The translations under genes and the position numbers were made by a program. 64,000 nucleotides of DNA from Neoarius graeffei (Eukaryota; Chordata; Actinopteri; Siluriformes; Ariidae), in NCBI RefSeq assembly GCF_027579695.1, contig NC_083570.1, positions 9,162,793 to 9,226,792 on the forward strand, in the 5' to 3' direction. Position 1 is the first letter of the stretch; each line of letters opens with the position of its first letter. This document shows, piece after piece, positions 1 to 64,000 of this stretch. A model generated the notes under the pieces. That model saw nothing but the letters and a program-made list of their open reading frames with translations, did not search any database and was not told the DNA's origin.

Positions 1-498
1 ACGCTGTCACTCCTGTTAGCAATGTAGCTAGGCTCAGTATGGCCAACGGTATTTTTTGGGGCTGTAGTTAGATGCGACCAAACTCTTCCGCGTTTTTCCT
101 GTTTACATAGGTTTATATGACCAGTGATAATAAACAAGTTCAGTTACACAAATTGAAACGTAGCGATTTTCTATGCTATGGAAAGTCCGCACTATAATGA
201 CAGGCGTACTAACACCTTCTGCGCGCTTTGGCAGCGCATTGATATCTGAGCTCCGTATCAATGCGCTGCCGAAGCGCGCAGAAGGTGTTAGTACGCCTGT
301 CATTATAGTGCGGACTTTCCATAGCATAGAAAATCGCTACGTTTCAATTTGTGTAACTGAACTTGTTTCATATCACTGGTCATATAAACCTATGTAAACA
401 GGAAAAACGCGGAAGAGTTTGGTCGCATCTAACTACAGCCCCAAAAAATACCATTGGCCATGCTGAGCCTAGCTACATTGCTAACAGGAGTGACAGCG
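1..498. repeat. Near-perfect 0.5 kb palindrome (foldback/MITE-like element)
   Basis: The first half, starting with the ctgtcactcctgttagc region, is repeated as its reverse complement up to about 497. The axis lies near 246 and the unpaired centre (about tctgagctccg) is only some ten bases. The arms match almost base for base, with a few mismatches (for example gtgataataaac against its partner gtttcatatcac). Open frames on both strands read the same peptide because of the symmetry, so they are not genes. Long arms with almost no spacer suit a foldback transposon or palindromic MITE. The left terminus is at or beyond the window edge. Confidence 0.85.
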
Positions 499-611
499 CG
501 TCTGACTGCGTCTGACTGACTGGGAGGTCGCGCAAAGCTCGGATAGGTACGGAGCAGCTCGTCTCAATTCAGATAAGAGCATATTTCATTATGGAAATAC
601 GGTGGACTGTT
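499..611. mobile_element. Right-hand tail of the palindromic element, ending at a TTAA
   Basis: This stretch joins the palindrome to the start of the duplicated block. The next bases, ttaaggcaagacgtcc, are shared with copy C at 39648, while the sequence to the left is unrelated to copy C. An element edge lying exactly on TTAA suggests a piggyBac- or Kolobok-type target site. The partner TTAA would lie left of the window, so this cannot be confirmed here. Confidence 0.4.
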
Positions 612-670
612 CCTTTAAGGCAAGACGTCCATATTTCTGAAGCTCAGTCTGCTGCTGTTCCTTTCCAAAG

Positions 671-1650
671 GCAATCCGAACATCGGCATCCTGAAGCACA
701 GGGAGAAATATTACAGCTTCAGCTCCAAGCAGGCCGCGTATCAGTTCGCCTCAAACGCAGACGAGTACATCGAACTGATCGCGGAAAGAGCGAAGAGATC
801 TCCGGAACTGATCCAGCTGCTCGAGCTTCATCAGCAGTTTGCCAGCGTCACTCCGTACTCTCAGGTATCATGGACGTGTGACTTACTTGCATCTTCTCCT
901 TCACATACTTGACCTACTCGCTGATCTCCACCACAAACTCCATTCCCCATGAACACTCTTAGCCTACAAATATGGCTGATCCAGCACCTACATACTGATC
1001 CAACACAATCAGTTGCGGCGTATGAAGACTCCACACACACTCTGCACATTAAAACTGCTCAACTGCAATCCCATCCTTGTCCATCTCATCTGTGAGCCTG
1101 AGAGTGACAGGAAAATAATCAGCAACAATGCGGTGAGCCAGTGCAAAGCAGCGTTTCTTAGAAAGTTTGTCTTCACAGATGCAGTCAGGTGAGAAATTGT
1201 TGGTGAAACCCATCAGCAAAAGTGAGAGCAGCACACAGACGGACACACACCTGCTGGAGAGCAGCATCGTCAGATCTTACGAGTGGAACGAGTGGGAGCT
1301 GAGACGGAAAGCCATCAAACTGGTAAGCAGCTCCACCTGAAATACACTGGCATGATTAGATTACGCTCAAGCTGTCCGAAAAGCCCTGAAATAAGTTTAA
1401 CACGTTATTTTGTTGAATGCACTCCAAGGCGAACCTGCGCCATAAGGTAACCCACTCGACGCGGACTGACCTGAGCCACATGAGGAGACACAACACCACG
1501 CAGACGTTCCTTCCGAAAGAAGCCGCCTGCCAGACGAAGAGAGACGGACAGAGTAACGTACCAAGACCTCAAGTCTACCTGGCTGGGCTGAGAGGAGGAC
1601 CAACCACTCCCATGACCAAACTCGATTTAACTCCAGATGTGCATGAATAG
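671..1650 (+). CDS. cfap206: CFAP206 3' end (last three coding exons), copy A
   Basis: Exons 671-864, 1179-1322 and 1429-1650 (stop TAG 1648-1650) have AG/GT borders and keep one frame. They encode the conserved CFAP206 C-terminus: GNPNIGIL, KYYSFSSKQAAYQFA and LIQLLELHQQF in the first; STQTDTHLL and SYEWNEWELRRKAIKL in the second; THSTRTDLSHMRR and VPRPQVYLAGLRGG in the third. CFAP206 is a ciliary axoneme protein that helps dock radial spokes; this role is from family knowledge. The first exon enters with one base carried over, so an upstream exon is required; it would lie left of the window, behind the palindromic element. No damage is seen in these exons. This may be the 3' end of a functional gene, but only this part is visible. 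Confidence 0.85.
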
Positions 1651-1969
1651 TTAATTTGTTTGTTTGTTAGTTAGACCTAGTATTGAATGTTTGTATTGAA
1701 TTGTTGCATTCTGGTTTCTGATTGGCCAGAAAATACTGATTAATTTTCTCTGAAAGTTTTGCAGGCGTATATTAATGCACTCGTTCGAATTTATGGTTTT
1801 CATAGTACCAGCTCGTTCCCAGGGATTTCTATGATGGACGCTAGACATAAACCGATTTAAAAAATCATTTAAATGGTGATGTTTTCGTAACTGAAGGGAG
1901 ATGTTCATTTAGCATTTCTGGAAGGAGTCTCCAGTGTAACAGTCAGAGGTAAAGTTTTGTGACACCTTC

Positions 1970-2170
1970 AGGACAGAGGAGTTTATGCTTCGCAGTTTCT
2001 TGGTTACAACATGATTTTTTTTTGTCTTATTAACTTTAAGAGAAGGATAATAGGCAGGCTGGTGAGGGAACGACTGTTAATGTAACTATAAATGGATAAA
2101 AAAAACTATGATGTGAAATTTGTAATTGTTGGCAAATTGCTGTGGTAAAAGAGGAATTGTGGGAGATGCT
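1970..2170. repeat. Dispersed repeat in CFAP206 3' flank (also near 25680, 34800, 41005)
   Basis: The phrases ttcaggacagaggagttta, gaggctggtgagggaac-like and atggataaa...ctatgatg recur around 25680-25740 with 27205-27250, around 34795-34990 inside a CFAP206 intron, and at 41005-41200 in copy C. The 41005 match belongs to the big duplication. The other two show that this is also a dispersed, non-coding repeat family. Its ends are not defined here. Confidence 0.5.
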
Positions 2171-2599
2171 ACTTTGGTACCGAATGTCAGTCAAAGCAGC
2201 GCGCACACAATTATGAAAATGATCTTATTGGCTCTAATAATATTAAATATTATTATACATACAGGAGACTTTTTCAATGGAATAAAAATATGTGTTCTAT
2301 TCCCTTCTAGTGGGTTTCATTCATTCGGTTTGGTAGCATGCAATATTGTTAGCGTATCGCTTATCCTACATGTATTACGTCACTCTACCCACTGGAGAAT
2401 GAGCGTTGAATATGATTTACGATATTGCATGGTTGTCAAGGCAACATGACGTCACACGTCGGAGACGTAAAACTTCCACGTGAGCGAGCGAGCAACTGTG
2501 ACAATTTGTGAACAAACATAGCTTCTACGATTGCTTTGTTAAATACAGAAGATTTTGAGAGAATTTTGAAAGAGAAAGATGCGTTGAACACCCGGAAGG

Positions 2600-2630
<31 letters not shown>

Positions 2631-2644
2631 GACTGGCTTTTTTG

Positions 2645-2730
2645 TGGTCTATCAGATATATTCCACTCAGCTACTCGTCTTTGACTCATTCATTATCATG
2701 CTAGCTGAATGGAATATATCTGATATACCA
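2645..2730. repeat. Short imperfect inverted repeat (MITE-like), copy A
   Basis: Left arm tggtctatcagatatattcc and right arm ggaatatatctgatatacca are reverse complements around a roughly 30-base centre. A degenerate ataat tract precedes it. The same structure is present in copy C at about 41693-41780, so it predates the duplication. The 2200-2850 stretch otherwise shows no gene. Confidence 0.55.
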
Positions 2731-3056
2731 CTCAACGCCAGACAATATTATTTAATTATCCTGAGGAATAACACAGCAGACTGTGAGGTTACACAAAAAT
2801 AATCCACGCCAGCATGGATTTACCACTTTACCATCTTTGATTTATTAAAAAGTAGCAGGTGTATAAAATGAGATTGAAGCTTCTGCACACACACACACAC
2901 TGTCACACAGCCACACCCCTTTTACAGTCTGCACTCCTACTCTTTTTAAAGCTCCACCCACTCTGGCTCTGTGATATCGTATCTCACAGTGCAGCAGGAC
3001 GCTCATTTCAAAGCACACAATTCCGATCTCTACTGTATGTGTCGCTCTCTGGAAAA

Positions 3057-3904
3057 ATGGCTGAGGCCAGTATTTCAGTAGCTCAGGACCAGTTCATGTG
3101 TCCAGTGTGTCTGGATCTCCTGAAGGATCCGGTGACTATCTCCTGTGGTCACAGTTTCTGTAAGGCGTGTATTAATGGCTGCTGGGATCAGGAGGATCAG
3201 AAGGGCGTCTACAGCTGTCCTCAGTGCAGAGACACTTTCACTACAAGGCCTGTTCTACGCAGAAACAACATGCTGGATGAAGTGGTGCAGAAACTGAAGA
3301 AGAAGACTGAAGTCTCATCCTGTTTTTGTGAACACAACACCGAGTCAGGTGCATCAGACAAAGAACAGGTGAGAAGGAGAAATGGTTTCAGACTGAATCC
3401 TTCGACATTTTGTTTCTAATCCTGCTTTACTCAGGTCATATGGTGTAAAAATGTCATGACTTCTATTGATTATAAATAATAAATATGTTCCATGTATCCT
3501 GTAGATGTGAACAGTTTTACAAGCACATACTGAGTACCTTTGACCTCACTCAGAGAGAGCCAGGATATGGATGATCTTTAACTTGAATTGCAGTTAATAA
3601 TCTCCCACCTTCGACCTGTCTTTGAGTGAACACTTTACAGTTAGTAAAGTTAGTAATTAACTCAGGATGTAACATCATTTCATTCATTCTTGTCAGAGTG
3701 AGTTAAAGTTGAAGGAGGAGCAGATGAAATCCCAGCAGAGAATCCAGGAGAAGCAGAAGAAGGTGCAGGAGCTGAAACAGGCTGTGAACACTATAAAGGT
3801 GAGCAGTGAGCAGAGACAGAGCTGCTCCTAGAAACACACACAACATGGACAACGAGTCATTTACAGTCCCAGTAAGAGAGGGAATGATAGATGAGCTTTA
3901 CATC

Positions 3905-3951
<47 letters not shown>

Positions 3952-4725
3952 CTAACAGCTCAGTGCACAGACAGCAGTGGAGGACAGTGAGAGGATCTTT
4001 ACTGAGCTGATCAGCTCCATGGAGAAAAAGCGCTGGGAGGTGACGGAGCTGATCAGAGATCAGGAGAAGGCTGAACTGAGTCGAGCTGAACGACTCCTGG
4101 AGCAACTGGAGCAGGAGATTGCTGATCTTCAGAGGAGAGTCACTGAGCTGGAGCAGCTTTCACACACCCACGATCACATCCATTTCCTCCAGGTAACACT
4201 CATTGTCTGATATCACTTGCACTGTGGTCTGAGAATATTCGTCCATCTCGTACACCACTCCGTTTCCAGTCTCTCAGTGTCTCTTCTGGACGTGGTGACT
4301 CATCCATCATTACTGTCCATCAACATGTTTCATTTGATGGAGTGAGGAATTATCTCTCAGAGATGAAAAAGCAATTCAACAAAATCCCTTCATATGGTGA
4401 GAGGAAGTAAAATGTTATAAATCCACGCATATACATAAAAAAAGATTTATTGTACTTATCTGAACTTAACATTGTCGCAGCTACCATCTGAAAGATATTG
4501 CACTTATACAGTTCATCAGTCATATTAAGATCATTTATTTTGCCAATATTCATAAATTCAAACATCGTGTTTCCTAAAATCACACTCTGATCATTGTATA
4601 TTATTCCACCTCCATTTTCTCTCCGTCACAGCAATTTGGATGAATTTACCTTCAGAGCTGAAGACTCGAGAAGATTTTCTACAATGTATGTATGCATCTC
4701 TCTCTCTCTCTCTCTCTCTCTCGCT

Positions 4726-4783
<58 letters not shown>

Positions 4784-7700
4784 GCTGCCAGATCATTAAG
4801 AACATATGTTGTTTTTGGAGACGTTTCCTTCCACAATAAAGAGAAGTGAAGAATGGAGGTGTCATGTTGAGTGTCGCTGACAGCACAGCGCTGGTGAAGT
4901 TCGATATGTTTGATCCATGAATGTATATGAAGGTTAATAACATTCTAGTCATTTTCTTTCCTGAAGTTTATACAAGAAGCAAGTCAAGTTTATTTGTATT
5001 GCACTTTTAACAACAGACATTGCCACAAAGCAGCTTTACAGAAAATTAAAGACTTTGACCATGAGCTAATCCATCCATCCATTATCTGTAGCCGCTTATC
5101 CTGTGCAGGGTCATGGGCAAGCTGGGGCCTGGCTGGGTACACCCTGGACAATTCGCCAGATCATTGCAGGGCTAACACATAGAGACAAACAACCATTCAC
5201 ACTCACACCTATGGTCAATTTAGAGCCACCAATTAGCCTAACCTGCATGGAGCACCAAGAGAACATGCAAGCTCCACACATAAAGGCCCCCATCGGCCAC
5301 TGGGCTTGAACCCAGAGCCTTCTTACTGTGAGGCGAGAGTGCTGTACCACTGTGCCACCACATGAGCTAATTTTATCCCTAATTTATCCCCAATGAGCAA
5401 GCCTATGGTGACGTTTGCAAGGAAAAACTCCCTCAGGCGACACGAGGAAGAAACCTTTTGAGGAACCAGACTCAAAAGGGAACCCATCCTCATTTGGGTG
5501 ATAACTGATAGCATGATTATAAATAACTCTCTTCCATAACTGTGTCCTACAGAGCCACAAATTATAACTGTGTAACCAGGAACTTCATTATAGTTTTAAC
5601 ACGGTCTGTTTTGTTGAAGTTATAAACTGTTCATTGATGGAAACTTGAGTGCAAAACTGTTCAAGACAACTGCAGTCCTAAAGTTAGCAAGTCAACTGTA
5701 GTTCTCAGACATAAATATATTACTGTAAGTGTCCAGAGCGTCTTCTAAGTATGACTTTCGACTGTCCATATGGGACCATCCTCCACAGGAGTGATGTGAT
5801 GAGACTCCAGCCAGAAGTAGGGCATCAGGATGGATCAGGCAGGTCCGAGGAGCAGAAGAGGTCAGCATCACTGGTTTCTCAGGATTGACATGTAACTCAA
5901 CAGAGACAGACAGAAGGAAGATATGAGAGAGAGAGAGAGAGAGAACAAAGGTTGTGAGGTATGCCCAGTGTCACCTTATGAATAAGAACAGTATATATTT
6001 TGCTCTGAGTGCAAGCAGGGACTCTGGCAACACTAACCATGACAGCATATTTAAAAGGGAGAGCCAGAAGGTAACACAGGCATGAGGGAGCCCCGGGACA
6101 TAAAGCAGCAGCCACTCCACCATCAACAAACCTGAGTGAGTGAGTGAGTGAGTGAGTGAGTGAGTGAGTGAGTGAGTGAGTGAGAGTGGGGGACTGACAA
6201 CATCCATATATCCCAGTTTACCAAAACACTCTATGCCTGAGGACTCACCAGAGTTACTCCTTTACCGAATAAAAAACTATCTTGACTGAAAAGATATATT
6301 TTCAGCCTAGACTTAAACACTGAGACTGTGTCTGAGTCCTGAACACTACTTGAAAGGTTGTTCTATAACTGTGGGGCTTTGTAAGAAAAGGCTCTGCCCC
6401 CTGATGTTGCCTTCACTATATGAGGTACCAACAAATAACCTGCATCTTTTGATCTAAGTAGGCATGGCGGGTCATAAAGGACCAGAAGTTCGTTCAGGTA
6501 CTGTGGCGCAAGACCATTCAGTGCTTTAAAGGTCAATAGTAGGATTGTATAATCAATACGAAATTTGATTGGGAGCCAGCGCAGTGTGGATAAGACAGGG
6601 GTGATGTGGTCATATCTTCTAGTTCTAGTAAGGACCGTTGTTGCTGCATTTTGAACTAACTGGAGCTTGTTTATGCACTTATTGGAACATCCAGACAGTA
6701 AGGCATTACAGTCATCCAACCTGGAGGTAAGAAAAGCATGAACTAGTTTTTCTGCATCTTAGTGACATTAAATTTCTTATCTTGGCAATATTTCTGAGAT
6801 GAAAGAAACCTATCTGGGTAATGTTATCATTATGAGTTTCAAATGAAAGACTGGAGTCGATGATCACACTGAGGTCTTTTACTGCTGCACATGAAGAAAA
6901 AAGCAGTGGACCTAAGACAGAACCTTGTGGAACACCAAACTTTACCTCAGCATGCATAGAAAAATCACCATATACATCAAGAAACTGATAGTGATCAGTT
7001 AAATAAGAGCTGAGTCAGGAGAGGGCCGTTCTCTTAACTCCCACAACATTTTCTAGTCTACCCAGGAAAATGGAATGATCAATAGTGTCAGAGTCTGCAC
7101 TAAGGTCAAGCAACACAAGCAGCGAGACACAGTCCAGATCAGATGCCAACAACAGGTCATTTACTACTTTAACCAGTGCTGTCTCTGTGCTATGATGAGG
7201 TCTAAATCCTGACTGATACATTTCATGGTTGTTATTCCAATGTAAATATGAGCATAACTGCTGTGCCACAGCTTTTTCTAGGATCTTGGAGATAAAGGGG
7301 AGGTTTGATAATGGCCTTTCATTGGGCTGACAGGGGTCGAGGTCAGGTTTTTTAATCAGGGGTTTGATAACTGCAAGTTTAAAGGATTTGCATATGTAGC
7401 CAATTCTAAGGGAAGAATTGATTATTTCTAGAAGAGCTTAAATTGCTTCTGGTATTATCTGTTTGAAGAGACATGTAGGTAAGGGATTAGTACACAAGAA
7501 GAAGATTTTGATGTGGAAATTAATTTGATTTCTCGAAGAGGAGTAAAACATTCTAATTGCTTAGCTTATACAGTTATATTGTTAACAACTGGGTTATTTA
7601 AGTTGTCTGGGCTTAAATGAGTAGTTTGAATTTTTTTTGTTGGATATTTTCAATTTTGTGATTGAACAAAATTATGACGTTGTTGCTGCTGCATATTGCA

Positions 7701-10209
7701 GGTGCATGTGTGTCTGTAGTGGTCTTTTCTTAGTTAATTTTGCTGCAGGATTAAAAAGGAATCTAGGATTATTTTGTTATCTTTGATTAGGGTGGAGAGA
7801 TACATTGATCTTGCAGCACGAGGAGCTTTTCTATACTTCAGGAAGCTCTCCTTCCATGCTAATTTGAATACGACCAATTCTACAAGGAATATCATCTAAT
7901 TGTGTAATCTCCTGCGCTCTCTCTCTCTCTGATATAATGTGTAAGAAACTGAGGGTGTGAGAGAGTGTCAATATGAGGCACTAATGAATTACTGGTTTCA
8001 TTATGACTCATTGTACCCCTGTGTTTACAACCTCGATTCCAAAAAAGTTGGGACAAAGTACAAATTGTAAATAAAAATGGAATGCAATGATGTGGAAGTT
8101 TCAAAATTCCATATTTTATTCAGAATAGAACATAGATGACATATCAAATGTTTAAACTGAGAAAATGTATCATTTAAAGAGAAAAATTAGGCGATTTTAA
8201 ATTTCATGACAACAACACATCTCAAAAAAGTTGGGACAAGGCCATGTTTACCACTGTGAGACATCCCCTTTTCTCTTTACAACAGTCTGTAAACGTCTGG
8301 GGACTGAGGAGACAAGTTGCTCAAGTTTAGGGATAGGAATGTTAACCCATTCTTGTCTAATGTAGGATTCTAGTTGCTCAACTGTCTTAGGTCTTTTTTG
8401 TCGTATCTTCCGTTTTATGATGCGCCAAATGTTTTCTATGGGTGAAAGATCTGGACTGCAGGCTGGCCAGTTCAGTACCCGGACCCTTCTTCTACGCAGC
8501 CATGATGCTGTAATTGATGCAGTATGTGGTTTGGCATTGTCATGTTGGAAAATGCAAGGTCTTCCCTGAAAGAGACGTCATCTGGATGGGAGCATATGTT
8601 GCCCTAGAACCTGGATATACCTTTCAGCATTGATGGTGTCTTTCCAGATGTGTAAGCTGCCCATGCCACATGCACTAATGCAATCCCATACCATCAGAGA
8701 TGCAGGCTTCTGAACTGAGCGCTGATAACAACTTGGGTCGTCCTTCTCCTCTTTAGTCCGAATGGCACGGCATCCCTGATTTCCATAAAGAACTTCAAAT
8801 TTTGATTCGTCTGACCACAGAACAGTTTTCCACTTTGCCACAGTCCATTTTAAACGAGCCTTGGCCCAGAGAAGACGTCTGCGCTTCTGGATCATGTTTA
8901 GATACGGCTTCTTCTTTGAACTATAGAGTTTTAGCTGGCAACGGCGGATGGCACGGTGAATTGTGTTCACAGATAATGTTCTCTGGAAATATTCCTGAGC
9001 CCATTTTGTGATTTCCAATACAGAAGCATGCCTGTATGTGATGCAGTGCCGTCTAAGGGCCCGAAGATCACGGGCACCCAGTATGGTTTTCCGGCCTTGA
9101 CCCTTACGCACAGAGATTCTTCCAGATTCTCTGAATCTTTTTATGATATTATGCACTGTAGATGATGATATGTTCAAACTCTTTGCAATTTTACACTGTC
9201 GAACTCCTTTCTGATATTGCGCCACTATTTGTTGGTGCAGAATTAGGGGGATTGGTGATCCTCTTCCCATCTTTACTTCTGAGAGCCGCTGCCACTCCAA
9301 GATGCTCTTTTTATACCCAGTCATGTTAATGACCTATTGCCAGTTGACCTAATGAGTTGCAATTTGGTCCTCCAGCTGTTCCTTTTTTGTACCTTTAACT
9401 TTTCCAGCCTTTTATTGCCCCTGTCCCAACTTTTTTGAGATGTGTTGCTGTCATGAAATTTCAAATGAGCCAATATTTGGCATGAAATTTCAAAATGTCT
9501 CACTTTCGACATTTGATATGTTGTCTATGTTCTATTGTGCATACAATATCAGTTTTTGAGATTTGTAAATTATTGCATTCTGTTTTTAGTTACAATTTGT
9601 ACTTTGTCCCAACTTTTTTGGAATCGGGGTTGTAATACACGATAAACTTTATTGCGCAACATCTCTTTTCTTTCAGATTTCTGTTATCTGACTCTGGATC
9701 CCAACACGGCACATGGTTCCCTCCGTCTGTGTGAGAAGGACAGAGCGGTGAGACGCAGTTATAAAGAGAAGCTGTTCCCTTATCACCCTGAGAGGTTTAC
9801 CTCCATCGCTCAGGTGTTGTGTAAGGAGAGTGTGTGTGGACGCAGTTACTGGGAGGTGGAAAGGAGCAGTGAGGGATGTGTGTACATCTCAGTCTCATAT
9901 AAAGGGACCAATGAAAAAGAGCAGCCCAGACGGACCATATTTGGGTACAACGATCAGTCGTGGAGTCTGGTGTGTTCTCGGACTCCTCTTCATTTCTATC
10001 ACAACAACATTAAGACCGAGTTCGGAGTTCCGTCACCTTCCAGAATAGGAGTGTATGTGGATCACAGTGCAGGAACTCTGTCCTTCTACAGTGTCTCTGA
10101 CAGGATGAAGCTCCTCCACAGAGTCCACACCACATTCACTCAGCCTCTATACGCTGGGTTTACTCTGTGGGCTCCTGAATCAGTTGTCAGGTTTTCTGAT
10201 CCACAATAA
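3057..10209 (+). CDS. TRIM-A: RING / coiled-coil / PRY-SPRY protein lacking B-boxes (453 aa)
   Basis: Six exons join in frame: 3057-3368, 3697-3798, 3959-4192, 4270-4396, 4632-4685 and 9677-10209, giving 1362 nt. All have AG/GT borders. The start has a good context (aaaaATGGct). Residues 12-60 form a C3HC4 RING with C15, C18, C30, H32, C35, C38, C54 and C57. Residues about 105-216 are heptad-rich coiled coil. The small fifth exon gives [11 protein letters not shown], which runs into [12 protein letters not shown] of the PRY; SPRY motifs include YWEVE and [13 protein letters not shown]. The B-box region of TRIM-B is replaced by an 18-residue link (SSCFCEHN...). TRIM proteins usually act as cytosolic E3 ubiquitin ligases and this SPRY class is expanded in fish; the ligand is unknown. 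The last intron is swollen by an L2, a SINE and a Tc1. The fish finTRIM-like family call is sure; the exact orthologue is not. Confidence 0.85.
3907..3948. repeat. (GT)n microsatellite upstream of TRIM-A exon 3
   Basis: About 21 GT units lie directly before the acceptor of exon 3. The same tract is shorter in copy C (about 42963-42986) and appears as (CA)n in inverted TRIM-B (19692-19728), so it is an ancestral part of this intron. Open frames of TH or CV repeats here are artefacts. Confidence 0.95.
4699..4781. repeat. (CT)n(AC)n compound microsatellite after TRIM-A exon 5
   Basis: A CT run is followed by a long AC run starting 14 bases after the exon 5 donor. The copy C equivalent (43731-43796) has fewer units. 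Frames across it are not coding. Confidence 0.95.
5071..5361 (-). mobile_element. tRNA-derived SINE nested in the L2 LINE
   Basis: The element is bounded by a perfect 10-base target duplication, atgagctaat, at 5061-5070 and 5362-5371. On the minus strand the head carries an A-box-like tggcacagtgg and a B-box-like gggttcaagcc, and the tail is (atgg)n. The copy C counterpart (44086-44388) has the same duplication, so insertion predates the large duplication. It is a SINE, not a tRNA gene. Confidence 0.85.
6133..6186. repeat. (GAGT)n tetranucleotide repeat
   Basis: About 13 tandem gagt units sit in the L2-derived intron sequence. Copy C has only about three at 45165-45180. The tract is non-coding and probably highly variable. 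Confidence 0.95.
8028..9632 (-). mobile_element. Tc1/mariner transposon, private to copy A
   Basis: Both ends carry long inverted repeats with the core ccaaaaaagttgggacaaag, and the element is flanked by TA at 8026-8027 and 9633-9634. Copy C shows the exact empty site gtgtttaatacac with a single TA at 47053-47054. The element therefore entered TRIM-A intron 5 after the segmental duplication. Total length is 1605 bp, normal for the superfamily. Confidence 0.95.
8275..9324 (-). pseudogene. Tc1-like transposase with one internal stop
   Basis: The reading frame begins at 9324 or at an inner Met (MGRGSPIPL) and shows a paired-like [22 protein letters not shown]. Next come VLWSDESKF (first catalytic Asp), [11 protein letters not shown] (second Asp) and LSPIENIW (Glu), fitting a DD34E-type catalytic triad. 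One TGA at about 8578 breaks the frame after LGQHMLPSR; the frame then continues to the end at about 8275. Apart from that stop the protein looks complete, so the copy is young but probably non-autonomous. Confidence 0.85.
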
Positions 10210-10361
10210 TGGATCATTAATTTATAGTATCCTGTACTGAGTGCTGCAGAGTTCTGGTCTGAAGGTGATTAATTCCCTATAACAGCAGCTCTGACAGTAG
10301 TGCAGCTGCAAATCATTAGTGTTTCTATAGTAACAGCTCGTGTGTGTTTCTCACAAGCATT
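10210..10361. other. TRIM-A 3' flank, no gene seen
   Basis: This short stretch lies between the TRIM-A stop and the RTE-like LINE remnant. It is shared with copy C and has no clear AATAAA signal. Confidence 0.5.
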
Positions 10362-11256
10362 TCACCTAAAATACTCTCTTACTGCCACTCGACATGAACA
10401 TGGTGCTCTCTGAAAGACTATACAGGCATCTGCCCAGGAGGTTGTGCCAGTTTTAAGGCTTGAGCAGTTTTTCGTCTCGTGTCTCTCATCCTTTGATTTC
10501 CGTCGATTGGATTCAAAGGTCTCAACTCCATTGCAGACCACACGCCTCCAGAGCAGTCCATCAGTTGATGCTGTAGCCCAATCAATAATCCCACACTCTT
10601 TAAAAGTTCTTTTTAGGGCATCCTTGTATCTCTTCTTAGGAGCACCAATGCTTCTCATTCCTGTGGATCGCTGACTGAAGAAAAGCTGTTTTGGAAGTTG
10701 TTTTGCATCCATTTTAACAACATGTCCATACCACCTCAGCCTATTTTGCTGAAGCATAGCCTCGATGCTTGTTAAGGAGGCTCTATCAAGAATTGCAGCA
10801 TTGGTAACACAATCATACCATTGGGCGTTCATGATGGATCGTACCGTAGGCATCTTCAGTGAAATTTCTCAAGTTGTTTTACTTGATATTGGTACGTAGT
10901 CCATGTTTTTGACCCATACAGGAGCATTGGTATTATAGTGGCATTATGGACTCTTATTTTAGTTTTCAACTCAAGTTCGTGATGATCAAAATCATGCTTA
11001 CGTAGCTTGCCAAAAGCTGTTGCTCCAGCACTGATGTTGTTATTAATTTCATGGTCAAGGGAAATATCACCTGACACATAGCTGATGAGATATTTAAAGT
11101 GTGGGATTACCTTAAGAACAGTTCCATCCACAGAAATTTCAGGTTGGGTGGTGATTGGGATGGAGGTGTCAGAGGCAGGTCGACACACAACCTCTGTTTT
11201 AGTGCAGTTCAGTGACAGCCTGAGTCTTTTGTAGGCTTCTGCAAGGCATCTGTGAT

Positions 11257-12169
11257 CATAGGCGCCAACTTCATGTCAACATTGGGGGGGTCAGAATTAT
11301 GTTCTTGCACCGTGACGTCATGACGTCGGCAGTGTATGTAGTTGAATATCAAAGACTCAGTTGTAAGTCATTTTCATTCATTACTATTCACCATTGCAAG
11401 TGGGAAGCGCCCATTTTAACGATAACTTATTATGATGCATTAAAAAATCTCACGACTTTAAACATTGTATGAAACACAATTTATTCAATAAACAAATTTA
11501 GTTTCATGCAATTTTCTTTGAGATGAATTCGGCAGACAACTGTACATGAATGTAGTTTCTGTTAAGAGTTAATGGATATGACAAAGTTAATTTTAATCTT
11601 ACTTACAAACTTTAACAACACATCTCTTTCATGGCGACGGAAATTAACAAGTAGGCAGTGAGAAAATCATATTCACCCTAATAGCCCATCAGCCCTAAAA
11701 CTTCGCAAAAACATCACTCCTTCTGTCACAAGCGCTGAACTCATTGGTAATTTTTTTCAAATCAATGTGGTCTGTATATTCCTTGTGTGTGTAAAGAACA
11801 GCCAAGTAATTCAGTCTCGGAGCAGTCATGGTGCTCCGCAGGTAGGTCTTAAGTCTGCGCAAAGCACTAAAGGACGTGTAAATTTTGCGTAGTGCAACCT
11901 GTCAATCACTCACTGCCAACCATTGGAATATTGCAAGTGGAAAAGGGGGCGGGTCATGTCCGATCATAACATTTTAGGTGACGTTTCTATAGATTACTTA
12001 TTTTGCATTCAAAGCTAGGCTATTATTTGTTTAGGTGGTTTCAATCGTCAGTTAACATGAGTTCATCTGTACTGTTTACTACTTTTTTCATTATTGGGGT
12101 GTTTTTGCCCCCCCAACTTTATCTTTGGGGGGTCAAAAAGGTCCGTGCCCCCCGCAGATGGCGCCAGTG
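11257..12169. mobile_element. Non-autonomous hAT-like element, private to copy A
   Basis: This 913 bp insertion is flanked by a perfect 8-base duplication, tctgtgat, at 11249-11256 and 12170-12177. It has short inverted ends: cataggcgcca on the left and tggcgccagtg on the right. An 8-base duplication is the hAT signature. Copy C has the single empty site at 48675-48682. No transposase is visible inside; the content is AT-rich with G- and C-runs near the ends. Confidence 0.9.
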
Positions 12170-12321
12170 TCTGTGATTCTCTGCAAGCCAGCTTCTGAGT
12201 ATGAACAGAGCGCAGCATCATCAGCATACTGAAGTTCCACAACTGAGGCTGTAGACACCTTACTTTTAGCTTGCAAATGATGTAGGTTGTACCATTGTAT
12301 TGATAAACTATCTGTATTCCA

Positions 12322-13122
12322 TGATAAGAAGAAGAACAACAACAACTTTATTCATCACATGTACACTTGTGAAATTCCTCTCTGCATTTAACCCATCTGA
12401 AGTAGTGAATGCACACGTGAGCAATGAGCACAAACACGTACTCAGAGCAGTGGGCAGCTGTGCTACAGCAGCCAGGGAGCAGTTAGGGGTTAGGTGCCTC
12501 GCTCAAGAGCACCTCAGCCTAAGGGCACCCCATGTTAATCTAACGACATGCCTTTGGGCTCTGGTGGAAACCAGAGCACCTGGAGGAAACCCACGCAGAC
12601 TCCACACAGAAAGGCCCCCGTCAGCCGCTGGGCTCAAACCCAGAACCTTCTTGCTGTGAGGCGACAGTCAAGTCAAGTCAAGTTTATTTGTATAGCGCTT
12701 TTAACAAACATTGTCGCAAAGCAGCTTTACAGAATTTGAACGACTTAAAACATGAGCTAATTGTATCCCTAATCTATCCCCAATGAGCACGCCTGTGGCG
12801 ACGGTGGCAAGGAAAAACTCCCTCAGACTACATGAGGAAGAAACCTCGAGAGGAACCAGACTCAAAAGGGAACCCATCCTCATTTGGGCAACAACAGACA
12901 GCATGACTATAATATTAACAGTTTTAACATGAGGACAGTTTCGTTGATGTTATAATTCTTCATTGATGGAAACTTGAGTGCAAAACTGTTCATGATAACT
13001 GCAGTCCTAAAGTTAGCAAGTCAACTTTAGTCCTCAGCCATAAAAGCATTACTGTAAGAGTCCAGAGCATCCTCCAGGTATAGTCCAGTAACAGTGCTAA
13101 CCACTACACCACCGTGCTGCCC
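12322..13122 (-). mobile_element. Second tRNA-derived SINE family inside the RTE LINE
   Basis: On the minus strand the head has a tRNA-like promoter (gtagtggttagc, then gggtttgagccc). The body contains cagatgggttaaatgcag and the tail is a gtt repeat after tgaataaag. It interrupts the RTE-like frame between its N- and C-terminal parts and is present in copy C at about 48832-49195. In copy A it is itself split by the L2 fragment at 12669-13090. Confidence 0.75.
12669..13090 (-). mobile_element. 5'-truncated L2 insertion, private to copy A
   Basis: The sequence between two acagt copies (12664-12668 and 13091-13095) matches the 3' region of the L2 at 4981-5760, ending on the minus strand in aaataaacttgacttgact. 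Copy C has the uninterrupted SINE with one acagt at 49163-49167. Short length, an L2 3' end and a target duplication show a 5'-truncated retrotransposition event. Confidence 0.85.
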
Positions 13123-13373
13123 AGATAATGCAGATTCGGCTTGGCTACATGCAGGACAGCACCTGTGAAGAGAGCAAACAATGTAGTGGCTACACAGCTT
13201 TGTATTACACTAACTTTCACAGGAAAAGGTTCCAGTTCTTCATCTTCACAGAGAACAGAAACAGTCATCCCATCATGGAGAAGACGAATCATTGTGATCA
13301 GTTTATCTGGGCACCAGGAATTCTCCAAAGAACCTCTCTATTCACTGAGAGCAAGAGATACTAAGAAATACTG

Positions 13374-15590
13374 AATAACGTAGAACTCCAACATCATGAA
13401 GCTGAGAAATTTACTGGACTTATTGTCTTTTTTTTTTAACGAGACTAAAAAGCTGCTGTTCCATTAAACCCAGTTACAGTATAACACACAGCAGGGACCG
13501 AATAAGCCATTCATCTCATCATGAATCAATATTGTTGATTATATTTATGATAAGATAAGTTTTCAATCTATTCTGATGTGAGTTCAGCAAAAATATTGAA
13601 AATGGTTCATTTCTTGCAGCGTCACGTGTCTATGAGCGTCCTCTAGTGGTCAGAAATGATAAGACAAGTTTAAATTGCAGTCATTTAAATTTAATGAATA
13701 AATCACTCAATTTTTCATTTTCTGAAAATTTATAAAGAAATAAATGGCTAAAGTGAGATAAAGGAATTCTTTAAAGTGAATTTGATTTTATTGTCGCCTA
13801 CACATGAATGTTAAATGGTAAATGTGGCCAGAGATCGATTTCTGTACTTCAATAGAAAGTATCATGTATGTCATTTATGTTCTTTTCCCATTTTGTCCTT
13901 TCTTTCTGTCCATGAAGTGTATGCGGTGAAATCACATTTTAAAATCAGAACTCCAGATAGAATTCTATAATATGCGAATACAATCGAGTTATTTGGAGGC
14001 TCAGTTTTACAGAGTAGCACCACATCACTGAAAAACAACAACAACAACAACAAAAAAAAAACCCCAGCAGCCTTTCAACATCAATTCTGTATCTTCACTA
14101 AAAGACACACAAGAGGATTTACAGCAGGACCGTGTCTTACTACAAGCACTAAAAACTACCACATTGTGTTCATTAAGGATGGAAATAAAGCAGAAATATT
14201 TCACTGTCATCTGCACTTCAGTGTCATTTGTTCTGCTGAAATATTTTCCTCATTCTGTCAGTTTGGAATTTAGTGAGGAGTGAAAATGAATCGGAATAAA
14301 TGACTCTTTATTACCACAAGGGGAGTCAAAACCTGATTTGATTTATTTTGCATTGTTTATTGCTAATAGAAGTCCCACTTTCTCATGAACAGATTGTTGA
14401 GATGGAAATGAAGTTGGTAGATGAATATGTTTGAGATCAGAGATCCTGAGTCGCCTCAATCAGTCATTAGACGTGTCTTTGAGAAGTAGGAGAACACTGG
14501 AGAACCAGGAGGAAACCCACACTGACATGGGTCATTTTACCTTTGGGTCATTTTAACATTGTTAACAGACTGAAATGAATCTCCTGAAAGGCAGAAGAAA
14601 GAAATCTGCGAGTAGTGTTAACACAAGACTTTATCTAATCCCAGTCAGTGCAGGGTTCAAACCCCATCCACCAGAAATATCATTAAAATCAAAGGGAAAG
14701 GCAGAGACGAGGCGAGATCATCAACAGGAGATCTATCCAGAATAAACACGGCTCACAACTGAGGAGATTTACTAACACACTGGAAGAGTTCACAGTTACT
14801 GTAGGATCATTGTGCATTTTTCAACAACAGACAGGAAATGAGTGGAGGAAGTGAAGTTATTCAAAATGTGTAAAGGCGCCCTCTGGTGGTCTGGAGGAGA
14901 AATGTCCAGGTTAAATATTGCAGAGTTCATCCACGTTTCTTTTATTTTTATTTGTGAACCAACAGGTCTAAAATAATTTCACTTCAATGAGCTGTTACTA
15001 TAGAAACAAGGACGTATTAGTGCAAGTCCATTAATATAAACCTGCATTACTGTCAGAGCTGCTGTTATAGAAAAATAATCAACAACTTATGACCAACCAG
15101 AATAGTCAACTGGAACAGAATTATTTTTTTTGTTTTATTTGATTGAAAATTAAAAGGATTTTTAAAAAATGTTTTTCCAACAATCATGTTGAGAATCTAA
15201 ATCAGGAGTCAGAGCACAGACAGATCCAGTTCACAGAGACAGATTTATCATTATTCACACAGACAATATATGACAACATTAAAAGAGATGTTTTTTGGAG
15301 GAAAAAGTCAGTTGTAGGTTTACAGTGATTTTCACAAACACATATTTAAGACACTGTAGTTATTTCCCACAGATTAAATCATCTAAAAATATCCATCCAA
15401 AGTGGAGAAAAACCCCGTTGCGTATCAATACAGCAGCTTGCTGACATCCTGACCTCAGTATTAAAAGCTTCTGTCTGAAAATGAGTTCAGCACAGAAACT
15501 CCATCACTGGGGGAAACTTTATTCTCCTGTGCTCTTATCTTTTATTCTGCAAAGCTTTGATTGTAATATTTGCATGGATTAAAGCAAAAA
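13374..15590. other. Intergenic flank of TRIM-A; no gene recognised
   Basis: About 2.2 kb shared with copy C (49446-51665). It is AT-rich with short poly-A/T tracts. Open frames are short, and those seen in both copies lack protein-like features. Part of it (14379-14806 and 15425-15577) recurs near TRIM-B at 22869-23290 and 25022-25205. No promoter or RNA gene could be supported. Confidence 0.5.
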
Positions 15591-15688
15591 AAAAAAAAAT
15601 TTGACTGAAAATTTATGGGGGCGTTATGGGTGGATTTCGATGAAATTCTGAGAATGGTTAACTTAGAACTGATAACTTTATCAATTAA

Positions 15689-16122
15689 TTAATGGATTAA
15701 TATATTCAATTTATTGTTGAGTGATTCTTCACCATTGTTTGTTTTTGAGATAAAAGCACAGACACGTATTTTCTGTGCACAGACACGATCAGTCATAGAT
15801 GGACTGACCTCCGTTGAGGTGAGATTTGCTCCTGGGAAAGAAGAGGTGTGCTGAAGACCCCTTACATTGGCCTTGTGGCTGGCTTCCAGTTGATGGCACG
15901 ACAGCACTTTCTTTCTATTGCTTCCGTATATTATTTTTTTGTGGCAAACTGCACAAATGTTTAGTTTTTTTGCACCATGAACTAAATGGCTTTCCGTTTT
16001 CACCTATTTCGTACAGCCAAGCCCACCTCCACTTGTTTTTTACACCTTTATCAATGGCAGACACATCAGTGCCTTCTTTCATGCAAAGCGCATCCATGCT
16101 GCCGAAACCGAAAGCAGAATGA
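15689..16122 (-). pseudogene. BED-like zinc-finger ORF remnant (copy A)
   Basis: Two overlapping minus-strand frames together read like one domain. The first has DVSAIDKGVKNKWRWAWLYE. The second has LNICAVCHKKIIYGS followed by HQLEASH, a C-x2-C...H-x5-H pattern as in BED fingers. One base shift separates them near 15985. BED fingers are common at the N-terminus of hAT transposases and derived host proteins. No transposase core follows, and the same broken remnant is in copy C (51766-52199), so it is old. The hAT origin is inference. Confidence 0.5.
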
Positions 16123-16642
16123 CATGCTCCTCTGTGCCGAACGTCAATATAGAAAAATTTTGGATCTTCGCTTAAATTAAAATTGGGGTTTGACCTAACT
16201 GTGTTGAATACGACTTCAAAAACAATTCAAGATTTTATTAAGAGAAATATTGTGGCCAACACGAGTGTTAATTACCTAAAAGATCGTGTGAAGTTGGCTG
16301 CTATCTACTTTGCGTTCGTTCTCATTTTCCTCCATCATTTCATAGGCCAGAAACAGATGTTTTGACGTAATTTAACTTAGTAGGCTATGATTATTATTTA
16401 ACCGTAGTCTTCTAGACATTTTGACTGTTTGGGGCATTGAACGCTGGTGTATGATTTTCAGGGAATAAAGTTTAGCGCATGTCGGAACATCATTGCGCTT
16501 GCAGCCTCCAACTCCTCAAACGTCCTTTAAATTGTGATATAACGTAGGCTATAAGGCACGGTTCTAACATACCTTACACATTGGCCTAATGAAAATAATA
16601 ATTGTTGGGGCATCTGCTGATTTGTTAGCTATAAATTTAGGT

Positions 16643-17021
16643 CTGGGCGGCACGGTGGTGTAGTGGTTAGCGCTGTCGCCTCACAGCAAGAAGGTCCTGG
16701 GTTCGATCCCCGGGGCCGGCGAGGGCCTTTCTGTGTGGAGTTTGCATGTTCTCCCCGTGTCCGCGTGGGTTTCCTCCGGGTGCTCCGGTTTCCCCCACAG
16801 TCCAAAGACATGCAGGTTAGGTTTACTGGTGACTCTAAATTGACCGTAGGTGTGAATGTGAGTGTGAATGGTTGTCTGTGTCTATGTGTCAGCCCTGTGA
16901 TGACCTGGCGACTTGTCCAGGGTGTACCCCGCCTTTCGCCCATAGTCAGCTGGGATAGGCTCCAGCTTGCCTGCGACCCTGTAGAACAGGATAAAGCGGC
17001 TAGAGACAATGAGATGAGATG
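16643..17021 (+). mobile_element. tRNA-derived SINE (copy A) with intact target duplication
   Basis: The element is flanked by aaatttaggt at 16633-16642 and again at 17022-17031. It starts with gcggcacggtggtgtagtgg (A-box region) and ggttcgatcccc (B-box), followed by a conserved body (gggtttcctccgggtgctcc) and an (atgag)n tail. It belongs to the common fish tRNA-SINE type. This copy marks the last base of the duplicated block. Confidence 0.9.
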
Positions 17022-17031
17022 AAATTTAGGT

Positions 17032-17727
17032 TTAATTACTTCTGACAGTCTGCAAGCATTGCACCGTCGGGTCTTCAAGTCTGGCTGAAGCAGAGGAGCG
17101 GGCTTTCCGGGGTTTATTTTTTCGTTTTTTTTTTAACATGCTCTATTTCTATATGTCCAGGTTTGAACTAAGTAATTTTGGCAAGATTTAATTTAATACA
17201 AAACAGAAATGGTCAGACACAAGCACGCCAAGCACATGGGAATGTATTTTGCCAATTTTGACAGCGCATGTTTTTTTTAATGCCGCACTCTAGACAGCAA
17301 ACGTTTAAACATGATCAAACATAGGAAATGAACGACACAAAGCATGGCTCAAAAACAAAAAAAAGTTAAATAAACCCTACTGATAGTTGATGGTGTTGCA
17401 ACACATCAGTGTTATAACCCAATCTCTACCCACCCACCCGTCATTTTAATTCTCCTCAGATCAGCGCCGACCTCACGTTTGGCCTTATTTTTATCCAAAT
17501 AATTTGAATAAAAATCCCAAACTCACAGATAAACCTGGATTTATAAGGTTCTATCTGCGGACCAATCATCATCCAGGCTGAATATGGGATGAACACGACA
17601 TCGGCATATTTTATAATCTAAATATTAAAATGAGTGTTTTTGTGCAGCTGGATTGTGTTCTAGTGAAACAGACGACTGAGCAACAACGTGGCAATGTGCA
17701 GGAATTTTACAGAAAACACTACACACT
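17032..17727. other. Gap between copy A and TRIM-B; only a short repeat seen
   Basis: No gene is recognised. Bases 17504-17552 (aataaaaatcccaaactcac onward) recur in the same direction at about 25211-25259, on the other side of TRIM-B. The rest is unique, AT-rich sequence. Confidence 0.5.
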
Positions 17728-17733
17728 TTTATT
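17728..17733 (-). terminator. Poly(A) signal overlapping the TRIM-B stop codon
   Basis: On the minus strand the last codons read gaa taa, embedded in gaataaaag, so an AATAAA hexamer overlaps the stop. If used, the 3' UTR would be extremely short. Use is unproven. Confidence 0.3.
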
Positions 17734-19693
17734 CTGGATCACACAATCTCACTGAACCAGGAAACCAGAAGAGCCCGAACCTGAACCCAAACCCAGCGTA
17801 TAGAGTCTGAGTGAATGTGGTGTGGACTCTGTGGAGGAGCTTCATCGTGTCAGAGACGCTGTAGAAGGACAGAGTTCCTGCACTGTGATCCACGTACACT
17901 CCTATTCTGGAGGCTGATGGAACTCTGAGATCAGTCTTAATGCTGTTGTGCCAGAAAGAGAGAGAAGAAAAAGAAGAACAGCACAGACTCCAGGACTGAT
18001 TGTTGCATCCAAACCGACACTCTTTACCCCGTCCTTTCCTGCTGATGTCTTTATATGAGACTGATATGTACACAACATCATCACTGCTCCACTCCACCTC
18101 CCAGTAACAGCGTCCACACACACTCTCCTTACACAACACCTGCTGCCAGGAATCAAATCTCTCTGGATGATCAGAGTAACGCTGCTCTCTCTCACTGCGT
18201 CTCACCGCTCTGTTCTTCTCAGACAGAATGAGGTGACGATGTGCCGTGTTGGGATCCAGAGTCAGATAACAGAAATCTAAAATAAAAGAGAAAAACAAAC
18301 TGAACAATGTGAACATGAATATCCGCGCTGGGGGCGTGGTCACGAAAACAGCAGTTCGGTTGCAGTGAAAACTTTTCTCTGTAGAACCCTGTCACTCCCC
18401 CCTCCCCCCACTCTGGGCTCAACAACACAACAAAAGGGCAATAATATAACAACCAATCTGAATCCAGATACAACAACCAATCAGAATTCAGACACAACAA
18501 CCAATCAGAATTCAGATAGATTCAGTTGCCAAGTAAAATTGTAACCTGTCAAAGTTCTCGAGCCCTCGTGCTGTTTTACCGTTAGGTCAATCACATATCA
18601 GCTTAAACTAGCATTCTAAAACTAGTTAAAGATCCCACAGAAGAGAGCGACTCCCCCTGCCAGCCTCATGGAACTGAATAAATTGACTTAATTAAAAAGT
18701 TTACTGTTCTATGAAAGGGTGTATTTGCATGATCATTATTATTTTACTCGTGGCATAAAATTGTCTTGAAAAGACGTCAAGAATAATGTTTATCGCAATA
18801 ATTTCTGACACAATATATCATCCAACAAAATGTATCATCATGACAAGCCTAGCAGTGTGTGTGTGTGTGTGTGTGTGTGTTTTAGATTTACATTTCAGAA
18901 ACTCTTCTCTGCTCTGTGGTTCTGGTTCTGAAATGATCTGAACTGCTGCAGCTGTGGAGAGAAAAATAGAAACATGAGTTTGTGTAAAAGATGGAAAGAG
19001 TTTAAAGTGATCCAGTCAGTTTATTCATTTTAAATCAGTGTTTTAGTTCAAAGTGTCGGGTGAATAAAGTGTCTGCAGAAAAGAAAGCAGGAGCATCGCT
19101 AAGAAATAACACATCACTGTGTTTCTCCAGCAGGAACAGCTCCTCTTACCATGTGGAGGGATTTTGTTGAATTCCTCCTCACAGAATTCCTCGAGTCTCT
19201 TTTTCAGATCTGAGAGAGAATTCCTCACTCCATCAAATGAGAGATGTTGATGGACAGGGACGCTGGATGTGTGAAAGTCTGTTCTGTTCCACTGAGGAGA
19301 GCGACGTCCAGAAGCTAAAACCTACAGAAAGCAAATGAAATGTAAAACCCACTTGTGATGTCAGACAGGGACATTTATTGTTCCCTTAATGAGAGGTGTT
19401 TTAGAGAGTGTGTGAGGAACAGCTGGCTCTGTAGATCAGACAGTGAGTGTTACCTGGAGGAAATGGATGTGATCGTGTGTGTGTGAAAGCTGCTCCAGCT
19501 CAGTGACTCTCCTCTGAAGATCAGCAATCTCCTGCTCCAGTTGCTCCAGGAGTCGTTCAGCTCGACTCAGTTCAGCCTTCTCCTGATCTCTGATCAGCTC
19601 CGTCACCTCCCAGCGCTTTTTCTCCATGGAGCTGATCAGCTCAGTAAAGATCCTCTCACTGTCCTCCACTGCTGTCTGTGCACTGAGCTGTTA

Positions 19694-19729
<36 letters not shown>

Positions 19730-20031
19730 GATTTAAAGCTCATCTATCATTCCCTCTCTTACTGGGACTGTAAATGACTCGTTGTCCATGTTGTGTGTGT
19801 TTCTAGGAGCAGCTCTGTCTCTGCTCACTGCTCACCTTTATAGTGTTCACAGCCTGTTTCAGCTCCTGCACCTTCTTCTGGTTCTCCTGGATTCTCTGCT
19901 GGGATTTCATCTGCTCCTCCTTTAACTCACTCTGAGGACAAATAAAATACATTCAGCTTTTTATACAGTACGAGCAAACTGGTTCCATATTAATGTCAGT
20001 TCAAAGTACATTCATGTTTCGCTCTGAAGGT

Positions 20032-20089
<58 letters not shown>

Positions 20090-22174
20090 GTGAGAGAGAG
20101 AGAGAAATGTTCACTAACTGATCTGGGCTGGGTTTCCCGAAAGCCTCTTAAGGCCAAGAGAGTTTTAAATGACCTCTTAAGATCCATCATCAAGCTAACG
20201 TGGTTTTCCTGAACAACATCGTAGCACAAGTCGTCCTTTAGTTTGCTCGGAATTTACGAGAGACCCGGAGCACTCGTTCAAAACAAAGAGCGACTCGCTC
20301 GCTGCCGAATCCACAGAATGCGCATGCGGCTCTGAGGGACTCTCACAGTCAGCGGGGGAAACTGGGGTTGAATCTGCTGGTGGTGTTCAATTAGTTTTCT
20401 TCTACATTGCAAGTACATCGAGTTAATTATCAGAAGTGGACAGTAACGAAGTACATTTACTTGAGTTCTGTACTGAAGTACACTTTTTGAGTATCTGTAC
20501 TTTACTTGAGTATTTTTTTTGGAAACTTACGACTTTAACTTCACTCCATTTGAAAGACAAATATCGTACTTTTTACTCCACTACATTTCTATCAAGGTCC
20601 TCGTTACTCATTACTATGAAGCTGCTTTGAAAGTGGATGTTTTTTTCTTTTCTAAAACGTGATTGGTTTTTCCGCAGGTGACACTGAGACAGTCTATCAG
20701 TAATCACTAGGGTCACGTCACGTCCATAGACTGGATAAAATCAAGATCAATGATTTCTCCGCAGCATTATTTAACACGATCAGTTGATGGCAGAATGGAA
20801 GGAGGCGGTTCTTCTGGGGAATGCACACACCCACGGTTCTATAGCTAGAGCCCATGATTCAGTTTTCTGAAAGGAATAAAGAGTCATTTTGCTTTAAATG
20901 TTTGCTTTGTTTGCCTAAAACAGAGCACATCACAGCCTACAAAAACTTGCCATCCCACCTGTGGAAGCATATTGAGGGATATAAACGTTTTATTAGCTTG
21001 CAGTGAAGTTGTCTGTGCATTTAGAGTTAGTGATAATGTTGAAATAGCTATGCAGTCTGATTAGTCAAATGATTTTCTGTGGATTTGCCCGCCAAGTTGC
21101 CATAGTCTTGTCCATGGCTAATGTTTACACACAGCTAGTTAACTTGGACACTGTTAGTTATGTCCAATACGATTGCCTTTAGCAGCTACTAATGCCTATA
21201 TCGGGGACGCGAACTGCAAAGACCCACTTTGTCCTGTTGCTCTTTAGACTCCTTCTTATGAGTGAATTCCGGAAAACCACACACAGAGACAACGTTCATT
21301 CTTTAAGAGAGTCTCTCAACTCTCTCTTTAGGTCTAAAGGGCAACGTTATCAGGAAACCCACCCCGAACCAGATTACAACCATCACTGAAGATAAATTTA
21401 ACACTCTGTTCACCAGAACACAGACAATTTTAATCAGCTTTTACAGAATCCTTCTGATTGAGACACACATTGAAATTAAAGTTCAAATCATATCACTGAC
21501 TAAAGCACCTGTTTCTAGATGGGAAACTATAATTAAGATGATTTAATTCTGGAAAGATTTCTAGTTCTCACCTGTTTTTCAGCTCTTTCTGTTGCAACTG
21601 AAACAGCGTCATGGTTTTTATGTTTCTCCAACATGCACAAATAACAGATGCAGGTTTGATCAGTACGACAGTAGATCTCAATCAGCTTGTTATGTTCAGA
21701 GCAGATCTTCTCTTGGAGTTTTGCTGAGGCTTCAATTAATGTGTGTTTTTTCAAAGCAGGACGTTCAAGATGAGGTTTCAGATGAATTTCACAAAATGAA
21801 GTCAAACAAATCAGACAGGACTTGACGGCTTTGTGTTTTCTCCCGGTGCAGAAATCACACTCCACATCTCCAGGTCCAGCGTAACAGTGAGCAGGAGAAG
21901 CAGCTTGGACTTCAGTCTTCTTCTTCAGTTTCTCCACCACTTCATCCAGCATGTTGTTTCTGCGTAGAACAGGCCTTGTCGTGAAAGTGTCTCTGCACTG
22001 AGGACAGCTGTAGACGCCCTTCTGATCCTCCTGATCCCAGCAGCCATTAATACACACCTTACAGAAACTGTGACCACAGGGGATAGTCACCGGATCCTTC
22101 AGGAGATCCAGACACACTGGACACATGAACTGGTCCACAGAAAGCTGATCTACTGAAATACTGGCCTCAGCCAT
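17729..22174 (-). CDS. TRIM-B: full RING / B-box / coiled-coil / PRY-SPRY protein (570 aa)
   Basis: Minus-strand exons are 22174-21572, 19931-19836, 19687-19454, 19321-19150, 18951-18892 and 18276-17729; they total 1713 nt in one frame with AG/GT borders. The RING uses C18, C21, C33, H35, C38, C41, C57 and C60. B-box 1 includes CDFCTGRKHKAVKSC and B-box 2 includes CSEHNKLIEIYC and CYLCMLEKHKNHD. Coiled coil covers exons 2-4. The small exon gives EPEPQSREEFLK, then [12 protein letters not shown] opens the [19 protein letters not shown] lies in SPRY. This is the standard fish TRIM layout (finTRIM/TRIM25-like). The likely role is a cytosolic E3 ligase with innate-immune function by family. It is inverted relative to TRIM-A and TRIM-C and diverged from both. 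A Harbinger-like element lies in intron 1. Confidence 0.9.
18853..18880. repeat. (GT)n microsatellite in the last TRIM-B intron
   Basis: About 14 GT units lie just downstream, in gene direction, of the exon 5 donor, at the place where TRIM-A has its (CT)n(AC)n tract. Confidence 0.9.
19692..19728. repeat. (CA)n microsatellite beside TRIM-B exon 3
   Basis: About 18 CA units on the plus strand lie next to the acceptor of TRIM-B exon 3. It corresponds to the (GT)n at 3907-3948 and 42963-42986. Confidence 0.9.
20041..20104. repeat. (GT)n(GA)n compound microsatellite in TRIM-B intron 1
   Basis: A GT run passes into a GA run, immediately beside the Harbinger-like insertion. It is non-coding. Confidence 0.95.
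20121..21374. mobile_element. PIF/Harbinger-like non-autonomous element in TRIM-B intron 1
   Basis: The left end atctgggctgggtttcccga and the right end, whose reverse complement begins atctggttcggggtgggttt, form imperfect inverted repeats with the gggtttcc core typical of fish Harbinger MITEs. Subterminal ctcttaag-like motifs occur at both sides. No transposase is seen. A second repeat is nested within it from 20431. Confidence 0.6.
20431..20690. mobile_element. hAT-like MITE fragment nested in the Harbinger-like element
   Basis: The sequence cagaagtggacagtaacgaa, followed by repeated gtact/agtac motifs (ttgagtatctgtactttact), matches a widespread vertebrate hAT MITE end. The right terminus was not found, so only the left part is claimed. 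Confidence 0.5.
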
Positions 22175-22868
22175 TTTCCTGAAATCGCAATGAGAGAGAG
22201 AGAGAGATCAGTTTTGTTTTCTCTGAAATGACAAGTTACTTCCTGGTTCTGTGTGTGAAAAAGAGAGAGAGAGAGAGAGGAGGATCACAAACACAGAGAG
22301 ATCATGAACACTCCTCTATTAACCATTTCATCTCCCTTCAGTGCAGAAATATAACCCATGTAGCTGCACTGATTAGGATTAATTTCATGAAATACTCACA
22401 GAATGGATCTTAATTTTCTGGACTTTTCCACCTACTGACACCTCAAGCACAACTTTCAGCCTTGTTGATAAATTACAATTGTTTCACTTCAACAGCTTTT
22501 TCCTCGTGACATCGTTAAACTGATCTTCATCCCTAAAGAATGTTGGAGCCATTTTAAAAGTGAGGAGGACGCAGCTGTCGGGAAGGAAAACCATATTTTA
22601 TTGATTTCGCATTGTTTATTACGAAAAGAAATCACAAAAGTGGACCTTTTTTTCAACATAATCTCCATTTCACTCAGTATGAGCGCTCCAGGCTTAACAA
22701 GAGCCTGAACTCTTCATGACCTGCTGTTTGTGGAAACTAATCCACTTTGTGTTGATTCACATCCCACCACCTCATCACAGATTAATTTCCTGGAGCAGCA
22801 TGCCTCATCCTGTTTTATTCCTTACATCATGATTTATCAAGAACATTATTCCTGGTCGATGAAGAATT
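22175..22868. other. TRIM-B 5' flank; no gene seen
   Basis: This contains the presumed TRIM-B promoter side. GA-rich stretches lie at 22190-22204 and 22262-22279. No TATA box or other element could be supported confidently. Confidence 0.4.
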
Positions 22869-23290
22869 CTTTCTCATGAACAGATTGTTGAGATGGAAAG
22901 TTGTTAGGTGAATATGTTTGAGATCAGAGATCCTGAGTCGCCTCAATCAGTCATTAGACGTGTCTTTGAGAAGTAGGAGAACACTGGAGAACCAGGAGGA
23001 AACTCACACTGACACAGGTCATTTTACCTTTGGGCCATTTTAACATTGTTAACAGACTGAAATGAATCTCCTGAAAGGCAGAAGAAAGAAATCTGCTAGT
23101 AGTGTTAACACAAGACTTGATCTAATCCCAGTCAGTACAGGGCTCAAACCCCATCCACCAGAAATATCATTAAAATCAAAGGGAAAGGCAGAGATGAGGC
23201 GAGATCATAAACAGGAGATCTATCCAGAATAAACACGGCTCACAACTGAGGAGATTTACTAACACACTGGAAGGGTTCACAGTAACTTCT
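22869..23290 (+). repeat. Displaced copy of the TRIM-A/C 3' flank, part 1
   Basis: From ttctcatgaacagattgttg to ggttcacagt it matches 14381-14806 (and copy C about 50450-50870) in the same orientation with few differences. Here it lies upstream of the inverted TRIM-B rather than downstream of a TRIM gene. Confidence 0.85.
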
Positions 23291-23371
23291 TCTTTCTTGT
23301 GTTGAAAGGCAGTCAGCATCCTTATTGTTGCATTGCTGCCACCTTCTGGATCAATTCCTTGCACCATTATA

Positions 23372-25021
23372 CAGTGTCTTGCAAAAGTATTCATCCCCCT
23401 TGGTGTTTGTCCTGTTTTGTCGCATTACAAGCTGGAATTAAAATGGATGTTTTGGAGGGTTAGCACCATTTGATTTACAAACCATGCCGACCACTTAAAA
23501 GGTGAAAATTGTTGTTTTATTGTGACACAAACAATATTTAAGATAAAAAAGACAGAAATCTGGAGTGTGCATAAGAATTCACCCCCAAAGTCAATACTTT
23601 GTAGAGACACCTTTTGCTGCAATTACAGCTGCAAGTCTCTTGGGGTATGTCTCTATTAGCTTAGCACATCTAGCTCCTGGGATTTTTGCCCATTCCTCAA
23701 GGCAAAACTGCTCACACTCCTTCAAGCTAGATGGGTTGCATTGGTGTACAGCAATCTTCAAGTTATGCCACAGATTCTCAATTGGATTGAGGTCTAGGCT
23801 TTAATGAGGCCATTCCAAGATATTTAAATGTTTCCCTTTAAACCACTCTAGTGTAGCTTTAGCAGTATGTTTAGGGTCGTTGTCCTGCTGGAATGTGAAC
23901 TTTTGTCTCAGTCTCAAACCTCTGGCTGACTCAAACAGGCTTTCCTCCAGAATTGCCCTGTATTTAGTGCCATCCATCTTTCCTTCAGTCCTGACCAGCT
24001 TTCCTGTCCTTGCAGATGAAAAAGATCCCCACAGCATGATGCTGCCACCACCATGCTTCACTGTAAGAATGGTGTTCTCAGGGTGATGGGTTTGCGCCAC
24101 ACAGGGTGATGGGTTTGTGTTTCCCATGATGGCCAAAAAGATCAATTTTGGTCTCATCTGACCAGAGCATCTTCTTCCATGTGTTTGGGGAGTCTGCCAC
24201 ATGCTGTTGGGCAAACTCCAAACATGTTTTTTATTATTATTTTTTTTTTCTGTAAGTAATGGCTTTTTTTTCCTGGCCACTCTTCCATAAAGCCCCGCCC
24301 ACTCTGTGAAGTGTATGACTTAAAGTGGTCCTATGGACAGATACTCCCATCTCCGCTGTGGATCTTTGCAGCTCCTTCAGTGTTATCGTTGGTGTCTTTG
24401 TTGCATCTCTGATTAATGCCCTCCTTCCCCGGTCTGTGAGTTTTGTTGGGCGGGGCCTTCTCTTGTCAGGTTTGTAGTGGTGCCATATTCTTTCCATTTT
24501 GCTATAATGAATTTAATGGCACGCCATGGGAAATTCAAAATTTGGGATATTTTTTATAACCCAACCCTGATCTATACTTCTCCATAACATTGTCTCTGAC
24601 CTGTTTGGAGGCTCCTTGGTTTTCATGTTGTTTGTTTTGTCATGTTACAGAGTCAGGGTCCTTCCAGAATAGGTTGATTTATATAGACACCATGTGACAG
24701 ATCATGTGACACTGTGATTGCACACAGGTGGCTCTTAATCAACTAATTATGTGACTTATGAAGTGAATTGGTTGGACCAGCTCTTATTTAGGGGTTTCAT
24801 ATGAAAGGGGTGAATACATATGCACACTCCAGATTTCTGGGGTGTTTTCATCTTAATTATTGTATGTGTTACAATAATACAACAATTTTCACCTTTAAAG
24901 TGGTCGGCATGTTGTGTAAATCAAATGGTGCTAACCCTCCAAACATCCATTTTAATTCCAGCTTGTAAGGCGACAAAACAGGACAAACACCAAGGGGGAT
25001 GAATACTTTTGCAAGACGCTG
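23372..25021 (-). mobile_element. Degenerate Tc1/mariner element
   Basis: The inverted ends cagtgtcttgcaaaagtatt and its reverse complement near 25000-25021 match over a long stretch. The left flank carries TA; the right flank has decayed to tc. The interior encodes a damaged transposase on the minus strand. The element splits the displaced flank copy. Confidence 0.9.
23780..24497 (-). pseudogene. Tc1 transposase remnant
   Basis: Minus-strand pieces include the HTH side (IWHHYKPDKRRPRPTKLTDR, TLKELQRSTAEMGVSVHRTT) and the catalytic side (VKHGGGSIMLWGSFSS, FQQDNDPKHTAKATLEWF). A frameshift near 24240 and a poly-T slip separate them. The Glu region is lost to stops. It is inactive. Confidence 0.8.
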
Positions 25022-25260
25022 TCCAGCAGCTTGCGGACATCCTGACCTCAGTATTAAAAGCTTCTGTCTGAAAATGAGTTCAGCACAGAAACTTCATTGC
25101 TGTGGGAAACTTTATTCTCCTGTGCTCTTCTCCACGTTGCTACCCCTTCTTGCTCCCTCCGATCCTCCTCCTCCATCATCTTTTATTCTGCAAAGCTTTG
25201 ATTGTAATACTTGAATAAAAATCCCAAACTCACAGATAAACCTGGATTTATAAGGTTCTA
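25022..25260 (+). repeat. Displaced copy of the TRIM-A/C 3' flank, part 2, plus 17504-type repeat
   Basis: Bases from cagcagcttgcggacatcct onward match 15428-15577. It is followed at 25211-25259 by a direct repeat of 17504-17552 (cacagataaacctggattta). This is the continuation of the block at 22869-23290 after the Tc1. Confidence 0.8.
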
Positions 25261-25734
25261 AAAAAAGTAAATTTTATTCAATGAAACACAACATGCATTT
25301 AATACAATTCAATACAACCTCTCTCTCTGTCTCTTTCTCTCTCTCTTTTCTCTCCAAGTCTTCATAACGGATCACCACCAGAACATTAGTGCATCGATGT
25401 TAACTGGACTTCCTGCATGTTTGCACCACCTTGATAACTGAAGCTTGATTGTGCATTTTCTGAATCATTTAATGAAACGATGTCAGCTGTATGTAATTCG
25501 GCTAAAAAGGAGCAAAAAACAAACAAACAGTGACGAGCCATTTGGGAGCTGAACAAGTCAATTCTGACTGTAAATAGATGTTCAGTCCACATTATGTAGA
25601 ACATTTTGGAATCATTGTTCAATTCACTGCTTATTCATGCAGTGTGACATCTTCACGATACACAACAAGATCTGTTTTTTGTCTTGTTAACTTCAAGAGA
25701 GAGAAAAAAGGAGGCTGGTGAGGGAACAACTCAC
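25261..25734. other. Non-coding stretch with CT-rich tract and dispersed repeat
   Basis: A (CT)n-rich segment lies at 25319-25358. The dispersed repeat also present at 2018 and 34800 starts at about 25675 (gtcttgttaacttcaagaga). No gene is seen. Confidence 0.5.
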
Positions 25735-25877
25735 TTATAGCTGCTATAGAGAGCGTGCACGTGACATCACGAGGTCACATGATATTTGTTTATCCGCCAT
25801 TTTGGACGGCAAGGTCGCGCATAGAACTTAGACAAACCCGTTCTAATTTTCAAGTGTGTGGGAGTAGATCTTTCAAG

Positions 25878-26056
25878 AATGGTTATATCTTGTTCAGCAT
25901 TTGGTTGTACCAATAGACAGGGCCAAAAGGAGGGCCTGTCATTTTATAGATTCCCCGCAGACGAGGAGAGACGCGCAAAATGGGTGTCCGCTGTGCGAAG
26001 AGAAAACTGGAACCCCAGTTCTACCAGCCGAATTTGTAGTGAACACTTCATATCAG
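25878..26056 (+). CDS. THAP zinc-finger exon of the DNA element
   Basis: From Met 25879 region (MVISCSAFGCTNRQ) the frame encodes a THAP domain: C-x4-C, then FYRFP, then KWVSAVRRENW and C-x2-H in RICSEHF. It ends at a splice donor (ATATCAG/GTAGGT) at about 26056. THAP domains bind DNA and are used by P-, Kolobok- and ISL2EU-type transposases. The frame is intact. It could be part of a transposase-associated protein rather than a host gene; the element context favours that. Confidence 0.6.
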
Positions 26057-26709
26057 GTAGGTGTAATCTTCTAATTCAATACTCCTAGTACATCTGTTAA
26101 GTTGATTTTCGTATTGAATGATAACTGCATACTTAGAAACTAGACAGTCTCTAACGTTTAAAATGGCTATGCCTAGCCCTACTACCCTGGCCTAGTCTAT
26201 GACAATGTTTTATCTTTTTGGCTCATATATGCCTTTGAAAGGCCAATCTATAGTAGGGATGGCGAAAACTAAAAAAAATCTTGACCGACCACCGAGCCTC
26301 ATTAGCCGGTTAAAGTAGGTTAACCTTTGAGTTTAAACAGGGATGCAAACGGCGGATGCGCCTTTTGCACGGCTGAATCGCGCAGATCCGATTTGGGGGG
26401 GGGCGTTGGAGTGTCTGAATAATTTCATCAAAGTAAATTATATATTAAAATTACTAAATGAGCAAATGCTGTTACAGTCCATGAAACATAGGAAGTATTA
26501 GTATGAGAAGAAGGCAGTTGGTTAGAAAGCTGCGCACATTTGCGCAGCTTCCGCGCAGGTGCGCGCAGCTGTTTTTCAGACAAAAACATACATATTTACA
26601 ACCCTGTCATTATCTGGAACTGAGTTTAGATTACGAACATTCTTAAGATAAAACGTCCTGCATAGTCTCTTTATGATAAACGTCTTAATGCCACTTACCC
26701 GTGAGGTTA

Positions 26710-27153
26710 TCAAGTAGACTTCTTTCTTCGGAACCTTCCAGAGGTATAGTTGGGATACCCATCCCACAACAAAATATTTATAAGCTTCCAGGCTCTTGTA
26801 AGCTTTGAGGGCTTTGCCAGTGTAACACGATTAACAAGAAAATTGTAAATGTCGTGGTAGGCCAGATCGGGCAAATCGCCGGCACCGCAGCTCCGAATTT
26901 CCCTGAACAAGGATTGCGGCAAGTTGTACGGATCTGCAATCCCCAACCTGGAACACTTTTCCACGTAACGCTGCCTCACGTCACCTTCAAGATGCTGAAC
27001 AAACTTAGACAAGTAATCGCGCGATGTAGATGGGGTATTTTCCGAATTTTCTTGGGGATTACTCCCTGGATCCATTACGCTCGCGCAAGGTAAACTATCC
27101 TGATGCCGTCCAATGTGGCGGAGTACACACGTGCGGGTCACGTGACTGCACAT
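26710..27153 (-). CDS. ISL2EU/YqaJ-type element protein, N-terminal exon
   Basis: The minus-strand frame (inner Met MDPGSNPQENSEN) has YLSKFVQHLEGDVRQRYVEK, then LGIADPYNLP and AYHDIYNFLVNRV, ending near GYPNYTSGRF. The order resembles the N-terminus of the SWIM/YqaJ proteins that accompany THAP in ISL2EU elements. No YqaJ core follows in the window, so the element is probably internally deleted. The assignment is from remembered family patterns and is tentative. Confidence 0.4.
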   Translation of the reverse strand: MCSHVTRTCVLRHIGRHQDSLPCASVMDPGSNPQENSENTPSTSRDYLSKFVQHLEGDVRQRYVEKCSRLGIADPYNLPQSLFREIRSCGAGDLPDLAYHDIYNFLVNRVTLAKPSKLTRAWKLINILLWDGYPNYTSGRFRRKKST

Positions 27154-27267
27154 CCTCTATAACGATAGTGACGACAGGCTCTAACTCGTTTCCTGGACGT
27201 TCCACAACATTAAATGTAGTTATAAATGGATAAAGAGTATGATGTGTCATTTTGTACACTGAAAAAT

Positions 27268-27825
27268 ACAACGGCAATTCCAGAAAAGTTGGGACGCTGT
27301 GTAAACTGGAAATAAAAAGAGAATGCGATAATTTGCAAATCATGGAAACCCGATATTTCATTGAAAATAGTACAAAGACAACATTTCAAATGTTGAAACT
27401 GAGAAATTTTATTGTTTTTTGAAAAATATACACTCATTTTGAATTTGATGTCAGCAAAATGGTTCAAGAAAGTTCAAGAAAGAACGGGGTGTGTTTACTA
27501 CTGTGTTGCATCACCTCTACTTTTAACAATTCTCTGTTAACATTTGGGAACTGAGGAGACCAATTGCTGTAGTTTTGAAAGAGAAATGTTGTCCCATTCT
27601 TGCCTGATATACACTTTCAGCTGCTCAAAAGTTTGCGCTCTCCTTTGTCATATTTTGTGCTTCATAATGCACCAAATGTTTCCAATGGGAGACAGGTCTG
27701 GACTGCAGCAGGTCAGTTTAGCACCCAGACACTTTTACTACAGAGCCATGCAGTTTTAATATGCGCAGAAAGCGGTTTGGCGTTGTCTCGCTGAAAGAAG
27801 GAAGGCCTTCCCTGAAAAAGATTTT
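27268..27825 (+). mobile_element. Tc1-like fragment (one end only), forward half of an inverted pair
   Basis: It begins with an end like ccagaaaagttgggacgctg and continues through decayed transposase C-terminal sequence. The same segment occurs reverse-complemented at 39071-39609. The opposite element end is missing. A frame at 27761-27946 is not a gene. Confidence 0.7.
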
Positions 27826-29189
27826 GTCTGGATGGCAGCATATTGCTCTGAAACGTGTTTATAGAGGAGCTTTCGCATGGGCCGAAAATCTGGAAACCCA
27901 TCGAGTACACACAGGGATCCCAGCCGTGTTTGTCCAAAATAAGTAAACAAATTTTATATATGTGCAAATACAATGAAGGAACAGTAATGGTATGAGTGTC
28001 AAATTAATGAAAATTATTTAACATGAGAACAAACGAAGAAGACATTTTAACATTTTGAGTCATATGATTAGCACTGTAGTGCTGCCTGTTTTTAGTCTAC
28101 AATGCTCGTTGTCAAATCTCACATCAGTCAATATAAATCTTTTTTTTGTTAGAAAATCAGTAAAAATAACATACAGTGGTGCTTGAAAGTTTGTGAACCC
28201 TTTAGAATTTTCTATATTTCTGCATAAATATGACTGAAAACATCATCAGATTTTCACACAAGTCCTAAAAGTAGATAAAGAGAACCCAGTCAAACAATGA
28301 GGCAAAAATATTATACTTGGTCATTTATTTATTGAGGAAAATGATCCAATATTACATATCTGTGAGTGGCAAAAGTATGTGAACCTTTGCTTTCAGTATC
28401 TGGTGTGACCCCATTGTGCAGCAATAACTACAACTAAACGCTTCCGGTAACTGTTGATCAGTCCTGCACACCAGCTTGGAGGAATTTTAGCCCATTCCTC
28501 CATACAGAACAGCTTCAACTCTGGGATGTTGGTGGGTTTCCTCACATGAACTGCTCGCTTCAGGTCCTTCCACAATATTTTGATTGGATTAAGGTCAGGA
28601 CTTTGACTTGGCCATTCCAAAACATTAACTTTATTCTTCTTTAACCATTCTTTGGTAGAACGACTTATGTGCTTAGGGTTGTTGTCTTGCTGCATGACCC
28701 ACCTTCTTTTGAGATTCAGTTCATGGACAGATGTCCTGACATTTTCCTTTAGAATTCGCTGGTATAATTCAGAATTCATTGTTCCATCAATGATGGCAAG
28801 CCGTCCTGGCCCAGATGCAGCAAAACAGCCCCAAATCATGATACTTCCACCACCATGTTTCACAGATGGGATAAGGTTCTTATGCTGGAATGCAGTGTTT
28901 TCCTTTCTCCAAACATAACGCTTCTCATTTAAACCAAAAAGTTCTATTTTGGTCTCATCTGTCCACAAAACATATTTCCAATAGCCTTCTGGCTTGTCCA
29001 CGTGATCTTTAGCAAACTGCAGATGAGCAGCAATGTTCTTTTTGGAGAGCAGTGACCTTCTCCTTGCAACCTTGCCATGCACACCATTGTTGTTCAGTGT
29101 TCTCCTGATGGTGGACTCATGAACATGTAGGTGTATTATGTTTATGTGTATGTAGATTGGTGTTAAGTGATCAATCTTTAATAATTAAA

Positions 29190-29320
29190 TTGAATCAATC
29201 CCATTGAATCATTTAATTTGAATCATTTGAATTTAATCATACCATTGAATCAGTCTCATTGAATTGTTTAAATTGAATCGTTTAAATTGAATCATTTAAA
29301 TTGAATCATTTCGTGAATCA
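29190..29320. repeat. ttgaatca-rich tandem degenerate repeat
   Basis: Variants of attgaatcattta are repeated about ten times in tandem within the candidate LTR. Confidence 0.8.
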
Positions 29321-29639
29321 CTTACCAAGCTGCAGCTAATAGTATTCATATACACCTTAAGAGCTCTTTTGAGATATGGGCAACTTCAAGAAGTATCGGA
29401 ACAGCAGACAAACACACACAGTTTCAATAATAATGGAATTTATTATAACAAAGATAAAAATTGAATAGCAGCAGATGAAATCTTCTGTAAACAGTGTGTG
29501 TGTGTGTGTGTGAGTAGACAAAAGATTAGCTTTGTAGGCTAATTAGACAAAGGAAAGCTAGCTAGCATGTGTTTGTGTGTAAACAAATGATTAGCTTTGT
29601 GTGCTAACTAGACAAAGGAAGGCTAGCTAACATGTGCTT

Positions 29640-29740
29640 TTGAGGCCCAGTAGCCACATGGTGTTTTGAGGCCTAGTAGCCACGTGGTGTTTTTGAGGCC
29701 TAGTAGCCACGTGGTGTTTTTGAGGCCTAGTAGCCACGTG
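29640..29740. repeat. 28-base minisatellite
   Basis: About four copies of tgaggcctagtagccacgtg followed by gtgttttt lie in tandem. Each holds a CACGTG-type E-box (ccacgtgg). Such repeats in LTRs can act as enhancers; that is inference. Confidence 0.85.
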
Positions 29741-31633
29741 GTTGTGTGTGAGCGTGTGTGTGATAACAAAATTAAATGTTAACAATTAAAATGCATTCAA
29801 ATGGTCATCCGTGATATATGTAGATTTGAATGTGGGCACGGGAGAGTGTGCTATAAAGGTTGAATTGAATCAGGACTTAGAATATTATCTAAAGTTGAGA
29901 CAAAAGACCTCGTGATAAAGAACAAGGGGGTTACCACGTGTCTCCTTACAGAACAAAGAGAGTTAGCTCTGGTTTGCTAGCTAAAGCATGTGTGAGGCCT
30001 AGTGTGTGTGACCACGTGGTGAATCCTGGTCCCTGGAGAAAAAAAGGGTTTCCCTAGACAGCTAACCCACTAGCTTTATAGTATTATTCAATTTACTGAA
30101 ATCTTAATGAGGTCAAAATATGGGTAAATAATGAAATTAAAATGTTAGGAAGAAAGAGAGGGCATGCAAAACCTATCTATTAAACAATTGAGACCAAAAA
30201 TAGAACAAATGATAGAAAACCAAAATCAGTGTGCACACTTAAACAATCCCTGAGTGTAAATTCACACTAAGTAAACAAACTAATTCCTAAGACTAGTCTT
30301 CTTGCCCAAACACCAGTCTTACTTCAAAAATCTCGCCTTTTTGTAGAAAGCAGAGAATCCTGGGAGAGGGTAAGTTCACAGGAGCTTGGAAAAACTTCTG
30401 TGGGAAACAGAGGAGAGGCTTCGTAGCTCGTGGGAAGGAAAACTCTGATCAAACAACGTGCACTAGTTAGAAGGGTCCAGCCGCTTCTTAACTACAAATT
30501 AAACTGCCTTGGGCTGCAGTTTCGTACGTACTCATAAGGAATAACTGAAAACCGGTTATAACTCGCTTGAGTTAAAGATCGCGTGTTTCCGGAGTCTACC
30601 GTGATCAAGGGTAAACAAAAAGGAAAACGTGCTGAAACGTAGATCTTGCAAGAAAGAAGTCGTGGTTTTGGACGGTCCGATAGTGAGTGCCTCCTTTTAG
30701 GTCTGTTCTGTGTGGTTTCAGATGCCAAAGAGAAAGATATGGCGGACTTCCAGGTCCTTTATGGAATCATGGAGGATGTGATGCAAGCGATCCCGCACAG
30801 GCGTGACGTAGGTCAACGCGGAAGTTGGCTGGGAGTTGTAGTTCTTAGACAGTAGGTGGCAAACTGTACCTACAGACATTAACATTAGCCAATGTGAGAG
30901 AGGCCTTCAGTTGCTTAGAAGTTACCCTGGGGTCCTTTGTGACCTCGCCGACTATTACACGCCTTGCTCTTGGAGTGATCTTTGTTGGTCGACCACTCCT
31001 GGGGAGGGTAACAATGGTCTTGAATTTCCTCCATTTTGTTCACAATGTGTCTGACTGTGGATGGGTGGAGTCCAAACTCTTTAGAGATGGTTTTGTAACC
31101 TTTTCCAGCCTGATGAGCATCAAAAACGCTTTTTCTGAGGTCCTCAGAACTCTCCTTTGTTCGTGGCATGATACACTTCCACAAACATGTGTTGTGAAGA
31201 TCAGACTTTGATAGATCCCTGTTCTTTAAATAAAACAGGGTGCCCACTCACACCTGATTGTCATCCCACTGATTGAAAACACCTGACTCTAATTTCACCT
31301 TCAAATTAACTGCTAATCCTAGGGGTTCACATACTTTTGCCGCTCACAGATATGTAATATTGGATCATTTTCCTCAATAAGTAAATTACCAAGTATAATA
31401 TTTTTGTCTCATTTGTTTAAGTGGGTTCTCTTTATCTACTTTTAGGACTTGTGTGGAAATCTGATGATGTTTTCAGTCATATTTATGCAGAAATATAGAA
31501 AATTGTAAAGGGTTCACAAACTTTCAAGCAGTACTGTAGGCTACCTGTAGTGTCTATAGGTCCAAAAAGCTTCACTAATCTTTTTCCCATTATTCAACAT
31601 CAGTAGTAAACATACATTCTGTATTTACAATGG

Positions 31634-34353
31634 CATAGCTGCCAACTACTACGAATAAATCGTATTTATTACGATTTGTCGTTTTGATTACGAAAATACG
31701 AATTTACTACAATAAAATACGATTTTGCCAATTTTCATGGGTCATTTTCAAAGTCTATCACCGGTGGGATTCGTATTTGATAAAACACCGCTTCGTTCCA
31801 AGCGGCAGATACTACGCCAAATTTCATTGGCTATTGCTTGTTCTCTCAGCCAATCAATGATGCTATAGACCCCTTCGCAGTAAACGTCATTCTTACGTAA
31901 GCGGAAATTGCGCGCGCAGCCTGGACTCAAAAAAGCCTAGTTGTTGTGTTGTCGGGTGTCAGAATCGTAGCAGTGATGGGGTTAAAATGTACAGAATTCC
32001 AGCAGGATCTCACCCATTCCAAAAAAATCGCCGACGTCTATGACTACAAGCCATCAAACGTGTAGACTGGGATGAAAGCACTATCAAAAATGTGTGGGTT
32101 TGCAGCGCCCACTTCATCACAGGTATGATCAGGCTATTTATTAAATCTTTCTTTTTTATTCTTTCTAGTCTTCGTTTATTGATGTAGCAAAATACTTTGG
32201 TAACGTTTGTCTGATTAGCTGGGTCATAGTTACACAATGTAATGAATATTGTTAGCATGTTAACTTAGCTTTGGCCAAACAAAATAATGTGTTTCCGGTT
32301 ACCCGACCGACCCTGTAAAAACACTGCGACCCTTCAACTGCTTATGACCATGATAAACAAACTATTTCTCGCGCCCAACCCTACCTGCTTGGCAGCCACC
32401 TGGCGAGTCAAACGAGAACCGCTAGGGCGTGTCATATAAACCACTCGGTATTTGCTGAAAGACACGAGGCCCGTCAGGAGTAAATTGGAGAGGCTGGGAC
32501 CTCCCCTGCCTGAGTTACGAGCGTCCAAAGTCGGGCAGGAGCCGCCGATAGAAAAACGAAACTAAAGCCGAGCACCGTGGCTCTTCGTCCCGAGGCGCGG
32601 GGCTAGCCCGCCCTGCCCGCGCTGGTTCTTTGTGGGCAGGCAGAGGTCTCATGCGGGGAAAATAATTTAGTGTGGATATGGCTAGATAGTGATTGAAATA
32701 ATGCATACATCACAAAGAACTGTTTGCTCAGGGTATAAATCAGGTATTCAACACGTCCAATGCTATTCTATACTCAACTTAAGATATCTGAATTGATGAT
32801 AAATCTGAAATTGCAGGAGTTTGTGTCAGTGAAATGATACATTCCTTGATTTCCTCCTGATTTAAACCTTAGAGCAAATATCATGGACTAACAGGGCTGA
32901 AAAATGAAAGCATTTGCATTTATTTTGCAACACAATTTACAAACACAGAATAGGAAACTTAAATATAGGAAATTTTAGTTTCTTTATTTGAAAAGAAAAT
33001 GGCACGGAGCAGCTGTATTCATTAGAACAATATAAGTGAACATTGCTTTCATAGACAGAATAAGAAAAAAACATGAAGCAAATATAATGTCATTAAGGCC
33101 GAGATGTTAGGCATGCACCCAATTTTGATAAACACACAAGAAATCAGTTTTAAGCATGAAAGTCCCCACTAGTATATAAAAATATATTTTGGAAATGTTC
33201 AGAACTGAAGGGATAGATCTAGGTACTGGACCACAACCACCACTCTGGCCACCACCAAATAGATCATCCACCAAAACATTCCCATTTTACCTGGAAAATG
33301 AAAGTATGCCATCATTATTAGAACAATTTATATACAAGTGCATCCTTATATCATCAACGATATCTGATGACTAGGTTTAGTTTTGAACGAGTATTTTGCA
33401 AAAAAAAAAGTTTTCAAAGGAAACTTCTCACTTTTTCCTGCCTACCCTAGAAAATTTGTTGTAAACTTTTGGGATAAACACATTTTTTTTTTTCCCTACC
33501 TACCTACCCTATTTTGAAAACCCAGGAAACACACATTATTTTGTTTGGCCTTTGCATGCAATTTTGTTTGTAGGAGAGGTCTCACTTGACTCAAGCAGTC
33601 CAGATTTTGTGCCATCATTATTTGTGTATGCCTAAAATCATAATTTTAAAGCAAGGATGGAAAGGTAAAATTGTGTGCCCTCACTCTAAATGCCAACTTG
33701 CGTTGACTGCTCTAACCTAGCTCCCGCTCAGTTTTGATTTGTAGTCATGTGAAGAAGCAAGTTGAAATTGACACTTTTTTGAGCTGTTTCACTTAGTATT
33801 TTTAGCTACTGTAATTTGCTTTGGGCTCAGCTTGTTTTTTATCTTTGAAGTGCCATATTCATTGCCAATTTTCACATTTTGTTGTATATTTAATTTTGAT
33901 GACAAAGTTCATAATATTTTTTTGTATCAACTTTCATTGATGTAATATTCTTAATTCATTTTTGTTTGTGACTAATGAATGAATGGTGTTAGATATTGCC
34001 AAGTTTGTGGTGCAATAACATCAACTGTTGACTGAGTAAGCTCTGGTCTATTTCTCTAATGTGTACTTTGTCAAAAGTTATATCTGCTAATTGCATTGTT
34101 TGAAGTTTTTGCCTGATTCACTGACTATTTTCATGCATTGTTGAAAAGAACTTTGCAAATTAATGTAAGATGATAGTTTAGTTTGTAGAATAAATTTTGT
34201 CAAACTATTTTGTTTGTGTGATTTTTTTTTTTTTTTCAGGGTAGTTTTGCTAGAAAGCTTTGGTGGCGGGGGGCAAAGCCCCCCGACCCCCCACCAAGAC
34301 TCAGTACCCAACCTTGTATTACTATTTACAATTTCGGAATGTTGGCAGCTATG
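31634..34353. mobile_element. THAP-related DNA transposon remnant in CFAP206 5' region
   Basis: The ends catagctgccaactactacg and, at the right, gttggcagctatg are inverted copies. The interior has a damaged THAP exon near 31950-32120 and no intact transposase. A similar gctgccaact terminus bounds the insert in the Tx1 LINE (56729-58478), so both may belong to related families. No clear target duplication was found. 32700-34230 is AT-rich with no coding signal. Confidence 0.6.
31950..32121 (+). pseudogene. THAP domain exon with a nonsense codon
   Basis: The frame reads GCQNRS, then KMYRIPAG, then RVDWDESTIKNVWVCSAHFI, ending at a donor (ATCACAG/GTATGA). The order C...C...W...C-x2-H is that of THAP. 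A TGA replaces the expected tryptophan after RRRL. It is part of the DNA transposon, not a host gene. Confidence 0.6.
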
Positions 34354-35760
34354 AAATTGGTTTCTCGGACCACCATTTCACCGTAGCACAAGACCTTCCT
34401 CTTCTTACGGTACGTCTGTGTGTGTGTTCTAGCCGCACTGCAGAGTGTGTTCCCTCCATCAGAGCTGGCCGCCTTCATGTCTCTGCTCAGGCGTGATAAA
34501 GAACAGCAGCTGAATGAGCTCACCATGATCGTCACCGGGATTCGCCTCTTCAACAAGGACAGCGGGAAAGGAGGAGAGAGCATCGAGGACCGTGAGTGCA
34601 TCTCACCTCGCGTTCTAATTAACGCTCGCCATCGTGATTCATTTTATAACAGCAGCTCTGACAGTCATGCAGATTTACATTAACATGCTCGTTTTGGTAC
34701 GTTAACATTCAGTTAAATGACGGGATGCTCTACGTAAACCAAATTGAAAATCACTGAACGGTTCTTGAAGGTAAGGAGACGTTTATTCAACTTTCGCTCA
34801 TCTTCAGGACAGAAGAGTTTACGATGATGTTTTTTGACGTTCATTAACCGCAAAGGCAGGAATGTGAGTGAGAACGGGAACTCACTTGTTTCCCACAAGT
34901 TCAAAAATGTAAATAGAAATGGATAGAAAGTATGGCGAATTGTTCTGTAAGACATTTATTGATGTAATCGTCAATAAATTGCTGTGGTGTAAGACAGAAG
35001 GGAACAGTCAGGGCCTTCTCGGCGTTCAGAGAAGCCTAAACGTATCAGCATTTCAAATGTTATGTTTAATTTCTTTCATAATTTCATTATAATTATTCTC
35101 TCTTAATTCTGATTTGGCCTCATTTTCTATCACATTTGCTTCAGAAGTGAAAGGGTTACTGTCCTGAAAACATTAAAATCGAGTTCTCCAATGAGATTTT
35201 GTTTGTTGTGTCTAGGCTGAGAACAGTTCAGAGCTGCTCACTCATTGGTTAGGACTTCATTGCTGGGACAGAAGGCCATGGCAGTGTATGTTTATGTAGG
35301 AAGTGACAGATGAATCAATTAACCAATCAGATTTTGATTTATAGTTGGAGGGACTAAAAATGTATCACCCTCAGCCTTCTCGAAGGCCAATGCAAGCTTA
35401 ACTGTGAGTCGGCGCAGCAGTGAAGTCACCTTCCAGCCAGTATAGTGTTCATCAGTAGTGTTAGCGAATGCTAATAAAGCAGTCAAGCCAGTGCTATCTA
35501 TCGAGAGCTACAGGCTAACAACCGAGAAACTAAGATTTCTGTCTCCAGACTCTTCTTCCACGCTGCACGCTCGCTACAGTATTTTTCACTCAGACTTAAG
35601 TGTAATTTACTTTGTTACTTTTAAAATCAACATCGACAGCTACACACAACGGAGCGACCTGGCAGCCTGCCACTAATCCCTTACAAAATCTTTTGCCCTG
35701 TTGCTTTTTTGGTGTGTTTGGTTAAGTTTTGGCTGAGCTCAAGTCCCATGTCTAATAGTA

Positions 35761-37391
35761 GGGGAGAGTGGGGTAAGATGAGCCAGGGGGTAAGATGAGC
35801 CACCCCCTGTTTCTAAGAAACAGTAAACAAATGTGACCATGTGACCACATTCAAAGGGGGGCGGGGCCATTTACTTACACTTGTGGAGAGGAGCACCACA
35901 TGTCAAACTAGGTGAGGGAGATATTTATAAAAATGTGTTTTTGTGCTTTCTAAGTCAATTCCATGTTTGTCCACAGTGAAGATGATTTAGAGAAGACAAA
36001 AGTAGAATAATATTTAGACACATTAGGGTTAAGTTAGTGGCTTTCTAAGCTATGATATAAATGCTAATAAAAATAATTTTGATTAGCCTAATCCCCTTTA
36101 TTAGCATTTTTCTACAAAATGGTGGCCACGGGGTAAGATGAGCCATTAGATATGGGGCAAGTTGAGCCATTGGCTCAACTTACCCCATTGGTGGCTGAGC
36201 TTACCCAATATGGATGACACTTAAGTTTTCATATTTACTGGTCATATATGACAACAACAACAACAAATAAACAAATAAATAATATGTTAATATAAATAAT
36301 GTGTTTAAAAGGTTTTTAATAAATAAAATAATGCCCTCTGTTATTACAGGTGTGCATGATGCCACACTCATACAAAAGAAAAACAGACAGGGCCGCACAA
36401 TCCCGTGCAGTTTTGGAGAGAGCCGCAGAGGAAGTCAGGAAAGGCAGGCCTATTCGGGCTGTGGCGAGGGATATGCATTTGGACAGGATGACTCTGACTA
36501 GGTTCATTGAAAAGATAAAGAATGGAGAGGTAGAGACCAAGTTGGTGAAAGTGCATTACTTCATTGGCCAGATAATCAAATTGGATGTCTTCGAAATAGA
36601 GGCAAGATTTCTCAAAAGAAGCCGGTCATGCCATGGCTCTGCAAGAAAGCCAACCTTTGTCTTCAAAGAGAAAGATGAGGCTGTCCTGTCAAGACAGGAT
36701 ATTGTGAAAAAATTGCCCCGCCCCTTTACTGTTGGGGGGACAGCACGGAGGGAGAGGCAAATGGTGTTCCCTTGCAATTTGAATGCTTGGAACATTGAAT
36801 AATGATGAAATGATTGATGGAATGATTGCTGCATGTTTTAGCAATGTTTTAACCTACTGAAAGAAATAAGATTTTTTGGCACTGCTCTACTGTTTTAGTA
36901 ATTTCTATAATATAGTATATCTCTCATTCCCTCTCTAACCATCCCTCTTTCTATCTATCTACGCATATCTCTCTCTCTGTCCATCTATCTATCCCTCCCT
37001 ATCCCATCTCGTTCTATCACCTCTCTCTTCATCTCCACTTCTCTATGCAACGGCCCTATCCCCCACTTGCTTGACTTGACTTGATTCATTGATTGCACTT
37101 CAAATAATAAAAGCTGTTTACTTTGTTAACCTAACATGTTTTGTGTTGGCTCAATTTACCCCACACAGTGGCTCATCTTACCCCGTGCATGGGGTAAGTT
37201 GAGCCACTTGACATTTTTTTTTCAAGAGGTAATATCACTCTAACCATAAGAGCTTATCAATTATTTTTTGCTCAGATAGTAACAGTACACTTTGAAATTT
37301 GGTATGGTGTGTAGACTGGAAGCAAAAATGGCTTTAAAATGTAGTTATGATGAAAAATGTAAAAAGTGGCTCATCTTACCTCGCTCTCCCC
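35761..37391 (+). mobile_element. pogo-like DNA element with repeated subterminal motif
   Basis: The ends ggggagagtggggtaagatg and its inverse (catcttacctcgctctcccc) are flanked by TA at 35759-35760 and 37392-37393. The motif ggggtaagatgagcc, or a close variant in either direction, occurs about ten times near both ends (for example 35772, 35789, 36131, 36154, 36171, 37149, 37168, 37191, 37369). It lies in the first visible CFAP206 intron. At 1631 bp with only an HTH-type ORF it is likely non-autonomous. Confidence 0.8.
36350..36802 (+). CDS. psq-type HTH ORF of the pogo-like element (truncated transposase)
   Basis: The frame (Met at 36350 or the inner Met at 36359) starts MPHSYKRKTDRAAQ and continues with AAEEVRKGRPIRAVARDMHL and DRMTLTRFIEKIK, the pattern of a pipsqueak/CENP-B-like helix-turn-helix. 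It runs on for about 90 residues without a recognisable DDE core and stops at 36802. It would bind the element ends but not cut; that is inference. Confidence 0.6.
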   Translation: MCMMPHSYKRKTDRAAQSRAVLERAAEEVRKGRPIRAVARDMHLDRMTLTRFIEKIKNGEVETKLVKVHYFIGQIIKLDVFEIEARFLKRSRSCHGSARKPTFVFKEKDEAVLSRQDIVKKLPRPFTVGGTARRERQMVFPCNLNAWNIE

Positions 37392-39070
37392 TAATAGTTT
37401 GCCGCAGGTCTAAGAGGAACTCGGTCAGGTTTATGCATTTTTGTGACACACTGTACATTTATAATTACTGTAGGATTTAATTTAATTATTGTAACAAATG
37501 TTCAGAAATCCACACATATTGACAGAATACAGGCTTGTAAGAAACTGTACATGTTTATAGAGCAAGGTTTTTTTGAAGTAATCGTGGTAATGTCTTCTGT
37601 GTTACATTGTTGATGTGCAATCCTGGTCGTCGTGGCTCTCTCGTGAAGTGCTGGCCGTCCTGAACGAGGCTCTTCCTGCTGTCAGCACAGATATAGAGCG
37701 TGAACTGGAAGGGACGCAACGTTTGGCTTGGCGCTACACCACTCTGCTGGAGAGACGCTCTGAATCCGACACTGACGCCGAGCTAAACAGGGACCTGCTC
37801 ACACAGGCCCTGTACAATGTACGCCAACATGAAGCCTTCCTCAAAATCATACTGGTGAGTTACAGAGACATCTAAATGTTCAAGCCAACGATTAGAATAA
37901 AAGTTATTGGAAAACATTTAAATTTCTGTTACTATTTTATTCTTATTATGGCTAACTTTCGCTAATAATCATTAAGAGTAAAAGTCACGTAACGTAATAA
38001 AACGTAGTTCATTTGTCTCCACCAGGCGGATGTGATCACATGTGCAAAGCAAGTGGAGGCTCTTCACACTGACCTCATGTCGAGGATGAAGGTGCTGAAG
38101 GCCACAGTTCACGCCAAAACTGCCGTACCAACCTCCCAAGTGTTGCTCTCTTCTACCAACCACAGATTGTTCGTACAGTAAGTGTTCCTTTGCTCTGTCG
38201 AAAACTCTTTGCTAGCATCATTTTCAGTCTGATCATTTTAAATCCCTCCCATTAGCCTCATTTCACAGCGTTGGCCAGGCTGTGGGCGGGGCTTCAGGAT
38301 GAGATGGTCTTGTTGAACATGCTCCGGAGCATGGCGCTCAGCCTGAGGCCGTTCCTCTCGGCTCAGTCGCAACTTCTCGAGAACGTTCAGTTGGATCAGA
38401 TGCTCCGCGGTGAAACCGTCAAATCTGACGCAGAGAGAGCTGCTGAGAGCTCAGGTACGTTCTGACATCACGAGCTTTTTATTCATTACAGAACAGCATC
38501 TTGTTAGTGGGCAGCTTGTTATGTCCAAGAAGTGTAGCGTAAACTCCTCTGGCCTGAAGACATCGGAAAAAACTTGAGCATTACAGCTTTACGTCTTTGA
38601 GCGAGCGCATTTCATTTCTACATTATCACTCATCATGTGTAGTGTGTAGTGTAGCACTCATTTTCTCTTTTTCAGAGGAGCGGCTTGATCCAGAGGAGAT
38701 GAAATCGTCCGAGTGGATTCTGCCCGAGAGCACGGCGAACTTTGAGCAGCTCTTCCTGCAGTACAGGGGTGTGTGGATACACTCTTGTCGAGAAGAACGG
38801 CCTCTTGCTCCCAGGTTCATAGCGAAGCTTTTCTTTCTCCAGTTTTACACTCTGGTTTTTTTATAGTCCGAATATTAGAGCGTTCATACGACTAGACAGT
38901 GTTTAGACCAAGACGTATTCAGCTCCCCAAAAGAAACAAATTTGTGATGTAAAGTGACACTACAGCATTAAAACACTGAAAGTGAAACATCTCTGGTTGA
39001 AGCTCCTCGTTCTTCAGTCATTAATTCGACCTACTTTGTTTGTTTCCATATTTGCTTTTGGTGTTCGACG

Positions 39071-39609
39071 AAATCTTTTTCAGGGAAGGCCTTCCTTATT
39101 TCAGCAAGACTGCTTTCTGCACATATTAAAACTGCATGGCTCTGTAGGAAAAGAGTCCAGGTGCTAAACTGGCCTGCTTCAGTCCAGATCTGTCTCCCAT
39201 GTAAAACAGTTGGTGCATTATGAAGCGCAAAACACGACAAAGGAGACTCCGAACTCTTGAGCAACTGAAATTGTACGTCAGGCAAGAATGGGACAACGTT
39301 TCTCTTTCAAAACTACAGCGGTTGGTCTCCTCAGTTCCCAAACATTGATAGAGTTTCGTTAAAATTAGAGGTGATACACAGTGGTAAACACGCCCTTGTC
39401 CCAACTTTTTTGAAATGTGTTGCTGACATCAAATTCAAAATGAGCATAGATTTTTCAAAAAACAATAAAATTTCTCAGTTTCAGCATTTGATATGTTGTC
39501 TTTGTACTATTTTCAATGAAATACATGGTTTCCATGATTTCCAAATTGTCATATTTTGTTTTTATTTATGTTTTACACAGTGTCCCAACTTTTTTGGAAT
39601 TAGGGTTGT
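39071..39609 (-). mobile_element. Tc1-like fragment, reverse half of an inverted pair
   Basis: The end cccaacttttttggaattag and the adjacent decayed transposase are the reverse complement of 27268-27825. It lies in the CFAP206 intron just before the duplicated block starts at 39648. Confidence 0.75.
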
Positions 39610-40686
39610 AATTAAACCGACTTTAAAATATAATTAATAAAGGACACGCTTTAAGGCAAGACGTCCATATTTCTGAAGCTCAGTCTGCTGCTGTTCCTTT
39701 CCAAAGGCAATCCGAACATCGGCATCCTGAAGCACAGGGAGAAATATTACAGCTTCAGCTCCAAGCAGGCTGCGTATCAGTTCGCCTCAAACGCAGACGA
39801 GTACATTGAACTGATCGCGGAAAGAGCGAAGAGATCTCCGGAGCTGATCCAGCTGCTCGAGCTTCATCAGCAGTTTGCCAGCGTCACTCCGTACTCTCAG
39901 GTATCATGGACGTGTGACTTACTTGCATCTTCTCCTTCACATACTTGACCTACTCGCTGATCTCCACCACAAACTCCATTCCCCATGAACGCTCTTAGCC
40001 TACAAATATGGCTGATCCAGCACCTACATACTGATCCAACACAATCAGTTGCGGCGTATGAAGACTCCACACACACTCTGCACATTAAAACTGCTCAACT
40101 GCAATCCCATCCTTGTCCATCTCATCTGTGAGCCTGAGAGTGACAGGAAAATAATCAACAACAATGCGGTGAGCCAGTGCAAAGCAGCGTTTCTTAGAAA
40201 GTTTGTCTTCACAGATGCAGTCAGGTGAGAAATTGTTGGTGAAACCCATCAGCAAAAGTGAAAGCAGCACACAGACGGACACACACCTGCTGGAGAGCAA
40301 CATCGTCAGATCTTACGAGTGGAACGAGTGGGAGCTGAGACGGAAAGCCATCAAACTGGTAAGCAGCTCCACCTGAAATACACTGGCATGATTAGATTAC
40401 GCTCAAGCTGTCCGAAAAGCCCTGAAACAAGTTTAACACGTTATTTTGTTGAATGCACTCCAAGGCGAACCTGCGCCATAAGGTAACCCACTCGACGCAG
40501 ACTGACCTGAGCCACATGAGGAGACACAACACCACGCAGACGTTCCTTCCAAAAGAAGCCGCCTGCCAGACGAAGAGAGACGGACAGAGTAACGTACCGA
40601 GACCTCAAGTCTACCTGGCTGGGCTGAGAGGAGGACCAACCACTCCCATGACCAAACTCGATTTAACTCCAGATGTGCATGAATAG

Positions 40687-42112
40687 TTAATTTGTTTGTT
40701 TGTTAGTTAGACCTAGTATTGAATGTTTGTATTGAATTGTTGCATTCTGGTTTCTGATTGGCCAGAAAATACTGATTAATTTTCTCTGAAAGTTTTGCAG
40801 GCGTATATTAATGCACTCATTCGAATTTATGGTTTTCATCGTACCAGCTCGTTCCCAGGGATTTCTACGATGGACGCTAGACATAAACCGATTTTAAAAA
40901 TCATTTAAATGGTGATGTTTTCGTAACTGAAGGGAGATGTTCATTTAGCATTTCTGGAAGGAGTCTCCAGTGTAACAGTCAGAGGTGAAGTTTTGTGACA
41001 CCTTCAGGACAGAGGAGTTTATGCTTCGCAGTTTCTTGGTTACAACATGATTTTTTTTTTGTCTTATTAACTTTAAGAGAAGGATAATAGGCAGGCTGGT
41101 GAGGGAACGACTGTTAATGTAACTACAAATGGATAAAAAAAAACTATGATGTGAAATTTGTAATTGTTGGCAAATTGCTGTGGTAAAAGAGGAATTGTGG
41201 GAGATGATACTTTGGTACCGAATGTCAGTCAAAGCAGCGCGCACACAATTATGAAAATGATCTTATTGGCTCTAATAATATTAAATATTATTATACATAC
41301 AGGAGACTTTTTCAATGGAATAAAAATGTGTGTTCTATTCCCTTCTAGTGGGTTTCATTCATTCGGTTTGGTAGCATGCAATATTGTTAGCGTATCGCTT
41401 ATCCTACATGTATTACGTCACTCTACCCACTGGAGAATGAGCGTTGAATATGATTTACGATATTGCATGGTTGTCAAGGCAACATGACGTCACACGTCGG
41501 AGACGTAAAACTTCCACGTGAGCGAGCGAGCAACTGTGACAATTTGTGAACAAACATAGCTTCTACGATTGCTTCGTTAAATACAGAAGATTTTGAGAGA
41601 ATTTTGAAAGAGAAAGACGCGTTGAACACCCGGAAGGAATGTATAATAATAATAATAATAATGATAATAATAATATTGACTGGCTTTTTTTGTGGTCTAT
41701 CAGATATATTCCATTCAGCTACTCGTCTTTGACTCATTCATTATCATGCTAGCTGAATTGAATACATCTGATATACCACTCAATGCCAGACAATATTATT
41801 TAATTATCCTGAGGAATAACACAGCAGACTGTGAGGTTACACAAAAATAATCCACGCCAGCATGGATTTACCACTTTACCATCTTTGATTTATTAAAAAG
41901 TAGCAGGTGTATAAAATGAGATTGAAGCTTCTGCGCACACACACACACACACACACTGTCACACAGCCACACCCCTTTGACAGTCTGCACTCCTACTCTT
42001 TTTAAAGCTCCACCCACTCTGGCTCTGTGATATCGTATCTCACAGTGCAGCAGGACGCTCATTTCAAAGCACACAATTCCGATCTCTACTGTATGTGTCG
42101 CTCTCTGGAAAA
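40687..42112. other. Flank between CFAP206 copy C and TRIM-C
   Basis: This matches 1651-3056. It contains the dispersed repeat (about 41005-41200), an ataat tract (41643-41675), the MITE-like inverted repeat and a CA tract (41935-41956). No gene is seen. Confidence 0.6.
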
Positions 42113-43728
42113 ATGGCTGAGGCCAGTATTTCAGTAGCTCAGGACCAGTTCATGTGTCCAGTGTGTCTGGATCTCCTGAAGGATCCGGTGACTATCTCCT
42201 GTGGTCACAGTTTCTGTAAGGCGTGTATTAATGGCTGCTGGGATCAGGAGGATCAGAAGGGTGTCTACAGCTGTCCTCAGTGCAGAGACACTTTCACTAC
42301 AAGGCCTGTTCTACGCAGAAACAACATGCTGGATGAAGTGGTGGAGAAACTGAAGAAGACGACTGAAGTCTCATCCTGTTTTTGTGAACACAACACCGAG
42401 TCAGGTGCATCAGACAAAGAACAGGTGAGAAGGAGAAATGGTTTCAGACTGAATCCTTCGACATTTTGTTTCTAATCCTGCTTTACTCAGGTCATATGGT
42501 GTAGAAATTTCATGACTTCTATTGATTATAAATAATAAATATGTTCCATGTATCCTGTAGATGTGAACAGTTTTACAAGCACATCCTGAGTACCTTTGAC
42601 CTCACTCAGAGAGAGCCAGGATATGGATGATCTTTAACTTGAATTGCAGTTAATAATCTCCCACCTTCGACCTGTCTTTGAGTGAACACTTTACAGTTAG
42701 TAAAGTTAGTAATTAACTCAGGATGTAACATCATTTCATTCATTCTTGTCAGAGTGAGTTAAAGTTGAAGGAGGAGCAGATGAAATCCCAGCAGAGAATC
42801 CAGGAGAAGCAGAAGAAGGTGCAGGAGCTGAAACAGGCTGTGAACACTATAAAGGTGAGCAGTGAGCAGAGACAGAGCTGCTCCTAGAAACACACACAAC
42901 ATGGACAACGAGTCATTTACAGTCCCAGTAAGAGAGGGAATGATAAATTAGCTTTAAATCTCGTGTGTGTGTGTGTGTGTGTGTGTCCTAACAGCTCAGT
43001 GCACAGACAGCAGTGGAGGACAGTGAGAGGATCTTTACTGAGCTGATCAGCTCCATGGAGAAAAAGCGCTGGGAGGTGACGGAGCTGATCAGAGATCAGG
43101 AGAAGGCTGAACTGAGTCGAGCTGAACGACTCCTGGAGCAACTGGAGCAGGAGATTGCTGATCTTCAGAGGAGAGTCACTGAGCTGGAGCAGCTTTCACA
43201 CACACACGATCACATCCATTTCCTCCAGGTAACACTCATTGTCTGATATCACTTGCACTGTGGTCTGAGAATATTCGTCCATCTCGTACACCGCTCCGTT
43301 TCCAGTCTCTCAGTGTCTCTTCTGGACGTGGTGACTCATCCATCATTACTGTCCATCAACATGTTTCATTTGATGGAGTGAGGAATTATCTCTCAGAGAT
43401 GAAAAAGCAATTCAACAAAATCCCTTCATATGGTGAGAGGAAGTAAAATGTTATAAATCCACGCATATACATAAAAGATTTATTGTACTTATCTGAACTT
43501 AACATTGTCACAGCTACCATCTGAAAGATATTGCACTTATACAGTTCATCAGTCATATTATGATCATTTATTTTGCCAATATTCATAAATTCAAACATCA
43601 TGTCTCCTAAAATCACACTCTGATCATTGTATATTATTCCACCTCCATTTTCTCTCCGTCACAGCAATTTGGATGAATTTACCTTCAGAGCTGAAGACTC
43701 GAGAAGATTTTCTACAATGTATGTATGC

Positions 43729-43798
<70 letters not shown>

Positions 43799-46700
43799 GC
43801 TGCCAGATCATTAAGAACATATGTTGTTTTTGGAGACGTTTCCTTCCACAATAAAGAGAAGTGAAGAATGGAGGTGTCATGTTGAGTGTCGCTGACAGCA
43901 CAGCGCTGGTGAAGTTTGATATGTTTGATCCATGAATGTATATGAAGGTTAATAACATTCTAGTCATTTTCTTTCCTGAAGTTTATACAAGAAGCAAGTC
44001 AAGTTTATTTGTATCGCACTTTTAACAACAGACATTGCCACAAAGCAGCTTTACAGAAAATTAAAGACTTTGACCATGAGCTAATCCATCCATCCATTAT
44101 CTGTAGCCGCTTATCCTGTGCAGGGTCGTGGGCAAGCTGGGGCCTGGCTGGGTGAAAGGTTGGGTACACCCTGGACAATTCGCCAGATCATTGCAGGGCT
44201 AACACATAGAGACAAACAACCATTCACACTCACACCTATGGTCAATTTAGAGCCACCAATTAGCCTAACCTGCATGGAGCACCAAGAGAACATGCAAGCT
44301 CCACACATAAAGGCCCCCATCAGCCACTGGGCTTGAACCCAGAACCTTCTTACTGTGAGGCGAGAGTGCTGTACCACTGTGCCACCACATGAGCTAATTT
44401 TATCCCTAATTTATCCCCAATGAGCAAGCCTATGGCGATGTTTGCAAGGAAAAACTCCCTCAGGCGACACGAGGAAGAAACCTTTTGAGGAACCAGACTC
44501 AAAAGGGAACCCATCCTCATTTGGGTGATAACTGATAGCATGATTATAAATAACTCTCTCTTCCATAACTGTGTCCTACAGAGCCACAAATTATAACTGT
44601 GTAACCAGGAACTTCATTATAGTTTTAACACGAAGTCTGTTTTGTTGAAGTTATAAACTGTTCATTGATGGAAACTTGAGAGCAAAACTGTTCAAGACAA
44701 CTGCAGTCCTAAAGTTAGCAAGTCAACTGTAGTTCTCAGACATAAATATATTACTGTAAGTGTCCAGAGCGTCTTCTAAGTATGACTTTCGACTGTCCAT
44801 ATGGGACCATCCTCCACAGGAGTGATGTGATGAGACTCCAGCCAGAAGTAGGGCATCAGGATGGATCAGGCAGGTCCGAGGAGCAGAAGAGGTCAGCATC
44901 ACTGGTTTCTCAGGATTGACATGTAACTCAACAGAGACAGACAGAAGGAAGATATGAGAGAGAGAGAGAGAGAGAACAAAGGTTGTGAGGTATGCCCAGT
45001 GTCACCTTATGAATAAGAACAGTATATATTTTGCGCTGAGTGCAAGCAGGGACTCTGGCAACACTAACTACGACAGCATATTTAAAAGGGAGAGCCAGAA
45101 GGTAACACAGGCATGAGGGAGCCCTGGGACATAAATCAGCAGCCACTCCACCATCAACAAACCTGAGTGAGTGAGTGAGAGTGGGGGACTGACAACATCC
45201 ATATATCCCAGTTTACCAAAACACTCTATGCCTGAGGACTCACCAGAGTTACTCCTTTACCGAATAAAAAACTATCTTGACTGAAAAGATATATTTTCAG
45301 CCTAGACTTAAATACTGAGACTGTGTCTGAGTCCTGAACACTACTTGGAAGGTTGTTCTATAACTGTGGGGCTTTGTAAGAAAAGGCTCTGCCCCCTGAT
45401 GTTGCCTTCACTATATGAGGTACCAACAAATAACCTGCACCTTTTGATCTAAGTAGGCATGGCGGGTCATAAAGGACCAGAAGTTCGTTCAGGTACTGTG
45501 GCGCAAGACCATTCAGTGCTTTAAAGGTCAATAGTAGGATTGTATAATCAATACGAAATTTGATTGGGAGCCAGCGCAGTGTGGATAAGACAGGGGTTAT
45601 GTGGTCATATCTTCTAGTTCTAGTAAGGACCGTTGTTGCTGCATTTTGAACTAACTGGAGCTTGTTTATGCACTTATTGGAACATCCAGACAATAAGGCA
45701 TTACAGTCATCCAACCTGGAGGTAAGAAAAGCATGAACTAGTTTTTCTGCATCTTAGTGACATTAAATTTCTTATCTTGGCAATATTTCTGAGATGAAAG
45801 AAAGCTATCTGGGTAATGTTATCATTATGAGTTTCAAATGAAAGACTGGAGTCGATGATCACACTGAGGTCTTTTACTGCTGCACATGAAGAAAAAAGCA
45901 GTGGACCTAAGACAGAACCTTGTGGAACACCAAACTTTACCTCAGCATGCATAGAAAAATCACCATATACATCAAGAAACTGATAGTGATCAGTTAAATA
46001 AGAGCTGAGTCAGGAGAGGGCCGTTCTCTTAACTCCCACAACATTTTCTAGTCTATCCAGGAAAATGGAATGATCAATAGTGTCAGAGTCTGCACTAAGG
46101 TCAAGCAACACAAGCAGCGAGACACAGTCCAGATCAGATGCCAACAACAGGTCATTTACTACTTTAACCAGTGCTGTCTCTGTGCTATGATGAGGTCTAA
46201 ATCCTGACTGATACATTTCATGGTTGTTATTCCAATGTAAATATGAGCATAACTGCTGTGCCACAGCTTTTTCTAGGATCTTGGAGATAAAGGGGAGGTT
46301 TGATAATGGCCTTTCATTGGGCTGACAGGGGTCGAGGTCAGGTTTTTTAATCAGGGGTTTGATAACTGCAAGTTTAAAGGATTTGCGTATGTAGCCAATT
46401 CTAAGGGAAGAATTGATTATTTCTAGAAGAGCTTAAATTGCTTCTGGTATTATCTGTTTGAAGAGACATGTAGATAAGGGATTAGTACACAAGAAGAAGA
46501 TTTTGATGTGGAAATTAATGAAATTAATTTGATTTCTCGAAGAGGAGTAAAACATTCTAATTGCTGAGCTTATACAGTTATATTGTTAACGACTGGGTTA
46601 TTTAAGTTGTCTGGGCTTAAATGAGTAGTTTGAATTTTTTTGTTGGATATTTTCAATTTTGTGATTGAAAAAAAATTATGAAGTTGTTGCTGCTGCATAT

Positions 46701-47629
46701 TGCAGGTGCATGTGTGTCTGTAGTGGTATTTTTCTTAGTTAATTTTGCTACAGTATTAAAAAGGAATCTAGGATTATTTTGTTATCTTTGATTAGGGTGG
46801 AGAGATACATTGATCTTGCAGCACGAGGAGCTTTTCTATACTTCAGGAAGCTCTCCTTCCATGCTAATTTGAATACGACCAGTTCTACAAGGAATATCAT
46901 CTAATTGTGTAATCTCCTGCTCTCTCTCTCTCTGATATGATGTGTAAGAAACTGAGGGTGTGAGAGAGTGTCAATATGAGGCACTAATGAACTCCTGGTT
47001 TAATTATGATATATAATGATTATGATTATAATAATCATTGTACCCCAGTGTTTAATACACGATAAACTTTATTGCGCAACATCTCTTTTCTTTCAGATTT
47101 CTGTTATCTGACTCTGGATCCCAACACGGCACATGGTTCCCTCCGTCTGTGTGAGAAGGACAGAGCGGTGAGACGCAGTTATAAAGAGAAGCTGTTCCCT
47201 TGTCACCCTGAGAGGTTTACCTCCATCGCTCAGGTGTTGTGTAAGGAGAGTGTGTGTGGACGCAGTTACTGGGAGGTGGAAAGGAGCAGTGAGGGATGTG
47301 TGTATATCTCAGTCTCATATAAAGGGACCAATAAAAAAGAGCAGCCCAGACGGACCATATTTGGGTACAACGATCAGTCGTGGAGTCTGGTGTGTTCTCG
47401 GACTCCTCTTCATTTCTATCACAACAACATTAAGACCGAGTTCGGAGTTCCGTCACCTTCCAGAATAGGAGTGTATGTGGATCACAGTGCAGGAACTCTG
47501 TCCTTCTACAGTGTCTCTGACAGGATGAAGCTCCTCCACAGAGTCCACACCACATTCACTCAGCCTCTATACGCTGGGTTTACTCTGTGGGCTCCTGAAT
47601 CAGTTGTCAGGTTTTCTGATCCACAATAA
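42113..47629 (+). CDS. TRIM-C: RING / coiled-coil / PRY-SPRY protein lacking B-boxes (453 aa)
   Basis: Exons 42113-42424, 42753-42854, 42995-43228, 43306-43432, 43665-43718 and 47097-47629 join to 1362 nt in frame and match TRIM-A exon by exon. The RING residues (C15 to C57 set) are all present. Seven coding differences from TRIM-A were found by eye; four change the protein (Q to E and K to T near the RING-linker, Y to C and E to K in the SPRY). The B-boxes are missing as in TRIM-A. The last intron lacks the Tc1 seen in TRIM-A. Both copies are open, so both may be expressed. Function is inferred from family: an E3 ligase whose SPRY domain selects the target. Confidence 0.85.
42963..42986. repeat. 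(GT)n microsatellite before TRIM-C exon 3
   Basis: About 12 GT units, against about 21 in TRIM-A at the same place. Confidence 0.9.
43731..43796. repeat. (CT)n(AC)n microsatellite after TRIM-C exon 5
   Basis: A shorter allele-like form of the tract at 4699-4781. Confidence 0.9.
43996..46915 (-). mobile_element. L2-type LINE remnant in TRIM-C intron 5
   Basis: Matches 4981-7900 with the same broken frames ([13 protein letters not shown] at 46010-46264, [13 protein letters not shown] at 45707-45952, [14 protein letters not shown] at 45358-45714). Shared damage shows that it was already dead before the duplication. Confidence 0.75.
44086..44388 (-). mobile_element. tRNA-derived SINE in the L2 (copy C)
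   Basis: Flanked by atgagctaat at 44076-44085 and 44389-44398. It is 12 bases longer than the copy A element through a local gggtgaaaggtt-type insertion near 44151-44162. Confidence 0.85.
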
Positions 47630-47840
47630 TGGATCATTAATGTATAGTATCCTGTACTGAGTGCTGCGGAGTTCTGGTCTGAAGGTGTTGATTAATTCCC
47701 TATAACAGCAGCTCTGACAGTAGTACAGCTGCAAATCATTAGTGTTTCTATAGTAACAGCTCGTGTGTGTTTCTCACAAGCATTCCACCTAAAATACTCT
47801 CTTACTGCCACTCGACATGAACATGGTGGTCTCTGAAAGA

Positions 47841-49445
47841 CTATTCAGGCATCTGCCCAGGAGGTTGTGCCAGTTTTAGGGCTTGAGCAGTTTTTCGTCT
47901 CTTGTGTCTCTCATCCTCTGATTTCCGTCTATTGGATTCAAAGGTCTCAACTCCATTGCAGACCACACGCCTCCAGAGCAGTCTATCAGTTGGTGCTGTA
48001 GCCCAATCAATAATCCCACACTCTTTAAAAGTTCTTTTTAGGGCATCCTTGTATCTCTTCTTAGGAGCACCAATGCTTCTCATTCCTGTGGATCGCTGAC
48101 TGAAGAAAAGCTGTTTTGGAAGTTGTTTTGCATCCATTTTAACAACATGTCCATACCACCTCAGCCTATTTTGCTGAAGCATAGCCTCGATGCTTGTTAA
48201 GGAGGCTCTATCAAGAATTGCAGCATTGGTAACACGATCATACCATTGGGCGTTCATGATTGATCGTACCGTAGGCATCTTCAGTGAAATTTCTCAAGTT
48301 GTTTTACTTGATATTGGTACGTAGTCCATGTTTTTGACCCATACAGGAGCGTTGGTATTATAGTGGCATTATAGACTCTTATTTTAGTTTTCAACTCAAG
48401 TTCGTGATGATCAAAATCATGCTTACGTAGCTTGCCAAAAGCTGTTGCTCCAGCACTGATGTTGTTATTAATTTCATGGTCAAGAGAAATATCACCTGAC
48501 ACATAGCTGATGAGATATTTAAAGTGTGGGACTACCTTAAGAACAGTTCCATCCACAGAAATTTCAGGTTGGGTGGTGATTGGGATGGAGGTGTCAGAGG
48601 CAGGTCGACACACAACCTCTGTTTTAGTGCAGTTCAGTGATAGCGTGAGTCTTTTGTAGGCTTCTGCAAAGGCATCTGTGATTCTCTGCAAGCCAGCTTC
48701 TGAGTATGAACAGAGCGCAGCATCATCAGCATACTGAAGTTCCACAACTGAGGCTGTAGACACCTTACATTTAGCATGCAAATGATGTAGGTTGTACCAT
48801 TGTATTGATAAACTATCTGTATTCCATGATAAGAAGAACAACAACTTTATTCATCACATGTACACTTGTGAAATTCCTCTCTGCATTTAACCCATCTGAA
48901 GTAGTGAACGCACATGTGAGCAATGAGCACAAACATGTACTCAGAGCAGTGGGCAGCCGTGCTACAGCAGCCAGGGAGCAGTTAGGGGTTAGGTGCCTCG
49001 CTCAAGAGCACCTCAGCCTAAGGGCACCCCATGTTAACCTAACGACATGCCTTTGGGCTCTGGTGGAAACCAGAGCACCTGGAGGAAACCCACGCAGACT
49101 CCACACAGAAAGGCCCCCGTCAGCCACTGGGCTCAAACCCAGAACCTTCTTGCTGTGAGGGGACAGTGCTAACCACTACACCACCGTGCTGCCCAGATTA
49201 TGCAGATTCGGCTTGGCTACATGCAGGACAGCACCTGTGAAGAGAGCAAACAATGTAGTGGCTACACAGCTTTGTTTTACACCAACTTTCACAGGAAAAG
49301 GTTCCAGTTCTTCATCTTCACAGAGAACAGAAACAGTCATCCCATCATGGAGAAGACGAATCATTGTGATCAGTTTACTGGGCACCAGGAAATCTCCAAA
49401 GAACCTCTCTATTCACTGAGAGCAAGAGATACGAAGAAATACTGA
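47841..49445 (-). mobile_element. RTE-like LINE remnant (copy C)
   Basis: The same reverse-transcriptase fragments as at 10362-13373, but with the middle uninterrupted by the hAT. The frame 48844-48281 runs from LSWNTDSLSIQWYNLHHLHA through ELQYADDAALCSYSEAGLQ to LLYGSKTWTTYQYQVKQLEK. A SINE (48832-49195) still separates the upstream fragment LITMIRLLHDGMTVSVL (49385-49176). Confidence 0.75.
48832..49195 (-). mobile_element. tRNA-derived SINE inside the RTE LINE (copy C)
   Basis: The uninterrupted form of the SINE at 12322-13122, with the head at the right (gtagtggttagcactgtcc) and the tail at the left (tgaataaagttgttgttc). Confidence 0.75.
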
Positions 49446-51765
49446 ATAACGTAGAGCTCCAGCATCATGAAGCTGAGAAATTTACTGGACTTATTGTCTT
49501 TTTTTATTTAACGAGACTAAAAAGCTGCTGTTCCATTAAACCCAGTTACAGTATGACACACAGCAGGGACCGAATAAACCATTCATCTCATCATGAATCT
49601 ATATTGTTGATTATATTTATGATAAGACAAGTTTTCAGTCTGTTCTGATGTGAGTTCAGCAAAAATATTGAAAATGGTTCATTTCTTCTAGCGTCACGTG
49701 TCCATGAGCATCCTCTAGTGGTCAGAAATGATAAGACAAGTTTAAATTGCAGTCATTTAAATTTAATGAATAAATCACTCAATTTTTCATTTTCTGAAAA
49801 TTTATAAAGAAATAAATGGCTAAAGTGAGATAAAGGAATTCTTTAAAGTGAATTTGATTTTATTGTCGCCTACACATGAATGTTAAATGGTAAATGTGGC
49901 CAGAGATCGATTTCTGTACTTCAATAGAAAGTATCATGTATGTCATTTATGTTCTTTTCCCATTTTGTCCTTTCTTTCTGTCCATGAAGTGTATGCGGTG
50001 AAATCACATTTTAAAATCAGAACTCCAGATAGAATTCTATAATATGCGAATACAATCGAGTTGTTATTTGGAGGCTCAGTTTTACAGAGTAGCACCACAT
50101 CACTGAAACACAACAAAACAAAACAAAAAAAAACCCAGCAGCCTTTCAACATCAATTCTGTATCTTCACTAAAAGACACACAAGAGGATTTACAGCAGGA
50201 CCGTGTCTTACTACAAGCACTAAAAACTACCACATTGTGTTCATTAAGGATGGAAATAAAGCAGAAATATTTCACTGTCATCTGCACTTCAGTGTCATTT
50301 GTTCTGCTGAAATATTTTCCTCATTCTGTCAGTTTGGAATTTAGTGAGGAGTGAAAATGAATCGAAATAAATGACTTTATTACCACAAGGGGAGTCAAAA
50401 CCTGATTTGATTTATTTTGCATTGTTTATTGCTAATAGAAGTCCCAGTTTCTCATGAACAGATTGTTGAGATGGAAATGAAGTTGGTAGATGAATATGTT
50501 TGAGATCAGAGATCCTGAGTCGCCTCAGTCAGTCATTAGATGTGTCTTTGAGAAGGAGGAGAACACTGGAGAACCAGGAGGAAACCCACACTGACACGGG
50601 TCATTTTACCTTTGGGTCATTTTAACATTGTTAACAGACTGAAATGAATCTCCTGAAAGGCAGAAGAAAGAAATCTGCTAGTAGTGTTAACACAAGACTT
50701 TATCTAATCCCAGTCAGTGCAGGGTTCAAACCCCATCCACCAGAAATATCATTAAAATCAAAGGGAAAGGCAGAGACAAGGCGAGATCATCAACAGGAGA
50801 TCTATCCAGAATAAACACGGCTCACAACTGAGGAGATTTACGAACACACTGGAAGGGTTCACAGTTACTGTAGGATCTATGTGCATTTTATAACAACAGA
50901 CAGGAAATGAGTGGAGGAAGTGAAGTGATTCAAAATGTGTAAAGGCGCCCTCTGGTGGTCTGGAGGAGAAATGTCCAGGTTAAATATTAGTGTTCATCCA
51001 CGTTTCTTTTATTTTTATTTGTGAACACACAGGCCTAAAATAATTTCACTTCAATGAGCTGTTACTATAGAAACAAGAACGTATTAGAGCAAGCCCATTA
51101 ATATAAACCTGCACTACTGTCAGAGCTGCTTTTATAGAAAATTAATCAACACCTTCTGACCAATCAGAATAGACAACTGGAACAGAATTGTTTTTTTTTT
51201 TGGTTTATTTGATTGAAAATTAAAAGGATTTAAAAAAAAAGTTTTTCCAACAATCATGTTGAGAATCTAAATCAGGAGTCAGACCACAGACAGGTCCAGT
51301 TCACAGAGACAGATTTATCATCATTATTCACACAGACAATATATGACAACATTAAAAGAGGTGTTTTAGGGAGGAAAAAAAGTCAGTTGTAGGTTTACAG
51401 TGATTTTCACAAACACATATTTAAGACACTGTAGTTATTTCCCACAGATTAAATAATCTAAAAATATCCATCCAAAGTGGAGAAAACCCCCGTTGCGTAT
51501 CAATACAGCGGCTTGCTGACATCCTGACCTCAGTATTAAAAGCTTCTGTCTGAAAATGAGTTCAGCACAGAAACTCCATCACTGGGGGAAACTTTATTCC
51601 CCTGTGCTCTTATCTTTTATTCTGCAAAGCTTTGATTGTAATATTTGCATGGATTAAAGCAAAAAAAAAAATATTTCACTGAAAATTTACGGGGGCGTTA
51701 TGGGTGGATTTCGATGAAATTCTGAGAATGGTTAACTTAGAACTGATAACTTTATTATCAATTAA
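49446..51765. other. Intergenic flank of TRIM-C; no gene recognised
   Basis: Collinear with 13374-15688. AT-rich, with short homopolymers. No coding or RNA feature could be supported. Confidence 0.5.
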
Positions 51766-52199
51766 TTAATGGATTAATATATTCAATTTATTGTTGAGTG
51801 ATTCTTCACCATTGTTTGTTTTTGAGATAAAAGCACAGACACGTATTTTCTGTGCACAGACACGATCAGCCATAGATGGACTGACCTCCGTTGAGGTGAG
51901 ATTTGCTCCTGGTAAAGAAGAGGTGTGCTGAAGACCCCTTACATTGGCCTTGTGGCTGGCTTCCAGTTGATGGCGCGACAGCACTTTCTTTCTCTTGCTT
52001 CCGTATATTATTTTTTTGTGGCAAACCGCACAAATGTTTAGTTTTTTTGCACCATGAACTAAATGGCTTTCCGTTTTCACCTATTTCGTACAGCCAAGCC
52101 CACCTCCACTTGTTTTTTACATCTTTATCGATGGCAGACACATCAGTGCCTTCTTTCATGCAAAGCGCATCCATGCTGCCGAAACCGGAAGCAGAATGA
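51766..52199 (-). pseudogene. BED-like zinc-finger ORF remnant (copy C)
   Basis: Counterpart of 15689-16122. The frame with DVSAIDKDVKNKWRWAWLYE (52174 down) and the frame with LNICAVCHKKIIYGS (52080 down) overlap but do not join, as in copy A. Confidence 0.5.
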
Positions 52200-52723
52200 C
52201 ATGCTCCTCTATGCTTGACGTCAATATAGAAAAAAGTTTGGATCTTCGCTTAAATTAAAATTGGGGTTTGACCTTACTTTGTGTTGAATACGACTTCAAA
52301 AACAATTCAAGATTTTATTAAGAGAAATATTGTGGCCAACACGAGTGTGAAGTTACCTAAAAGATGGCGTGAAGTTGGCTGCTATCTACTTTGCGTTCGT
52401 TCTCATTTTCCTCCATCATTTCATAGGCCAGAAACAGATGTTTTGACGTAATTTAACTTAGTAGGCTATGATTATTATTTAACCGTAGTCTTCTAGACAT
52501 TTTGACTGTTTGGGGCATTGAACGCTGGTGTATGATTTTCAGGGAATAAAGTTTAGCACATGTCGGAACATCATTGCGCTTGCAGCCTCCAACGCCTCAA
52601 ACGTCCTTTAAATTGTGATATAACGTAGGCTATAAGGCACGGTTCTAACATACCTTACACACTGGCCTAACGAAAATAATAATTGTTGGGGCATCTGCTG
52701 ATTTGTTAGCTATAAATTTAGGT

Positions 52724-53104
52724 CTGGGCGGCACGGTGGTGTAGTGGTTAGCGCTGTCGCCTCACAGCAAGAAGGTCCTGGGTTCGAGCCCCGGGGCCGG
52801 CGAGGGCCTTTCTGTGTGGAGTTTGCATGTTCTCCCCGTGGGTTTCCTCCGGGTGCTCCGGTTTCCCCCACAGTCCAAAGATATGCAGGTGAGGTTAACT
52901 GGTGACTCTAAATTGACCGTAGGTGTGAATGTGAGCGTGAATGGTTGTCTGTGTCTATGTGTCAGCCCTGTGATGACCTGATGACTTGTCCAGGGTGTAC
53001 CCCGCCTTTCGCCCGTAGTCAGCTGGGATAGGCTCCAGCTTGCCTGCGACCCTGTAGAACAGGATAAAGCGGCTAGAGATAATGAGATGAATGAATGAGA
53101 TAGA
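52724..53104 (+). mobile_element. tRNA-derived SINE at the right breakpoint of copy C
   Basis: The left flank holds aaatttaggt (52714-52723) as in copy A, but the right flank does not repeat it and instead runs into the Tx1 LINE. The body differs from the copy A SINE at several sites and lacks 8 bases (tccgcgtg-like) near 52840. This suggests a hybrid SINE formed by recombination. Confidence 0.8.
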
Positions 53105-56100
53105 TAACACCCAAAATAAAACAATTGTTTGTAAATCCAACCTTAAAAGCTCTAAATATCAACTGTAAACGAAAAAGCAAAGAGCCAAGTCTTTCACATT
53201 CCACAAAACAATGAAAAACAGTTTCTCTTTCTGCACAAAAAGGACACTTATCAACAGCTGGGTTTATGACAGAAACAAAGGAGTTAACAGCTACTATGCC
53301 TTGTAAGATTTTCCACTGCAAATCAGTAAATTTTTTTGTTAATGGTGGTTTGTATAAAGCTCTCCATGCAGGTTTAATATCGTCATCGAGTTCAAATTTC
53401 ATTCGCCATGATGTGTCAACTCTTGCATTCAACTTTTGCTTATTTAAGACCTTAACACAGGTTTTATAAAAAAAACCTTCCCATCTGTTAATTTTAGGTT
53501 AAGTTCAGTTGCCTCTAGGAAGGCACCCACACAGTCTGCATACTCAGGAGTGATATTCAACGTTGGAAAAAGCTCTTCATCTTCAGAAATCAATACATCA
53601 TTATGAAGAGACTGTAACAGAGCTTTTTCTCCTTCTGTTAAAGTACCCTTGACCTTGTTTAACAATTGCGTAACAATACGCAAAGACCTTATTCCTAGAA
53701 TTGCTGACAGATTTTCTGCATTATGTAAAGTTGGGCCAGCCACAATCACAAGGTCTCTTAACGTTTTGACACCCTTATTGCTTAGAATGTTATCCAAAGA
53801 GGGTATCACTCCTGCTGATGCATCCAAACGTGCCCCTCCAATTAAAGGCTCTTGCAAAAGCCAGCAAAGAGAGGAAGAGGTTTCCCTCTGCATTTTAAAC
53901 AAAGAAAGCACTTTAAAAAGTCCACAATAAAAACAAGGTAGTCTCTGGGTAAATAGTGTTTTCGGATCCATTAAAAATAGAGAAAGATCCAGGCCCAAAC
54001 CTCCTAGCCTCCTCAATAGAGTGCAAGCAAGAGGTCTCCACACCAGGTCATTTGATCCATAGAGAAGTCTTTGTAGAAACTGGAGGCGGAAAGCAGCAAC
54101 TCTGCTTGCCAGATGAACTAGGCCTTCCCCACCTTCTTCTTTTGGCAAGAACAAGACACTTTGGGGTACCCAATGTAACTTATCCCAGAAGAAGTCTACA
54201 ATTAATGACTGGATGTTTGAAAGCAAACCTGGGGGAGGGTCAATGCACATCAGACGGTGCCATAAAGATGATGCCACCAAATTGTTACAAATCAATATTC
54301 GCCCCCTATAAGACATTCGCGGGAGTAACCAAGACCACCTACCAAGGCGCCCTTTAACTTTTTCAATCACACCATCCCAGTTTTTCATTTGAACTTGTTT
54401 ATCTCCTAGGAATACCCCGAGATATTTAAAGCCTCCTCTAACCACACTCAACCCTTGAGGGAAAGTTAACATTTTCCCCTTATCCCATTTGCCTATTAAT
54501 AGGGCTTCACTTTTGCTCCAATTAACTTTTGCTGAAGAAATCTTTCCAAAATCTAAAACACAGTCTTAATAAGATGTTCAATATCTTTTTGACTTTTTAC
54601 AATAACGACTACATCATCGGCAGAGGCAGATATTAACAGTTTAAAATCAGAGCGTGGTACAGTAAAACCAGAAATAAGCGTCCTAAGTTTGTGTAAAAGG
54701 GGCTCAATTGCTAAGGAATATAACATTCCTGAAAGAGCACAGCCCTGCCTTACACCCCTTAGAACCTTAAATGGAGGGCATAGACCACCATTAATTTTCA
54801 ATATACTCTCAGTGTCACAATACAGTACTTTGATCTTATCTATAAATACTGGGCTAAAACCAAAGGCTGCAAGGGTTTTCCATAAATATTCATGTTCAAC
54901 TCGATCAAACGCTTTTTCTTGATCTAAAGAGATTAAACCAGCATCCAAATTCAGCACTTTTGACAGTTCCAAAAAATCACGAACCAGAGTAATATTGTCA
55001 AAAATGCATCCGTTTGGTACACAATAGGCTTGATCAACATGGATTACCTCTCCAATCACCTTCCTTAATCTATTAGATAGGCTTTTTGAAAGCAGTTTAT
55101 AATCACAGCACAGCTGTGCAACAGACCTCCAGTTCCTAATGTCCTGCAGGTTGCCTTTCTTTGGAAGCAGAGTTAAAACAGCTCATTTACAGCTCTTGGG
55201 TAGCTGTCCTTTATCAATGCTATCATTTAATACTTCTAGCAGGTCTTCTCCAAGATCAGGCCAGAAGCATCTGTAGAACTCTACGGGCAACCCATCAACA
55301 CCAGGCGCCTTCCCACAATCCATGCTCTGGAGTGCACTAGTTAATTCATCCAAAGAAAATGCAGCCTCTAAGTCATTAACAGATTCCTCTGGAATCTTTG
55401 GAAGATTTTCAAAAAAATCATTTTCCATGACAGGCTTTTCAGTGTACTCACTGGTATAGAGGCTGGCATAGAAACTGACTGCAATTTTCCAAATTTCTGC
55501 TGGGTCTTCTGAAAGACTACCAGACTCTGAAAGGAGGGCATGCATACATTTTGCCTGCCCATTTTCCCGCTCCAAACCAAGAAACAATTGGGATGGTGCA
55601 TCCATTTGAGCCACATTTTGATATCGGGATCGCACCAAGGCACCTTGTGTTCTTACATCAAGCAAATCAGCCAGAGCCACTTTTTTGTTTTTGCCACCTC
55701 AATATGTGCAGAATCTCCTGCTAATTCAGTTATATCTTGAAGTTCTACTACGGTATTTCACATTCAAGTCTGGTCATAGGTCTAATAATATCATTTGTGA
55801 TGCTGGAAGTATATTGTTGACACAGCTGTTTAATCTGAACTTTCCCAAAATCCCACCATTGCAGTAAGGATTTAAAAGAGGGCTTGGTCTCTCTAAAATT
55901 AGGCCAGAAAAAAAGAAAAACATCTTTAAAATGTGCATCACTCAACAAAGATGTATTAAAGTGCCAATATGCACTCATAGGCTTTATGTACTTTATACCT
56001 ATTACACTTTGCACCATACTATGATCAGACAACATAACAGGGAAGATTTTACAACTTCGGAAAACATTAACATGATGCTTGAACGTATAAACTCTATCAA

Positions 56101-56700
56101 GCCTGGCCATGGACAAAAAGTTATCCCTGGCGTGTACCCATGTATACCGTCTTTGATCATTAAAATTCCTCCAAATATCACTTAAGTCATGCATATTAAT
56201 TAGTTCAATGATTTTCTTGCGTGAAGCACTGTGTGGTTCAGGGTGATTTCTGTCGATATATTTTTCTGTACAATTAAAATCCCCTGATAGAATTAAATAT
56301 TCATCTTTGTTACAATTCTTCAGTGCATTGTGTAATTGGTCTAAAAAGATCATTTGATCAACTCCAGTTGAAGGTGCATAAACACACATGAAAACAAAAA
56401 CACACTTATCAAAGATGGCTCGCACTTTTAAGAGCCTTCCTTCTACTGCGTTCTCAACAGAGTAAGACTGAAGAACAAAGCTTTTAGAGAATAACAATCC
56501 AACTCCTCTACTCACAGATGTTTTATGACTAAGAAAGGTTTTCCCTTCCCACTCTCTGACCCAGTCAACAGCATTTTTATCATTGCTATATGTTTCTTGG
56601 ATAAACATGACATCCACATGCTTTTATTTCATCAACTCAATTTCGTTATCTTCCTAAAATCTCTTGTACCATTGATGTTTAGGGTTGCTATTTTAAAATC
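53105..56700 (-). pseudogene. Tx1-type LINE ORF2: AP endonuclease and reverse transcriptase, broken
   Basis: The endonuclease (about 56690 to 55748) starts ATLNINGTRDF and has FIQETYS, LILSGDFNC, ARLDRVY and LSDHSMV, the expected catalytic motifs. The reverse transcriptase has CGKAPGVDGLPVEFY (about 55310), LISLDQEKAFDRVEHEYLW (about 54935), GVRQGCALSGMLYSLAIEPL and SASADDVVVIV (about 54630), where Ser stands at the usual Tyr or Phe of the xADD box. A C-terminal CPFCAERETVFHCFVEC finger lies at about 53250. Stops or shifts occur near 56618, 55745, 55183, 54550 and 53443. It is non-functional. Confidence 0.85.
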
Positions 56701-56728
56701 ACCCATAAATGAAAGAGAATGAAACTGG

Positions 56729-58478
56729 GCTGCCAACTCTCACGCAATGAGCGTGAGACACACGCATTTGACTGTTTTCACACGCTCACACGCCATACCT
56801 CTGATTTCTCACGCTAGAAAAAAATCTAGTTTATGTATCTGATCTAGGCTACCCATTGCGTCGCGCCAACCACTTGCGATCGATCAGTTACGCCTTACGC
56901 ATGGCTAAACAGGCAGAGAGGCGTTCCCTTCTGTACACACTCCCCTATGGTAGGCGGCGCATCTAATGATGCTGCACTCGCCAGAAGTTGGATAATTGCC
57001 TACCGTCAATTTAGAGGAAGAGGAGGGAGAAGAAGGTGTCTGAGTTGAAGACGGGTGTCTTAGACAGGTTTGTACATATGTACGCCGATGTGTGGTGTTA
57101 CTGGCGTAATTATGAACTTATATAAAGTTTCTTAATCGTTTTAGCCTATAAGTGTTGTGAGAATATTTAATGCCATATCGAGAGCTGTGTACTAGGCATG
57201 CTAAATCATTATAGGCCTACTGCCATGCCACAGCCTCTATCTTCCCCAACAAGCAGCACGGGAGAGCACCTCCTTAGCACACGGTTATTAAGCGCATTTT
57301 TAGTTTGTTTACTGTATGTCATCATACTTTATGACTTTATTTGAAGCCATACTGGAAATGTTGTAAAATAAAGCAAGTAAGAGATAATATTACAAATGCA
57401 AGAAGAGCCATTAGCCACCATACCTATTGTTTATTTACAGGGTATTTATTTTTAATTATTTATGATGTATGTAATTGCTCAGTTAAAGTAAATAAAGCAT
57501 GGTCACCTGTAATATCAAAGAACTTGAACTTGTTGTGAATAATTAAAAAAAAAAGACAGAGAACAATATACTAAGGAGACAGGGTTTCAAAGAGGGCAAG
57601 ACAGCTAGAGAATATTTGTCAGATAACAGGCCCTGACGAGTGCTCTATTACTAATAAGAAACATAGATAAGAAATAAATTAATAAGAAATATATTAATAT
57701 ACCTTATTTAAGTATGACCAAATTTTTTAAGCCCAACTTTGTGTGCACATTCCCACCTATGGCCAAGATTCAGCTTTTTGTGTTTCAATACTGTTCAAAC
57801 TTAATCATTTTAATGTTTCTTGTAGCACATGCACATTTTGCTGACTGTTTAAGCATTTTATTTGTTCTTTTGCTGTTGATATTTTCCCCATGCCCATCTT
57901 CTGCTGAACCCAGTGGTGGGGAAAGCCCTTAAATTCATAATGAATAGTCAGTGAGGGACAATCTTATTTTTGCAACAGTTATTAAAAACTTAACATTTAG
58001 TTTCAATTCAGAAGGTGTTTAGGCTTAGCTGATGTAATATTTTCAAACATAAACTTGGCTTTAAATCTGAAACACAGGTCTATAGGGCTACAGGAACATT
58101 GGCAGTCATCTGTAGTTTTCTAGTGTGGGGGCTTTTAAGCCAAAACTTGGTGCTTTTGTTGGCCACAAGCTGAAAGCCTGGCAAGTCAGGGTGTGTAAGA
58201 ATGTAGGTAATGGCACAGCAGGCCACTCCAAAAATCCACCAGAATGCAGGAACATCTACTAAATCCAAAATCTCCCCCCCCCTTCATTGTCCATCTCCAG
58301 CTGGACGACCCACAGACAAAACACCAGAATGCAGGGGGACAAGTGAATATCAAACTGAATACAAAATTCCCACTTACTGCGTGGTGTGTGGAAAAATTTT
58401 GCCGTTGACCCCCCCCCCCCCAAAAAAAAAAAAAAAAAAATCTCACTCCAAGGAATTTTGAAAAGTTGGCAGCCCTGC
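56729..58478. mobile_element. DNA transposon inserted between LINE ORFs
   Basis: The ends ctgggctgccaact and agttggcagccctgc are inverted repeats. Flanks share atgaaa (56722-56727 and about 58479-58484), an imperfect target duplication. The interior has no intact ORF; near the right end lies a C-run followed by an A-run (58410-58440). Termini resemble those of the 31634-34353 element. Confidence 0.65.
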
Positions 58479-58559
58479 ATGAAATCAAGTAAACAAACAA
58501 AAATAGTAAACACAAAACAATAAATTTACCCTGTCTCATTACCATCATTTTCATCTGCT

Positions 58560-59865
58560 TGTTGATTAAGCTTTGTCAGTAACTTATTAAGTCTATAACC
58601 CTCTTGTTCAGTAAAGTTACCTTTCACATGCTTACAGTAAAATGCTGAACTGCCACGCTAAATTGTTTTGTGTCTGGAAAAAGCTCTTCCACTTTGACCC
58701 CTCGGGTATTTTTAGTAGACCCCAGGAAACTTTTGATCATCTTTAGAGTATATACAATAGGAGAAGGGGAGCACAAAGGGGAATCGTCACTATCAGTATC
58801 AAAAGCAAGTTTTCATTCACAAATCTCTTTGCATTTTTAGCGGATCCCCTAGTCATTTTCCTCTTAGGTTTCTTAAACGTTGCTTGCTCAGTCTCCATTG
58901 CATTGTCAGCACAAAAGTGGCTCGGTGTTCTCACTATTCCCATTCATTAAGTCATTAGTTATTCTATCCATCATCAGATTCATTGCATCTTCTGCATTCT
59001 CTATGGCAACATCAAAGTTAGAGATCTTTTCTGTACCTACCGGTATATTGTCAGTTCTCGCAACCCCCGGGTCAGCAGACGGCCTAGTCTCTCCATTATG
59101 CTCCTCTGTTCCTCCACTATGATCACGATTACCTTTATCGCCATTAGTCGGTCCGATCTCTTTAGTTCCATCTCCCATTAATCCACTTTGTCCACCATTA
59201 ACACTGTCTCCTTCTCTATCAACCGGCATATCTCCGGTCACTCCACTTTGACTGTCATTAACACATTCACGTTCTTTATCAACATGCCCATCTTCAGCAG
59301 GTGTATTTTTCTCAGGACACGATCTTAAAACATGGCCTTCTCTTCCGCAAAGGAAACACTTCATATTTTCAGTGGAAGCAAAAATCGTGTACTGAAAATT
59401 ATCCACTTGCAAATTTAGCTTCATATTTAGTTCATCAGAATTACCATTCAAAATCATGTAAACGTGCCTCCTAAATGACACGACATGCTTTAGGAGCGGG
59501 GATTTACAGCCAAGAGGGATTTTCTTAAGTGAGGACACAATTTTTCCATGTCATGCTAGTTCTTGCTCCAAAAACTCATCTTTTATAAATGGGGGTACAT
59601 TAGACAGTGTGATTCTTTTAGCAGGAGTCACAAGTGGAAGAACATTGACAAATTTATCATTGATCATAATGCCCTGACCTACAATCTCATTCACCTTCTC
59701 AACGCTGTCCAAAAACAGGACAATGGAGCGATTCATTCTAGAAGCTGAAAGCACACTTCCATAACCAACAACGCTACCTATGGCTAAACTGCATTCCTCA
59801 ACGGATATATCAGTATCTGTGCCTGTTTTAATCGCATGATGCCGACTCAAACTTTCGAACGCCAT
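58560..59865 (-). pseudogene. Tx1-type LINE ORF1 (nucleic-acid-binding protein), broken
   Basis: Starts MAFESLSRHHAIKTG and continues with VEECSLAIGSVVGYGSVLSA, VLPLVTPAKRITLSNVPPF, then CFLCGREGHVLRSC, a CCHC zinc knuckle. A TGA lies after LEQELA at about 59551 in the same frame, and a shift occurs near 58906. A low-complexity linker follows and the tail KVEELFPDTKQF is typical of the clade. ORF1 proteins package LINE RNA. Confidence 0.8.
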
Positions 59866-60172
59866 TAGGCCAAACAAACAGAGAACACCTGGCAGCATGC
59901 TGGGTGCTCACTCCCAAAAGGGAGAAAAACCTAGGAGTCAGTGTAACAAAGACTCAAACAAGAAAAAACAAATCACGAAAAACCAACAAATAAAAAGAGA
60001 TTATAGAAAAAGTAGGGAGCGAAAACACTCAGGCCACACCGGCACTGTACACACACTCTCACACTCACAAACACCACACCCACTCAGAGAGAGAGAGAGA
60101 AATGTTTTGATCTGTGTGTAATGTGTACCTAAGAAGGTTGAATTGACCTCCTTGTATACAAGGTTGAATATA

Positions 60173-60946
60173 CTAGTGCATCTCAAAAAATTAGAATACC
60201 ATGAAAAAGTTCCTTTTTTTCATAATTTAATTAAAAAAGGTAAACTTTCATATATTCTATATTCATTACATGTAAAGTGAAATATTTAAAGCCTTTTTTG
60301 TTTTAATTTTGATGACTATGGCTTATAGCTCATGAAAAGCAGAAATCCAGTATCTCAAATTATTAGAATATTCCCTAAGATCAATCAAAAAAAGGATTTA
60401 CAATACAGAAATGTCCAACTTCTGAAAAGTATATTAATTCATCCACTCAATACTTGGTTGGGGCTCCTTTACCATGAATTACTGTATCAATGCGGTGTGG
60501 CATGGAGGTGATCAGTCTGTGGCACTGCTGAGGTGTTATTGAAGCCCAGGTTGCTTTGATAGTGGCCTTCAGCGTATCTGTATTTTTGGGTCGGGTGTTT
60601 CTCATCTTCCTCTTGACAATACCCCATAGATTCTCTATGGGGTTCAGGTCAGGCAAGTTGGCTGGCCAATCAAACACAGTAATATCATGGTCAGCAAACC
60701 ATTTGGTAGTAGTTTTGACACTGTGGGTAGGTGCTAAGTCCTGCTGGAAAAGGAAATCAGCATCCAAAAAGCTCGTCAGCAGATGGAAGCATGAAGTGCT
60801 CTAAAATCTCCTGGTAGATGGCTGTGTTGACTTTGGACTTGATAAAATACAGTGGACCAACACCAGCAGATGACATGGCACCCCAAATCATCACAGACTG
60901 TGGAAACTTCACACTGGGCTTCAAACACCTTGGATTCTATGCCTCT
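60173..60946 (-). mobile_element. Tc1/mariner element cut by the Gypsy insertion
   Basis: The left end ctagtgcatctcaaaaaatt follows TA at 60171-60172. The interior codes, on the minus strand, for the transposase C-terminus. The other half is not seen because the Gypsy element starts at 60947 and runs beyond the window. Confidence 0.85.
60447..60767 (-). pseudogene. Tc1 transposase C-terminal part
   Basis: Motifs FLFQQDLAPTHSVKTTTKWF (second Asp) and DLNPIENLWGIVKRKM (Glu) mark the catalytic core. The frame ends at 60447 with the usual C-terminus. The first Asp region is out of frame or beyond the Gypsy insertion. Confidence 0.85.
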
Positions 60947-61553
60947 TGTTAGGACTTGGACCATCTTGGCCTCTAGAGGCCGCTATTATTTCTGTTGTTG
61001 TCATGTTTGTTTTGACTGCTAGAGGCCGCCATTGTTTCTGTATGTTGTGTTTTGTTTTTCCATGTGCCTTGTGCCCCGCCTAGTCCTCATTATTGCCACC
61101 TGTGTTCTATTTTAGTTTGTGTATTTATACTCCCTCAGTTTGGCCTCTAGTCACGGAGTCTTTGTACTGTGATGTTTAGCTCCAGTAACCTCTGTTCCGT
61201 GTTCCTTGCCTATGTCTTTGTGTTTTTTTGTACTTTGCTTTCTTTTGGACTTTTTGGACTTTGTATTTACCATTTGGATCTTCTGAGCGTTTGAATTTTT
61301 GCCTCTTCTTTTCTGATTTTTGGCTCTTTGTTTTGACTTTGAACTTTTGGGTTTTTCCCGTTTATCTTCTGAGCGTTTGGATTATTACCTTTGTTTTATG
61401 CCTTGGATTTTTCAGCATTGTAAATAAACTGTTTTTTCTACACTACTTGCGCCTCACTCCTCTGCACTTGAGTCATTCCCCTGGTGGCCTAGTGGGGGTT
61501 TGCTGGATCACTACCCCAGCGACCCGGGTTCGATTCCCAGCAAAACCCTAACA
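60947..61553 (+). repeat. 5' LTR of the Gypsy element
   Basis: Starts tgttaggacttgg and ends ccctaaca (TGTTAG...CTAACA inverted ends), 607 bp. A TATA-like tatttatac lies at about 61123 and an AATAAA at about 61424, in the order promoter then poly(A) signal. The left flank cctct would be the 5-base target copy; its partner is outside the window. Confidence 0.8.
61478..61550 (+). other. tRNA-like segment within the LTR 3' end
   Basis: The segment has an A-box-like tggcctagtgg and a B-box-like gggttcgattcccagc at tRNA spacing, with the T-arm almost pairing. It lies at the very end of the LTR. A complete cloverleaf is not convincing, so it is not called a tRNA gene. Confidence 0.5.
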
Positions 61554-61620
61554 GAAAGACTCCGTCATGACCGACTCAGCAGAGGCTTCTTCAACTGTCT
61601 AACCGGCTAACCTTCAGGGA

Positions 61621-62558
61621 ATGATGGCCGCGTTAACACGCCTCGGATCTACCATGGACGGACTCTTGCAAGCCAACGTGAGACCCTTGCTCGCCACGAG
61701 GTACTGCTTCAGCAAATTGGGAAAGCCCTGGCACAGCTGACTCCTCTGTCCCCATCTCCTCCTCCTGCTCCACCATCTGCTCCCACTCTAGTGCCTCCTG
61801 CCACACTTCCTTGTTCACCTCGCGAGCCCTGCCTTCCTGCACCACAGAGGTATGATGGCAAGCACGGTGAGTGCCGGGAGTTCCTTACCCAGTGCCAACT
61901 CACCTTTGAGCTCCAGCCTACCACCTACACTACGGATCGCCGCAAGATTGCCTTTGTGATAACCTTGTTAGCTGGTAAGGCACGAGCTTCGGCAACAGCT
62001 ATCTGGCAGAGACAGGGATCCGAGTGCTCTGATTTCAAGCTCTTTATGGAGGAGATGCTTCATGTCTTTGATCAGGCAGACACCAGTAAAGATGCAGCCA
62101 GGAAGCTCATGTCCATCCGGCAAGGAGGAAGCATTGCAGACTACGCCATCTCGTTCCGGACGCTCACAGCAGTCAGTGGATGGAACGAGGCTGCCCTGGT
62201 TTCAGCCTTCAACCATGGTTTGTCTGAACCTATCAAAGACGGCCTGGCCTCTATCGGATGCCCAAGTGACCTCGAAACTCTGATCTTGCGTGCCATTCAT
62301 TTTGATAACAGGATTAGAGAGCGTCACCAAGTCCTGAGTTTCCCTTGCCTCACTGCCTCAACCTGGAGTCCGTCCACCTCCTCCAGTGACTGGCCAGAGC
62401 CCATGCAGGTTTGCCGTACTCATCTCTTCGCAGCTGAGACGGAGCGCAGAAGGAGGGACAAGTGCTGCATCTACTGTGGCAAGCCTAGTCATTTCCGAGC
62501 ATCATGTCCCGAGCTCTCGGGAAAAGGACCGCCCCGTCCAGCCGAGGGAGGGTTGTGA
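61621..62558 (+). pseudogene. Gypsy gag (capsid and zinc knuckle)
   Basis: ATG at 61621 (MMAALTRLGSTMDGLL) is in one frame; from about 61675 the homologous frame shifts to the one running to 62558. The capsid region has REFLTQCQLTFELQP and ITLLAGKARASATAIW. The nucleocapsid has CCIYCGKPSHFRASC, a C-x2-C-x4-H-x4-C knuckle. Gag forms the cytoplasmic particle of the retrotransposon. The early shift suggests inactivity. Confidence 0.85.
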
Positions 62559-64000
62559 CGGGGGCTACCCTCTCTCCCGAACTTCCCAGCCAAGGAGTCT
62601 CCATCTCCTGGGGTGAGTCCGTCCACTCTTGCCAGGCCTTGCTAGACTCCGGGGCGGCTGGAAACTTTATGGATGTCCACTTCGCCCGAAGAATCAATGT
62701 CCCTACTGCTCCTCTTGAAGTCCCACTGTCTGTGTCTGCCCTGGATGGCCAAGCTTTAGGTGATGGAAGAGTCACCCAAGTAACTTCTCCAGTCTTTCTC
62801 CAGTCTCAAGGTCACCAAGAAGAAATATCCCTGCACCTGATTCATTCACCAGAGTTCCCGGTGATTCTAGGCCTTCCTTGGCTTTCCCGCCACAACCCTC
62901 GTATAGACTGGGTAACTAGCCAGGTTGTGGAATGGGGTCCTGCATGCTATGCCTCTTGTCTGCTCCCTAGCTCTCCTGTGTCTCCTGCTGAGCCTCCTGA
63001 TCTCACTGAGTTATCTCAAGTTCCCACAGAGTACTGGGATCTTAAAGAAGTTTTTAGCAAGAGCAGGGCTGCCATTGTTCCTCCACACCGTGCCTACGAC
63101 TGTGCCATCGACTTGCTCCCTGGGGCTACCCCTCCTCGTGGTAGACTGTTTTCCCTCTCTCAGCCAGAACGCAAGGCCATGGAGGAGTACATCAAGGACA
63201 TCTTGGCCTCTGGGTTCATTCGACCCTCCACCTCACCCGCTGGTGCCGGCTTCTTCTTTGTCGGCAAGAAGGATGGGGGGCTCCGCCGTGTATTGATTAC
63301 AGGGGCCTGAACAAGATCACTGTGCGTAACCGCTATCCCCTTCCGCTGATGTCCACAGTGTTCGATCTGCTCCAAGGCGCTACTGTCTTTACCAAGTTGG
63401 ACTTACGGAATGCATACCACCTCATCCGCAGACAGGGAGATGAGTGGAAGACTGCCTTTAACACCCCGTCAGGGCACTATGAGTACTAAGTGATTCCTTT
63501 TGGACTCACCAATGCGCCAGCAGTTTTTCAGGCCCTCGTCAATGACGTCTTGAGGAACATGATCAACCATTATGTCTTTGTTTACCTCAACGACATTTTG
63601 ATTTTTTCCAAGACCTTGCAGGAGCACCACCACCACGTCCGCCAGGTTCTCCAGAGGCTGCTACAGAATAATCTGTTTGCCAAAGCCCAGAAATGTGAGT
63701 TTCATGTCCCCGAGGTCTCCTTTCTGGGTTTTATTGTACGAACAGGACAACTCCAGATGGATCCAGCCAAGACCCTGGCCGTCCAGGACTGGCCCACTCC
63801 CAGGTCCGTTAAAGAAGTTCAGCGGTTCTTAGGGTTTGCTAACTTCTACCGCAAGTTTGTCTGGAACTTCAGTGCTGTGGCAGCGCCCATATCGGACCTC
63901 ACCAAGAAGACAGGTGGAGCTTTTGTCTGGTCTCCTCAGACAGAAAGGGCGTTCGGGGACCTCAAGCAACGCTTCTGCATGGCACCCATCCTGGTCCTCC
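62504..64000 (+). pseudogene. Gypsy pol (protease, reverse transcriptase, start of RNase H), broken
   Basis: The protease has LLDSGAAGNFMD at about 62640. The reverse transcriptase starts near 63100 ([31 protein letters not shown]). A shift at about 63290 moves the frame, then come [27 protein letters not shown] and, after an in-frame stop at 63487, [13 protein letters not shown]. The catalytic box reads VYLNDIL instead of YLDD, so the first catalytic Asp is Asn. [14 protein letters not shown] and PISDLTKK mark the connection to RNase H. The rest is beyond the window. Confidence 0.9.

Follow-up and report, generated by a model that had tools for sequence, protein, structure and literature searches.

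TRIM-derived genes without B-boxes and their amplification in Neoarius graeffei

How did genes that resemble TRIMs but lack B-boxes come to lie beside a B-boxed relative, and what might their products do? B-boxes are thought to drive or to restrain the assembly of TRIM proteins. In the window, which denotes the whole stretch of 64,000 nucleotides of Neoarius graeffei DNA that was analysed, this question is raised by three genes, TRIM-A, TRIM-B and TRIM-C, with the following features:

613..17023, + strand: segmental duplicate with TRIM-A
3057..3368, + strand: TRIM-A exon 1, 312 nt, 104 codons; RING (C3HC4) and 18-residue link, without B-box
3697..3798, + strand: TRIM-A exon 2, coiled coil
3959..4192, + strand: TRIM-A exon 3, coiled coil
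4270..4396, + strand: TRIM-A exon 4
4632..4685, + strand: TRIM-A exon 5
9677..10209, + strand: TRIM-A exon 6, PRY-SPRY, stop
17729..19931, - strand: TRIM-B exons 2-6 (19836-19931, 19454-19687, 19150-19321, 18892-18951, 17729-18276)
21572..22174, - strand: TRIM-B exon 1, 603 nt, 201 codons; RING and B-box segment; convergent to TRIM-A
39649..53095, + strand: segmental duplicate with TRIM-C
42113..42424, + strand: TRIM-C exon 1, 312 nt, 104 codons; RING and link
42753..42854, + strand: TRIM-C exon 2
42995..43228, + strand: TRIM-C exon 3
43306..43432, + strand: TRIM-C exon 4
43665..43718, + strand: TRIM-C exon 5
47097..47629, + strand: TRIM-C exon 6, PRY-SPRY, stop

Architecture and nature of the B-box loss

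TRIM-A and TRIM-C are open frames of 453 amino acids each, in the order RING–coiled coil–PRY/SPRY; the TRIM-B product has 570 amino acids and carries B-boxes. As the initial annotation had claimed, both B-box-less genes are open, exon 1 comprises 104 codons in TRIM-A and TRIM-C versus 201 in TRIM-B by the gene models, and the loss is in frame, with flanks, reading frame and splice sites kept; internal exons are bordered by AG/GT throughout TRIM-A, TRIM-B and TRIM-C, with agreeing splice phases (0,0,0,1,1). The Pfam scan, covering TRIM-A and TRIM-B, matched RING, TRIM_CC (PF25600, 1.3e-45), PRY and SPRY (together the C-terminal B30.2; PF13765, PF00622) but no B-box in TRIM-A, from which TRIM-C differs by 4 residues, bearing out the claim that the other domains were retained. 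In TRIM-B, Pfam scores one B-box only (zf-B_box, residues 154-192), and the first B-box was read by eye.

The B-box segment of TRIM-B, used as a query against the whole window, matched only TRIM-B's own exon and revealed no hidden B-box exon in intron 1 of TRIM-A (3369-3696), so that the unseen exon between 3368 and 3697 for which the initial annotation had left room did not materialise. Among orthodox TRIM (RBCC) proteins, a C3HC4 RING, one or two B-boxes and a TRIM coiled coil are expected; TRIM-A has the first and the last but no B-box, and genes of the A/C type are, by sequence, to be regarded as TRIM-derived and not as orthodox TRIMs. The sole NCBIfam match on exon 1 was a rad18 RING, under its cut-off, and an AlphaFold model of this exon from a three-row alignment was useless (pLDDT 40). 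An interferon element upstream of TRIM-B was considered and dismissed as too weak, given a single ISRE-like site with 1 mismatch that starts 47 nt before the ATG (0.15-0.23 expected per 1500 bp); none was found upstream of TRIM-A or TRIM-C.

The B-box segment spans 112 codons in TRIM-B and 18 in TRIM-A, which accounts for 94 of the 97 net codons that had been described as replaced by the link; the remaining 3 stem from a difference at the N-terminus, so that the replacement holds for the segment itself but not for the full figure. Beyond the segment, TRIM-A still aligns with TRIM-B at the end of exon 1 and the beginning of intron 1 (64% over 121 columns; shuffle P 0.0005; E 3.7e-7 when searched against that TRIM-B stretch alone), and thus the change lies inside an exon that once resembled that of TRIM-B. 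Examined as a possible remnant of the B-box segment, the link (SSCFCEHN) has a best nucleotide match of 9/9 (TTTTGTGAA) to it, with a shuffle P of 0.11, and a protein P of 0.45.

The blocks carrying TRIM-A and TRIM-C are 96.7-98.3% identical over ~13.5 kb aligned. Two paralogues had been said to have lost their B-boxes; the loss stands, but not its number, since the two genes belong to one segmental duplicate and thus reflect one loss, with at least 28 exon 1 copies in the genome. CFAP206 pieces, examined for the direction of the A/C duplication, give none, because repeats border both ends.

Copies across the genome and coding constraint

In a copy search of the whole N. graeffei genome (2.34 Gb), 28 open B-box-less exon 1 copies were found on one contig, which holds the array at 8.68-10.94 Mb, each matching all 104 positions and each, by pattern, with the C3HC4 RING ligands and the CxCEHN link (28/28 for both). 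Link plus intron 1 occurs in 30 copies, and 32 stop-free SPRY exons of the A type were found at 92-100% identity, the next class being at 70%. A matching SPRY exon lies downstream of 26 of the 28 exon 1 copies, and none was found for the remaining 2 among the matches listed; of the 26, 19 have an intact frame across six exons, with 1 further copy altered in frame and 6 broken. Additional copies are fragments.

By sequence, TRIM-A and TRIM-C have the same B-box-less exon 1, which still aligns with the B-boxed exon at both ends, and from the link common to all copies we infer that the segment was lost once, in frame, in a common ancestor. A B-boxed ancestor with an A-type 3' half was not found in the stretches fetched at the four loci searched (L101-L104); outside these loci, two further A-type SPRY exons lie at 9570904 and 13169537. 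Within these stretches, L103 and L104 have A-type exon 4 and SPRY without the link and run from exon 3 onward only, and the link loci L101 and L102 include just the final part of the RING exon.

Errors in assembly can produce near-identical copies, and a few sequences are indeed identical (24 different ones among the 28 of exon 1, and 18 among the 19 intact coding sequences). That the B-box-less genes are an artefact, be it of false duplication or of a missed B-box exon, is nevertheless most improbable: B-box coding in the window is confined to TRIM-B, the 19 intact copies hold 80 segregating changes, and the TRIM-A unit contains two insertions, one with a TA duplication and the other with an 8-bp duplication, both of whose sites are empty in the TRIM-C unit.

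Another account is neutral hitchhiking, by which a weak or dead gene was amplified merely through a duplicating segment shared with a B-boxed TRIM. It draws on the recent age of the copies (mean pairwise pS 0.015 among the 19 intact ones), on the 6 broken and the fragmentary copies, and on several constraint tests without significance: A/C coding changes versus the gene's own introns (P 0.054), A/C nonsynonymous versus synonymous changes (P 0.17), and exon versus intron in the 28 copies for substitution types (P 0.07) and indel types (P 0.41). Yet we regard it as unlikely, given the 19 of 26 intact frames, the complete set of RING ligands and a pN/pS of 0.56 (P 0.016) in the intact copies, in which the ratio of mean pairwise pN to mean pairwise pS is 0.54. 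Between TRIM-A and TRIM-C, nonsynonymous changes (4/1068) are rarer than noncoding ones (195/11983; P 0.0004). Altogether, the B-box-less copies are under moderate coding constraint. The RING has a pN/pS of 1.55 (18 N : 3 S) in intact copies, and conservation of the link (3 changes in 43 N sites) does not exceed that of the remaining sequence.

Coiled coil and convergent B-boxed neighbours

The coiled-coil exons of TRIM-A and TRIM-B are identical in 109 of 110 residues and their intron 2 in 147 of 148 aligned nucleotides; in the SPRY, identity is 122/175 (70%). This region forms part of a block:

3693..4211, + strand: exon 2, intron 2 and exon 3, 519 nt, common to TRIM-A, TRIM-B and other subfamilies

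Seven non-A-type copies were compared: in 6 of them the alignment with TRIM-A ends at the borders of this block, and in the seventh (L107) it extends further. Since the common part includes an intron, gene conversion would suffice at the DNA level, and no selection on the interface need be invoked.

For 22 of the 28 B-box-less copies, the TRIM exon 1 that follows downstream in the list has the convergent orientation (random mean 6.8, maximum 15). These partners are TRIM-B and 21 others that were fetched, all of which (21/21) contain the whole 113-residue B-box segment at 86.7-99.1% identity to that of TRIM-B by BLAST. The RING pattern was present in 20 of the 21 (L116 being the exception); a hand-made B-box 2 pattern, run on these 21 alone, matched 0/21 and was dropped. 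The pairing may be mere duplication of a two-gene segment.

On balance, we favour the reading that TRIM-A and TRIM-C belong to an amplified B-box-less, finTRIM-like clade, encoding E3 ligases whose mixed dimers would tune the full-length forms. For the regulation of the full-length form that the initial annotation had suggested, the nearly common coiled coil and the convergent B-boxed neighbours would provide a physical basis. The B-box-less proteins would dimerise via the coiled coil, with the SPRY picking targets, and mixed A/B dimers are expected, if both are co-expressed, because TRIM-B has an almost identical coiled coil. Such a dimer would combine two different SPRYs with one B-box set, and could thereby reach other targets, show less B-box assembly and tune the full-length forms. 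The B-box-less homodimer would have a RING free of any B-box brake and, similar to tetrapod Riplet, might gain activity via target-driven clustering. Quite speculative is the further idea of a two-gene module amplified as a unit, in which the coiled-coil cassette is kept uniform by conversion in >100 copies genome-wide, SPRYs are freely combined in mixed dimers and the B-box-less partner sets the extent of assembly.

Known relatives of the B-box-less architecture

We take TRIM-A, TRIM-B and TRIM-C to be finTRIM-like on the basis of architecture and clustering. The finTRIMs (ftr; fish class IV) are described as having a RING exon, a coiled coil and a B30.2 exon and as forming large clusters (PMC2657112, PMC3137616). 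TRIM-B has the full set, and its exon 1 (201 residues) fits the length of the class IV exon of ~200 aa that carries RING and two B-boxes, unlike that of the A/C type (104), the B-box-less form of exon 1 found in 28 or more copies.

Tetrapod Riplet (RNF135) is described as RING, coiled coil and PRY/SPRY without B-boxes, from an ancestor inferred to be B-boxed, whereas fish Riplet reportedly retains B-boxes (PMC13175477). TRIM-A has this same B-box-less order, and its products might be E3 ligases acting alone as homodimers via SPRY-target clustering, B-boxed partners being unimportant. The divergence of its SPRY from that of TRIM-B fits this possibility, as does the RNF135 chain 8g7t_B among the PDB matches listed, with its best stretch over the RING; we nonetheless hold it doubtful, since the TRIM coiled coil of TRIM-A is still long (it covers 1-138 of the 142 TRIM_CC positions) and nearly identical to that of TRIM-B, whereas the mammalian Riplet coiled coil is shortened (PMC13175477). 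Among the best 60 of 121 PDB matches, whole TRIM-A scores higher with TRIM25 (4cfg, the best match; 137.9 bits) than with RNF135 (8g7t; 100), and its SPRY matches TRIM16 (7qs3) at 103 bits, TRIM25 (6flm) at 79 and RNF135 (7jl1) at 52; by these sequence scores alone, TRIM-A does not appear to be an RNF135 orthologue. TRIM25 has RING, coiled coil and SPRY as in TRIM-A but, unlike it, two B-boxes (PMC13175477).

With regard to the tuning that we favour, published roles of coiled coil and B-box in TRIMs (PMC7752041, PMC5906095) include the autoinhibition of TRIM21, in which the B-box covers the E2 site of the RING (PMC5906095). B-box loss as such is known in kind, having been published for tetrapod Riplet and for fish class IV TRIMs: in zebrafish btr31, the end of exon 1 is deleted and the B-boxes are gone, as in the A/C type, but in btr31 the coiled coil has disappeared as well and a transmembrane exon has been added (PMC3137616). 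What is new here is that the loss was kept and amplified; among the papers listed on B-box loss, none was seen to describe amplification of a finTRIM clade without B-boxes, which does not prove that no such description exists.

Recent B-box-less copies beside B-boxed genes offer matched pairs for testing the role of the B-box, in which RING and coiled coil are nearly the same (as compared for TRIM-A and TRIM-B), while the SPRYs and exons 4-5 differ. The clade is also a counter-example to a published remark that fish TRIMs do not readily fix the loss of their B-boxes.

B-box-less TRIM genes in the window

TRIM-A and TRIM-C encode RING–coiled coil–PRY/SPRY proteins, in which a short cysteine-bearing link (SSCFCEHN) stands where their neighbour TRIM-B carries B-boxes. 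In the three models rebuilt from the sequence, AG/GT is found at the internal exon borders, the phases are consistent and all frames are open; Pfam assigns RING, TRIM_CC, PRY and SPRY to TRIM-A and, in addition to these, zf-B_box to TRIM-B. This bears out the in-frame absence proposed in the initial annotation. A hidden B-box exon, considered there as the alternative, was not found in the window, TRIM-B itself being the sole tblastn match of its B-box segment. Out of the 97 net codons by which exon 1 differs, and which had been ascribed to the B-boxes, 94 fall in the B-box segment and the remaining three lie outside it.

Features of the window
613-17023 and 39649-53095: segmental duplicates carrying TRIM-A and TRIM-C, respectively; blocks 96.7–98.3% identical
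619-912 and 39655-39948: CFAP206 (FAP206, PF12018) end piece, duplicated together with the TRIM unit
3057-3368, 3697-3798, 3959-4192, 4270-4396, 4632-4685, 9677-10209: TRIM-A exons, 453 aa
3693-4211: 519-nt block (exon 2, intron 2, exon 3; coiled coil), near-identical across TRIM subfamilies on several contigs, the other exons having diverged
8028-9632: Tc1-like insertion in intron 5 of TRIM-A only; TA duplicated, site empty in TRIM-C
11257-12169: second A-only insertion; 8-bp target duplication TCTGTGAT, site empty in the C copy
22174 to 17729, minus strand: TRIM-B, 570 aa
37591-37875: earlier CFAP206 domain piece, within the window upstream of TRIM-C only
42113-42424 through 47097-47629: TRIM-C exons, 453 aa

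TRIM-A and TRIM-B share 98.1% identity over the RING portion of exon 1, and the alignment ends after GAAGTC. It resumes in the final 24 nt of TRIM-A exon 1 (20/24) and at the start of intron 1 (58/80), amounting to 64% over 121 columns. Since both ends are still alignable, the B-box segment was lost or replaced within the exon, with both ends retained. Exon 4 of TRIM-A and TRIM-C (4270-4396 in TRIM-A) is 45 nt shorter than that of TRIM-B, in frame, so that the B-box segment is not the sole in-frame length difference. An ISRE-like site (22210-22221; one mismatch; 0.23 expected by chance) starts 47 nt before the TRIM-B ATG; none was found before TRIM-A or TRIM-C.

The loss originally ascribed to two paralogues reduces to one event, as TRIM-A and TRIM-C sit in one segmental duplication. 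They are, nonetheless, two distinct copies rather than a double reading of a single sequence, given the A-only insertions whose sites are empty in the C copy. The frame of the Tc1-like insertion scores slightly under the cut-off for HTH_Tnp_Tc3_2; elsewhere, a Retrotrans_gag (PF03732) frame at 61611-62558 probably belongs to a Ty3-type element. Coding divergence between the duplicates is 7/1362 sites versus 195/11983 in noncoding sequence (P 0.0006; nonsynonymous versus noncoding, P 0.0004), with P 0.054 for coding sequence versus introns of the same gene and P 0.17 for nonsynonymous versus synonymous sites. There are no coding indels, compared to 4.5 expected from noncoding sequence, repeats included.

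Amplified copies, their coding constraint and their neighbours

In the 2.34 Gb genome, probably that of a teleost judging by gene content, where the window occupies C2:9162793-9226792, all copy counts are lower bounds. Among the 150 scored of 671 candidates for TRIM-A exon 1, at least 28 loci match over the full 104 positions, the link included, and are free of stops, all of them on contig C2 at 4.9–10.94 Mb; the remaining 122 align only to residue ~88–101. A query of link plus intron 1 DNA yields at least 30 matches, all on C2, and TRIM-A SPRY at least 32 at 92–100% before identity falls to 70% (150 scored among 759 candidates). Paired by position, 26/28 exon 1 copies have an A-type SPRY exon downstream; for L010 and L036 there is none among the matches listed. 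Intact six-exon frames with canonical borders are present in 19 of these 26, six are broken (L013, L031, L027, L032, L034, L035), and in L022 a deletion fuses exons 3 and 4, the frame being read as open.

The C3HC4 RING and the CxCEHN link are retained in all 28 copies, with 24 distinct exon 1 sequences and an identical link in 23. Segregating changes in the 19 intact copies comprise 54 nonsynonymous and 26 synonymous ones (pN/pS 0.56, P 0.016), with regional values of 0.37 for SPRY, 0.45 for the coiled coil, 0.71 for exons 4–5, 0.74 for the link and 1.55 for RING (RING versus rest, P 0.056). None of the RING changes listed affects a zinc ligand, and conservation of the link does not exceed that of the rest of the protein. 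Exon versus intron comparisons over the 28 copies give P 0.07 for substitution types and P 0.41 for indel types. We read this as moderate, not strong, coding constraint on the B-box-less copies.

In 22/28 cases, the next other TRIM exon 1 downstream among the rows listed is convergent and 12.7–24.3 kb away; for the other six, no TRIM exon 1 is among those rows within 30 kb. With random placement (2000 rounds), such pairings averaged 6.8 and never exceeded 15, based on 121 exon 1 rows, one C14 row and two truncated link copies being left out. TRIM-B is one of the 22 neighbours; the 21 others were sequence-checked, and all contain the whole 113-residue B-box segment in open frame, 86.7–99.1% identical to that of TRIM-B. 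This shows that the gene pair was copied as a unit, which speaks to copying, not to acting together.

Precedents and expected behaviour

According to published work, TRIM proteins dimerise in antiparallel fashion through their coiled coils, the B-box of TRIM5alpha assembles trimers, and the TRIM21 B-box covers the RING E2 site (PMC7752041; PMC5906095). Tetrapod Riplet is described there as a RING–CC–SPRY ligase without B-boxes acting on RIG-I (PMC10640585; PMC13175477), with its state disputed between a dimer (PMC10640585) and a monomer in crosslinking (PMC13175477); the B-boxes lost in tetrapod Riplet are kept in fish Riplet (PMC13175477). Fish class IV TRIMs, too, include published cases of B-box loss. 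B-box loss is, therefore, of a kind already known. The parts consulted of a common carp TRIM survey (PMC10048487) contain no B-box-less RING–CC–SPRY gene, and the literature searched on B-box loss yielded no report of a B-box-less clade amplified next to neighbours that share its coiled coil; judged by that literature, this arrangement would be new. On the basis of these coiled-coil and B-box roles and the Riplet precedent, A/C-type proteins would be expected to be active RING ligases without B-box assembly or a B-box brake, and to form mixed dimers with their B-boxed neighbours if co-expressed; every step past the sequence is one that we infer.

The shared coiled-coil block

Exon 2, intron 2 and exon 3 of TRIM-A and TRIM-B are 99.0–99.6% identical in aligned positions, versus 68% in the remainder of intron 3, 85% in exon 4, 63% in exon 5 and 85.5% in exon 6; at the protein level, the coiled coil matches in 109/110 residues versus 122/175 in SPRY. 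Among the best 150 of 647 candidates for exon 3, protein identity is 100% in 140 and 99% in 10, some of these matches lying on C14 and C23. The alignment with TRIM-A stops at 3693 and 4211 in 6/7 non-A-type copies compared, extending further in L107, and B-type copies have the flanks of the block in common among themselves. The simplest reading is a spread of the block between subfamilies by gene conversion, the pattern resembling that of a single converted cassette whose borders hardly vary; as a consequence, B-boxed TRIM-B and B-box-less TRIM-A have practically one predicted dimer interface. A further TRIM subfamily at C2:12.6-14.6 Mb, exemplified by L107, combines different flanks with the same coiled-coil exon.
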